Both the position numbers and the translations under genes were made by a program. From the NCBI GenBank assembly GCA_022605425.2, contig CM061254.1:124001-188000 (forward strand): a DNA stretch of 64,000 bases, read 5' to 3'. Positions 1 to 64,000 of this stretch are shown piece by piece. How positions within the stretch are numbered: position 1 is the stretch's first letter; every line of letters starts with the position of its first letter. This DNA is from Hamiltosporidium tvaerminnensis. Its lineage: Eukaryota; Microsporidia; Dubosqiidae. The notes under the pieces were generated by a model. The model worked only from the letters and a program-made list of their open reading frames with translations. It was not told the DNA's origin and did not search any database.

Positions 1-683
1 GTTTTTACCATAAACTTAAACATAGAACTATAACTTAATAATCAAATTATAGCTTTTTTGGCCAATCAAATTATTAAGCGATTTTTATATAATTTTATAA
101 GACTTAATGTCAGAAAATAAGATGTAATTAGCTTTTTTGAATGTCTAGAGAATAAGTTGGCTTTTTTTCTTAAACATGGCTTTATTATTCTTGAATTGAA
201 ATATTTATCGATTATATAAAAGCTAGTAATTCGTTTGAATTTTTAAGCTTAAGTGACTTATTTTATGATCTATAATATTGTATCGGTGGAAAAAATCGTT
301 AAAAATATTTTTAACCGAATTTTGAAATGATTTACATCTAATACCCTTAGTATGATAAGATTTAATACTCCCTAAATACCCAAATTAAATTTCTTACATT
401 TTACTTGTTTAGAAACAATTTATTCCTTTGGTTTTTACTCTATTATTTCAGCTCTAATGTTTTTATTGAAATTCCTTCTCACAAGAATATTGACTAAAAA
501 AAGAAATTTAATTCAAAATATAATATAATCAAATTAGATCTACAACCATAGACCTTATTTTTATAATAAAAAAATCTTTTTAATATTTTTTAGATCATTT
601 ATTTCTCTTTTTAGAATTTATTAATTAATAATTAAATTTTTACTACAATCATTCTAATATATAACCGATATAGTAGAATAGAA
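1..683. other. AT-rich spacer
   Basis: No gene, repeat or RNA could be supported. The last 25 bases hold a possible promoter element, ACCGATA at 663-669, before the next start codon. Confidence 0.5.
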
Positions 684-1199
684 ATGATTTTGAAGCATTT
701 TTTGGTTTTTTTTATGATTCTCAGATGTAAACCTTGTTTTTTTAATAAAAAAATAAAAAAAACGCCATTTAAAGTAAATCGAAATACCAATGATGACACA
801 TATATCAAATTTGATACAGTTGATGACGATATTTCGTTCATTTCTCATGAAGAAAAGAATTTTAGATCTTTATGTAACAAGAGTAACGATGAACGAGCTT
901 TATATCATGATAGCGTCTGTACAAATGAGTATAAAGGAAAATCATATAATCTTCAAGATAAATCCACACAGAAAGCCTTGTCCACCATATATGAAGAAAA
1001 GGAACTTAAAGATAAAACTGAAAGATCTGAAAATAAACCGGGAATGAGCAGTGTTGGCGAATATTTAAATAATATACACGATAGTTGTAAAGATGCATCT
1101 AATGATAGGCTTACAGATATTCTGCCTGATGCGTCTATAATTAGTGTAAATGATAACGACATTGATGAAAATGATATTCCATTTTATTCAAAGCTATAA
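684..1199 (+). CDS. Hypothetical secreted acidic protein (171 aa)
   Basis: I do not recognise a family. The protein opens with a hydrophobic stretch (residues about 2-20, MILKHFLVFFMILRC), which looks like a signal peptide. A short basic patch follows (KKIKKTPFK), then about 135 residues rich in Asp, Glu, Ser and Asn with no membrane segment. That layout matches small exported proteins of microsporidia. The ATG at 684 is the first in frame. It lies 15 nt after ACCGATA, which resembles the ACC-plus-AT element before the genes at 5597, 41817 and 45605. Codon use is A/T-biased but the acidic, Ser-rich composition is unlike a random AT-rich frame. Nothing links it to a pathway. A second frame inside it (790-1047) looks like a shadow. 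Confidence 0.6.
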   Translation: MILKHFLVFFMILRCKPCFFNKKIKKTPFKVNRNTNDDTYIKFDTVDDDISFISHEEKNFRSLCNKSNDERALYHDSVCTNEYKGKSYNLQDKSTQKALSTIYEEKELKDKTERSENKPGMSSVGEYLNNIHDSCKDASNDRLTDILPDASIISVNDNDIDENDIPFYSKL

Positions 1200-4100
1200 A
1201 TTTATATTAAGAAAACGAACCTACAGATAGTGAAAATAAAGCTGTATATTATAGAGAATGAATTATTCAAAAAACAAAAGTTAAATTATTTGCAATTATA
1301 TCTGATCATTTAATCTATATATTAAAAGACTTTCTAGTATATTTTCTAGAATTAAATATTATATTAAATCTTTGTATTTGTAATATAAGTTGATTATTCT
1401 TTTTAGATTATACATACAAACGATACACAAATTATATTTGCAAGTTTATCATCGAAATTAAACTATAAAAATAAAAAATTAGGATTAAGAAAATGCTACC
1501 TATATTCATCACACCAAAGTATAAATTATAACATAAAAAAGATCTTTTAAATTATCTTAATATGATATTAGCGATTGATATAATATCTAATAAATCAAAC
1601 TTTTTAGATTTTATTATATCAAAATTTATAAATAGAAGTAGATTCTATTTATTAAGTTATAAAAGATTAGTCTCAAATAAATATTTATCTTTCCAATATT
1701 TTTTAAAATATATTTTTTCTATATCTGATGTAGATGTGTTCTCTCATATTATTTTCTAATGAAAAAAAATATTAAAATGATTTAATTACAATTAAACAGA
1801 TAATTTTCCAGTATTTCTAAATAAAATATAAGTGAATATTAAATTAAATAGATAAATAAATATTTTTAAGTCAAAATATTTTCTATTTAGTCAATAAAAA
1901 TATATAGGAATTATAGATATATGGCAATTATCAATTGACTAGATACTTTTCTATTTTTAAAATCGTGCCTAAATTTTTCAAGTTCATATGATAAAAAACT
2001 GGGCTTTAAATACAAAGAATACTGAATAATTAAAACTAACAGATTATTTAAAATAATTCCACGCTATAAAGATATAAAAAACCATAACAAGGTTTACTTT
2101 CAAAATATTCTAAAAAATATCTTAAAAGAAAACTTTCATCATTAGAGTTAAAATATTTTAATTCGAGTCATCAGCACAACTTAGTATTTTCTTATAACTT
2201 TTTCATTCCGGAAAAATCCTCTTAAAGCTCTATTGCACAAAATTTTTACCGGAATCTTTCTATCATATATATTCATATTAGAATATTTTTTTCGTTTCTA
2301 TAGTTAATTGGTTAAAAAACCATCACCGAAAAAGAAATTTTGTAATTATTTTGATATTTATATTTTCAAAAAAGATTCTCAAACCAAATTTTAACGCTTT
2401 TTGATATAAAAAATACCGCTTCTATGAATTAGCCATTTCCTTTTGATAAAAGCTTGGTTAAAATATGTCTTTATAAATCTTCCAGTAGAATACCGAAAGT
2501 AAATAAACAAATAATAACTTAAAAATAAGGTATTATGTTTTGTTTAGACATAAATAATGTATCTTTGTAGATGTTTTTATTATCAGATTTTTTTATATAA
2601 TATGTAAAATAAAATAAGAGAATTATTAAAAATGTAGAGAATTCTAACTTTTCAAAGAAAGTATTTCTTTATTGTAAGAAATTTATGTATTGGATTCATA
2701 CGACATATCTACTTTATGAGAAAAATTTCTGCAATTAACTAAAATTCACAAAGGTTTAAAATAAAGTTGTTTTTTTATAATTAAAAAATCCTAAATACGA
2801 GATTTAATATTAACGTGCTGAATAAACATCTATTTTATAAAATATCTCATAATAAAGATTATACCTTAGTATCAAAGTATAATACGAACAGTTTTTTCAT
2901 AAAATCTTAAAAATATATAGTATAATTTTCCCTGCTTTACCTGATTCATTTCAAGACATGAAATGAAATGACGAGTTAGAGAGGTACGTTTAGGATAGTT
3001 TTTATTCTAAAATAAATCTATTTATATCATATTTATTTCCTATCTTAAAAAGAACTACACACGTATGATTAAAAAAGTAGAAATGGATATTAAAATATAT
3101 GCAGTTGGTAAAATTGTATCGGAAAAGCTGTTATTTGAATTCGTATTGAAATCGTCCGTGTAATTTACCTTATAAAAAAACGAAAAAATAAAAATGTAAA
3201 ATTTACGATGCAATTTTTTCATCTGCGGAGTTTTCTAATCAAAAAAAATTTTTTTTATTTATTTAGGTTTCAGATTAAAATTTGGGAAAATCCAAATTCA
3301 TAAAAATTATTTTATCTTTGAAGAAATATTTAGACTATAAATATATCCAGTGGATAGGATTAGCGCTTCTTTTATGTTGATCTTGTAAGAAAAAAGCGAT
3401 TTTTTAAAAAAATACAGTTTTAATAAACAACAATTTTTTATAAAAACCAAAGAGAGAAAAATTTCGAAAAACAGCATGTAATATTTAATAAACTTGTCAT
3501 AATAGATCTAAGAAATAAATCGAATGTATTAAAATTCTAAACAGGATTTTTTGAGTTTAAAATAGAAAATATGGACAAATATCTTTAATCGTTTAAGCTC
3601 TAGTTGATATCACTAATTAAGCCACATACATCATTTTATAGTATCTGCGGCATATCTTCAAACAAATTGTGTTAATCTAAGAAATTATGATAATTTGAAA
3701 AAGAAATATCGATGGATGAAAACTTCTAGATTGATTCAACATTTTTTTACTTTGCAGTTAAAAATACCAAATGTAAGCTTACTATCTGATTTGTAGCCAA
3801 TTATTGATATGAAGGTGCCTTAATCTTTTTGCAAGGTAATAGATACAGGCGAATTAAGCAGCTGCTGTTACAAAGGTTCTATATTCCCACAATGTTAGGT
3901 TTGCAAGAGATGTACCAAGACATCCTCAGAACTAAGGTAACTTCAAGGAAATAAAACGATTATATAGAAAATAGAATGCTTTATTTTTTCAACGAAATCT
4001 GGATGGAAATGCTTTACCAAAACCATTCAAATATGATATATCCTAGAGTAAACCCATTAAATAAATCTAAAATTCTAAAATTTAATGGAATAACAGACTT

Positions 4101-4216
4101 GATATTGCCTTATTAATACATTGAACCGAACTAAAGAATATTATTAAAAGTATAGAAGAGAAATATTCTATTTAATACAATCTTTCTTGTCTAAGAAATA
4201 AACAAAATATCATTGA
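1200..4216. other. AT-rich spacer with one open run
   Basis: No supportable gene. At about 3842-3955 (+) there is an unusually long open run containing YRRIKQLLLQRFYIP. It loosely recalls the zinc-binding start of retroelement integrases, but it ends at a stop and has no Cys pair. I treat it as unidentified. The rest is A/T with no repeat seen. Confidence 0.4.
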
Positions 4217-4598
4217 AACGTAACCGAAGCCATCATTTTTAGTCACAAAATAATTTATAGGAAACAAAGAATCGCCTACATTTCAACAATGCCCGAAAAA
4301 GCTGATGTCACAGAGTATAATATTGGATTTTATTCAGAACGATATGCTAGTATTCAAAAATATTCTGATACAAGTATATGTTCACAAAGAAACAAAACTA
4401 ATAACTTAAATAAAAGAAAGCCGAATAATGACAAAGAGAGATGGCTCTGACTCTTTGGAATCTGCAAAGAATAATGTGATAGATATGTCAAAAATTAGAT
4501 ATAAAAATATAATTAGAAGCTTGCAAAAAAATATACTAATCTTCCTTTTATTTACTTCTATTCTCCTATTTTATTTATTCTTCCTACCGCTTTTTTGA
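4217..4598 (+). pseudogene. Decayed tail-anchored membrane protein
   Basis: Two frames join into one plausible small protein. The first is open from about 4217, with an ATG at 4289, to a TGA at 4448, and is rich in Lys, Asn and Ser (for example KADVTEYNIGFYSERY). A one-base shift near 4440-4450 leads into a second frame that ends at 4598. That second frame reads SLESAKNNVIDMSK, then a strongly hydrophobic C-terminal segment (NILIFLLFTSILLFYLFF) and only a few residues more. A polar body plus a single C-terminal membrane anchor is the layout of SNARE-type and other tail-anchored proteins. I cannot assign a family. It is either a pseudogene with one frameshift or a gene with a sequencing error. 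Confidence 0.4.
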
Positions 4599-5579
4599 AT
4601 ATAATCATATTTATGTTCTAAATTAACTAAATTTAGAAAGGTTCACATACGAGTACGAAAATAAATATTCATAAACTACATTCAATTGGAAATATTCTGA
4701 TAAAAAAGCGATTAAATATTATGATTGACAAATTACATATAAAAATTTGATATTTTCAATCCTTTAGGCTATAAAATCATCTAAAACAGCACAATTGAGT
4801 TCTAAATCCAGACTAAATCTTATTACTGCGTTATTAATTGTTTTTTTAAATAGTACTGATAATATAAGAAACCTTTAGATTATTAAAAAATTTTCCTGTA
4901 AAATACATTTTATTATATTTTTTTGATAGATAATTTGTATCAAGCTGTTAAAAAAATATTTAAATAAAATAAACTAACAGTTTCACACAAATCAGTTTTT
5001 TAAATTCTATGGAAACCTCCAAATCATTTTAATAAAAGATATTCAAGTTTAAGCGCCATAAAAATACAATCAGGATGAATTTTCTTACATCTAAATACAT
5101 AACATATAGTTATTCCAATCCCTATAAATGTATATAAAATTGCTTCCAACGGAATAAATTATTAGATTATTACAAAATATTCAATTTTTTGAGTAGAAAA
5201 AATTCAAAAATTTATAAAGTAAAAGATTATTTACTTGAAATAAATAAAAAAAAAGAAATAATTTAAAATCTGGAAAAGTAGTGGTGAAAGAGGTAGAAGA
5301 AAACATAAAAAAATAGTAAAATTATTTTACCTCAGAATTTTATTTAATATAAATCTTATAACCTAATAAATATTTAAAATTAATATTTTTAAAATGAAAA
5401 GTAGTAAGAAATTTTAAAAGTTTTTTTTATCAAATGTTACTAAAATGAATCAATTTAATTAGCCTGAAATAGAAAAAGTGATTTTTTTTTAAATTTTTTT
5501 TTTTTCAAAAAATAGAAATGAATATTTAATTTTTCTAATTAAGTAAAATTTATGTATTTTTAAAGCGAAAAAAATTGAA
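4599..5579. other. AT-rich spacer
   Basis: Mostly long A and T runs. No gene or repeat seen. Confidence 0.5.
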
Positions 5580-5588
5580 CCCCTTAAA
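5579..5588 (+). promoter_or_regulatory. CCC-type start-proximal motif
   Basis: ACCCCTTAAA ends 8 nt before the ATG at 5597. C runs just before the start codon are a known microsporidian gene-start signal. A cluster of C is conspicuous in this AT-rich DNA. Confidence 0.5.
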
Positions 5589-5596
5589 GTTTTTGA

Positions 5597-6406
5597 ATGA
5601 AGTGTATTTCTATATTTTTATGTATCTTTTCAAGATTTTACTGTTCTTCAGACGAACTTCAATATGAAACCAATGTTGCTTTGTTAATACAAAAATTTGA
5701 AGGTTTAAATGAGGCGGTTAAAAAGGAATGCAAAAAGGAAACGTCGACTAGAAATAATCCTATCACTAAGTTAGTTCGCGAACAGACTAATTCTTACTCA
5801 CTTCCAAATGACGGTAGTGTTTATATTACAGAAGATGGAAATACAGTTCAAATGATCGGGATGTCAAGTAGTGATAATTTCGACATGGCTGAAAGATTAC
5901 CTATATCAAAAACTGAAGGAGAAAACTATAAAGATATCCTTTCAATTTCCCAGTCAGAAAAAACCCGCTCTAGTTCAGTTTCCGAACAAAATATATCAAG
6001 ATTATGTACTTTTGCACAAGAACTTGGTATATCGAACGATTCCTCTTTTGGAGGTATTACTGGATATAAGCTAGCTGATGAAACTGATGAAGAACCAGGA
6101 GATATTACTCCCATTACAGATGAATTTGTAAAAGGGGAGACGTATTTTACTGAAAGTACCTCTTTTTGTTATTTTTCTCGAATTCCTTCGGATAGTAAAT
6201 ATGAAGGTGAGGAAACTGGAGTAGATAGTGAAACTGGAGTAGATGAGGAAACTGGAGTAGATGAGGAAACTAGAGTAGATAGTGAAACTGGAGTAGATAG
6301 TGAAACCGAAGGTGGTCAAGAAATTCAAGAAACTGAAGAATACCAAGAAACTGAAGTAGATAGTGAAACCGAGGGTAATGAAGCAACCGATGGATTTTGG
6401 GTTTAA
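5597..6406 (+). CDS. Secreted acidic repeat protein (269 aa)
   Basis: Function unknown. The N terminus (MKCISIFLCIFSRFYCSS, residues 1-18) is a good signal peptide ending in a Tyr-Cys-Ser box that is shared with two broken genes at 41817 and 45605. The mature part has no membrane segment and is rich in Glu, Ser, Thr and Asp. From about residue 206 it holds five or so copies of a six-residue unit (ETGVDS/ETGVDE) that grade into Glu/Thr-rich degenerate copies near the end. The chain ends in GFWV. The ATG is the first in frame and follows a CCCC motif. The mix of signal peptide, acidic body and a short tandem repeat suggests a surface or exported parasite protein whose length can vary. It is the only intact member of its family in the window. 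Confidence 0.75.
   Translation: MKCISIFLCIFSRFYCSSDELQYETNVALLIQKFEGLNEAVKKECKKETSTRNNPITKLVREQTNSYSLPNDGSVYITEDGNTVQMIGMSSSDNFDMAERLPISKTEGENYKDILSISQSEKTRSSSVSEQNISRLCTFAQELGISNDSSFGGITGYKLADETDEEPGDITPITDEFVKGETYFTESTSFCYFSRIPSDSKYEGEETGVDSETGVDEETGVDEETRVDSETGVDSETEGGQEIQETEEYQETEVDSETEGNEATDGFWV
6212..6312 (+). repeat. 18-bp coding tandem repeat (ETGVD-S/E)
   Basis: About five copies of GAAACTGGAGTAGATAGT, with AGT/GAG variation in the last codon and a few substitutions. The repeat keeps frame inside the 5597-6406 gene, so unit gain or loss would change protein length without breaking it. Confidence 0.85.
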
Positions 6407-6716
6407 TTAAAACAATGATAGCGATTTATATTTTTACATTTTTTATGTCCAACGCATTTTTCTTAAGATTTATTTCTATGTCTTCACAAAGCTCATTCTT
6501 TTTTAATTTTTAACTTTTATGTTAATCAAGTAAAATTATTAGAAAACATCATTTATTGTGGAAATTACAATATTATATTCGTATTTAAGTTCTTTTTAAA
6601 ATGTCTTGATATATATTACATATATTTTTCAATTTTTTCTAGTAAAAAAAAGAAATCGGTTATCTTCATTGCTTCTTAAATTTTTATATATTAGAAATAC
6701 AAACTTTTATATAATC
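6407..6716. other. Spacer
   Basis: AT-rich, nothing seen. Confidence 0.5.
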
Positions 6717-6902
6717 AAGGTTCAATGGAAAGAACCATTTAAAACAAAGAAAATCTGTTAACCCAGAATTTTATCATTAAGGTTCAATGGAAAGAACCAT
6801 TTAAAACTAAGAAAATCTGTTAACCCAGAATTTTATAATCAAGGTTCAATGGAAAGAACCATTTAAAACCAAGAAAATCAGTTAACCCAGAATTTTATCA
6901 TT
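6717..6902 (+). repeat. 62-bp tandem repeat, three copies
   Basis: Units start at 6717, 6779 and 6841 (period exactly 62), and a fourth begins at 6903 but breaks off after AAGGTTCA. Copies differ at only a few bases. Each has a hairpin-capable GGTTCAATGGAAAGAACC (5-bp arms, 8-nt loop) and ends with GTTAACCCAGAATTTTAT. The same end sequence occurs once more at about 25097, at the 3' end of a retrotransposon remnant, so the array may derive from a retroelement 3' terminus. Confidence 0.9.
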
Positions 6903-6909
6903 AAGGTTC

Positions 6910-8121
6910 ATATTAATACTATAGGATTTAGATAATATATTATTTAATATAAAATATTTTTTATTCTATATATACTCTGACACAACCTATACATTGATAC
7001 TTATCATGGTAGTCGTCTATATATCTCTTATAAGTCAATCCTGGCTCGATAACTAATATTTTGTTAACAGAAAAGATTTTTAAGTTATTACTTTGGGATT
7101 TTTTACTTTCATTTGTGTTTTAAAGTGAATGAAAGTTGTAATAATCTGCAAAAATTTTAGTAGAAACAACAACATGATTTACAAAGCAAAACAGACAGTA
7201 TGAGGCAATATGTCTCAAAAAACACAATATTGCTTATTTATGGCTTTTTATTGCATCGAATTATATTTTTTTGTGTAAATAAAAAGCTATAATATACTTT
7301 TTCTACTTCGTATCAAAAAGTTTAACTTTTTTCTGTTGAAAATCATTGTGCGGCTAATTTTAACTCGAAATCCATCTAATTCTGCAAAATTGATTTATAT
7401 TTTAAAGATCGGAAAGATTAAATAGACAAATAACCGCAAAAATATGTGAAGAAACACATGGTTAATTGATTCAGTACCACCTTAATTCGGATTTAACAAT
7501 ATAGAACCAATGAGAAAAAACAGAATGTAGATGTAAGATTATGGCTTAAAATATGTAAAATGATCTAAATGCTTTAACCAATAAAGCACAACAAACCAAT
7601 ATTTACGAGTTTAGAGCAAATTAGAGGATAATTTTCATTAAATATGTCGAAAATCAAATAAATAGCTCTTTTTCCCCAAGTCCACCAGAAGAAAATAGAA
7701 TATAAGAAAGAAGTAGGAGTTTATCTCTTTATACAGATATTTGGTTGTTTTCAGTTTGAGATATTCGACTTACAGCCCATCGCAAACACTATTTGTTCGA
7801 AAGATAAAAGCGCTTCAAATCAGAAATCAATTTCGTTGCTTTACAGTTAAATTTTTATATTCTAAATATCTGACCAGATGGCTTCTTATTATATCTAATT
7901 TGAACAAGAAACTCACCTATTAACAATTAATCAAAAATTTTTTTAAGTTGATAATTGTATATTGAGCTAATATATCTACAACTCTAAATCCATAAATTTA
8001 TGTGAGAATTCTTTTTCGATATAAAGTAATTCAGGGAAAGTATTTGTCTTAAAACTCACTATTAGGCCAGACAAAAAATATCCTTTATATATAATAATGA
8101 ATATGTATATGAGTGTGTGTT
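6910..8121. other. Spacer with weak coding-like island
   Basis: No gene supported. On the minus strand about 6965-7110 there is an open run including KILVIEPGLTYKRYIDDY, which reads more like protein than chance, but no start, motif or homology supports it. The rest is A/T-rich. Confidence 0.35.
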
Positions 8122-8490
8122 TTAAAGGGTGTTAATAAAGAGGTATTATTATAATTATAAATGTAGATTAACTAAAGGGTTAATTATAGGATTTTATTAA
8201 AGGGTGTTAATAAAGAGGTATTATTATAATTATAAATGTAAGTTAACTAAAGGGTTAATTATAGGATTTTATTAAAGGGTGTTAATAACAGTGGGTCAAA
8301 TCAAAAGGTGTTAATATATAGCTTAGTATCTTGAAGTGTTAATATAAATAGTAGTATGTTAGAGGGGTTGTTAACATAGATTGTTGTATATTAAAGGGTT
8401 TTAGTAATAAGGGGAAATAGAATAGGATGTTATTTGAAGTATAATGTACTAAAGGGTGTTAATAATATAAATGTAATATTAAAGAGGAGA
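8122..8490 (+). repeat. 75-bp tandem repeat plus degenerate AAAGGGTGTTAAT copies
   Basis: Two near-identical 75-bp units start at 8122 and 8197, each opening with TTAAAGGGTGTTAATAAAG. A third starts at 8272 and diverges. The core AAAGGGTGTTAAT then recurs at irregular spacing to about 8490. G runs are confined to the plus strand. A single related core (TAGGGTGTTAATAAAAC) occurs near 55118. No protein frame spans it. Confidence 0.85.
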
Positions 8491-8961
8491 TTTACTGTTA
8501 CCACACATTTCACCGGTCCCGACGCATTATTCATTTAAAACTGTAAGATTCTTTACTTTAACCATTATAAAGACAATAAAATGCACAAGAATCAACGCTG
8601 CAGGTTGAAGAAAATATTTGATAAAAAGAGCTTTTCAGATCACAACCCTATGTAGCCAGATCTTTCGTAGGAATCTCTTCCAATTTTTTCGTTTAGAAAC
8701 TAGAACAAATACAAATAATATTCAAAAGCATTTAGTAATTTAAATACATATCAAGTGAATTAATAAACAAATGTATTATTTTGTTTTTATTATACTTGAA
8801 CCTACTGATTTTATAATAGAAGCTACATGTGACAGATAAGCCGTATATAAATAAACACACAAATCTCAAAGAATAAATTTATCATTTTTTTATATTTTAA
8901 TTACTCAAATTATATCTTTAATCGGTTTGAAAAAGGAAATAAAAAAATAAATTAAATTCAT
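8491..8961. other. Spacer
   Basis: AT-rich. No gene or repeat seen. Confidence 0.5.
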
Positions 8962-9159
8962 TTATTGTTTCTCAGAATTACAAATACATTTAGAAAGATG
9001 TGTTGTATATCTTCTAGAACTAACATAATTATTACAAACAATACATTTAGCTTTACTAATGATTTTAGTATCAGATGAATTTATTGGTTTAAGTTTAAAT
9101 GCTAATACTTCTTCATAACAGAAATATTTTAAAAATAAGTTTAGTGTTAGTTCAATCAT
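8962..9159 (-). CDS. Sgf11-like SAGA zinc-finger protein (65 aa)
   Basis: The C-terminal half carries Cys39, Cys42, His54 and Cys58 in the spacing C-x2-C-x11-H-x3-C, with the surrounding residues RRYTTHLSKC. This is the pattern of the Sgf11 zinc finger (family form: CxxC, Gly/Asn, Arg-Phe/Tyr, x2, HLxKC). In fungi and animals Sgf11 belongs to the deubiquitinase module of the SAGA coactivator, where the finger helps bind the nucleosome and the N-terminal helix packs against Ubp8 and Sus1. Residues 1-22 here (IELTLNLFLKYFCYEEVL) could be that helix. At 65 aa it is shorter than yeast Sgf11 (about 99 aa), in keeping with microsporidian protein shrinkage. The ATG is preceded by CCCCTTTAATT, a CCC motif directly before the start. 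The gene stands alone, with spacers on both sides. Confidence 0.75.
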   Translation of the reverse strand: MIELTLNLFLKYFCYEEVLAFKLKPINSSDTKIISKAKCIVCNNYVSSRRYTTHLSKCICNSEKQ

Positions 9160-9166
9160 AATTAAA

Positions 9167-9170
9167 GGGG
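9167..9170 (-). promoter_or_regulatory. CCCC motif before the Sgf11-like gene
   Basis: CCCC ends 7 nt before the ATG on the minus strand, in otherwise C-poor DNA. It fits the CCC start-proximal signal described in microsporidia. Confidence 0.5.
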
Positions 9171-9429
9171 TTGTGTAAAGGATTTTATAAAACGGTATTT
9201 TACATTTTTATAAATCAAGAACTTAAATGTTTTATTATTTTATAACAGAACTATGATAATGGATTTTATTATTCGTTTTATAATAAGTTTTTATAATAAA
9301 TTTATAATCTTTATTTATCACCTTAGATTTTAATTATTTTATAGTTTTAATATAAAGTGTTTTAAAATCTTGGTTTATAATGTTTTGATAATATTGATTT
9401 AGATAGACAATTACTGTGCCTAATACTTG

Positions 9430-10200
9430 GTTATAATAACTATATTAGATTTGTTTGGTGGAGGGAGGATAACCACATAAAAAACTTTCTGCTTGGCAAT
9501 GGGTGTGTGAAACTGGTGTGAGATCATTGTTTGGATTTTTGGTGGGAATACAACCACACTACATCTTCGGTTGTTCCATGGGAGTTGTTATGAGGAGGAG
9601 AGGTCTAAGAAATGGAGAAACTTTTTCTACAAATTTATTTGTAGTTTTTTATGTAACCAGATTGCAGACCGCAGCTGAACATGTAGGTAATTGCCATGTA
9701 AAAGCATGGAAACCTAGCCTTGCTCACTCGGGTTAGAAGACTTAGCGCCTGGGAGATATAAAACAAAAAACATTTAAAGCCGGGAGAGCTAAGTAGCAGG
9801 TTATACCTGTTGGTATGACATTGCACTGTCTAGGTGGACCCCATGTAAATCTCTGAAATATATCTTAGCTAGAAGTTTATTGGGTTCAGAAAGTGTAGAG
9901 TAAGTGGGAATGCTGCATAGTCTTGGGGGAGCCCAGGGGGGGCTTCGGCCTTCGATCACACTCCATGCAACGGACATTAACGAACTCCGGGCAACTGCCT
10001 CGCCTATTAATTAGGTTCTACACACCTGGTAGATGAAAGGCTTTGGGACGTAGGTATCGCAGGGGTTACTGATGGAGTTTTGGGGTAGCAGTTATTTATG
10101 TTAAACCTAGAACTGCGTTAATGTCATGAAAACAAATATAACACTTGCCACTGTTTAAAAAAGATGTGATACTTTTACATAAAGTAATTCCTAATTATAG
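9430..10200 (+). repeat. Dispersed repeat A, copy 1
   Basis: A 0.75-kb block clearly richer in G+C than its surroundings. It has a long diverged copy on the minus strand at 49.13-49.86 kb and fragments at 61.27-61.79 kb. Conserved landmarks in order are TTTGGATTTTTGG, AAGCATGGAAACCTA, CACTCGGGTTAGAAGA, TTGCACTGTCT, AAGTGGGAATGCTGCATAGT, a GAGCCC/GGGCTTC hairpin region, CTCGCCTATTAATTAGG and GGTATCGCAGG. A 77-codon frame at 9503-9736 (GVRSLFGFLVGIQPHY) is open here. Copy 2 is open over the same span in another frame (VWIFGRNKTTLH), so which frame is real is unclear. I do not recognise the element. It could be the 5' or 3' untranslated end of a retroelement. Confidence 0.75.
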
Positions 10201-10255
10201 TCATTGTCTTCAAAAACATTTAAATTGTGAGAATTACGGTCTTTAAATGTATTAC

Positions 10256-10760
10256 TACTAAGTGGCGCTAGAGCTCTGATGAGCATGGACCTCTTTAACT
10301 ATCTTTCTCCATTCTTCTCTATCTTGTGCCTTTGTCTTCCATTGCCTCACATTATGTATTCTCAGATTTTTTTGCGCAAAATCTATTCATATTTTTTGTG
10401 GCCTACACATCTTCTTTTTCTATTGGTTTTATAGTAGACTTGACTTACACCTCAATCAGTTGGACCTACTACATGTCCTAGCCACCTTACCTTCCTTTTT
10501 TATTTGGCTACCCAACTTTAATTCACGTTAGAGATGATGGATTTCTTGGCTCCTTCACATTTTAAATTCATTTTTGATGGTTTTGGACCCGTATATTTCA
10601 GGATTTATCATTATTTTTCGTGTGTTTAAGAGTATTTCATATCTTTTTGTCATTACCCAAGTCTCAGCTCCATGGAATAAAATATGTCTTTTGATGGTTC
10701 TATATTTACATTTTTTTGTATTTTTACTTATTATCTTGAGTTGATTAAGTTATGCAGTAT
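10256..10760 (-). mobile_element. Decayed arthropod-type LINE, 3' end of the RT gene
   Basis: Read on the minus strand this shows the ordered C-terminal landmarks of a large group of animal non-LTR retrotransposon proteins. HGAETWVMTKR is near 10670, then VRWLGHVV near 10480, RPQKI-stop-ID near 10390, and WKTKAQDREEWRKIVKEV near 10300, ending SSSAT-stop near 10257. The matching family motifs are YGAETW, RWLGHV, GRPKxRW-D and WRxxAxDRxxWRxIV. These motifs come after the reverse transcriptase domain and are familiar from insect elements. Several in-frame stops (TGA, TAA) and at least one frameshift between RWLGHV and the last block show it is dead. The fragment is 5'-truncated at about 10760, as is usual for LINEs. 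Its presence in a parasite genome suggests past transfer from an arthropod host. Confidence 0.75.
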
Positions 10761-12723
10761 AAAGTAAACCCTTTTCCCATTTTATCTCTCTCTTTTAAAT
10801 ATATAGGAAGACTAAATCATAATAGTTTTGTAAAATAATATTTTGAGATATTTTATGAACAAATAAAGCTAATATAAACTTGTCATGTGTCAAAATACAG
10901 TATATTTTTGCTTTAATGTTTTATTTGTTGATAATTCTACAATTTTTATCTTTATTTTAACCATACCTTCACATGTATATAAATACTTTACCTTTAAAAA
11001 ACCGAAATTTAATTTAATTTGTATGTAAAATTATAGTTTATTTTTTTTCAGTGATAAAATTATGAATTAAATATTATTTAAGTATTTCAAATTTTACACG
11101 ATATAATCTCTATTTGTGTGTAATTTAGGATCAATTCTAGAATATTTGTTGATTATTAACTGATTTTGAATTTGTAATTCCAGTTCAAATAAGAAATATT
11201 GAGAAATTACTTTGTATGGTTTTAGAACACTATAGCTTAGTTAAATACAAATATTGCTAGAAAAATAAAGTAGACAGTTTAGAATATAATATTAACAACC
11301 GCTTTTACAGTGAGAATCTATTTAAGAGCACAAATTGATTAGACCCGGGGATTTTCTTCGTTTAAAACATCATTTATATAATTCAGTTAGTTCTTGCGAC
11401 GAAGACGTTAACGACTCACCTATAAATGTTTAATTAGTAAAAAAAATGCAAGGCATAATATTTGTGCTTCGATTAGCACATGACTCTTCTGATTCTTTTA
11501 TAAATCTTACACAAACAATAATAGTGAGTAGAGAATGAAACGCTTAAAATGTTTAATTGTCCAAAAAAAATATTTGAAATAAATATTATGGAATATCCTT
11601 TCTAGATTATACTATAAAGCAAGAATAACATCATAAATTTATTTTTTTACGATTCTAAAGTTTTCATTTTTTAAAGAAAAATAATTTAAATATATTTGTT
11701 CGACTTTTTTTAACAGCAGTTCTACTTATACATTAATAATTTTATGATAAAATAGCAAAGTTTTTTTGGTTTCTTGTGTGCGATTTATTTATATTTTCAA
11801 TATTAATTGCTTAAAACGATTATTGCTTGCATAGCTCTATGAAATTTCATCCCTGATAAAATCAAAATATTTTCAATAAAAATGACTATGAAAGTATAAA
11901 TAAGTTTCTAATATGGTTTTTTAAAAATGTAAGTTTGTTTCTGACAAAGAAAAATCTTCAAGTGAATGAATGCTGACAAAAAACTAAGAAAAAAATATGA
12001 AAATAGATCATGATCTTGATTGGACAAAAAAAGCCCGTTAAAACTAATATAAATTTATACCAGATGAAACATAATAGAAGAAATATGATAAAAAAATGTA
12101 TTCTAGAATTTTACATGCATCTGCTCAAGAACAGCTAGAGCGCAAATATAAAAGACATAAAAAATATACGAGCAAACAGATTATGAGAAACTATAAAAGC
12201 AGGAATACTATAACAACCTTATACAATTGAGCTACTGTCTTTCATAGAATAATCTAATGTATTTTTTTCGTTGAAAGTAAAATTAAGTTTCTGTCTCGAT
12301 CTTAATAGCAAGTTATAGTATATTATGATTGAAGAAAAATTAGTTCTATAAGATGAAGAATTCTTATTTAATCACAAAGGAAATTTATATTTATTACTAA
12401 ATAGATCGCCATTGTTACGTTTGAAACTTATATTTGTTCCTTACATAGCATATGGGTGAAAAACTTGGAGTATTGCACAAAGTTCTTTTAAAACACAATT
12501 ACTTCATTCTATCTACCGTTAGAAATTGACTAGAAGAATATTTAAATCAGTAAAAGTAGTGCGAATTATATTTTTTATGATTCTATCTAACAACTTAATT
12601 TTCTATAGACTTTTTTTGGAATATTTAATATTTTATAACTTTCTTTATTGTATCATCCTGCGAAACAATAGTTTTAACTTTTAGATCAAAATTTTTCCAG
12701 CGGGTGCACATGTTATATTGTTT
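10761..12723. other. AT-rich spacer
   Basis: No gene supported. A 44-codon run from an ATG near 12096 (ERKYKRHKKYTSKQ) is open but lacks other support. Confidence 0.4.
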
Positions 12724-12921
12724 TTATGGCCTAGTGACAGTTCTCAGTTCAACATAGATAACTTCTCCCGTTAAGATGCCATCGGCTTCCCCTTCAATAT
12801 TTGTATACCAAAGCTTTTCATACAAAAGACACGTAGGAGCATTAGTTGGGATATTTGGCTGACATGTGAATTTATGTTCGATACAGAAGTTTGATCGCAG
12901 ATAAAAACTCAACCCTGTCAT
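12724..12921 (-). pseudogene. Coding-like island of unknown origin (65 codons)
   Basis: This short minus-strand frame has higher G+C and a balanced amino-acid mix (for example GEADGILTGEVIYVELRTV, plus three Cys), unlike chance frames in this DNA, which are Lys/Asn/Ile/Phe-rich. It has no CCC motif and no neighbours. I cannot name it. It may be an exon-size remnant of a mobile element, or a true small gene. Confidence 0.3.
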
Positions 12922-13427
12922 TCCAAAATCAATAGAAACTCCTATTATGTTACACTTTCAGAACCGAATAAACTTCCAGTTAAAATAAACCTAGGCAACA
13001 ATTATTGTCGTATTTAAAGCCCATTTTGGCATTATTTTTTTTAGTAAGTAATGGATAAAGTGAGTTATGTGCAGCACAATTATTCATAAAATTAAAAATA
13101 TATAATTTATGTAGGTAATATAGATAATACTATCCAAAGATCTTGTTCAGATCATTTTGTTTTATGATTTTATTTCTAAACTTATCAAATATAAACTAAG
13201 CCATATATTTTCAACTTTCTAAATGACAAATTTCTGTCTAAAACCAGCATTTCGTATCTTCGAACTTTTTCTTCATTATTTTGGTTTATCAGTTCAAAAT
13301 TAAAAATATATGGTAATTTCTAGAATAACGGCCATTAATTTGTAAAAAATAAATTAAAAAAAGAAAATTTTTGATTAAAATATTAATTAAAAATTAATAA
13401 TACATCGAATATTTACACCTTATAGAA
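12922..13427. other. Spacer before the LRR gene
   Basis: AT-rich, no feature seen. Confidence 0.5.
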
Positions 13428-13970
13428 ATGTATTTTGGAAAAAAGTTACTCGTATGCAAAAACTCTTTGAAATATAAAAATTTCAGAAGTTGTATATTCA
13501 TAATAATAATTTCGAAGTTTCTCCGAACAAATAACTGTATTTCCATTATTGTTGATTTCGAAAACTACACACCAGAGCAAGCCTGTTTTATTGACCCTTT
13601 GATTTCCTATGATAAAAATATAGACTCTGAGGGCTGAATTACCGATTTCAAACAGACAAAGTCTAGGTTTTTACCTGCTATACACCGTTCCAAAGCCTCT
13701 ATTCGACAAGATTATTGCAAACTACCTATTAAAAAAAGGTTATATAATTCTATAAATGATCCAAGCAGTCCTTATTTAGATGATATCGGAACATGTCTCA
13801 ACACGGGTGGTGTTTTAAACTCAGAAAGTGATACCATTGAGAAGAATATCGAAGGATGCACATCATTCAATACCGAGTTAGATGTCAGCGGAGAAAAACA
13901 AGCTTTTGAAGCGAGTGCATCATCTCGAGAACCAATAGATATTGTTACATTTGATTATTCCGATTCATTC
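13428..13970 (+). pseudogene. N-terminal part of LRR gene, cut by one TGA
   Basis: The frame starting with the ATG at 13428 reads 69 codons to a TGA at 13635. It then stays open in the same frame through 13638-13970 and directly into the long LRR frame at 13971. The whole unit, 13428-15926, is 832 codons with one internal stop. The first part has a hydrophobic segment (SCIFIIIISKFL, about residues 26-37) followed by NNCISIIVDFEN. This resembles the ACLQIEISFSNE that follows the hydrophobic segment of the 893-aa LRR protein at 55527, so 13428 is a credible original start. After the TGA come PIKKRLYN and an acidic, Ser-rich stretch. Either the gene is freshly broken, it restarts downstream, the stop is read through, or the base call is wrong. 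Confidence 0.6.
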
Positions 13971-15926
13971 ATGATTCGATCCAAGTATTTAGATGAATTA
14001 GAAAAGACTGAAAAATACCAAATAAAGCTTAATATAAGAGACATTACAAAAAGCGAAGTAGATAGTCATATTTTTAGAGAATGTATGAATGTTTTAGAGA
14101 ATGGATGGAATCTGGATTTTCTTGGTATAAAAAAAGAGGAGTTTTTAACCTTAATTTGGCTTCTGTATGATCTTAGGTGCTACACAGAATCCGATGCTTT
14201 GTTTATATTGTATAAAAACCTACTTTCTTTACTTTTGATTTATTTATCAAATTCAACTTTGCCTGGGGAATTAAATTTATTCTACGCCGATTTTATGAAT
14301 CATAATAAATATTTTTTACCATTCATCTTTATACTTTATGATAATATCTATGTAAAATATGATTCTAAAACTAAAGAATTGAGTTTAATTGAGGAAAAAA
14401 AGAAAATGATGTACACTTCTTTTGAGGAACAAGATATAGATGAAATTATAATCAGGACTACGCCTATAGTTTTGGAATTGATTAATAAAGAAAATTCTAA
14501 GGATAAATTAGTATTATTGAATTTTATAGCTTGCTCGTACCGAATAAAAGGTATTAAAATATCCAATAAAGATATGTATTACACCGAACGCAAAGATCTG
14601 AATCATGCAAGTAAAATTATGAATGCAAATTCAATAATTGATAAAATGAATACAAGTTATGTTCAGGTTTTTACTACCACAGAGATTACAGAAAGTGATG
14701 ATATAATTTCTATTGAATTTGAAAATATTGTCATTTCGAATAGCGATAATGATTTTTTAATAGATCGTAAAAATTTAGAATCGCTAATTTTAGTACGATG
14801 TAACATCCCGAATACAAACTTTTTGCGTCGATTATCATCTTACTTCCCCAAACTAAGAAATCTGTACCTTGTTGGATTTATATTAAATAATAAATTTTTT
14901 CGTTATTTGCATGTTATGAAGATTGAATGTTTAGATATTTCCTTTTGTAAGTATAAAGGAAATCCAGCAGGTTTAAACCCTCAAAAGCACGAGAAGTTGA
15001 AAGAACTCAGAGCAAACTACACCCAAATAAATTACAAGATTCTAAATTCTATTATGCTATGCAATGCTTTAGAGGTTTTACATATTAGAGGATTTAGTTC
15101 TGTACGATTTATACATTTTGAGGATTGCAAAAACTGGCAGAAGACATTTCGTTCTTTGGATCTATCGTTTTGCCAAATAAACAGTGTTTATATGGATTTC
15201 TTTTCTACCGATATAAAAGCCGAAAACCTATTTTTAGATCAGTTTTATAAAATTGATTGTTTTAAGAAAATTTTGAATCAAAAATCATTACATACCAGCA
15301 CAAAAAAATTGACTTTATCAAATAATTTAATGTCAGAAGATATATTTTCTTACTTAGCTGCTTTCGAAGTACTTGAATACTTAAATTTATCTTTTTTGAA
15401 ATGTAATTCCGTAAATTTTTTAAATTCTGATTATAAATTCAAAAGTAAGTTACTTTATCTAGATCTTTCAGGAAATGAGCTGCAAAAAACGAATTTTTCT
15501 TTTATAAATCAATTTGATTACCTATCTAGACTTGATTTGTCTGATTGTAAACTCAAGTGTGAGTTTATGAGCTATTTAACTAATTCTCTTCTTATCGCTT
15601 CATTAAAAGTAATAAATTTATCTGGAAATATACTTTGTTCATCTGATATTTCTAGAGTATGCTTGCTTGAAAATCTTATCCATCTTGTTATTACTTTAGA
15701 TAATAAAGTGTTTTCTGAATTTTTAAAAGAATACGGAGTTTTAGAATGTCTAAGTTTAGAAACAATCGTTCTGATTAATACAAATGTTAATGCAGACATA
15801 AAAAAATTTATAATTTCACAGCCTTCATTAAAAAATGTTAGATTAAGAGGATGTATGACGGAACCTAATTATCTGACAATGAATTCCAATGTAAGTCCTG
15901 ATTTTTTTAAAACTATTGTTTGCTGA
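13971..15926 (+). CDS. Leucine-rich repeat protein (651-aa open part)
   Basis: The open part begins within a region alignable to the LRR protein at 55527. Here it is FDYSDSFMIRSKYLDELEK, there FEYSDKFCIQSKYFNKYMN. A helical region of about 100 residues follows, with the shared pattern of a sequence such as LLYDLRCYTESDALFILYKNL. From about residue 230 to the end it is a series of irregular LRRs (LRNLYLVGFILNNKFF, LEVLHIRGF, FRSLDLSFCQINSVYM, LLYLDLSGNELQK, SRLDLSDCKLKC, LKVINLSGNILCS). LRRs form a curved protein-binding surface; the partner is unknown. ATG 13971 is only the first Met after the upstream TGA, so the true protein probably began at 13428. If translation restarts here the product lacks the N-terminal hydrophobic segment and would stay cytosolic. 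Confidence 0.7.
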   Translation: MIRSKYLDELEKTEKYQIKLNIRDITKSEVDSHIFRECMNVLENGWNLDFLGIKKEEFLTLIWLLYDLRCYTESDALFILYKNLLSLLLIYLSNSTLPGELNLFYADFMNHNKYFLPFIFILYDNIYVKYDSKTKELSLIEEKKKMMYTSFEEQDIDEIIIRTTPIVLELINKENSKDKLVLLNFIACSYRIKGIKISNKDMYYTERKDLNHASKIMNANSIIDKMNTSYVQVFTTTEITESDDIISIEFENIVISNSDNDFLIDRKNLESLILVRCNIPNTNFLRRLSSYFPKLRNLYLVGFILNNKFFRYLHVMKIECLDISFCKYKGNPAGLNPQKHEKLKELRANYTQINYKILNSIMLCNALEVLHIRGFSSVRFIHFEDCKNWQKTFRSLDLSFCQINSVYMDFFSTDIKAENLFLDQFYKIDCFKKILNQKSLHTSTKKLTLSNNLMSEDIFSYLAAFEVLEYLNLSFLKCNSVNFLNSDYKFKSKLLYLDLSGNELQKTNFSFINQFDYLSRLDLSDCKLKCEFMSYLTNSLLIASLKVINLSGNILCSSDISRVCLLENLIHLVITLDNKVFSEFLKEYGVLECLSLETIVLINTNVNADIKKFIISQPSLKNVRLRGCMTEPNYLTMNSNVSPDFFKTIVC

Positions 15927-16860
15927 ATCTATTCGATCTTTAAGTAATGAATGATTTTTTAGAAATAAAAATTAAGTTATAGCTTAAGAAATTAGTGTGT
16001 TTTTAATTTAATCACTTCTAGTGATGTTCTAATAATAAATCAAAATTAAATGATTCTATATTTGGCTCCAACGTATAATTTAGTTAGTTTTTTTAATCCT
16101 AATTTTTTTGGTTTATATCAAAAACGTGAACATTAAATAAATTATATGAGAAGAATAAATAGAGCAATTTTTATTCAATAATTACTTTTTTATTTCATTC
16201 CTTGTTTAATCTGTTATAACTTTGGACTATAAAAGATCGGCCGATAGATCCAGTGTCGTTTATATTTCACTAAAATATACAATGACTTTCGAACCGATTA
16301 TACTCGCTGATTGCCAAGCAGTTTGATTTAAATAAGGCCATCCTGTCTCCACCTTGCTTTTAAATTTTACTGCAAGATATTTTTTTGGCAGTAAAAGTCT
16401 AATTAAATCCGAGATAATCAATAAATACAGAAATAGAATTTTTCAAGCTCTATAGGTACTATAATCATATTATAAGCGACACATTATCTTTATTATCACC
16501 ATAATTGATATATTTCTCGATCATAAAATCTATGAAGAATAAAAAGCTAATTATTAAGAAAAATTAGTTTCCTATATGAAATTAGATTTCGATAAAAATT
16601 TATAAAAAAAATCATGACGCATCCAACCAGCATCAGTTTTATCAGAACAATGAAAGATTATAAAATATGTTTTATAAGCGATATTGAAAACCATGTTATA
16701 CAAATAAAATACTAAAAAAAATATCTATAACATAAGAATTTTTCTGACTATTAGAAGATCAAAATGTAAGCCAAGGGCATCAACCATGCAAATTCTTTCT
16801 TTTTATGTTATTTGAATTATCTAATTTAAATATTTCTTAAATCTTCAAAAAAAAAATTGC
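15927..16860. other. AT-rich spacer
   Basis: No gene or repeat seen. The 10 bases before the next ATG are A/T with no CCC motif. Confidence 0.5.
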
Positions 16861-17535
16861 ATGAACAATTTTAAATCTACATGGCGAATATTCAAATATT
16901 CTAAAGAACAACTATCTGAAGATTTATTATCATATTGTGGAAATGATTTGTCTTTGTATTCTCAGACCATATCACATTCACAAATTTATAATTCAGCATC
17001 AAAATCACAAAAATGGCTTCATATATATTCACACTGTGATAAATTACTAGAAGTTTCTATTGATAGTATATTTATAGAAATAAAACTTTTTATAAATACT
17101 ACAACCTATAAAAAACCAAATAATAATTGTAATGAATTATTTTCTATGCCAATATCTTTTACCGCTGATTCTCAACCAATCTCTCAAACAAATTCTCAGT
17201 GTGATTTATCTATTACAACCAAAATTATTCTTTTGGAAAAAATTGCTATTAAAAATACGTATTTATATGTCACTTCCAAAGATACTCATATAGCAATCAA
17301 ACAATCCAATCTTCCTAAAATACAATTAACTTTTTTCAACATTCAAAATGCTCTTTCGTTTTATTCCTTCATAAATAGTAATATTGGTATAAATACATAT
17401 TCGTGTGAAATGCAACAAAAAATAAATCAATTTAAACAGATTGTTGGAAGTCGAGACATCAAAATTATATCTTCGAAAAAAACGATCAAAGAATTAATGT
17501 GTGAATTCAAGAAAATTGTAATTAATAAATTATAA
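16861..17535 (+). CDS. Hypothetical protein (224 aa)
   Basis: I do not recognise it. It is a clean 224-codon frame with a balanced residue mix and none of the long Lys/Asn/Ile runs of chance frames here. There is no signal peptide and no membrane segment, so it is probably cytosolic or nuclear. Residues 1-60 are Ser/Tyr-rich. The middle is beta-strand-like (LLEVSIDSIFIEIKLFI, IILLEKIAIKNTYLYVT). A segment follows reading KIQLTFFNIQNALSFYSFI, which recalls the last strand and closing helix of PH-like folds (a strand, then residues like NxxxAxxFYxxI). The C terminus is Lys-rich (SSKKTIKELMCEFKKIV). The PH-like idea is only a shape resemblance. It stands alone between two spacers, upstream of nothing obvious on its strand. 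Confidence 0.65.
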   Translation: MNNFKSTWRIFKYSKEQLSEDLLSYCGNDLSLYSQTISHSQIYNSASKSQKWLHIYSHCDKLLEVSIDSIFIEIKLFINTTTYKKPNNNCNELFSMPISFTADSQPISQTNSQCDLSITTKIILLEKIAIKNTYLYVTSKDTHIAIKQSNLPKIQLTFFNIQNALSFYSFINSNIGINTYSCEMQQKINQFKQIVGSRDIKIISSKKTIKELMCEFKKIVINKL

Positions 17536-20445
17536 ATTATTAACTAAATTATGCGATTTAATATTTAGTAATATATAGATTTTATATTAGTTACTTTTTG
17601 ATTTTAAATTTACTTTTTTCATCTTGAATTATCTTGGGATTTTTTCGGTTGACTTTTTGATGAGGTTTGATATTTATAACAATATTGAAAGCCGGTAATA
17701 TCACATTGCGCAAATATATTGTAAGTTACTGAAGATAAGTTTATAACTATATTTTTCTAAGCGGAAAAGTTTATAATATGATGTATCTATGTTATTTATA
17801 ATAAGACCTTTGTTAAAATTATTTTTGCAATTCCTAAAGTATATAATAGAAGAACTTTATCAGTTCTTAAATTAAGCATCTCTATTCCTATATTCCTTTT
17901 CAAACCTATAAATTTACACTAGAAATTGTCTCAAACAAATCATTAAAAGAATTTGTACTTTTAATCGTAAATATAAAAATATTTTAAGATTAATCATTAA
18001 ATTAGAAGTAACTTGCGTTTAAAAGTGGTTAAAAAAGTAAAAATTTATCTGAAATTCATTTTTATAAATGAAATATTCGCTTCAGTACTTTTTTTTATGA
18101 AAATACATTAATAATAGAATAATTAGTTTAAGAGATTGAGAAATGTACTGAGTGCATGACTTATATCTCTAGAAACATAAAAAAATCTCTAGTTGGCATC
18201 AAAAAACATAATAAAACAAACTCATTGCAGTAAATTAGTATTTATTTCAAAAATATAAAACGTAAATTGCGATTTTTGTTAATTTGAAATCCCTACAAAT
18301 TTAAATCTGAAAACATCTATAAAATACAACTTACATTTAGTATTTACACATTATAGGCTATTTAAAATGCGTATTATCTCTTTCTTATGATAATAAAATC
18401 AATAAAAAACTTTGGTTTTGTTAATAAACTAGTTAAACTATAAATTATATTGAATTTGGTGAACAATCGATAATTAATGTAAAAAGCTCTTTAGAATCTA
18501 TTTTGTTCGGATAAAATCGTCATAATATTCATTCTGAATTTAAAATTATAAAATTTTGATTTGAGAGGATTATGATTATCTTAATATTACTTTAAAATAT
18601 AAAACTGCTTCAATTATTATATTTTATTTACGATCTAACATTTATATTCGGATTTAAAAAACAGAGTAAAATATTCTATTTTATATTTAAAGAATTTTAA
18701 AAGTATAAATTTACAAATATATAAAAAAATCAATGTTTATACCAGCAGATATAGGTATCTAATTGCAAAACATTTATTCTCTTCCTCAGAGGAATACCTT
18801 TGTATATAATTGAATCGCGTTTTCAAAATTTGATATATAATATTAGAGTAATGCGTTGATTCTTGTTCCAAAAATCGACAGATTTATTACTTATATATTT
18901 TAAAGGGCCCAATTTCTTGCTAAAAATTGCCAATATTAGAGATTAAGGTGTTTCTTTACATATTGTAAAGCGTTAATCGTTAGTTCTTTCTACAAACTTC
19001 TTTACTTTCGATATTATAATATACTTTTTTAGATTTAGTTACCATGAAATTTCTGAAAAAATGCAGTCTATATATTTAATATATGAATTAAAATATCAAT
19101 ATAATTTCGAAATGCATTTTACAATTCTTTTTAATATCCCGCTCCTTTGAAAAATACTTTGTGTTAATATATTTCAGGTTCGAAGAAATTACTTTAAGCT
19201 ATTTTTAATAAATCTAGTTAGATCGTAAGTATAAAAAAATGCACAGAACTATTATTATTTAAACCATAGTAGTTATATGGTAATTAAATTTTGCTAAAAA
19301 AAAGTTTATTTTTCTATTTCTTCGGCCGTTAAGAATATAATATTGTTTATAGAGTTAACCTTGGTCTTTAGAGCGATCGATATCTGATTGATATCGGTAT
19401 ATAAATAGAAACGAAAATAGCTATTACTATAAATCAAGTTTGAAAATTAATTTTCGAATACCCATGATATTCCACTTCAAAATATAGGCTGAAATAAAAA
19501 ATATAATCACAACATATTTTTTATTATCCTTTGGAACAAAAATTGCTATTTAAACAATAAAATTATATACTATAAGTGGAAAAAACTATAGAAATTTCAC
19601 TAAATATTATTCTAGTTAAGAGAAAAAGAATTTTTTATGTACAATATAATATTTTAGTAGCTCTAATAGAATTTATTGTAGAATAGTACGTATTTTTCAA
19701 AAGTTGCTAATGTTATATTTTTTTTTGCAATCCACCAAACTCAAAATTGGCATAAATAATCGTTATTTTTAAATTCCAACTGTATTCCCTGATATATCTA
19801 TATTCAAAAGCTATTCGGCTAAGGACTTTATATAACTTATTTAAAAGAGTCTATCCCCATAGTTTTTAATAATATTAATGGTTTAATAGTCTATCGCTGA
19901 TCTATATTCATCTTGAGCGCCCAGGAAATAGTAGCGTTTCCCCTTACCTTATCGCTAAGAAATAAATATACTTGCGCCGAATATGTCTCTTTGCCTTGCA
20001 TGAAGTCTACTTATACTGTTAAATGCTATACTAACAACTATAATCTGCTACTTGGGATTTCTTAGAATTCAAACGGAAGTTTTTTCAGATATTCAAGATA
20101 CTTAGTCTTTTAACAAAAGTTTACAAGCTAACTTTCCATTTTTTAAAGAGCAACAGACTACAATTTCAGCCAGATTTTTGATTTAGTTACATTAAAACAA
20201 CAATCAAATTTCGTAAAAATTTTCTTTCAAAAACAAATACCCAAAATACATATCGTATTTTGTTCATTTTCACAAACAAACAGACGAACAATTATTTTTA
20301 TATCATTTTAATTAAATAATAAAAATGAATGGATTTTAAGGCGTTATACTCTTAAATAATTAAATTTAATCTAAATATATTTTATTAAAATACTCGCTTA
20401 CTTACGTGGCACTAAAAATCTTAAAATACTCATGCCAAAGTCTAT
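17536..20445. other. 2.9-kb AT-rich spacer
   Basis: No gene, RNA, repeat or retroelement relic recognised. Confidence 0.5.
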
Positions 20446-22785
20446 TTATATAGAATAGATGTCTATAGCCGAACCGAATTCGGATATTAAATAATTTCTT
20501 TCCTGCAACGAAATCTCAGGTTTTAATGTTCCGAAAGAACGCAACCTCTTAAAATACATTCTTTTAAAATAATATATGAACGATAAACTATCGCTAAAAA
20601 GCGATATACCTATACATTGAAGATATTTTAGCTTTTGTATCGCCAAAAAATCATATTTTCCTAAAATGATATCTAAAATATACAATTCTTCTATAATATA
20701 TAATTTATCAGCTGCAAACATATCGTAAAGTTTACAATTTTCTAATCTGCAAAAAGATAATTCCAAGCTTTTACATTTTGTCATGAAAGACAAATAAAAT
20801 AAATCGTTTTTTGATAGAAAATTTCCGAAATAATTAAATATTTTAATGTTTTTCAGCATATATGGACTAGAAAACGATAAAATGATGGAGTTACCCGGTA
20901 AATTACAATTACCCAAATTAATATAGTGCAATTTAGCATTACAAGCATTCCTAATTACAGGTAGTTTATCAAAGGCCTCTAATTCTATATGAATTGATTT
21001 AAGGTAAATATGGTTGTTAAGATTGATCATCCGGTGATTAGAATTTGGAATAGTTATCGGTTTTTTGCTTTTGATGGTCAAATATACAAGATTTTTATGG
21101 TTTTCAATTGATAGAAGTATATAAAGAGCATTCTTACAATTTATTATCTTCATGTTTTCAAGACTATCAGCGTATTTGCACCCCGAGAAAATCATAGAAT
21201 CCGAATTTAAAAACGTGCAACCTATATATATCATAGACTTTAGATTTCTAAAATTCTGAATACATTGTATTTCGTAGTCGTACAAATAAAAGTGAACTAA
21301 TTTTAGTCTTTTTAAAGTAAGATAGTATTGTTGATGAATTATATTATTATAATTGTAAATTGGACTTATTGTTTCAGATGTAATTGTGATATCTTCTAAA
21401 TTTTTTAAATTATATATTTTATTAAAGAAATCTTTCAAATTTGCAGAGCCAAAGCGAAACCCTATTCTCTTGAAAAGCAAATTATATGCTTCTAGACATG
21501 GTAGAACCATAAAATTATCGAAATCCTGTGTCTTATTTAAGGTCAGGAATAATTGTGTCAGATTGGGGAACATAACTACAAGATCGGCATATAAAAATAT
21601 AAACGATGTGCGAATATTTAAGATTTTCAGATTTAGTAATCTACCGATTAAATATTTTGGAAAGAAATATTGCCTTTGATCAATAATAATGTCACTGAGA
21701 ATAATATGTTCTAAAAAAGTAAAATTGGCTAACAATCGCATATTATTTTCGGTCAATATTGTACTTCGGATTTCTAATTTTTTAATATTTTTGAAAACGG
21801 CTATATTATTCAAATAAAGCAAAACTAACCCGATTTTTGTCTTTTGAGAAATTGTTACTGCGGCTATATTTCTTGAAAATATCTTCCGAAGACAAAACAT
21901 TTTTTTCACATGGACAAAATCTATATCAATTAAATATATTTCCTCAATTTCTTTAAAAAACAATAGAAAATGTAATAATTTGATATTATTTTCTTCAATT
22001 TTATTTTCGTATATTTTTTCTATAATATAAGAAGAAATGTTAAATTTTTTAACTTCAGTTGCTTTTTCATCAAATCTACGACCAATTTTACCTTTGCTTA
22101 TATCCTCTATATAATAGAAGTTTAGCTCATAAAATATTTCAATCATTCTAGATATTATCCAATTGAAGTAATTAGTGCAAAACCTTTCTTTATATTGTAA
22201 TACTTGGTTAATTCCATTGTATAAAGTATTGCCGGAAGCATGGATCATATAACCTTTAAGAATCTTGTAAAAGTTTTTATCTCCATATATACCAACAATA
22301 TACGAGAAATATAGAACATCTAATAATTTATCGATTGGAACATCGGTGTTCATAGAGTCGAAATTTGAGAACAATTGCAGACAGTATTTAAAATCTATAA
22401 AATAGAGCCTTTGATGTAGGTAAATCTTATCTCTACACTTACTCATCGGACTTAAATTTTCTGTAGATGGAATCAAACATATATTTTTTGGAAAAGAAAT
22501 TTTAACCATACTTAGCTCAAAATGTTTTAATTCATCTTTTCCATTTGGACATAAAAATAACTCATTTATAAAACGATGTAATCCTTCACATTCATATAAA
22601 ACATTCTTTTCTTCTGAATATAATGCATATCTGTTAGTTAATTCTCCTTTATCTCGGTTATAATTATTAGTTATAGAATCATTTATATTACAAGCATATA
22701 GTAAATCAAACTCTATCGATTCCTTCTTTTTCAATCTTTGGATTGTGCAATATGTCAGGTTTAACATGTAAATGACTGCATTCAT
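20446..22785 (-). CDS. Leucine-rich repeat protein (779 aa)
   Basis: A long uninterrupted minus-strand frame. Residues 1-250 are a non-repetitive region with a weakly hydrophobic start (MNAVIYMLNLTYC) and a Cys/Tyr-rich body. From about residue 265 to 760 it is built of irregular LRRs, for example IKKLEIRSTILTENNMRLL, LKILNIRTSFIFL, LEDITITSETIS, LKRLKLVHFYL, LKSMIYIGCTFL, LHYINLGNCNLPG and CKSLELSFCRLENC. This is the same general kind of protein as those at 13971 and 55527, but much more diverged; I see no shared N-terminal block. The ATG is the first in frame, and CCC lies 12-14 nt upstream. It probably acts as a protein-binding scaffold; partner unknown. Whether it is exported is uncertain because the N-terminal hydrophobic stretch is short. 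Confidence 0.8.
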   Translation of the reverse strand: MNAVIYMLNLTYCTIQRLKKKESIEFDLLYACNINDSITNNYNRDKGELTNRYALYSEEKNVLYECEGLHRFINELFLCPNGKDELKHFELSMVKISFPKNICLIPSTENLSPMSKCRDKIYLHQRLYFIDFKYCLQLFSNFDSMNTDVPIDKLLDVLYFSYIVGIYGDKNFYKILKGYMIHASGNTLYNGINQVLQYKERFCTNYFNWIISRMIEIFYELNFYYIEDISKGKIGRRFDEKATEVKKFNISSYIIEKIYENKIEENNIKLLHFLLFFKEIEEIYLIDIDFVHVKKMFCLRKIFSRNIAAVTISQKTKIGLVLLYLNNIAVFKNIKKLEIRSTILTENNMRLLANFTFLEHIILSDIIIDQRQYFFPKYLIGRLLNLKILNIRTSFIFLYADLVVMFPNLTQLFLTLNKTQDFDNFMVLPCLEAYNLLFKRIGFRFGSANLKDFFNKIYNLKNLEDITITSETISPIYNYNNIIHQQYYLTLKRLKLVHFYLYDYEIQCIQNFRNLKSMIYIGCTFLNSDSMIFSGCKYADSLENMKIINCKNALYILLSIENHKNLVYLTIKSKKPITIPNSNHRMINLNNHIYLKSIHIELEAFDKLPVIRNACNAKLHYINLGNCNLPGNSIILSFSSPYMLKNIKIFNYFGNFLSKNDLFYLSFMTKCKSLELSFCRLENCKLYDMFAADKLYIIEELYILDIILGKYDFLAIQKLKYLQCIGISLFSDSLSFIYYFKRMYFKRLRSFGTLKPEISLQERNYLISEFGSAIDIYSI

Positions 22786-22796
22786 TTGTATAAAAA

Positions 22797-22799
22797 GGG
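22797..22799 (-). promoter_or_regulatory. CCC motif before the 779-aa LRR gene
   Basis: On the minus strand TTCCCTTTTTATACAA directly precedes the ATG. It combines a CCC and a TATA-like run. Confidence 0.4.
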
Positions 22800-24599
22800 A
22801 AGAAAAAAATATTAAATTAATTTTAATAAAAAAATCTTTGCAATTGAATTTAAAAAAGGGATTTATTTAGCCTAAGAATGATATTTTTTTACAATCTACT
22901 TTTTATTTTTAAAAATCAGTGCATCAACTGATAAAAACGTGCAATTTATTTGGTTTATTGTTTTTTAGAACTTTTATAGGTTTTCTCGAAGATCAATCAA
23001 AGTATTGCAACTATTCCAAAAAAAATATTTACGGTAATTTAATTAACTGCTAGACAAAAATATACCTAAATCAATTTCTTTTTGGGTGTAAATATTTTTT
23101 GTGTTGTTTGTTTCCCTCTTAACATTCATCTGATCAATTTAGAAAGGAATCTAATTTTCTGTTTAAGTGGTGAAAAGAATTATTCTTGCAAATTTATTTT
23201 ACTGCTTTTACAGTTAAATATTAGTTTATTTTTGATATAATTAATCGTGGTTTTGTGTTTGACAGACATGATCGCATTTATATTGCATCTAAAGCCTATT
23301 TAGAAATGATGAGACGAATAAACAAAGAAAACAATTATATAAGATTATGTTTTGAGCCTGTTATAAATCTGAAAGAGAAAAGGATTAAAAAGCAATTATG
23401 CGCATTTTTCTTACGATCGCAACTATAAAACCAAAAGATTCATTCGATATGTGGTAATTCTAGAACATTAAGGTTTATAAATATTAAAAAATTCGTATTT
23501 TATTTCATCTAGCTTTGGTTTAAAGATAAAGAAATGCTTTATTGCATGGATCTCAAAACAAGTATCAAATTTGAAGGTAAAACCTCCTAATACGCGTTTT
23601 GGTTTTTAGTGCCGACGTTTTCCGTTATCGTTTTTCTAAATTTTTATTCTTGTAAACGATGTAAATATTTTCGATTTTAAGTCAGTATATCTGTTTAGAA
23701 TACATAGAGTGAACGAAAGAGGCATATAGTAGACTTTAATAGTGTGATATTGTCTTCATGTGTTTTGAACGTTTATTTAGTTGCTTAAGTTTATTTTTTT
23801 GACTCAAATGTAGGAAAATACTCAAATGTATAGAAATGTCTAACAAAACAATAAATGATATAAAATATAAGAAAAACATAGAAAATAAGTCTTACCGTAA
23901 ATAAAAATCCTAGTTTTTTTTATATTATTTCACATCATACTTCACAATGTTGATTATCAATTTTAATTTTCAAAAACAGCGTAAATCTAAATTTTTTGAA
24001 CGTATGATATTTACCATATAGATAATATAGGCTATATTTTTTTTCTGGCTAATTATGATATTAAGTATGGTTAATTTTTGAACAAATATACGACAAATAC
24101 CGATACAGGTATATTATTTTAAATATCTTATTTTTTATATTGACATATAAAACAAATATTTCACGTTCATAGTAAACCACATATATTGCGTAGTCTGTGA
24201 GAAGGGAAAGTAAGCAAATTTTTAATATGAATTATTTTTTTATTATCAAATCTCGAAAAACCAAATCATTAAAGATTTATTTTTATCTCTTAATATAGTC
24301 ACAAGCTTTATAAAAAGTCTGTCTTGAATTATTGGCGATAAAATATACACTTATAATATTTTTTGCTTGAATATTATATCTTATACAATCATTTTGTCGT
24401 AAATTCATTCCGAGTAACGACATTAACACCCCCTAAATATTTTTAAATAATTATTTCTTTTACCTCTAAGAAGGAGAGAAAATGAACTTAAACAGAAAAC
24501 CTTCAATCAATAAAAACCGTTCATTTTATACTATTAAAATGCCGACACACGGCACATTTTATTCGTAAAATGACGTTTCATAGATAAATCTAATGGTTT
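22800..24599. other. AT-rich spacer
   Basis: No gene or repeat recognised. Confidence 0.5.
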
Positions 24600-24604
24600 T
24601 TAAT

Positions 24605-25115
24605 AATCTTAGGATCTATTAGCAAATGGGTTAGGTCTTATTTATAAGTGTAGTGTAGAGATAATTCCTTATGTGATGACCTGGGACGGTATTGTGACAA
24701 AATACCAAAAGACTCATCTTAAGAAATTGCAAATACCTATGAATGTAGAGGCATACATACAATCCATAGTATACATGAAGACAGTCAAAACAATTTCTTT
24801 TGATCGACGAAGAGGAACTGAGTTTGGACCAAATGCCGAAAAGAGCTGGGAGAGAGCATAATTAAGTGTTATTTTAGGAGCTGAGAGGCATAAACAACCA
24901 AAACCCTCTTTAAAGCAAGTAGACAACGAGGAAGATGGTGTTAAAACGCAAAATACAAAAAATATTTTACCCTTATGTTAGATGGCATAACCACAGCAAA
25001 GGAACCAACAACTAATACAAACGACGAGTTGGAGTTGAAAAATGAGATAGAAGTGGTTGAAATGGTGGAAATAATTATTTAGAAAAGAGAAAAATTTGTT
25101 AACCCAGAATTTTAT
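24605..25115 (+). mobile_element. 3' end of an R4/Dong-like non-LTR retrotransposon (relic)
   Basis: A plus-strand frame running from about 24614 to 24980 reads LLANGLGLIYKCS, EIIPYVMTWDGIVTKY, NVEAYIQSIV and ISFDRRRG. After one TAA at about 24859 it continues in frame as LSVILGAERHKQPKPSLKQ. From memory of the family, this matches the C-terminal (restriction-like endonuclease) end of R4/Dong-type proteins, where an RKYD-LLANELG block precedes a TWDG-VVT block. The homologous end of a second relic lies at 37.34-37.60 kb on the minus strand. The 3' region down to GTTAACCCAGAATTTTATTAAA (split: GTTAACCCAGAATTTTAT then TAAA) also aligns with that relic, so this is probably the true 3' terminus. 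It is 5'-truncated and dead (in-frame stop, lost reading frame before 24614). Confidence 0.65.
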
Positions 25116-28100
25116 TAAATAATTTAATAATCTTTAATTAAGTTAGATGAGAAACAATTTATACATATTTGAACGGAGGAGTTTAGACGATAAGATAACG
25201 CCGTAATAAATTCAGAGGGGTACTTTGATAGCAAAACATACCAGTGGGTTTAATGGAATGTAATAAAAATTAGTTTGAAAGTTTTTAGTTAATTCATGTA
25301 AAGTTTTCTAAATAATAAAGCACAAATAGGGTAAAAATGTCTTTTCCATACGTCAGTAAGTTTGTGAGCTAAAAAACATTTTTTTTAATTAATATATTCG
25401 TTTATAATCAGTTGGCAAATATTTGTCTTTTTTCATGAAGATATTCATTTCATATCACTGCTGCATTATGAGGATAGAGTCTCGTGCTATATGTCGAATT
25501 CAATGTTTAATATTTTAATAAGAGCCTTTTCCTTGTTGTAATCTTCAATTTTTTTTAGAATTTTGAATATAAAGCAGAAGATTAATGAAAAGACCAGCTG
25601 GTTAAATATTGGTGTTGTTAAAACCAAAATATGAAAAGCTGGTTCGAATTTTTTTTATTCTAGGGTTTATGTTATTTCGAATTTTTTTGAGCGTTAAAAT
25701 TTTTCGGAATAATATAATGGCCATCGATTAAAACTTAGTTGCATGTTTTTCTACTTCGTTCTTTTCCCTACAGATGGAACACAATTCACGAATAGATTAA
25801 AGCCACCAAAGTTGCGCGTTCCAGAAACATTTTTCTTTTGATTGATTTGGCTGTCCGTGCAGCCAAACTTTCTTGCTAAAGATAATGAGTGCACTGACCG
25901 GGGTGGGCACCTGGCTTTTCAGAAGCAAATTTCATAAATTCTAATTCTAGACTAATGGCTTTCGTTGAACGTTTAAGAAAAAAATTTATTTTCTCAGGAA
26001 ATTAAACATGAGTAAGAAATGTTAAAATTTCACTTCCACTTTAGAGTTTAATTTGTTTAAATCACTCTAGCAATACAAAAATTAAGAAAAGTTTGGAAAC
26101 TTATTTTAATTTTCATGCCTTATTCTTTCTGCGCTAAATAATAAATTTTTGCTTTTTAAAGGTATAAATAGTTTTATTCATAAAAATTATCTTTTCGGTT
26201 TTCTTCCAAACAAGATTAAAATATTTATCAATTTTGTTTAATTTTCATACAATATACTATCGAATAATTTCAAGAAATTATGAGGTAAAGGAAACTTTCA
26301 TATGTGATACATTTTTTTCAACCAGTTTGATCTTTCTTTTTGGTTTCAAATCCGAATTTTCATATATGTTTATGGTCGGGTTCTTTAATAATACCAACGT
26401 GGTCTAAAATATGAATTAAAATTATATTTTTAATACTTCTAAAGTGAAGCGCAAATAAGCTCATTTAAAATAGTTTTTTTTTCCATATGGCGGTAAAAGT
26501 GATGTGAAATTATTTTTAGATTTCTAAAGAAGCGAAATAAAAATAATATTATTTTTTCTATAAGATTTTGAAATAGAGAAGAAAGTCCATAATATAGATA
26601 AAATTTTTCTCATATTTCTATGTTATTATAAATTTAACTATATATCAACCAGGCTGAAATTATAGGATAATTTCCATTTACAACCAACAAAAGTAGTTTG
26701 CTCAGTGGTGTGTGAATACGTTGCATCTGTGAGACATGAACAATATATTCTTAATGAAGCCTGATATAAGCTTTAGGTCATATTTTTGATATAAATTGTA
26801 ACCCTTTTTATACCCTGTGTAAGCAATAAAGAAATATATTAGTAGATGTTTATTTTTTTTGGGCAATGGAGAAAAAGCGGAAATCTAATTTGTATTATAA
26901 GGCTATCAAAACTAGCTCAGTTCCTGATGCACTAACAAAAGAATGAATATTGACGAACACTGAATACGGATTGTGCTATAAAATGAGTTCTAAATACTAA
27001 ATGAGGAAAATATTTGAGTATATATATTGAGGAAACCTAGGATGTTAGGAGTGCAGTTCTCTATGTTACAAAATAACGCTTTAAATCCAGTAATAAAATA
27101 TTGCATATGACATTTTTGTAAAAAAATATGGTAATCACATTTATAAAACATTTAATGAATATATATTTTTCATTTTGCGCTCATCTTCAAGTAAGATTGT
27201 TTCAGTATGAATTCGCGCATGAAAAGAACCCAACAGTGGCTTTCTTAACACACATCGGAATCTATACGTTACCTAAGCTATATTTTTAGATGTTTTATAT
27301 TATCTCGATGTTTTATTAGATGCATTCTAGTGAGTTATACTCCTGCATTAATAGTATTTGTAATCTTTTTAGAACACTGAATATCATTTTTTCAATAACG
27401 TTCGATAGAATTTATTAAATAATGTTTCCACCGATAATTTATAAATAAGGCATAATTAGTTGTTGATAGCGCACGTCTTTAATTTTATCTGCCTAAAAGT
27501 GTTAAATATATCCCAAGATGTGATTCGCTGTCTCATTAGCGTTTTTATATATTTACTTATAACAAAAAATTGAGTATATATTCACAAAGTTAGAAATCAA
27601 TCATTCTAATGTTTCTTCTTCGATCCGAGGTAATAGTTCATGAGATATTTTTAATTCTTGAACAATTGTTTTCCAGACCATTTTCTGTATTCTATAGGTA
27701 GAACTAAACATAAAAAGTTCATAATTTAAACGAAGAATCTAGTCACATCATATGCGAGAATTGCTTTTTTGAGTTACAAAAGGCTAAATCTTTACCGAAA
27801 TTGATACAGGGGTCGAAACGCGACTTTTGCACTTCCTAACACTTCTAGTCTTAGTGCATGGAATGCTGCCACACTATCTGCCTTACTTTCTATGTCTGTA
27901 GTCTTCTCGAAGAATCAATCAAACCCGCAAGCTCATGCCTTGTAATATCAGTAACATTATTTGTGTTTTTTTGGTTTAAATTTCGTTATATAAATTTTCG
28001 TTTTGATTATATTCTAATATTTTTCTATTGACTTAATTCATAGTTATAAATTGCTGCAATAAAATTTAGAATCTTCAAAAAAGAGGCCCTATATTCTTAC

Positions 28101-29339
28101 TATAAGGATTGCACCTCCCCTGGTGTACCTATCTTTACCTTTTTAACACACTTCTAAAGAACTAAGAGTCATATACATTTTTATCGACTTAAATCATCCA
28201 TTTCTCTTTTAAGATTTTTTGGGAACTATAGCATTTTTTAAATCATGTTATAAAGCCTCCATTTGTTTACTAACATCTATAAACACTGTATTCAGATTAT
28301 AGAATCACCAAGCTCACGCCATAGCGCTCTTATACGATAGAGATACAAAATTTTGCATATTTAACAATCCCATAATTTATTTAGGCATTTAATATAAATC
28401 ACAACGCCCTAACTCCTAATTTAAATTTATCCGGGCATCTTTTAACGACATAAATATAGTGTATCTGTTGTTCTTCTATAGATAACGAATATTTTTGGAT
28501 TAAATCTTTTAGAAGAGTAGTTATATTTACCAGACCTCGATGTAGCATACTTGCCTATTTACTTCCTAATCTAATATTGTTTAAATGGTTTATATTCAAT
28601 AGTTTAGATCAATCTTCGATGTTTCTACATCAGAAGCGTAAAGGCACCAACGACTACGAGAAATCGGAATAGTAAAAAACCGCATCATTATGTATTTTTC
28701 TTTTAAACTTTTTATTGAGTATGCAGCCCAACAAATTTATGATCAAAACAAAGAGATAATTTTCTAACTATATCTTGTTAAAATTTGCATCTTTTAATCT
28801 GGGTGATTCAAGATTTTTCGACATTCCACTAAATTAAAATTTTAGGTTATAGGTTTTACCACCCAAATAATGAGATATAAGCAGCAATATAGAGTTTTTA
28901 GATGCATTCAAGCCATTAAATATACTATATGAATACAGAAGCATTGTTCGGTAAATCAACTGATTATTGCAATTCTTCCATCCATTTTATTTCTATGACT
29001 CGTTTGAGAGCACCTGTGCTTTTACTCTGCAAAACCTTACCGCTCTTAATATATATTTGCTAGCAACCCTGCCAAAAAATCAAATAATTGTTCGATGTTA
29101 AATATTTTTCCTTTTAATTTCTCGTTTTATAGTACCTTATTGCTTTATAAACTTTTTAATACGAGCCATTTTCTATATTCAGACTTAAATTTTAAAATTT
29201 TGCAATAAAAAATAAGTCCTGGCTATTAAGATGCATTATTTTTAGAAAAAGACTATAAAGACTTTTTATATCCTCAATAGTTAATTAGTTTTCATCAAAA
29301 TTTACGACAATTTAAGAAACAAATATGGAAAGTGAAACG
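25116..29339. other. Spacer with scattered minus-strand coding relics
   Basis: No intact gene. Islands of higher G+C read as broken protein on the minus strand: about 25780-25920 (SLAARTAKSIKRKMFLER), 27780-27960 (ITRHELAGLIDSSRRLQT, then SKADSVAAFHALRLEVLG in another frame), 28190-28340 (VFIDVSKQMEAL, LKNAIVPKKS) and 29000-29060 (SGKVLQSKSTGALKRVIE). The last has relatives at 53.3 and 59.1 kb (+), so at least part of this is retroelement debris. Long A/T stretches separate the islands. Confidence 0.45.
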
Positions 29340-32300
29340 AGGCCATAATGAAACAACTGAATTTACCAGTTTTTGTTTGAAAGGTATATTAAAGATGAAA
29401 ATACAGAATATCAAAGAAATAGGAAAGTATTGCTTGTGAAAGATTTAATCCCAAATTGATGCATATGCAATACCGATAGAGGAGAATCTTTTTTTTGCTT
29501 TTTATAAAGAGGAAACGTAATATCAGAAGAAATCTAATTGTGAATGTTTTTAGTTATTATTCTAGTCTATATTTTGGCGAAGTAAATATATTTAAAAAAC
29601 TTCTGTAAGATATTACGTAATAGAAACTAAAAAATGTATTTTTTGGTCGAAGTTTGTTTTGAACAGCCAGAAAGAGAAATAAATGAAGGTTTCATAAGAA
29701 ATTACAACATCTTTTGTTAAATATACAATATTTAGTTTAAATTGTGGGTTTGTATGAATATAATGTGCAAAAAAATGGCTTATAACACCAAAGTTAATTG
29801 AATCTTAGCAGCAGACATATTTCTCATAATTATGATTCTAAAAACCTGGCAAAATGTTAATCGGAATACTATAAATGTAAAAAGAACATAAAAAAGCCCA
29901 AAAAAATTATAAGGAACAAATTAAACTTAAAATGGATTTTATTATTTAGATTAATAGATTTATCGAACAATTACAGTAATATTATAGATTATCAAGTCTT
30001 CTAATCTTCTTTTATTATCAGCAGAAATCTTTGAATTTATTAAAACAATATGATTCAGGTGCTTTAACGATGAAGTAATTGAAATTGAAGAAAAATCGAT
30101 TTCGAAAGTGCAATCTTTGAAATGAAGATGGGTTAATAAATATTGTTGATTTATGAATTGGAATATTTCGTAAGTGATAACTGTTTTTGTTAGAATCAAT
30201 GTATTTAGTTTTGTAAAACACATTAGATCGTTCTCTTTAGGAGAATTTCTAAAAATTGAATTTTCCAAAGTAATAGAGAGATATTTAAGATTCTTAATCT
30301 GACTTAACAAATAAAAATCATAGATATCCAACGAATTTTCCGGGATTTTCAATCTTTCTAATGATGAAAATAGAGATTTTTGAAGAATATATCTTATCAA
30401 ACCTTCTTTAAGATTACACCTAGAAAGTCTTAATTCTTTAAGAAATTCAAATCGATTTAAGAATACCATATTTTCTTGTATAAGTTTAGAATCAGATAAA
30501 TCAATTACATACAGATTTTTCTCAAAGGAATATTCTTGATTCAAATACTTGAACTCAACATAAGATGGTAAGCTACAAAGTTTTAAAGTTTCCAAAACTT
30601 TAAACTTTCTTAAACATGCAATGGCATTAAAATCAAGACAGCTTTTACTTAAATCCAGTATTTTTGTGGATATGTGTAAAGAATTTAGATCTAGCATTTT
30701 TTGGTAGATTTTCTGAATTTAAATCTCGCAGAGACAAGCTTGTAGCTTTAAAGTTACTCGAATAAAAATTCATGAAATTTTTGTTTAAAAAACACCCAGA
30801 AATGTCTAATGAACTATAATTTCTTTGCAACAATGAAAAATATTTTGTTCTGTTGAGCCTTAAAAAATCTACATTTTTCATGCTCAAAAATTCCAACGCA
30901 TTGGATTTAACTAAAAAATTTATTACTTTATAGCCCAAACGAGAATTATCTAGTTTTAAATCACACAATGTATAAATTCCATCATATAATTCCAAATCTC
31001 TATTATACTTCCCGTCAAATGTAGACCATTACAAATCTAGATATTCTATTTTCAGATTTCTCAAAGATTTGAAAAACGCTGCTGTCAAAACAAGAGTATT
31101 TACTTTAAGTGTTTTCAATTTTGGAAAGCAAAAATTCAGATGGCATAAAAATTTACTATAAGCAGGTAATTTGCAGGTATAAAGAATCAGGGATTCGATT
31201 TTGCACAATATTTTTATAAAATTTAGAAAATCTTCAGATATGTTCACCCGCTCTAGTTCTAAAAATTTTATTTCATTATTCTTTTGCGAAATGATTGATT
31301 CAAAGACATGTGAATTGCAAAGGTCAAAATCTGAATCTATTACTTTTAGTGCTACATTTTCATATTTACAAGCTTTAACTTTTTCTTTAAATTCTGAATT
31401 ATATATATTATCATTAGAAATTTTAATACCTATAATCTTAAATAAGGAGATGAGCCAATAAAATAATCTAAGTTCATCGTCAGATTCTGTTTTTAAAATA
31501 TTGATTACTTCTGGGGTAGTTCGTATGTAAATTTCATCGATATTCTTTTTATCGAATAAATAGAAGTTAATTTGACTTTCCCTTTTCGAAAAAGATAATA
31601 TATTAGTATTTTTATCAAATCTTACATCGACATACTCAAAAAAGGTATGTAGAAAAGGTAAGAACAATGATTTTTGAATCAAAAATTTATTTTCAAGCGT
31701 TACAGTGTCTATGTTACTCGAAATATCGTTCTTGTAGATGATTAAACATGGAATTAGATGATTATATACTTTACATATTACATTCGATTCTGCGTAACAA
31801 AGCAAATCATAAAAAAGCTCTAAAAGAGTGATAAAACCATCGAATTTGATTTCTAAACACTTTTTATGATAACCGAAACGTATAATAAAAAGAAAAATTT
31901 CAAATGTTGTAATATCAACATTGGTTTTTGTGAATTCAGTAACATTATATTTTACATGATTCAATTCAGAAGCAATATATTTGTCAAAATATTTTGATTG
32001 AATTAGAAATTTATTGGAATAATCGAATGTTATACTAGTATTCGTTTTTACTATCCATTCGCTGTTTTCAAATTCAATCAAATCAGAGATCTTTCGTTTT
32101 TTATTTGAGTATTGCTCTATCGGTTTCATTTCTTCACTGCCAGATATACTTTCCTCATTATTTTGACAATGATTTGGTGAATCGCACAGGGCATCTGTTA
32201 TTATGTTTGACTTAAGTAAAATCAAATCGTGCCTTCTTTTTTTGCTTGAAATCTCGCTATCATTGGGGTTTGTTACGGAAGCAATTATCAGATCTGTTTC

Positions 32301-32700
32301 ATGTAGAAGAGTTGTAAGCGCAGGTGTATCCTCTGATACGTCCTGAAAATTTAATTTCGGCTGTATCTTTGACGCTCTTTTATCAGACGGACGAGCTTCA
32401 CAGAAAATATCTAAATTATCAAAGGTTTTATTGCAATTTACAGTAGAATTTTCGACTTCATTTAAAAAAGAAATTTCGATTTGCAAGCATGCACTTTCAT
32501 TCAACAAAAGTAAATGCAACAAAAATATCGGAAATATATCAAAGATGTTGAAGATGATCGATCTAGTAATACTCGTAACTTTTTTATGAATTACTTCCTT
32601 TTTATAAAACTTACAATAAATATTATCATCATTGATTTTATCCATAAAATAATTTTTTTATTGTAATTTATATATTTAATAAAGAGATAAAAAGGTTATA
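29340..32700 (-). repeat. Inverted segmental duplication, arm 1
   Basis: The segment holding the LRR pseudogene matches 55440-58830 in inverted orientation. Similarity includes the 5' flank just before the start codon (AAATTACAAT near 32670 read on the minus strand; AAATTACAATT near 55501) and a long 3' flank, where CTTCGACCAAAAAATACATT is shared at about 29640 (-) and 58515 (+). Identity is highest in a core of about 1.3 kb. Confidence 0.85.
29960..32645 (-). pseudogene. LRR pseudogene, inverted paralogue of the 55527 gene
   Basis: The paralogue at 55527-58208 is intact; this copy has two clear lesions. At 31029 a TCA codon of the intact gene is TAA here (Leu-Asp-Leu-stop-Trp-Ser-Thr against Leu-Asp-Leu-Ser-Trp-Ser-Thr). 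Near 30706 one extra C (CTACCAAAAAATG against CTACAAAAAATG) shifts the frame, which then continues to a shared stop at 29960. A three-base insertion (extra Ser in LPSYVEFKYL) keeps frame. Residues 1-480 are only moderately similar to the intact paralogue (same hydrophobic segment at about 28-48, same KKRR/KKRK motifs), while everything after that is almost identical. If translated, only the first 538 residues would be made: hydrophobic segment, basic motifs, helical region and the first LRRs. Confidence 0.85.
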
Positions 32701-32999
32701 AATTAAATTATTCAATAAGTTTACTTCAATAAAATTTTAAATTTAGGATTTTTATTAATTTTTATAATCTAAAATATAGTAATTTACTATATATAAAACC
32801 TGTTTATTGTAATAATTTCTCTTTGCACATTTTTGCAGTAAATAAAAATTATCCCATATTGGGTTATTTTCTATCTCGGTTTTGTTAACTCAGTTCTGCT
32901 TGATACTCGCTTAATTTGACTTTTTTATAGATCTACCACTTTTTTTATATTTAGAGTCGAGGCTCTAACCTTGCTGAATTTATTTAGATAGCGCTGTTT
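32701..32999. other. Spacer
   Basis: AT-rich, nothing seen. Confidence 0.5.
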
Positions 33000-35900
33000 C
33001 TTATTTTTGAAATCGTGATTAGCACGTTTTCCCTCATTGGCGTCTATGTGGAGTAAAGGTTTGGGTATATCTCTCGGATTCTAATAGAACATCTATTGTT
33101 TTTTTCAGCTTGTATCGAAATCGGTTTTGACCAGAAGCCTCTTGGCCGATTAGAAAATAGTTTCGATAGTTTTTCTAGTCCCATATAGTAGCTTAGATAT
33201 TCTAGAATTATTTTTATTGAAAATATTCAGAGTCTATTTTATGATTTTAATTTATAATAAGTGTTAATGTAAGCACATATAAGATTATAACTACATTATA
33301 CTTACATACAAAAGTCAAATTTTTTTTCCAAACAGTCGAATTTTCTTTTTATATGTTTGAGAAATTCGAAAAGGTTTAATGAAATAATTCGGCCTAGTTA
33401 GTGTTCCTATCTAATTTCTTTGCTAAAAAATTATGAGGCATTTTTAAATTCCCAGATCGCCTTTGTGTAAATCACCCACGTTATTCGAAACATTTTCAAA
33501 AAAGACTTGATCCGAGCATTTACTAATTTATTTATAGACATTTAGGTGTGTTTATCGTGATTTACGTGACGTGAAGGCATCGAGTTAATTAAGAAATTCA
33601 TCTAGTTTGTTCAAGGATATTTTTAAACTTGCTTCTAAATTATACCTAGCCTTACCAGATGGACAAAAATTTTTTAAATATTCTATAATTTCAAGGCATA
33701 AATTTCTATTTGGAACACCCGTGGATCGCATTGTAACGTGATGATATTTACATTCTTAAGCAATTCTGAAGATAATTGAGACGTAACAACTCATTATTTC
33801 TAGCATAATATAACTTTGAATGAAATTTTTTGCTCTGAATTGTTTCATTCGTCGTGTTTTTCAAGAACAGTCTTTCGTAATGCTTTTTTTAGATCTATAT
33901 TTTATTGGTACAAGATTTTTTTATATTATCACATATATGAGTTATATTCTTCTAGTGGTTGTTTATGTTTATTTTCTAAAAAATTCAAGAATATGGAAAC
34001 ATACTTTCGCTTTACTTTGATTCTATAAAAGACCATCTTTGTTTCATTAAGGCCGTTTCAGGTTTATATTACACTTTGGCATAAGAACCGCCTGATTTAT
34101 AATAGCAGAAGGGCTTGTATTCTATAACCGATAAAATCTGCATTTAAAATCGAAAACATAACAAAATATATGGTTTAACGTAATGCAGCAAATTTTAGAT
34201 ACGAAATAAATTTATTTTATATAATTAGGAAAGAAAGGTTTTAAACAGTTATTAGTCTTCATAGTTAACTTTAAATGACTTCTGCTTAAATTTTCTTAAA
34301 TATTATCTATTATTACTTTCTAACTTAACATAAATTCTTTAAAAAAAAAGCAGAAGTCTGTTCACAACACATTTCCCCAGCTGTGATTTCGCTTTATTAA
34401 TCTCTCGACATATTTCTCGTGTATTTTTATTTGTATCGAAGCTAAAGAAGCTTAATATCATAAATTTAAAAGAATTTTTGGCTATATGAAGTCTAAAATC
34501 TTCATATCGGCCAACTTTGTACATTTACAATGTTGTTTTTAACACAACTGATCGATGCATAACACAAAAAAACAAAAAGGAATGCCATCTCTCTTTATAA
34601 TCTTTTATTTTATCTTTTACGCTTGTTTCTTTAGGACATACCAATAGGAATATCTCACGTTCTTTTTTAGCCCGTAAAAATTTTCCGATACAATCGAAAT
34701 AATTTGATCCTCTTAAAAGCCCTCAATTTCCATGCTAACCTAAAAATTTATTTTTATGTGTATATTATTTTGCAGTCTTTTTTCCTTCCCTCTACCCTGA
34801 AAAACTTTTAAGGCTCTCTTTGTGCCTCTTGAAAACTTCGTAGCACACTTAACAGTGTTTCAGCTTGAATTCTTGCCTGCCAACTTGAAATTACTAATTT
34901 AAACTAACAATTTTTTGTTATATTAAAAATGTTTGTTCTATTGTAGTATCTTTAGTCAAATATTCGCATGTAGACCTCTGGATATTAGATATGTAATCAC
35001 ACATTTAAACCTGTCTGCTTGATGCTCTGTTTCTAGCATTTGTATTTCATAATATAAAAAAGTATAGTTAAAGAAAATTCGTAAATTTTTATATTCAAAT
35101 TACGGATACCAATAATTCCTGTGGATTTTCGGTTAGAAAGCTAATAAAACAGATAAATTCATGAAGCAAAATTTATGGTAAGCGAAACCGATGCAGAAAT
35201 AATGAAAAGTTATTTGGCGTAATATCAACACCCCCTTTCCAATAAGCAGCATGTTCACATTTTTATTAGACAAATCATATAATCGAATCTACAAATTTCT
35301 ATACTTTGCGATGTTAAGACCCTAAAGCAACTCGAAATTTTGTCTTTTTTAAGCTTGGTTCTTACATATATCGAGGTTTTCATAAGCATTTAATATTTAA
35401 TCTACTTAGTTTGAGCCAAGAAATATATCTATACTGTTTAAGTTTTAATAAAATTCTCGCATGTAATTTTAAGTGATTCGTGAAGCAAAGAGTTTTAATA
35501 AGCGATATTTCGTCTAGACATTCGCTTCAAAACTTTTGTCACAGGACCCTCACTCTCTATGTCTTACTTTCGGTAGGATTTGGCTTTTCATTGCGTGTTA
35601 TCTGGTCATAGAATGCCTGCGCAGCCATGATCTTAAGTGCAGCCTCGAAAATCATTATCAGCATATAGAATTACCATATTCACACTTTATTTTATTGCTG
35701 CAATTCAGAGTTCTCATCGTTAATTTACCTTGTAAAAACCTGAGTTTTAACAACTACTTCTCCTTGTTCCTTCTTCAAGAGATTCATACTTTTATATAGG
35801 TATAAAAATAACGTGTCAATAATGCACGCAATGCCGATAAATGACAACTCATCAGAAAACGTGATAAATTTACTCATCTTACATTAATTTTTATATATTT

Positions 35901-36130
35901 TACAGTTCGGTTATCATTTGCCAAATTTTTAATCTCTATGGGGACAGTTTAACCAAGGTTCATATTATAGTATGAGGGACTTACAGACCATTCTATTCTA
36001 GTTTTTTCTAAAGTAAATTTGTACGGCTATACACAAGAAGCTGTCTTTACTTTCGTCTTTTACAGGCAATAATATCAAACAACAATATTTCAGTTAATTA
36101 CCTTTCGAAGAGGCTGCATTTTTGAGATTC
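33000..36130 (-). mobile_element. Decayed R4-like non-LTR retrotransposon, copy E1
   Basis: Heavily eroded, recognised by matching landmarks with the better copy E2 at a constant offset. AAQAFYDQIT at about 35601-35631 corresponds to AAQVCYDEVA in E2 (offset 4390). A reverse-transcriptase active-site relic lies at about 34433-34472 (minus strand, ATGATATTAAGCTTCTT, from an original DDLKLL) within a frame that continues as DTNKNTREICREINKAKSQ; its E2 counterpart is offset by 4372. VNHDKHT at about 33560 corresponds to the KRHNKG box in E2 (offset about 4360). All frames are broken. The 5' limit near 36130 and 3' limit near 33000 are estimates; I could not recognise the C-terminal TWD block here. 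Open frames on the plus strand of this region are shadows. Confidence 0.5.
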
Positions 36131-37112
36131 CTCATATTATTATCAGTCTAATATATGAATCATCATTGCAAAGGATCGGGATATGTGTCAAGGAGGAAAA
36201 TAAAGCTACTTTTACAGATATTGGTAGGTATTTTATAATTGTTATATTTAGGTTAAATTATTTTTTGGCTCACCGATATTTTTAGACGATTTAAAACAAG
36301 ACATTTAAGCTCTTATAAACTATTTTCCGTGATGTTAAAGCCTTTTTTTTCAAGATTATATTTTAGCTTTTCCCTTTTAATTCTACTCGTATTCTTCTAT
36401 TGAGACTAAGATAATTTTATATTTCACTTTTTTTAGAATTTATTGATTTTAAATATCCATAAATCTATCATAAAAATAGAAAAACACTTAAGAGATTGCA
36501 ATAAAATTTAAACCTAGATCTATCACAAAAGAGATATGATATTAGGAATCTCTAGACATAACCAATATCTTTCTAGTATTTCGTATTTATTTTAAGGAAT
36601 TAAGTAAGAATATTGAAAAAAAATCTGGCCACATGCATTTTGCCAATTTAGTCTATAATTAATAAAAATTAGGCAATAAAATCGAATATAGACTCATACT
36701 CCTGTACAGCCTTTTTTTTAATATGATATAATATTATAGTACTTATTTTTTGAAAGAATTCTTCCAATAATTGGATATAAAATCATATTTTTGTATTATA
36801 GAGTAAGATTTCTTTATATCTTTTAAAATATTAAAATAAAAGCATATATTTGAATTTTAAGTTGCAAAATAAGGCTTTTCAAAATTTTATTTCACTATAT
36901 TACATATAAATACAATAATCAATAGATGAAACAATAATAAAAGTATGAAATGTGAGAAAAATTGATTATATTTTTTGGAGAAAAAAAATCAAATGTAATC
37001 TTTCAAACAACTAAATAAATTAATTTTTCTTTTTAAATATTTTTGTTAGAAAAAAGTAATCTGTGAAATAAACTAATAATACGAAAAATAAAATTGATAT
37101 GTAATAGCAAAA
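36131..37112. other. AT-rich spacer between two retroelement relics
   Basis: Very A/T-rich, no gene or repeat seen. Confidence 0.5.
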
Positions 37113-40100
37113 GATTTATTTAATAAATTTCTAGGTTGAAATATTTTATCACGGTTTTATATATTTTCTTCCGCCTTTACACATCTCTATATTATTTTCT
37201 TCTTAATCCGACTCTTCGTTTTTATTTATTGTCGGTTACTTCACTCAGTGCCTCCATCTGAAAACAGAGATGTATTATTTTTATTTTAAAATATTTAACA
37301 CTGCATACTTCATATATTGCATTTTTTAATTGAGATGTTAGTTATTCGTTTATCTCTGCTCTTCCAATGATACTTATTGCCGCTCTTTTCCAGTACTTCG
37401 GTAATTGGTCTCGAATCAAGTTTTCTTTCTCGATTAAAGCAAAGCTGTTAGAGCGTCTTCTTGGGTACTATTGATTAAATCTTTGTTCGTACTTTCATAG
37501 GCATTTGCTGTTTTTGAGTATGATTTATGCTATTTTGTTATAATAACATCCCAGGTCGTAACACAAGGGGTGATATCAACACTAATTTTATATATAAGAC
37601 CTAAATTATTGGATAAAAAGCCATATTCCTAAGTTTTGCAGTTCCAACTATTTCTGCTGTGCATTTTGTAATGTAATTCCTACTCATTGTGTGCTATATT
37701 CTTTTTATTCTTATCTAAAAAATATGTGTAGGGTTCATTCTTTCGGATTTTAACATGGGTTTTATTCTGGTGTAAACGCTTATTTCAACTGCTCGTCCTT
37801 AAGAACTTCTTGAACTGAGTAACTTCTAATTCGTTAAGAAGACTTAAATGAATATTTCTATAGAAGAAGAAGTATGGTGTGCAACCCCTTTATTATGCCT
37901 CTTGGTGTAGTAATGACTGAGCATCTTCCCACATCGTTTAGTCCAATTTATTACTGTTTACTAGATTTATGAACGTGTTTGCCCATACATTTTGCTCCTC
38001 AAATACATTTCTATCCTAGATATAGCAGAAAAATGCTTCATAGTGTGGCTCGATATTCTCTTTTAAAGCCATCATGTTTAATAACTTACACTTACGAGGC
38101 CATTTTTCTTGCTATATATAACTTTAAGGGGGGTTTTCGTTTTTTCATTTTGTTATATAATTTACAAACTGAGCTTTCTTCTAAATTTTTCTTGGTAAAT
38201 TCTTCTTCCAATAAATATTTTACCTATATGAGGCTTTTTATTGGTTCAAGAAGTGATTTATTAGTATTCTCCACCTCGTAGATGTTGTTTTTCGAGTTGT
38301 TATTTCTTTGCTTGGCTTCGAACGTCTAAGTTTATAGAAACATATTTGCATTTTGAAATGAAACACTATATAGCTTCTTACGATTTCGATTTTGGGAAAC
38401 AACAAACGGTATTTAGATATTAGGCAAATATTGATATTGTTTTTTCAAAAAAAGTCCCGCGCATTACACCACCTAACCCAAAGAATTCAGCCTGTCAAGT
38501 TGAACTACTCCTCATTGATAGTTGATAAACGATATCGCATAATGATTAATTTAAGAAAAAAAATTGCGTTAAATCTAGTGGAAAAGTCTTCCGACGCTTA
38601 ATATCGGTTTGCTTCTTACTTAATCAAATGAGAATTGGTTCAAACACCCTGTTATTCTCTATTCCTACCAAATTCTCATAAAAACTAACATTTTCTCACG
38701 TAGAATATCTTAGTTACAATTTATAATGTGCCTAATTCTACTTTTATTTACAATCAAAATGCCCTTTAAAGTTCTTGCATTGGTTATCTATAGCTAAATG
38801 TATAGCTATATATATCAAGAAGCTTAAGATCATAAAATGTGCAAGCGATTATTGGTGAATGAAGGCTAAAATAATGGGTTTTTCGCTTTTGTGTATTTCT
38901 CATTGAGTCTCGGCACAAAGAATCTTACACATAAAAAAAGCAAATGTGAGAAAATATAGCTTGAAATGTCCTCTCTTTATCGTCTTGCTCTAGGTTTTTT
39001 TAGTCTTTATTAAAAGACGATTTTTTATTTTTATATTATCACCTTAGAAACTCTATAATAGAACCAGTAAAATGCCTTCTTTTAGTGCGTCGAGTCAATT
39101 ATTCATGGCTGCTGAGTCTATGGTTTATAACACCAACCAACGGCCTTTTGTATTATATTCTATACACTCTGTTATGAGAAATTTCAGTACAGCTTGCACT
39201 CTTGCTTCTTGTGTATTTCTAACGCTCCAATTGGTTCTATGCAAACTCCCGAGCTTTTCTAATTAAATTTAAACGACTTTTGTTATACCTTGTCGTATAC
39301 CTTTAGATTTTAAACATTCGGGTGATTAAGCTGCCACCAGTGCTTCGTCGCCAATTCTTTTCGTTATCAAATACTTAAGCCACTATAAAACCATAAGCCG
39401 AGGTGTCTTTCGAAACATACAACGCTTTCAATAATATAAATATGTTTGTCAAAGGTTGTTGGTTCCAGATAAAGAATTTATAAACAGTATCAATTCTAGC
39501 AGCCTTCAAATCCAAATGCCAATTAGTGATGCTAACGACTCATTATGTAAAGAGGGATAATCGGAAGATTTTCAGCTATAAATGCAATTAAATAATCATC
39601 AATGACTATTGCATCATTATTTTTCTAACTTATAGACTAAAAACCTACAATTCTCTCGCGGATAACCACATATTTGCAAAAACACAATTAATCGACCTTG
39701 AACAAATTTAACATACGATTTTTCTTTTTTTCATGGATTTTACTTATATAAATCTCAAGTTTTTCAAAATAAATATTCCAGACCCATTATTCTCAACCAA
39801 ATTCACGAACGAAACTTTATAATTAAGTTTAAATAACCTCTTTGTAAGGTTTTTTTCGCGATTCTTGCTTCAAAAAATAAGGCTTTTCATGTGAGTAAGG
39901 CGTCTCTGTAAAATATTTAGGCAATACTTACCTAATAATTACATCTTAATGTATTCTTTCTTAACAAATTTTAGGTTCACTTTATGTGCTACCTCGTCAT
40001 AGCATACCTGCGCGGCTTAAATACTATGCACGCGTTCGTAATCGATTCAAAGACACCTGTTCCGTTATTTTCACCAATTAGTCGATTTATAAGGTCCTAA

Positions 40101-40530
40101 ACCCTACTATCGACCAAGCCTTATGGATTTTATGGTTCTAACTATTACTTTCCTAATTTTCTTAAATAGAATATCTTTGATTATATTCAGAAGTGTACGT
40201 CTCGGGTTGCTTTATTCCTTTGTGTCGAACAGGGAATATAGATCAATGATACAAGCGACATTCCACGCCGCACACATCTTCTGTATTTAATCTCTTCCCA
40301 CTTCATTTTTTGCCAACCTTTTTAATACATTGAGGGATACACCGGACGCCCTTTTCTCATTATAGTATCAGTGGAACTCGTTACTGTCAATTTGAGGCCT
40401 CCTTTTAAAGCTTGTCTGTACTAGAAAAAAAATAATCCGAGGTCGTTCCTTCGAATCGGTTGTTACAGATTGAAGTATTGTCTGCAGTACTATTGACTGT
40501 TTACTTTTAGACATGGGTAAAGTACAGTGA
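37113..40530 (-). mobile_element. Decayed R4-like non-LTR retrotransposon, copy E2
   Basis: Read on the minus strand, pieces of one long protein can be followed with frame changes. A possible start at about 40513 reads MSKSKQSIVLQTILQS, followed by KRASGVSLNVLKRLAKNEVG. Next are AAQVCYDEVAHK near 39995, NWSVRNTQEARVQAVLKFL near 39200 and KGRWLVL near 39140. A YDLKLL relic of the reverse-transcriptase YADD box lies near 38830. TKRHNKGVAHH near 37910 recalls the conserved RHN box of R2/R4-type C-terminal domains. GLIYKISVDI and TTWDVIITK near 37580 and KRAAISII near 37375 are homologous to the relic at 24.6 kb. The 3' non-coding end also aligns with that relic down to about 37113. There are many stops and frameshifts. 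This is the most complete copy in the window. Confidence 0.6.
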
Positions 40531-41797
40531 TTTGTAGTTTAGTACGATGCCTCGCTAGAAACTATATGAGAAAAGAGAAGGGTTTTATTCGGCAAAAGTA
40601 AAGTTTCTAGTTTGTATTATGCATGTATTGTATGTTTAGCTTGATGGTAAACATGCCATTCTTGTGTATAAAGAGAATAAGAAATCCTACAGTGCTTCTT
40701 GGTTACGTTTTTGCATAGCCTTTTCACCGTTATTTATTTCATCAAAGTCGTATGCAGCCTAATTTTCGTGTTTTTTTGTTTTTTCGCTACTAACATTCCT
40801 CCTTACAGCCATAAAAATCCTTAAAAATTGAAGAATTTATCGTATTACAAGGATTTTTCAAAGCGTTCATCCTTAAAAAAATATTGCCATTTTGATATCA
40901 GATATAGGCATACATAATGGAAATAACAATATCGAGAATTCAGATACATATAATAATAAAAATAGATAGATAATTTAAAATTTTTATGTTATAATAGGAA
41001 ATATGCTTAAACAAGAGTAAAGTTCTTTGCCCCAAATCTTCATAAAACTCAATATTATGTTTCGCTTAAATTCTCTACTTGTTTGGAAAAATTTAAAAAA
41101 AATAATTATGAATCCAAATTGAAAATTTTTTCTTTAGTAAGTTTTATTAATCAAAAGAGTAATTGAATTATAATACATTGTAAACTGCTAAAAAAAGACT
41201 AAAATAAATTAATTCCATTCTTTTCATAAGTTTTTATAGTTCTGAATTCGAATAAAAAATTTTAAATGTATATAAAATAATGTTTTTTTTGAATCAATTT
41301 TTAAACTGCTTATGAGATTTTAAAATTCCAAATATTAATTTAAAACCAAAGGCGAAATATAAAATACAATTTCCGGTTAATATTTTGGATTTTAATATCA
41401 ATATTCATGTTATAAAATATATTTCCACTAAATACACAATTTGATCTTAATCAAATAACTTTTATTGTAACATTTATACAATTTTTCTGATCGTCTTATT
41501 ATTTTTCTGAAAAAAAGTCATTGATAAGAAATGTGAGATGTTTTATAGGTTTTTGTTTCTCAAAGTGAACAAAAAAAATTTCATTCTATAAATTAAGAAA
41601 AACGAATACTTCCAAAAAGAGAAATTAATATATTTACAATGTATTTTCAATAAAATATCCCTTATGTTAACATAATATTGTTAAATAACGCATATAAATA
41701 ATTTTAATTTTTTATAAAAAAAATTATAAAATTAAAAAAAGTTAATATAACCAAATTGAGTAAAATTGATAAATATTTTAAAAATGAAAAAAAATGA
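40531..41797. other. AT-rich spacer
   Basis: Nothing recognised. Long A and T runs dominate toward 41.7 kb. Confidence 0.5.
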
Positions 41798-41806
41798 ACC
41801 GTTATA
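41798..41806 (+). promoter_or_regulatory. ACCGTTATA element before a secreted-family gene
   Basis: ACCGTTATA lies 10 nt before the ATG at 41817. ACCGTTAAA stands before the family member at 45605, and ACCCCTTAAA before the one at 5597. Confidence 0.4.
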
Positions 41807-41816
41807 AATGTATAAA

Positions 41817-42328
41817 ATGAAACAACTTTTCATATTATTCAGCATTTTTTTAAGACTATATTGTTCTCAAAACCATCCTTTGTATAAGGAAAATGATATT
41901 TCATTGATAAAAGAATCAGAAGATAGTGAGAAATCAAATACTTCGGAAGCAGTGACGGAACGCCTATTGATGATCGCTCTTCCTATAAAGTGGACAAAAG
42001 CGACACATTACAAGTAGCTAATGATGGAGGAGAAAGTCTTACATAAGCAGAATCACCCAAGCCCAGATCATGGGGGCAAAGATTTTTAGATTGGATAAGA
42101 ATATTGCCGTTCAAACCTTCTTCTAATTCGAATGTTGATACTCGTTCTAATCAAAAAGGTATAATATCTGGTCAAAGAGATAGTCTTTCAGCTAATCCCT
42201 TGACTAATTCTGATAGTCTGCAGCATGGTAGCGATGTAATTTATGGTATTGGTGTTTCTATAGCAATTACTAGGTATAGTTCTGCAGGGTGGCAATCCGA
42301 AAGTGAATATTCCAATACAAGGAATTAA
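41817..42328 (+). pseudogene. Broken relative of the 5597 secreted protein
   Basis: The start MKQLFILFSIFLRLYCSQN parallels MKCISIFLCIFSRFYCSSD of the 5597 gene, including the Tyr-Cys-Ser box and a following Tyr-Lys/Glu-x-Asn. An in-frame ATG also sits three codons upstream at 41808. The signal-peptide frame reads through SEKSNTSEA and then fails. A shift near 41950 moves to another frame (DGTPIDDRSSYKVDKSD) that hits a TAA at 42044, then remains open to 42328 with PSSNSNVDTRSNQ and a C terminus GWQSESEYSNTRN. So there are two lesions, one frameshift and one stop. The body is Ser/Asp/Asn-rich and soluble-looking, as in the intact relative, but it lacks the ETGVD repeat. Confidence 0.65.
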
Positions 42329-45300
42329 GAAGATTTCGTTTGATTAAATATTTGGTGAAAATTCCAGATTTTTTATAATTTTATGATATTTCACTAAAAT
42401 TCAAGCCTTTTTAAGAGGAAAAAAATTATATTCGCTTTTTTATATTCGTAAATTTAACTTTTGATAAAAGTAATCTTATGAGTTGATTTTTCGCCTTTGT
42501 TGAAATACTCTGTAGTAACTTGTGAAATTACAAGACTGAATAGTATTTTACTTTTTAAAGTATTGTGACTGCAAAGTTAATTGTTACCCGAAACAATATA
42601 ATACCGCGAAATGGATAATAAAATTTTTTCGCAAAAAAATAATTTTAAGTTTACTTATCATGATATGTTGATTAAAAATGTACAAAATAGAAAAATAGAT
42701 ATTTTGAATAGGTTAATCTTTTTTAATTCATTAATATTAAATATAAATGCAAAATTAAAAAAGAAATTACACGTTAAAAGCCAGAATTAGCCTGCTTTCC
42801 TCTTATAATTATTATAATATCGTAAAATGAGGTATTATACAAGCATCACGGTTCTCGGCCGAGCGTATTATTTTTTCTTATTTTATTCGCATAGTTTAAT
42901 AATGTCTTCGTGCAAATAGATAAAAATGAAAACCTTTATTGTTTTGTTCGCCTTATCAAAATTTCATGATATTAAATGGAAATGTATTTTGGTATTCTAG
43001 TTAAGATTTCGCCAGAGTTTTAGACTTTGAAATTTAGTTTATTTGCTTTTTGATGGATTATTATCTTTTTTAGAACTGAATTTGTGGGTTTATTGCAAAT
43101 GTTGGAATATTATTGTATTTTTGGATTTTTTATTTTGATAAGCACATTTGCACCATCTAGTTTATAATAATAATAATTCAAATTGTATTGTGGAAGTCTT
43201 TTGTTATAAATATTTTATTTTAACTATCATACTCATAAAATTTGAATTCCGGAAATAATTTCACGTAACTAAATATTCCTATAAATTTAATTTCCAATTA
43301 CGATTCAATTTATTGTAAATTCAAATCGTAATGATATTAATATACTAATCTAATTCACTGTAGTTTTATAAAAAAAAGTATTTTCGAAATACCATAAGTT
43401 GTAGATATATTTTATAATCCATTTCGTCGATTCATCTGTAATCATGTATATTTTCAATATTTTCGAGCTCATCTTTGTATTCTTTTTCAGATTTGAATTT
43501 TAAAGGCGTAACCTAGAGTATTTCTAAATTAAAATAAATTATATGAAAACCAGATAACTTTTCGCATAGGAAAGTAAACAATATAGAACCCGTAACTTCT
43601 TAACAAAAAGCAATTGAATCTTTTATTACAATATAGCATGTTTATTTTTTTCGGATAAGTCAACGTTATAATCATACATATTAGTACAACAATAAGCGAT
43701 TTTCAATATTTAATTTAAGTTAAATGAATTGCAATATCTAACATTCATTTCCGGATCAGTAAAAATTCTGCTCTATCATAGCAAATATGCTTAATACATT
43801 TAATCTTAATTTGTTTTGTTTGACAATTTTACCCAATCAAAATTTTATTCTCAAGAAGCCTTTCACACGAAAGATTACGCAAGAGTATACTTTTCGTTAC
43901 GAAAAATTAACAATCGTACTATAACATATGGCCAACATACGGATTAAACTAAGTAATGCTTCATATAATTGCAATACAAAAAACAATTTCAGGTTATGAG
44001 ACGTTTATTAAATCTTCGTAAAGACGTAACACGTTTATTTAATTTTTATAAAGTGAGGTTTTTGTTATTGAATGAAGTGATTCGCTCTGATAATAATCTA
44101 AATATGCAAGATTTTAGATACCCATAATATTTTTCTATATTTCACTCCGGGCTACGGCCTAGCTATTCTAGAATACGATGATTGGTTCAAAATTTAAAGG
44201 CAAATATTTTTCGTCAACAGATAGCAATTATTTGAAAATTTAATTGGTTATGCTTTTAATAGATTTTCTGTATTTTGGAATATTTGAGACATTTGTAGTA
44301 AATATTTTTGTTCTTTGAAATAATGCTTTTGTTTTCTGATGGAAACAGCATTAATAAATTACTTTTTAAATAATGAACAGTACTTCTCATTCGTTGCCTT
44401 TTCTACTCGAAGAAATTAAAACTTTATAATTTTTGTTTTGGAATTCTAATCAACTAGTATTTAAATTTTTACTTCAAATTTCACCGATAAGTTGTTCTTT
44501 GCTTTAGCTAAGTTTACACAACCAAAACAATGCTTGGCTTGTCTGATATATGTTGCATGGACATGGATTAACTTATTTTTTAACAGATAATTCATCCATC
44601 TAAGATGTAAATTTTGTAATATACTTTTATAGATTGCAATTTTTTTAAAATTTGAAACTATATAATATTATTCTCGCCGGCATATAAATTTACATTCTTA
44701 AAAAGTTTATGTAAGTATTTAATCGCGTGTTATTTATTCTTGAAAGAAATTAAATTATCATAATTCCCATTATCTGTTTTTAAAAAAATCATAATTTATT
44801 CTTCCAGTATTTGTCAATCAGAAAAATATAAAAAAGCAGAGACTGTAATTTTTCTCAGACTTTTTAGTTAATATAAATATCATCAAAAACATATTTTTAC
44901 AAGATGAATTTCGAATAAACGTAATGGTATACCATTGCTTCACTTTGCTAAGTTACTCGCTTTGATTTTGAAATTAGAAATCATAAAAACTGAATCACAT
45001 ATTTTAGCATAGTTTTACGGTGTAGAATTTAGAACTTACTCATTTTCTTATTCCTATCTGTATACTTCTTTTTGAAGATTATTCAATTTTATTAATAGTA
45101 TAGCAATAAATTACAAAGAGATTGATTATATAGAAAAATCTTTTAGTATAACTTATGAAATTATTGTGAAGTATTAGTGAAAGCAGGTTGAAGAGAGAGG
45201 GACAGATAATATATTTTTAAACTAGAATTATTTTTGTAAGTATAAAAATTTTTAAATAATTCGTGTAATATTTTAAAAAAGAATATACATCGTATAAAAA

Positions 45301-45571
45301 AAATAGTTGATGGTTTTTTTATAATAAGCTGAGAAAGAAAAAATTACTCGATGAATTAAAAATAAATTTTCTAAAAATAGAAAATGAAATAAACTAGAAA
45401 TATATTTAAAGAATACAAAAACACGTTTGGATATGAGTAATTAACAGAACCCTGAAATATCAAACTAAAATGCATTTTCTTAAATTAAGAAATACTTTAT
45501 TTACTATAAATAGAAACAACCATCACTCCTACCTAATTTAAATATATTGTATTTTTTATAAAGAAAATAGG
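42329..45571. other. 3.2-kb AT-rich spacer
   Basis: No gene, RNA or repeat recognised. Confidence 0.5.
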
Positions 45572-45580
45572 ACCGTTAAA
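45572..45580 (+). promoter_or_regulatory. ACCGTTAAA element before a secreted-family gene
   Basis: ACCGTTAAA sits 24 nt before the ATG at 45605. It matches the elements before the related genes at 41817 and 5597. Confidence 0.35.
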
Positions 45581-45604
45581 AAATCAGAAATAAAGCAAAT
45601 TTTT

Positions 45605-46085
45605 ATGTTTTTCTATACTATTACAAAAATCTATTGCTCTCAAAATTTGTTTTGGTACAGAAATTAAAGAGTTTTGACAATACAGAGACCTAATGATTTA
45701 GCGAGTTTCAATGGCTCTGAAACCAAAGAGGGAGAAATATTACGGGATAGATCTTCTGATCAATTCGGTACCAAAGTAGAAGATTCAGTGAAAAAGGTTT
45801 TTACACAGAGAATATTGAGCTATAAAACACAAAAATATAAAACCACCGAACATGAGAAATACGGACAAAAAAAATCCAGGCAAAACTATAGATTTTTATT
45901 TCTTTAACATACGAAGAGAATCAGCCAATAAAAATAATTATTGTGTGTGGGAAAATTCTGTTAAACTAAAAAATGAAACCAACCCATCATTTGAACAAAA
46001 AGAAGTTGTGCCAATCACCATATCCTTCGAAATTAAAAAGCAAAATCCTTCTGAAGCTGAAAAAAAAAGAGACAACAAGAACTAA
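45605..46085 (+). pseudogene. Broken relative of the 5597/41817 secreted proteins
   Basis: The ATG at 45605 begins MFFYTITKIYCSQNLFWYRN, which aligns with the leader of the 41817 gene at KIYCSQN against RLYCSQN. The leader is shorter and less hydrophobic. A TAA follows at 45665. The same frame reopens at once and runs to 45907 (SFNGSETKEGEILRDRSSD, Lys/Glu/Ser-rich). Around the A-run at 45866-45874 a second frame takes over (NIRRESANKNNYCVWENS) and runs to 46085, ending EAEKKRDNKN. One stop and one likely A-run frameshift suggest a dead gene; the two long open pieces are otherwise protein-like and soluble. Confidence 0.55.
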
Positions 46086-49000
46086 TGGTTAATTAAATAT
46101 TCATTAAAATTTATGTTTTTTCACGGTTTTTCTATATTATAAAGATTAACTTTCAAAACACTTTTTATGTAATTTTTGAGAAAATGTGCTCGTTTTTATA
46201 TTTTTGATTTTTCATAGTTAAACAAAAAATATTAGGATTTGATTTTTCTTTTATTAAGTTATATGTTTCATTTTAAACATTTACAAACAAATTCATTGTA
46301 CTAATAGAATTTTAACAATTCAGTTGTATTCTAACCGTCTCAAAATGCAGAAATTTTTTATAGTTTAATATAATCAGATTATGAAATATTTTGAAAAAAA
46401 CTTAAAATCCCACCGGAAACTAAATAGATGAATATGGTAAAAGAAATACCGAATTTTGGATTTATTGTTATATGCTCACAGAAACTAGAATATTACAAAG
46501 AAACCTAAATAGGTATCAATTAAAATTGGGTATTATAAGGCAAAAATATAGCGGTTAAATAAGGAAAGCAAATATTTAAAAGTGAGAAAAGTATTTATAC
46601 AAGAATTCAAGTTAACACTAGCAAAATTAATTAAAATACAAATTTAAAACTTTAAGATTACATGCGTATTAAAAAATAGGGTTTTGTTTGCTTTGAGTGA
46701 GGCATATAAATCTGTAAAATATTTGTTACAATTACTTCATCTTCTTGCTAAAAAACTAATTTTCATAGATTTGTGTAATCTTCATAATTATCAATGAATC
46801 TCTATATGTATTGTAAAGACAATGGAATCAAATATTATAACAGTTTTTGACAAATTTTTATTAATAGATCGGTTTTATTTTGAACCAATAAATTTTTCTT
46901 TCTAAATCTATATTTCTCCATTCAATTCATAAAGATAATGATAATTTTCGAATTTATTTAAACATTTAATCATATATTCATTGGCTCCATGAGTTTCTTT
47001 ATAAATATTTTTATATATTTCTATTTTTTATGGAAGTATATTAGTTGTAGCTATTACGATTGAATGTATTCAAGAGATCATTATGAAATATCGTTCATTA
47101 CAATTCTATTGTTGATTAAAAAGATTATTTATATTTAGATATTCTGTAAATTGTAGATTGATCGAGAGATTATTATAAATTCTATCGTATTGTTTACTTA
47201 GCGTCGATAGTTTGGATTTAATAATGCATATATTTTTGTTTTGGTTGGATTCTTTATTTTCTTGACAGAAAAATTCAACTGTGAAAAAACATAGGCTCTC
47301 AAACTATATTTTAGAATTTATATATTTAATCTATAAATAATTTTGATTTAAAAATATACTTAGTTCGTTTTTCAAGGCCTAAAATAATTGTAAAAACACC
47401 AGGTATAACTATTGTGCTCCTAAGTTCAGAAATAACTTTATCTTCAAAATTAATGAGTTTCTAGCGCATAGATAAAAATATAACATAAGCGCTTTGTTTG
47501 ATAAATTTTATATTTTATTCTGTTTCTTCTAACGTATCGTGTTTTTTTGCTGAATATGTCCCATTACCCGTCAATTTCATAAAAAAATAAAGTCTATGCG
47601 ACTCTAAGAATGTTTAAAAAATTGGCAATTTTAAATATTCTGTAGCTACAACAAGCTTTTAATTAAAGAAAAAATATGGAGTTAGAATTCCAATTAAATT
47701 CTTTCTAAGTTGTTTTGTTGCAAAAAAGTTACTGAGAATATATCTCCTTGAACAAAAAAATGTTAATGAATATGAGATATCATATAGATTATCAAGCAAG
47801 TTGTATTTAGTCGAGAATTCTTAAAATGGCAACACAAGAAATAGTTATAAGTGCTCTGAAAAGTTGTTAATTCTTTTATTTTATTTTTTAGAGTGATATT
47901 TAGGATAATAGAGAAAATTCTTTGTAACATTTTTAGATCCGAATTTATCAATATTTAGTCTTCTGAGGAATGTTTTATTATGTTTTCGACTTTGAATGCC
48001 TAATTCTCTTCAAATTCATAATTATTAGAACGAATTTTAATGAAATTATTTCAGCTTTTAAAGATATTTTTCAGGAAAATGCTTTTTTTACAAATATTCG
48101 AATACTGCTTTGGATAATCATATAATTTTAATGTTTCAAATATATGTTATAAGTTATATTTTGGATGTAATAGACAAACTTGTTTCCGGTTTTAAAGACT
48201 TATTTGGCTAATTATAAATATAAATAATTTTAATCCCATTTTTTGATTTATACCTCAAGAAATTCAACGTTTTTTTGCAATAAGTACTATTAAAATATTA
48301 TAATAATCAAAATCACAGTATAACTTGAAATGCTAGTAATAGAATTATAGTTTAAATAAACTACATCTTTTGGTATGATTGTGATTTTCCATATATTGTT
48401 ACAGGCCAATAAAACAGAAAATTATTTTACAAAGGCAATTTACCCGGAACTATTGGCTATTTAAATTTATATGAATAGAAAAATTAGTTAGTTTTTTTTG
48501 AAAGAAAGGTTATGTTGAACATTTTTTTTATAAGATTGAATAAAAACAGCCATGATTTGCAAATAAATTTTAAATTGTAAATTAAAAGGTACCTTTGCAC
48601 CTTAGATAGAGTTCATGAGATTATAACAACTAAACACGATATTATACTTTTTATAGTTTTTTTTGAAGGTATTTGGAAACGTATTCTAGCGTTAAAGACT
48701 ATAAAAATTATATTAAAAAAATATCATATCAATTTTCACTGCAATGGTAACATTCTTTTAAGTTAAAAAATTATAAGTACTGATTATATCTCTTCATATA
48801 TTTTTAAGTAATCTTTAAAGGCAAAAAGTATGAATTACACACGTCTCTGTTACCAAAACCTCTTAATTATTATTATAAAGTTCTAAATTCACCTTTTTAG
48901 TTTATATACAACCTGAAGTTTAAGAAGATTTTAATTGTGCCAAAATGCGATGCGGATTATGCCTGAGTAGCAGCTTAAATTTATAAAAATACCAAGTTGG

Positions 49001-49129
49001 GTGTAAACTACATTTATATTTATGATGAGATTCTTTTTTAGACGCAGAGAAAAATAAAAGTTTAAGCGTGCGTTAGTTCACACCGTACTTCTTTTAATTT
49101 ATGTAATAAACATTAATTTTTGCGACACG
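46086..49129. other. 3-kb AT-rich spacer
   Basis: No gene or repeat recognised. Confidence 0.5.
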
Positions 49130-49860
49130 TAAGAAACTCTATTTAAAATTATCAAATCTTTATAAAACATTAAGTGTTATATGTGTTTTTATGACATTAA
49201 TGCAGTCCTGGATCTAAAATAAATAGCTGCTACCTTAACACTCTATTGATATGTCCTGCGATACCTACGTTCCAAAGCCTTCCACCTACAAGTATCTAGA
49301 ACCTAATTAATAGGCGAGGAAGTTGCTCGAAGTTCTTTATGTTTGTTGCATGGAGTAGGATCGGATACCGAAGCCACCCCGGGGCTTCCCGATACTATGC
49401 AGCATTCCCACTTACTTTACGCTTTCCGAACCTGATAAACCTTTAGCGTAGATTTTCTTAAAGACTTATATGGGGTCTACGCAGACAGTGCAATTGCATA
49501 CGAACGTGTATAACCTACATCTTAGCTTTCTTAGTTGAAGAGGTTTATTTTTTATTTTTATCGGGCGCCAAATCTTCTAACCCGAGTGAGAAAGGTTAGG
49601 TTTCCATGCTTTTATTTGGAAATCACCTACAAGTTCAGCTTTGGGCTACATTCTAGTTACATAAAGAACTAGAAAATAGATTTGACGGAAAAGTTTCGCC
49701 ATTTCGTAAATTTTCTTCTCGTCATACAAACACCTATGGAACAACCAAATATGTAGTGTTGTTTTATTCCTACCAAAAATCCAAACAAAGACTTCCACAC
49801 CAATTTCACATATTCGTACCAAGAAGAAGGTTTTTTATTTGATTATCTTTCCTCTATCAG
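49130..49860 (-). repeat. Dispersed repeat A, copy 2 (inverted)
   Basis: Reverse complement of the block at 9430-10200, diverged but collinear over about 0.7 kb. Shared runs read on the minus strand include TTTGTTTGGATTTTTGGT, AAGCATGGAAACCTAACC, CACTCGGGTTAGAAGA, AAGTGGGAATGCTGCATAGT, CTCGCCTATTAATTAGG and ACGTAGGTATCGCAGG. It has a perfect 6-bp hairpin GAAGCC-ccggggt-GGCTTC where copy 1 has GAGCCC/GGGCTTC. The gene-like frame of copy 1 is not preserved; a different frame is open here over the same stretch. Confidence 0.8.
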
Positions 49861-52469
49861 ACACGTAGAAATATTCATATAATTTTCTTATATAAAAAAA
49901 AGATTAATATTTATAGAAAGTAGAGTAAATTATTAAAGGAATTTCTATATTTAAAAGAAAAGAGTAAAAAAATAAATGGATCGACTATAAAGATAAATGA
50001 TGAATAATCCAAAGCAACCCAATTATATATTCAAATTATTTTTTTTAAAGTAAAAAAAGTAAATTTAGAAAACTTAATCTGGCAAATATTTATTTAGAAA
50101 GGCGGTTTGATTCTTTTTAAAAAGCTTTTTTCGTACAAATGGTGATTTTGATTTATTGAGTTAAAGCAAAAAAACCAATTGTGAATTTTTAAAATAACGT
50201 AGACATTAATCGTTCTAATAATTTTATTGTTTTCTGATCTGACTTTAATACGAGTCGATATTAGTTATGAAGTAAATTATATTAGATATTTGGACATACC
50301 CAGTTTAAATAAATATATAAATGAGGGAAGTTCTTCTTGTGATTTCGGTTTTAGATCTAGAAAAAAACGGTTTTATAAACAAAGAGATTAGCTAGGAACA
50401 CCACAAAAATTTTAATGTTTGGAAGAAAAAACATATTAAATTTACATCCAGATAACTGAGTTAAAAAAGAATGGTATCAGTGCTCAGGATTGCTGATGAT
50501 TAATTAATTGGGCCGTCGTAGCTAGTAGAAGGGCCTAGCACAATTGTATTAGAAAGAATTCTGACCTAATAAATTACCCGCAAAAAAGGTTTTCTGAATT
50601 TTTTTTGGAAGCTCTAGACACGAAAATAATTCTAAAAAAAGGCAAAAAATTATCCTGAAAACAAAATATTGGGAATGAGAATCTAATTTAAGACAAAGAA
50701 GAAATTAAAATGATTGTTCTAAAGATAATAGAAATGAAAAAAAACCTAGAAAAATTGGTAATGAAAAAAATAGAAAAAACTTAAAATATCTATAATTTTC
50801 ATTCTTATGCTTATCTATCGAAGATTTTAGTTAGAAAACTTTATTTTTTACAAAAATATCAAGTTATATATTCATTGTACTTTCGAAGTTTAGCATTAAG
50901 CGCTAAAACATAATATCTAATTATTATTTTAACTGATAAATTTATTTTTACAAACAGTTGAAAAATTTTGACTTTATGTTTGCCTGTATTAACCATTATT
51001 TCCTAAAATATTTATTTGATTCAGATTTCAATCTTTAATCTTGTAATTGCATATATTAGTTGCTATTTTACTAAATAATATACATATTGGTTTTAGTTTC
51101 CTAAAATTTAATTCAGAATTGCTTATTATTAAAAGTGGAGGTTCCATTTATTATCGCGTTTTTTTTGAATATTTATTTTGAAATTTCTTCGTACATATCA
51201 AATTATTCATTTTGTCATTTTCATATCATTATCACTAGATATATAGGTTTATGTATTTATATGTAATATACAGGAAATACAATTTTGATAAGACTTTTCG
51301 GCAGCTAAAATTAAAAATATATTTTTCAGGTTTATATTTTCAAAAAATATTAGGAAATTATACTCTATAAAGTCGAGCTAAAAATAGTTTATATGTAATT
51401 ATTATAAGATTTTGAATGTATGAGGATATGATCTGAGGGCAGTGACGCTGCCTAAAGAGTATGACTCTACTATAAAATCTTTTCTTGCCTATTTTTCATG
51501 ATTATAAAACCTTTTTCAAAATATTTATGATTAGATGTTCGATTTCCATTGTCTTGCTTCTTTCCTTATCGAATAGAAAATCTGGAAGAGAATAAAATCA
51601 TTGGAAAATTCTTAATATTTCATTTTTTTGTAGAAGTGTACTAGATCCAGATTTGATTTTAATCTTTATAAATAACTTTTTCAAAAATTATAATAGATTT
51701 AATGATATTTTAAAAAAGAATGCCACCATTTTAGAAAAATTACAATTTTATTCGTCTCAACAGAAGAATATGGCAGAAAAGAAATGTAAAGCGAAAATAA
51801 AAATGAAAGGCTTCAAACCCTTCAAAAAATATATTATAAATATGCAAATTATGTTTCAAATTGGTTAAAAGTATATCACAAACTTACAATCTATCTGAAT
51901 TTAACATACCAATTATTTACTACCAATAAATGGTCATAGGAGCGCCCATGTCGATCGCTTGACACTATGGCTAATTTTTCTGCAGTAATGCCACCTCTTG
52001 GACTCTCAAAAGCAGGAAAACCACAATAATGCCCACGTCAGAAAGTAGTCAACTAAAATAAAACGTTAAATATAAAATTTTACTTGAATTAAATTTAAAC
52101 TAGCTTCTATTCTTATGCATATGAAAGAGATTTAAGGAATGTCTGGAATATGGTCAGACTTTCTGGGTTAGTATATTGAGAAAATTGGCGAATATTTACA
52201 TCGATGGGTCAAATTTTAGCACATAATGAAAAGAAAAGAATATTAAGGCAAAGAGGTATGAAGAGCATTGTAATATTGCCAGAATTCTTAACGCCCCATG
52301 TTTCCGGGTAGATACCGACCGTTATTTAACGCAAGAAAGAAGTACTTGTATTATCATAGGTATTCTCGAAAGAGGTGACCCAAAAGTAGTGCTCGAATCC
52401 AAAAATGCTTACCTTAAATTAGTTCATAGTAAAGTCTTAACTTATATAGTTTAATAATATTGGAATGTG
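49861..52469. other. Spacer with one coding-like island
   Basis: Mostly A/T. At about 51910-52060 a minus-strand island of higher G+C reads RGHYCGFPAFESPRGGITAE then KLAIVSSDRHGRSYDH with one stop before it. It is protein-like but I cannot name it. A plus-strand 71-codon frame at 51653 is Lys/Asn/Ile-rich and looks like chance. Confidence 0.35.
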
Positions 52470-53480
52470 CTAAATATCATGTCTTGATAATGATAACAGG
52501 CAGAACATGCATTTTTTTGGGTGGCGCAGGTATGCCATGACCAGACAAAAAGAAAAAAAAGGCATTGGATCTTGCTTAGAAGAAAAACATAGAAAGTAAA
52601 ATTTATAAGCCAATAAATTATAAATGTTGCGTCGAGTAACTTTCAGACCAAAAGAACACATTTTCTGATAAAGAAAAACGGCAGAAAAGCCAGAAGAAAC
52701 ATACTTTGGCTTAATAAGTATTATATTTTCGCAGCTTAAGATAGAAAGATTGAGGATTTAGATGTTTATGAAAAAATTCTTTGGTTAAAAGTTGATGGTT
52801 TATCAAAAAAGAGGTGACTTTAATAAAGCTATTTCGAGGTTGATTTCAGTAAGTTTTATATGAGCGTGTTGATTCCAAGCTTAAGATTTGTCTTTTTAAA
52901 TGTGAGTTTGTTCTTTCCGATACCTTATTCAAAAATACAATCTTTTTTAACGATCCTATATTTCTTTTATATCAAACTTATATTAATGGTTTTTTCTTCG
53001 CATCATAAATTAATTATTGTTTTAGTCTCGAACGAATAACTGTAGGAATTAATGCTATAATATTTTCTATATCAAGAACTTAGGAATTCTTAAATATATT
53101 TTTGATATTATGAAATACATATGTTTAAGAAAATCGCTATTATCTGAAGGTTTGTCTAGGGCCTATATATTATTATTTACAGGTTTATTAGCAAGAGCTT
53201 AGACTACTGAGCGATTTCCGATAACCCAAACTGATAAAGTTTACAAATAACTGTAATTTGATGCCGTTCACAAAAAGAACCGGTATTATTACATACTAAA
53301 CTTTATTAAAGGCGGTAGGGTTTTGCGAGACGCAAAAAAGCAGGTGTTTTGAACGTTATTTAAGTAAACTGTATACAAACCCGATATAATTCTACATCCA
53401 TTTTGCTGTAAAGGAAGTTTTTGGTTATTGTGCTATGGATTCAATTCAATGGCTCGAATCATCTGATTAGATTTGAAAAT
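52470..53480 (+). mobile_element. R4-like retrotransposon relic, fragment E4
   Basis: Two landmarks of copy E2 reappear in the same order on the plus strand. GTGGCGCAGGTATGCCATGA near 52522 matches the AAQ block of E1/E2. About 0.9 kb further on, GGCGGTAGGGTTTTGCGAGA near 53310 is followed near 53415 by KGSFWLL, the counterpart of KGRWLVL in E2 (0.86 kb from its AAQ block). Everything between is broken. Confidence 0.4.
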
Positions 53481-55439
53481 ATCAAAATGAAAAGACCTGG
53501 GATGAGCATTTAAATAAATGATATTAGTTTAGAGGTTTTTTTGTGAAAATCGGTTTTTGCTTCTCATTTTTGTGTCGTGTACAAGTCAGTTCGCTGAACT
53601 CATTTAGAATAACCAAGTGGCCGAAATGAAGATATGGTTTTATATATAATCATATTTTGTAAGATGTTGTTCGATGGTTTCTCTAGCTAGGAATACACTG
53701 AAAAAAAGACATGTGTAGAAATATGTAGAAAGATTAAGAAAATTGATACAAGTAAAACGTGTTTTTTCTGAAATTACTACTTCTTCTGGAAAAGTTTCTA
53801 TGATGAAAAAAGTAATGTATATTAGATAATAGCAAAGGGCAATTACACAATAGTTCATGAGAAACTAATGATGCGATTTAAATAAGAATATAAAAAATAT
53901 TTATAAAATTAAATAATGAAAATCATTATATGAAAAACATTTTCATACATTTAGATCAATGATATAATAGGAAAAGTTCCGATTTTAAATAGCGGATTTT
54001 GCTGGATTTCAGAATGCGATGCGTGCTTTCGATAACATAAGGTGGTTTATTTGCCAAGGAGCCTCTGTATCTATCAATATAAAAACCCAGACGAGCCATT
54101 CATAGTATTGTGTTGTAAACGAATGTTTTATTTTTACTCTTAGATGCTTTGAAGAAAAATAAAAATTATCACCAAAAGAAACAGCAATCTTAAAGGTATA
54201 AAATCAAACTCCAATACTTGCACAAACCGAAATTATTGAAAAGTAAGATATAGATTTGAAAGAGACAACTCAAATAAATTTTACAAAAAAAATATAATTC
54301 GAAATTTATAGATAAGATATCTTTCAAAGTTATATTATGCTAGAAATAATGGGTTATCAAGTGTCGGAAATTTTCTAAATGGCATGGAAAACGAATATAA
54401 CAAACGTTATGAAAGCCATCTGGTTTTTCAAAAAGAATGTATGTATCGAAATAGAAGAGATGTTTTAAACTTCTAGTCAATCTGATAAGACTGGGTATAA
54501 TTTGCAAACTAGGTATAAAAACACCTAAAGAACATAAAAATATGGCCTTAATATTTGTTTTAATAGCTTCATCTATTTGATCATAAAAAATATAAATCAT
54601 TGTTCTGCTTATAAGGTAAGTGTTACTCGGCTTAAATTTTTTTAAAAGGTTCTAAATAACGGAGGACAATATTATAACAACCTATGGCTAATTCATAAAT
54701 ATATTAAAAATATTTATTTTGGATAAACGATTAGCTAAGAATACTAATTTAGGCAGAAGTACTTCGTATAAGTCTTTTCAGATTCTTTAAATGAAAAAGT
54801 ATAAAAGTAAGCCTGTTTAGCAAATATTGCAATTCTTATCTGTAATTTAAACGCAGATACTATCCTTTATAGAGTAAAAGAGCAGATATTATCACTAATA
54901 TCATAGAATAGACACCAGAAAGTTTCGAATATTTGTAATTTACAAGCTTCGGGCTACTACTTGGACCTAAAAATATATTTACTAGATTTTTACATGCTTT
55001 AAAGTTATTCTTAGTCAACAAAAAACTTAACGAAAATTAAAAGGATTTTGGATGGTCGGGAAACCCGCGAGGCATTATACCCTAGCCAAAGCTTCACACC
55101 TATATTATTGAAGTATAGGGTGTTAATAAAACATCAGCAAAACAAATGGGCTTCAATGTGGAGATAAAATGACCAAGATTATAATATAATTAAACTATTG
55201 ACAAGAGGTCTTATTATAATATCACGAGCCAGTTTAAAACGAGAAGAAGCAGACCAAATCTAGCGAAAACGAGATAGAAAATAGCCCGAAATTAGAAAAT
55301 TTTTATTTATTTCCAAAATATGCAAAGAGCAATCATAATTGCCGATAACCTGTGGGCAGCACGGGAAATATACTGTATTGTAGTGGGGAACCAAAATTCT
55401 TGAATTAATGTATTTAATTAACGTAAATTAAAAAAATCA
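53481..55439. other. Spacer
   Basis: No supported gene. Minus-strand frames of 72 codons (53640-53858) and 86 codons (54340-54600) exist; both are hydrophobic or Phe/Ile-rich and lack a CCC motif, so I do not call them. Confidence 0.4.
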
Positions 55440-58400
55440 TTTAATTTATTACTTTTTTATCTTAAAAAAGGAAATCTTCTTATCTTTAGATTAGATATAT
55501 AAATTACAATTAAAAAAATTTTTTTTATGGAAAAAAATAAGGATGATATCTGTTGTAAATTTTGCAGAAATAAATTAGTTTATCGAAAAGCTACTAATGG
55601 TTGTAGAATTTATCTTTTTAGCATTTTTAATATATTTCAGATATATTTGTTACATTTTATTTTGTTAAATAAATGTGCATGCTTGCAAATCGAAATTTCT
55701 TTTTCAAATGAAGCCGAAAATTTTGAAGTCAATTGCAATGAAGCCGTTGATAATTTAAATAACTTATGTGAAAACTGCGCATCTGATCGAATAGCTACGG
55801 AAAGAATTCCTGAATCAAATGTTCAAGACTTCTCGGATAATACTCCCGCGCCTGCAACTCTTCTAGATAGAAATGATCACATTGTTGATCCTGGAACGAT
55901 CCCTATTATTACAGGGATCTCAAGCAAGAAAAGAAAGCAAGATTTGTTTTTGCCTGAATCTGACGAAATATCAAACACTCAATACAGTTCATTAATTCAA
56001 CGTCAAACTAATGAAAAAATTGTATCCCAAGGTGAAGAACTACAGCCTTTGGATCTTAGAACTAATAAAAAACGAAAGATCTCTGATTTGATTGAATTTG
56101 AAAACAACGAATGGATTTTAAAAACCCCTACAAGTATAATATTTGAATATTCGGATAAGTTTTGTATTCAATCTAAATATTTTAATAAATATATGAATAC
56201 AGAATTGAACTATGTAAAATATAATATTACGGATTTAACAAAATCCAAGGTTGATATTGCGACATTTGAAATATTTCTTTTCGTTTTACGTTTTGGCTAT
56301 GATAAGAAGTGTATGAATTTACAATTAGACGGTTTCATCACCTTTTTACGCCTCTTTTGTGATTTACTTTGTCATGCAGAATCAGATGTAATAGGGAATT
56401 TATATAAAAGTCTACTTCCAACATTTATCATTTATAAAAACGATATTTTGGTTAATATTAATATCGAAACACCTGAAAATATATTTTTAGTTCAAAAATC
56501 ATTGTTCTTACCGTTTTTAAATACTTTTTTTTCTAATGTAGAAGTAAAATTTGATCAAAATACTAAAGAATTGTCGTTGTTGAAGAGAGAAAGTTCCTTA
56601 CACCTTTATTCATTTGATGCAAGGAACATCGATGAAATCTACATACGAACTACACCAGAAGTGATAACCTTTTTAGAAACCAAATCTAATATTAACCTTA
56701 AATTATTTTTTTGGCTTATGTCACTATTTAAGATAATTGGTATCAAAATTTCTAATGATAATATATATTATTCTGAAAGTAAAGAAAGAGATCGGATTTG
56801 TAAATATGAAAATAGCGCTCTGGCATATTCTTCTCCGAATTTAAAACTTTTCTATTCACATACATTGAAATCAATCATTTTGGATAATAATAATAATGAA
56901 ATAAAATTTTTAGAACTGGAACGGGTAAACATAACTGAAGGTTTTCTAAATTTTATAAAAATATTGTCCAAAATCGAATCCCTGATTCTTTATACCTGCA
57001 AATTACCTGCTTATAGTAAATTTTTATGCCATCTGAATTTTTGCTTTCCAAAATTGAAAACACTTAAAGTAAATACTCTTGTTTTGACAGCAGCGTTTTT
57101 CAAATCTTTGAGAAATCTGAAAATAGAATATCTAGATTTGTCATGGTCTACATTTGACGGGAAGTATAGTAGAGATTTGGAATTATATGATGGAATTTAT
57201 ACATTGTGCGATTTAAAACTAGATAATTCTCGTTTGGGCTATAATGTAATAAACTTTTTAGTTAAATCCAATGCGTTGGAATTTTTGAGCATGAAAAATG
57301 TAGATTTTTCAAGGCTCAACAGAACAAAATATTTTATATTGTTGCAAAGAAATTATAGTTCATTAGACATTTCTGGGTGTTTTTTAAACAAAAATTTCAT
57401 GAATTTTTATTCGAGTAACTTTAAAGCTACAAGCTTGTCTCTGCGAGATTTAAATTCAGAAAATCTACAAAAAATGCTAGATCTAAATTCTTTACACATA
57501 TCCACAAAAATACTGGATTTAAGTAAGAGCTGTCTAGATTTTAAGGCCATTGCATGTTTAAGAAAGTTTAAAGTTTTGGAAACTTTAAAACTTTGTAGCT
57601 TACCATATGTTGAGTTCAAGTATTTGAATCAAGAATATTCCTTTGAGAAAAATCTGTATGTAATTGATTTATCTGATTCTAAACTTATACAAGAAAATAT
57701 GGTATTCTTAAATCGATTTGAATTTCTTAAAGAATTAAGACTTTCTAGGTGTAATCTTAAAGAAGGTTTGATAAGATATATTCTTCCGAAATCTCTATTT
57801 TCGTCATTAGAAAAATTGAAAATCTCAGAAAATTCGTTGGATATCTATGATTTTTATTTGTTAAGTCTGATTAGGAACCTTAAATATCTCTCTATTACGT
57901 TAGAAAATTCAATTTTTAGAAATTCTCTTAAAGAGAACGATCTAATGTGTTTTACGAAACTAAATACATTGATTCTAACAAAAACAGTTATCACTTACGA
58001 AATATTTCAATTCATAAATCAACAATATTTATTAACCCATCTTCATTTCAAAGACTGCACTTTCGAAATCGATTTTTCTTCAATTTCAATTACTTCATCG
58101 TTAAAGCACCTGAATCATATTGTTTTAATAAATTCAAAGATTTCTGCTGATAATAAAAGAAGATTAGAAGATTTGATAATCTATAATATTACTGTAATTG
58201 TTCGATAAATCTATTAATCTAAAATAATAAAATCCATTTTAAGTTTAATTTGTTCCTTAGAATTTTTATTGGCTTCATTATATTCTTTTTACGTTTATAG
58301 TATTCCGATTCGAATGTGCAGGTTTTCATATTATGACTATTATCAATTTTTACATCTATGATTTAATTTGACTTTGTGTCGGACGCCATTTTTTAATATT

Positions 58401-58830
58401 TTTTTATTTATATAAACCTACAATTTTATGTAAATATTGTATATTTAACAAGAGAGATTGTGGGATATTATGAAACCTCCGTTTATTTGTCTTTCTGGCT
58501 GTTTAAAACAAACTTCGACCAAAAAATACATTTTTCAGATTGTGTACACGTAACATCACAAAAGACTATATGCAATGTAAATTTACATAGTTAAGACATA
58601 GACTAGAATTTACTTAACAGCATTGCCTATTATGTTTCTTGTTATATTATGTTCTTTTTTGTAAACTCCGCAACGATTCACCTGCATTGGTATTGTAGAA
58701 GCCCCGATTTTCCATCAAATCAGTTTACACACAATGCTCCTCTCATTCTTTGATATTCACCAAGCCCATCTCTTATATACTTGAACAAAAAAACTCACAG
58801 ATTTTCTGTTATTTCATGTAGCTTGTTTCT
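55440..58830 (+). repeat. Inverted segmental duplication, arm 2
   Basis: Counterpart of 29340-32700, carrying the intact gene. The 3' flank stays alignable to about 58800, with shared runs such as TTTCTGGCTGTT, TAGACTAGAAT and TTCTTTGATATTC, at falling identity after about 58258. Confidence 0.85.
55527..58208 (+). CDS. Leucine-rich repeat protein with N-terminal hydrophobic segment (893 aa)
   Basis: This is the intact member of the LRR pair. Residues 1-27 are polar with several Cys. Residues about 28-48 form one hydrophobic segment, a signal anchor or uncleaved signal. Residues 50-190 are acidic and Ser/Thr-rich with two basic motifs, SSKKRKQ (about 132-138) and NKKRKISD (about 180-187), which resemble nuclear localisation signals. 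Residues about 195-300 (FEYSDKFCIQSKYF ... LLCHAESDVIGNLYKSLLP) are helical and arranged like a BTB/POZ fold, which is only a shape resemblance. From about 455 to the end are irregular LRRs (KIESLILYTCKLP, LKTLKVNTLVLTAAFF, LCDLKLDNSRLG, SSLDISGCFLNKNFM, LYVIDLSDSKL, LKELRLSRCNLKEG). No CCC motif is seen; the 5' flank is shared with the pseudogene. Membrane-anchored or exported, ligand unknown. Confidence 0.85.
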   Translation: MEKNKDDICCKFCRNKLVYRKATNGCRIYLFSIFNIFQIYLLHFILLNKCACLQIEISFSNEAENFEVNCNEAVDNLNNLCENCASDRIATERIPESNVQDFSDNTPAPATLLDRNDHIVDPGTIPIITGISSKKRKQDLFLPESDEISNTQYSSLIQRQTNEKIVSQGEELQPLDLRTNKKRKISDLIEFENNEWILKTPTSIIFEYSDKFCIQSKYFNKYMNTELNYVKYNITDLTKSKVDIATFEIFLFVLRFGYDKKCMNLQLDGFITFLRLFCDLLCHAESDVIGNLYKSLLPTFIIYKNDILVNINIETPENIFLVQKSLFLPFLNTFFSNVEVKFDQNTKELSLLKRESSLHLYSFDARNIDEIYIRTTPEVITFLETKSNINLKLFFWLMSLFKIIGIKISNDNIYYSESKERDRICKYENSALAYSSPNLKLFYSHTLKSIILDNNNNEIKFLELERVNITEGFLNFIKILSKIESLILYTCKLPAYSKFLCHLNFCFPKLKTLKVNTLVLTAAFFKSLRNLKIEYLDLSWSTFDGKYSRDLELYDGIYTLCDLKLDNSRLGYNVINFLVKSNALEFLSMKNVDFSRLNRTKYFILLQRNYSSLDISGCFLNKNFMNFYSSNFKATSLSLRDLNSENLQKMLDLNSLHISTKILDLSKSCLDFKAIACLRKFKVLETLKLCSLPYVEFKYLNQEYSFEKNLYVIDLSDSKLIQENMVFLNRFEFLKELRLSRCNLKEGLIRYILPKSLFSSLEKLKISENSLDIYDFYLLSLIRNLKYLSITLENSIFRNSLKENDLMCFTKLNTLILTKTVITYEIFQFINQQYLLTHLHFKDCTFEIDFSSISITSSLKHLNHIVLINSKISADNKRRLEDLIIYNITVIVR

Positions 58831-61269
58831 TTTTTATACTTCATAATTACATGCAAAATTTGAAATCAGGTTGACCTACTACTGTAGATATAACAATTCT
58901 TTATGAGTTTTTTTAAAAGAAAGTATTTGAATGGCCTAGGTATAATTTTTAAGTTTTCAAAAATCAATTTTACAGGCTCTGACTATAGAAAACGATTTAT
59001 ATGAAAGAAGAAAATAAAACAATGAGGTACTATAAAGCCAAGAATTAAAAAAATAGGTGTATAATACAAAACTAATATTATGATTTTCCGCGAGTATTAC
59101 TATTAAAAATCAAATAAGAGCGGTAAAATTTGCGAGGAGCAAAGATTTAAAGTCCATCTAATTTTGGTATTAAAAATGTGTCTAAAAATCTCGATAAAAC
59201 GTAGATTGACCGAATGATGCTTATATTTCCATATATCTATTTGACTCAATGCATCTAAGCCCTCTATATAAATGAATATAAACTGGTATTTATGTAGGAA
59301 TAATCTAACTAGCAATTATATATCGGGTGAGTCTGAACAATATCATAAGCAAGCGCATTAAAAGAGGCTCGTGCCAAAAATATATTTTTAGTTTGCTTTT
59401 TGTTTTGAATATAGGTTTGTTTGCGTCGAAAGCTAATTAGAAGCCACAAAAGAGAAAGTTTTTCAGGATACCGATTGTCTCTTTTTGATTGATGATATTA
59501 ACGTTTTGAGTTGACAGTTCGAAATTAGATATATGACGTTAATATAAAATAATTTTTAGAGGAATTTTTTTAAGAGATAGACAGAAAAATTTACTAAAAA
59601 CGATACTTTTATAATTAAAAACTCTTCTATAAAGTCTGTGTTGTGTAAATTTTTATAATTATAGAATAATCAAAGAAAATACAGCACATATGCCGTACTA
59701 AAGTTACGGGTAAAACTAATCTTGACTTGAAGACTTTTCGCAATTAATTAAACCAAAAATTTACTTTATGGAATTAGTCAATATGCAATGAAGTTGATCA
59801 ATTTCATATAGGTGCAATTTTATTTGATTGTGACTTCTCTCGGTATTTTCATGCACTGTTGTGTTTAGTAAAAAAAAACACGTTCCAATTTGCTTATGAT
59901 CTAAAAAGAGTCTACGTTTTGCTTGAACAAACTGTTGAGGGGTACATCATGTTGGGTCGAAGGCAAGCATTCGCTTCCGTAACTCTTACGTTTTTTTAAA
60001 TCAATGTAACAATATATCCCCAAAAGGAATCCAATTCTTAAAGTAGCAAATACTAACAAAACATATGCTTAGCAAATATACCATTTTCTCGGAATAATAT
60101 AACTTTGCAAAGAAGTCATAGAAAGAATTCAGAAGAATCACAAATAGTAAAAAATATAAATAAATTAAAATAAATTTGACTTGAAGTTATATGATGCATA
60201 TGTGATGGGATTGTGTGTCTTGATTACCCTAAATGAAGGCCACATAAATATTCTATAAGGAAAAAGTGTAGCAGATCATGCTATATATAGACTAGAAAAC
60301 ACCTTAGCGAGTACGGGTAGATTTTTTATATCCCGTTAAGTTTGTGAACTTAAGTGTTTGTTTTAACTTGATATTTCTGCACATGAAAACACATGGTGCC
60401 ATTTAAAAGCAGTGATATGCGATCATTTATGTTTCTAATGGTTACGGGGCGAATCTAGAAACGTGATATGGTGCAACTCAGTTCAAAAAATTTTAAAATG
60501 GTAGTATAAATAAGATCGAACGTTCGAATAGTCACATGTCTAGAATTATAATTGTGAATATATACCTATATTTTAGATGCAAGTAAAAAAAGATAACGCT
60601 TATCGAGGTGAATTTCCACAGAGATTCATTTTGAACAGTAGAAGCGCAGAACCTTAAGAATGTTAATCTATTTGCAAAAGAATACAGGTCTTTTTACTAA
60701 AATTGCATTTTTATGAAAATTATTTAAGAGATAACCGATGACAATATTGTACCGAAATTTAATAAAATGTATCAATAAAGAGCCTAAATATTTATAAATG
60801 TAGGAAGTGTCATTCCATCGATAGAGCAAAAAAAATAATTAAAAGTATTTTTTTCGAACTAAAAAAAAGACATCTCTCTGCTTCACATTCTCAATAGCTT
60901 TTTCGAGAGTGCTAATTTGTAATATTTAACTATCAGAGATTTATGGTCAACAAACGGCGCTTTAAAAGCAAATAAAAAAATCCGAGATTATGTTAAACGA
61001 AAGATATAATTTTTTTTTATAAAATTAACGCTTTTATAGCTTTACATAGATAAATGCTCTAAAAACCTTGGGATTTTTCCTTATAATACCTATATTCGAA
61101 ACAGTCGAATCCAAAACTCATTAAGTGCGCAGACTAAACATTTTTTTCGTTAATTTATGTTACACGGTGTATGATTTTTAGCTAAACTTTTTTTCGGAAC
61201 CTATTGACCGCTGCATTTTACTGCCTCTATATATTCCTTGCCGACTTAACCAGCGCTTTAATATATCTC
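58831..61269. other. Spacer with a retroelement scrap
   Basis: No gene supported. AGAGCGGTAAAATTTGCGAG near 59120 (+) resembles the short block at 29030 (-) and 53310 (+), so a scrap of the same retroelement family may lie here. The rest is A/T. Confidence 0.4.
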
Positions 61270-61560
61270 GAGAACTAAATGTGATCTATATGCACAGCTC
61301 GATGTCCTAGCAAACGTTTTGTGCCCTACTTAGCATTGAGGGCTTGGCAAGGGGTATGATTTTAATATCTCATGGCCGCGAAGTTTTCTAACTCGAATAA
61401 GAAAGAAACCTTCTTTTGCTTTTATTTTAATTATTGTTCTGAAAAAGTTGTTGTTGTCCTGATCTATTCTTTTTATTTCACTTTTTACCACAAATCCAAA
61501 CTCTAGTGTGATTTCCGTATTACCATAAATTGAACAATGATTTTAACATAAATGTTACAA
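61270..61560 (-). repeat. Dispersed repeat A, degenerate fragment
   Basis: The minus strand shows the CTCGGGTTAGAAGA landmark as TTCGAGTTAGAAAACTTCG and the TTTGGATTTTTGG landmark as GTTTGGATTTGTGG, spaced much as in the long copies but heavily mutated. Confidence 0.5.
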
Positions 61561-61675
61561 TCCTTCCGAAGCAGATAGTTTCTAATAAGTTTATATTCTT
61601 TCAATTAAAAATTATATGTTTATAAATATAAATGCAGGTGTCGAATTTATATTTTCATGTATATGTTTTTTTAAG

Positions 61676-61790
61676 GTGGGGGAATATACTCACAATAAAA
61701 ACTATCTGCTTGGAAATGAGTTGTTAAAATTCGTGCGAAAAACATTTGGGGCATTTATTGAACTATAAGCCACATAGAATCTATATGGAA
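61676..61790 (+). repeat. Dispersed repeat A, left-end fragment
   Basis: Matches the start of copy 1: ATAAAAACTATCTGCTTGG against ATAAAAAACTTTCTGCTTGG, then TGTGAAACTGGTGTGAG as TTAAAATTCGTGCGA and ACATTTGGGGCATTTATTG. It faces the preceding fragment, so the pair is inverted. Confidence 0.5.
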
Positions 61791-63389
61791 ACCTGTAATA
61801 ATTCCGAATTACAACATATTAGAAGAAACGGATGGAATACTTTTATATCTGTATCTTAGATATTGAATACTAAAAGACAAATGGAATAATTAAGTGAGTA
61901 AATAGGTTATTTTAGAGTTACTTTGGGCTGTCAAATACAAAAAAAGCAATTTTTTTCGATACGAATGAAACGTAATTCAGAAGTGAATTAGAGCCAAATA
62001 TAGGCGTTTCGGTGATTTTTTTTGATTGAGTTAGATTGTCAGTGAAAGGAAAACTTTCTTTACGAAAAATAAAGAGTGAATGAACAATGATGCGACCCCG
62101 CCTTATCTGTTGTAAATTCCGATATCCTCACCAGTAGACTATTTGCATCAAAAAGTTACTATACAATCTTGAAAACGTTTAAAAATTAGTTTGATTCGAA
62201 TTTTTGTAAATAACACTCGAAAATTGTTTAAATTCAGGTTGTTTACAATTGAATAGTTGATACTTAAAGTTTTTATGGTTAAGTTGTAAAAGATTATTTT
62301 TTCGAAATTCAAATTGTAGTACAAAAAGCTTCTTTGATTGTAATAATAACTGAATAGTCGTATAAAAATGGTAATTTATGATATGGAATCAGATCAAGTA
62401 ATATAACCACCTTTGGTACACAAGGACGCATCGTATAAATATTCCAAAAATATAAAAAAGGTGAGATGAAAATCAAAAGTAGCAAATAAAACGAGGCAAA
62501 GCATGCTTATAATAAGCATAGTATTTATTTAAGAATTTTACTGAAATAGTTCTAGTTTAAAAGTTAAAATACCCTAAAAATTATACTGTAGGTATAAAGG
62601 CTTTTTTAACTAAAATATAGATTTTGCAAAGACTTTCAATAAAAATAAATATACCTAGGTCAAATCGGCATTAATAAATAATAAAATGACTGAAGACACG
62701 GTGATGTAGTATAATTCTTATGAAAACGAGATTTTATGTATTGGATAATATTTAATGTGGCTTAATAAAAAGTTTATAGAGCTGTACGAAGAACCAGCGG
62801 TTTTCTCTATAAGAAATAGAATATGTTTAGAAAATAAAAGAAATCTATAACGCCGACATCGCTTGTGTAAATCATAAAACTTTTAACTAATCTAATGTAT
62901 GAAAGGCTTAGGCTTTCAAAAAGCCCCGAATAGATAGCACAACAAAGGGTATTATGTTTACATTTACTGTAAAGTTATAAATTCAAGATTTTTAATAAAC
63001 TATTCATCAAAATAAGTCTTAGAAATATTTATTTAGAAATGAGAAAAGTGACAGAATAAGATATTGCGTTTACGTTGAATAAAAAACTCAAAATGTATTT
63101 TAAATCCTAACAAGGGTCTAATAATTCTATTCGAAATAGAAGGCAAATATCTGGCATTACTCCTATGTGTTAAAACAGAAGAACTTTAAAAGTATATTGT
63201 ATCAGCAATAAATTGATTTAAGAGTTATCGATATGAGTTGCATTAAATAATCTCATATATTATAAGGCTAAATGGTATTACGCAAAAATATCATAAAATG
63301 TATTTTAAAAGACTTAAAATACATATAGATAGAACCAGATATAGAATCATATCTTTGAAAAATCAAATCTAAAAATCATCATTTAAGCG
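61791..63389. other. AT-rich spacer
   Basis: No gene or repeat recognised. Confidence 0.5.
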
Positions 63390-63702
63390 CAAAAAAAAAT
63401 TGGTTCAGATTAAATTCCTAGAAAAAAATGAGGAGAGCATCGATATGTCTTTTAATAGCATCGAAAATGTATAAAGAACCATACTTTCTATGACACAAGT
63501 AAGTAACGAGGAGGATGATGTTAAACAAGTAAAAAAAAACTGCTCCTCGTTACAAATCACAAATCCCTTCCACTTTAAAATTTCGGAGATAAATATAAAT
63601 GCAGATTTAGGTTTAGAAGAAAAACGGGGGTATAAATTCATTGAGGAGAATACACAAAAGAGAAAAAATATATTTCTTTTTCTCGAGATTTTGTCGAAAT
63701 AG
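63390..63702 (+). pseudogene. Small acidic/basic reading frame split by one TAA
   Basis: The plus frame is open from about 63390 (FLEKNEESIDMSFNSIENV) to a TAA at about 63472. It resumes in the same frame (ATG at 63490, MTQVSNEEDDVKQVKKN) and runs to 63702, ending FLFLEILSK. The segment QVSNEEDDVKQ resembles QVDNEEDGVKTQ at about 24920 in the R4-like relic, so this may be another tail of that element, though no other landmark is near. The opposite-strand frame over the same span is Phe/Ser-rich and looks like a shadow. It is either a dead fragment or a small gene of 70 codons starting at 63490. Confidence 0.35.
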
Positions 63703-64000
63703 TTTTTACCTTTTCTTTTACAAAAATATGGCTTAAAATTGTTTATCCAAGTCAAAGATGTTGTCTCTGAAATGGTTTTCGTTTAAACATCTAGGTTAGG
63801 TATAAATTTTTTCGGCACAAATCTAGTTTACTTCTCAAATACAATGAAAGCATATTCACCTTTACTAGTAGCCTAGTAATTATTTAAAATTTAACTCGAA
63901 TACTTTCTAAAAAAATACATTTTAAACCAAAAAATAGCATATATTAAGAAGTCAAAAACACGAAAAAAGATTAATAGCTTTTATCAATACAAATCGGATT

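Follow-up and report, generated by a model that had tools for sequence, protein, structure and literature searches.

How do two paralogues that differ widely along their first halves come to be almost identical over the rest? The question is raised by a pair of genes in a 64,000-nucleotide stretch of the Hamiltosporidium tvaerminnensis genome (the window, to which all positions refer unless a contig is named). Gene A (55527..58208, + strand) is intact, has 893 codons and is predicted to encode a leucine-rich repeat (LRR) protein, with a solenoid over approximately residues 456-893 that was recognized as an LRR solenoid fold when tested. Gene B (29960..32645, - strand) is its broken inverted paralogue. 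The B reading frame stays open for 538 codons (32645-31029), until an in-frame stop at 31029-31031, and B further differs from A by a one-base length change at 30704 and an in-frame 3-nt length difference at 30563-30565. The genes, their strands and the two lesions, stop and frame change, lie where the original prediction had placed them. That prediction also described inverted arms of 3.4 kb separated by 22.7 kb, which might mediate inversion of the segment between them. The inverted arrangement is real, with 22.9 kb between the gene ends, but the arms were drawn too short: inverted collinear homology extends over about 8 kb, pairing a left arm with B (29037..36927, -) and a right arm with A (51239..59126, +), with 69-73% identity in the four pieces that lie upstream of the genes. 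Permissive scoring lengthens these remains of an old inverted duplication to about 10 kb at 67% identity (27311-37142 with 51025-60835).

Judged by eye, residues ~28-52 of A form a hydrophobic stretch and residues 200-310 look BTB/POZ-like; Pfam gave no BTB/POZ match in any of the nine proteins scanned, a model of that piece alone was useless (mean pLDDT 35.5), and the structure comparison spanned residues 456-893 only. Among the 7996 candidates scored in a protein search, the matches were nine proteins of Hamiltosporidium and the B piece of the window itself. In the window no tRNA was found, and none of the RNA families attained its gathering score.

The near-identity of A and B is confined to a sharply bounded tract. 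Their best segment in A (56892..58259, +) begins at about codon 455 and ends 51 bases beyond the stop; its identity is 97.6%, compared with 73.9% outside, and none of 5000 column shuffles reached its score; it spans nearly the whole predicted solenoid plus some 50 bases of 3' flank. As it stands in B (29910..31280, -), the same tract contains the stop, the one-base change and the 3-nt difference. In 100-base bins of A, identity is 66-83% over 55501-56900 and 92-100% over 56901-58300, then 61% in 58301-58400 and 54-81% onward to 59300, so that a smooth gradient, which would have spoken against conversion, is absent. The tract is thus abrupt and flanked by divergence on both sides, as predicted, although its 5' edge falls slightly before the expected 56970: differences are dense up to 56891, six fall in 56892-56969 and none in 56970-57141. 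Synonymous divergence (dS) is likewise unequal between the two parts, at 0.67 over the 452 codons 5' of the tract vs 0.06 over the 411 codons within it, where 12 differences change an amino acid. A partly recent duplication without replacement was considered and rejected, because older collinear homology persists on either side of the tract.

A third copy of the family, C (C9:118063-120740, outside the window), provides a control. Across the tract boundary dS goes from 0.55 to 0.56 between A and C and from 0.65 to 0.54 between B and C, with no fall like that between A and B. Tract edges, dS drop and third-copy control together support the reading of A and B as converted. C itself also shares near-identical sequence with A and B. 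A nested patch that A has in common with C at 95.6% identity (57883..58133, +) recurs in B (30035..30285, -), where it forms the best B/C segment (94.7%), and its score was reached in 0 of 5000 shuffles. Between A and C, dS is 0.12 in this patch vs 0.75 in the tract part 56970-57860; once the C-like patch is removed, tract dS rises to 0.75 for A/C and 0.72 for B/C. A short A/C patch of 88 bases (56262..56349, +; 96.6%) lies upstream of the tract; nine residues in it distinguish A from its allele P0002, and at seven of these A equals C.

Conversion is found in a second family as well. Gene D (20446..22785, -; 779 codons) has a partner, E (C9:193627-195965, outside the window), to which it is 97.8% identical over codons 10-381 (21643..22755, -), with a dS of 0.06 inside this tract and 0.95-1.00 outside. 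The D tract occupies the opposite half of the gene from the A/B tract, as does that of the pair d52/d54 (dS 0.058 vs 1.02 outside), and the a24/a31 tract is internal (codons 228-371); over all tracts found, tract dS ranges from 0.03 to 0.16. D is probably an LRR protein too, judging from weak profile matches: three of five family members match LRR_RPS2 (best E 2.4e-4; D itself weakly, 0.11), the only solved structure recovered was NLRC4, weakly (E 0.26 and 0.73), and a relative carries the name leucine-rich repeat in a source. Gene F (13971..15926, +), a further member of the A family with a Pfam LRR_6 match, has no tract with any of the copies under the rule of the family scan. The nested C patch, the converted gene D and the family-wide pattern had all escaped the original prediction.

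That scan covered 48 copies in 184 alignable pairs, omitting hits beyond these copies (C12:956864 and low-scoring extra matches) and setting aside 12 pairs that are near-identical over their whole length (a17/a20, a41/a43 and ten among a34, a36, a37, a38 and a40). An open frame of at least 750 codons is present in 24 of the 48. Eight bounded tracts were found, on three contigs, and among the tested pairs conversion is confined to neighbours: tracts occur in 8 of 23 near pairs (at most 60 kb apart on one contig) and in none of 149 others, leaving 15 near pairs without one. The Fisher value of 3e-8 overstates the independent evidence, since the 60-kb limit was chosen after the tracts were seen (the largest spacing of a tract pair is 58.8 kb, for A/C) and pairs share copies, as in the trios A, B, C and a24, a25, a31. 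Neighbours that share tracts lie on the same chromosome in either orientation. From the nearer contig end, tract-bearing copies stand 118-196 kb inward on C9 (A and B at more than 150 kb), from 60.8 kb on C17 (a25) and at 430 kb on C5; other family copies lie nearer (C8:26697, C17:31019), and not all contig ends are telomeres.

Does the exchange continue? Comparison was made with proteins of older Hamiltosporidium drafts, several of them marked partial; the tags CWI36 to CWI39 of these drafts presumably denote particular isolates. The CWI38 B protein P0004 resembles reference B over residues 1-389, equalling B at 153 and the CWI38 A protein P0002 at 9 of the 170 sites where these two differ; over residues 414-448, it equals P0002 at 19 of 19 such sites. 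Of the 47 columns in residues 546-593 that are the same in A, B and P0002, P0004 departs at 8. The H. magnivora protein P0014 follows d54 at 38 of 38 sites over residues 1-50, d52 over 376-440 and, from residue 466 on, d54 once more at 150 of 159 sites. The tracts of the same pairs thus end differently in the proteins of other Hamiltosporidium assemblies, which indicates, at the protein level, that conversion recurs. Chimeric assembly of such draft proteins keeps a small probability, but every switch in a chimeric P0004 or P0014 would have to fall in shared sequence, and at the outer switches the reference copies differ. The isolate of the present assembly also served earlier drafts (PMC10542269), and it may be the source of one of the two drafts of H. 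tvaerminnensis.

Two of the events can be polarized, both at the protein level: from A to B in CWI38 and from d52 to d54 in H. magnivora. In both, the donor appears to be the copy that is intact here and the recipient the copy that is broken here. For the large A/B tract, A is likely to be the donor, less securely than in CWI38. The tract looks older than the split between A and P0002, which differ at just 3 of 412 residues in their 3' part compared with 12 amino-acid changes over 411 codons between A and B; and over residues 541-593 the likeness of P0004 to A and to B is about 83% in each case, between converted and unconverted. The tract's apparent age and this intermediate segment weaken the case for A as its donor. 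It had been proposed that the lesions of B postdate the exchange; both do lie inside the tract, but their later origin follows only if A was the donor.

A likely course of events can be suggested. A and B would stem from an old duplication, inverted and about 8-10 kb long, and have diverged to about 74% identity; some 1.37 kb of one gene would then have overwritten its counterpart in the other through non-reciprocal homologous repair, and B would have gained its stop and frame change in the copied stretch afterwards. Neighbours would overwrite one another's segments repeatedly, with segments and ends varying by assembly and sister species. We infer homologous repair as the mechanism, as we would any benefit. 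That the A/B tract reflects ectopic gene conversion, one case of a recurrent process among neighbouring copies, can be held with high confidence.

Other explanations fare less well. Could the 3' half simply evolve slowly, a strongly constrained LRR domain making exchange unnecessary? The tract dN/dS of 0.21 fits constraint, but the roughly tenfold silent drop belongs to A/B alone, A/C and B/C keeping a dS of 0.54-0.56 over the same codons; near-identity continues 51 bases beyond the stop, and D/E and d52/d54 are near-identical in their other half. The control provided by C refutes slow evolution, which retains practically no credibility. Assembly artefact, with reads of one copy placed on the other or lesions introduced when a near-identical repeat was polished, is very improbable, if slightly less so. 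Short-read polishing is weakest within near-identical stretches, and the one-base length change of B in particular could be such an error. However, the 2.4% by which the copies differ is spread along the tract, and tracts occur in eight pairs on three contigs and, with other ends, in the proteins of other assemblies. The collapse that the original prediction had raised is therefore unlikely, though it keeps a small probability. The assembly is reported as built from PacBio CLR and ONT reads and Illumina-polished, with an ONT read N50 of 32.68 kb, longer than the A/B spacing (PMC10542269).

The copying route might also have been reverse-transcribed mRNA instead of DNA repair between neighbours. 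An AATAAA-like signal starts at 58226, and the tract's 3' edge lies 33 bases further on, close to a possible end of the mRNA; according to the genome paper, the most frequent 3' ends follow such signals at a mean distance of 20 nt (PMC10542269). Yet other tracts are 5' or internal, as in D/E and a24/a31, and cDNA should also have reached distant copies, where none of the 149 pairs has a tract and all eight are neighbours, so this route is unlikely, with a chance only marginally above that of an artefact. A different kind of proposal, compatible with ectopic conversion and adding a purpose to it, is that conversion is adaptive and diversifies host-exposed LRR proteins by analogy with Babesia and trypanosomes. 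Lineage-specific tracts, the involvement of the LRR domain and the lack of a long frame in half the copies are in keeping with it, and it was suggested with the Spraguea genome that variation could draw on LRR copies that are unexpressed or broken (PMC3749934). The recipient in both polarized events is nevertheless the copy broken here, and adaptive conversion is doubtful, while having far better prospects than the other three.

The conversion mechanism is already known; here it recurs, with end points that vary by lineage. The near-identical tracts, abrupt ends, silent-site drop and preference for neighbours on the same chromosome are those of ectopic (interlocus) gene conversion, and the present case is the same in kind, with the addition of a nested three-gene patch, lineage-specific ends and a microsporidian setting. 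Segmental conversion within a parasite gene family that includes broken copies is described for the ves genes of Babesia bovis (PMC7485966) and the mosaic VSGs of Trypanosoma brucei (PMC3708902). Unlike in those systems, the recipient in both polarized events is the copy broken here, and the tract dS of 0.03-0.16 points to an evolutionary rather than a within-infection scale; the polarized direction would be the reverse of antigenic variation from a pseudogene archive. In another microsporidian, Encephalitozoon cuniculi, multigene families that include pseudogenes are likewise described as recombining into mosaics; there the inter gene families lie in the subtelomeric EXT, repeats of 3.5-23.8 kb at chromosome ends (PMC4704409). 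In contrast, the copies with tracts here lie at least 60.8 kb inward, and gene segments are exchanged. Spraguea lophii (PMC3749934) and Trachipleistophora hominis (PMC3486916) are described as having large lineage-specific LRR families with fragmented, possibly dead members, a likeness in size, lineage specificity and broken members that is drawn from descriptions. The term gene conversion is absent from the main texts of both papers, and the titles and abstract openings among the matches listed contain no description of conversion among microsporidian LRR genes.

Tentatively, then, Hamiltosporidium may maintain continuing segmental conversion on paired, clustered LRR genes, in which neighbours swap modules (N-terminal half or LRR solenoid) and each lineage acquires chimeras of its own and new combinations. 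If true, this would give microsporidia a counterpart to the mosaic families of surface antigens, arising from intrachromosomal pairs and not from a subtelomeric archive. Whole-length trees and dN/dS of such genes can mislead. H. tvaerminnensis is a parasite of water fleas, whose genus Daphnia is widely used for work on coevolution, and since the exchange is directly readable, its rate, direction and selection become measurable. Because it recurs, it can be used to study how parasites of this kind diversify their LRR genes.

Gene A, an LRR gene at 55527-58208 of the window (+ strand), is an open frame of 893 codons, and its inverted paralogue B (29960-32645, - strand) has 538 open codons, after which an in-frame stop and a length change of one base break the frame. 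Frames and alignment bear out the original prediction that A is intact and that B is a pseudogene whose two lesions both lie inside a near-identical tract. The predicted abruptness of that tract between diverged genes is also evident: A and B share 66-83% identity per 100-base bin over 55501-56900, 92-100% over 56901-58300 and 61% in the next bin. The best-scoring segment, A 56892-58259, is 97.6% identical versus 73.9% elsewhere, and no shuffle of 5000 did as well. Both genes are carried in the arms of an old inverted duplication; inverted homologous arms had been proposed at 3.4 kb, which proved too short, as they span about 8 kb, or about 10 kb at 67% under permissive scoring. Collinear pieces upstream of A and B are 69-73% identical today.

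Could the 3' half of these genes simply evolve slowly? A third copy, C (C9:118063-120740, on the same contig just outside the window), is intact at 892 residues and serves as a control. Synonymous divergence between A and B is unequal across the tract boundary, as anticipated, with dS of 0.67 in the 452 codons that precede the tract and 0.06 in its 411 codons. Over the same two stretches dS goes from 0.55 to 0.56 for A/C and from 0.65 to 0.54 for B/C, so a slow 3' half is excluded: only A/B collapses, while both distances to C are kept. The gene-conversion reading of A/B is upheld, as are the observations that came with it. Nested in the tract is another patch, A 57883-58133, in which both genes are about 95% like C (0/5000 shuffles as good), with dS of 0.12 for A/C and 0.20 for B/C, versus 0.75 and 0.72 in 56970-57860. 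A further A/C patch of 88 bases lies at 56262-56349 (0/2000 shuffles). Exchange has therefore involved at least three copies.

The same pattern is found in a second family. Gene D (20446-22785) lies in the window; its partner E (C9:193627-195965) lies outside. Across D codons 10-381 the two share 97.8% identity, as against 68% in the rest of their homologous sequence, with dS of 0.06 within the tract and 0.95 outside. This family is probably also LRR, on weak evidence: three of five members match the LRR_RPS2 profile (best E 2.4e-4), D itself weakly, at just 0.11. A scan covered 48 copies in the two families (42 and 6), hand-merged from scored matches with weak ones excluded; half of them (24/48) have an open frame of at least 750 codons. 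All pairs of copies gave 184 with an alignable stretch of at least 300 bases, from which 12 whole-length near-identical pairs (1 near, 11 not) were set aside. A tract was defined as a best-scoring segment of at least 100 columns, with break-even at 87.5% and over 500 diverged columns of homologous sequence beyond it. Eight pairs carry one (A/B, A/C, B/C, D/E, d52/d54 of the second family, and a24/a25, a24/a31 and a25/a31), each with 0/500 shuffles as good. All are local: tracts occur in 8/23 pairs at most 60 kb apart on one contig vs 0/149 others (Fisher 3e-8, on pairs that have copies in common and so are not independent cases, and with a limit picked after the tracts were known, the A/C pair spanning the most, 58.8 kb). 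Restricting the count to pairs whose background identity is at least 66% gives 7/9 near vs 0/9 others (p 0.002). The fixed rule found no tract in 15 of the 23 near pairs. Three tract pairs are direct and five inverted, and every tract-bearing copy is at least 60.8 kb from a contig end.

The scan also turned up likeness between contigs. Five LRR copies on four contigs (L034, C17:232032; L036, C16:339140; L037, C15:802574; L038, C15:433009; L040, C12:311896) are 92-95% alike along almost all of the 4 kb fetched for each, including the flanks, and none has a 600-codon frame; apparently they are an LRR remnant borne by a dispersed repeat. Copies at C5:825282 (L017) and C7:141309 (L020) are 98.5% identical over 3161 columns, which reads as a recent inter-chromosomal transfer or duplication.

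The three longest tracts, A/B (A 56892-58259), D/E (D 21643-22755) and d52/d54 (C5:716954 and C5:743859), have dS of 0.067, 0.060 and 0.058. With 11-17 silent changes each, they are indistinguishable in age; this may hint at one common episode, and chance would do equally well. The a24/a25 tract stands at 0.030, and the short a24/a31, a25/a31 and A/C tracts at 0.13-0.16.

Comparison proteins were database entries labelled H. tvaerminnensis or H. magnivora from older drafts; any single mosaic among them could be chimeric, and two unlinked pairs show the same pattern. P0004 (tag CWI38) is a partial B allele of 593 residues. Reference B and P0002, the A allele of the same draft, differ at 170 sites of residues 1-389, of which P0004 is B-like at 153 and P0002-like at 9; over residues 414-448 it agrees with P0002 at 19/19 sites, and over 546-593 it carries a private residue at 8/47 columns where A, B and P0002 all agree. 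This switch, with the private residues beyond it, suggests that in CWI38 A overwrote B over a different, overlapping stretch. The H. magnivora protein P0014 is d54-like at 38/38 sites in residues 1-50, d52-like over 376-440 (19/20, 8/8 and 7/8 sites in partly overlapping windows), mixed over 441-465 (7 sites each way out of 15) and, from 466 on, d54-like at 150/159 sites. In the reference genome d52 and d54 differ from residue 376 onward, so their tract is shorter there. Both pieces of E match P0013, another H. magnivora protein, at 99%, closer than D and E are within their tract, so this tract probably predates the split of the two species. P0009 and P0010, one per species, are 50-64% alike over about 393-542, 72-80% over 101-193 and 88-100% elsewhere. 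P0006 (CWI37_1603p0010, draft CWI37), a C-like chimeric protein, is 90-100% like C over C residues 362-561 in 50-residue windows and 48-72% beyond; this genome holds no counterpart closer than C, and no close one for its 3' half, and the protein could reflect an allele missing from this assembly, a difference in copy number or a chimera in the draft.

Where events could be polarised, conversion is, judging from these sequences, non-reciprocal. The two cases are A into B in CWI38 and d52 into d54 in H. magnivora, and both times the sequence went into the copy that this genome carries broken (its longest frame is 538 codons in B and 377 in d54, as against 893 in A and 772 in d52). Given P0004 residues 546-593, A as donor of the large A/B tract would be the simpler reading, a tentative one because those residues are about 83% like A and B alike and A differs from P0002 at just 3/412 residues in the 3' part.

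The predicted model of A has residues 1-199 at pLDDT below 50, then a middle region; from about residue 456 onward an LRR solenoid takes up the rest of the protein (mean pLDDT 68.1), and profiles match LRR receptors and ribonuclease inhibitor. Since the A/B tract starts at about codon 455, it takes in nearly the whole of this predicted solenoid. Residues 200-310 (56124-56456) have, by eye, a BTB/POZ-like look in secondary structure. Other LRR families of microsporidia (PMC3749934, PMC3486916) suggest, by analogy, a possible role for these proteins at the interface with the host.

The window, C9:124001-188000, comes from Hamiltosporidium tvaerminnensis, a microsporidian parasite of Daphnia magna; its genome, 21,638,905 bases in 17 contigs here, is given by Angst et al. 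as 21.64 Mb, 17 contigs and 26.60% GC (PMC10542269). The window also holds another inverted-repeat pair (9524-10146 and 49172-49791), which is 79-85% identical across its pieces and may be a mobile element, and 18-base repeats at 6194-6393 that encode a repetitive acidic tail within the open frame 5597-6406. Three dispersed copies of a repeat about 730 bases long lie at C9:111439-112167, 133460-134189 and 173136-173863, one pair 95% and the other two 78-79% identical.

The findings are better described as recurrent, local gene conversion across Hamiltosporidium LRR families. The mechanism is already known; the interest lies in its setting, the lineage-specific tract ends and the direction of copying.
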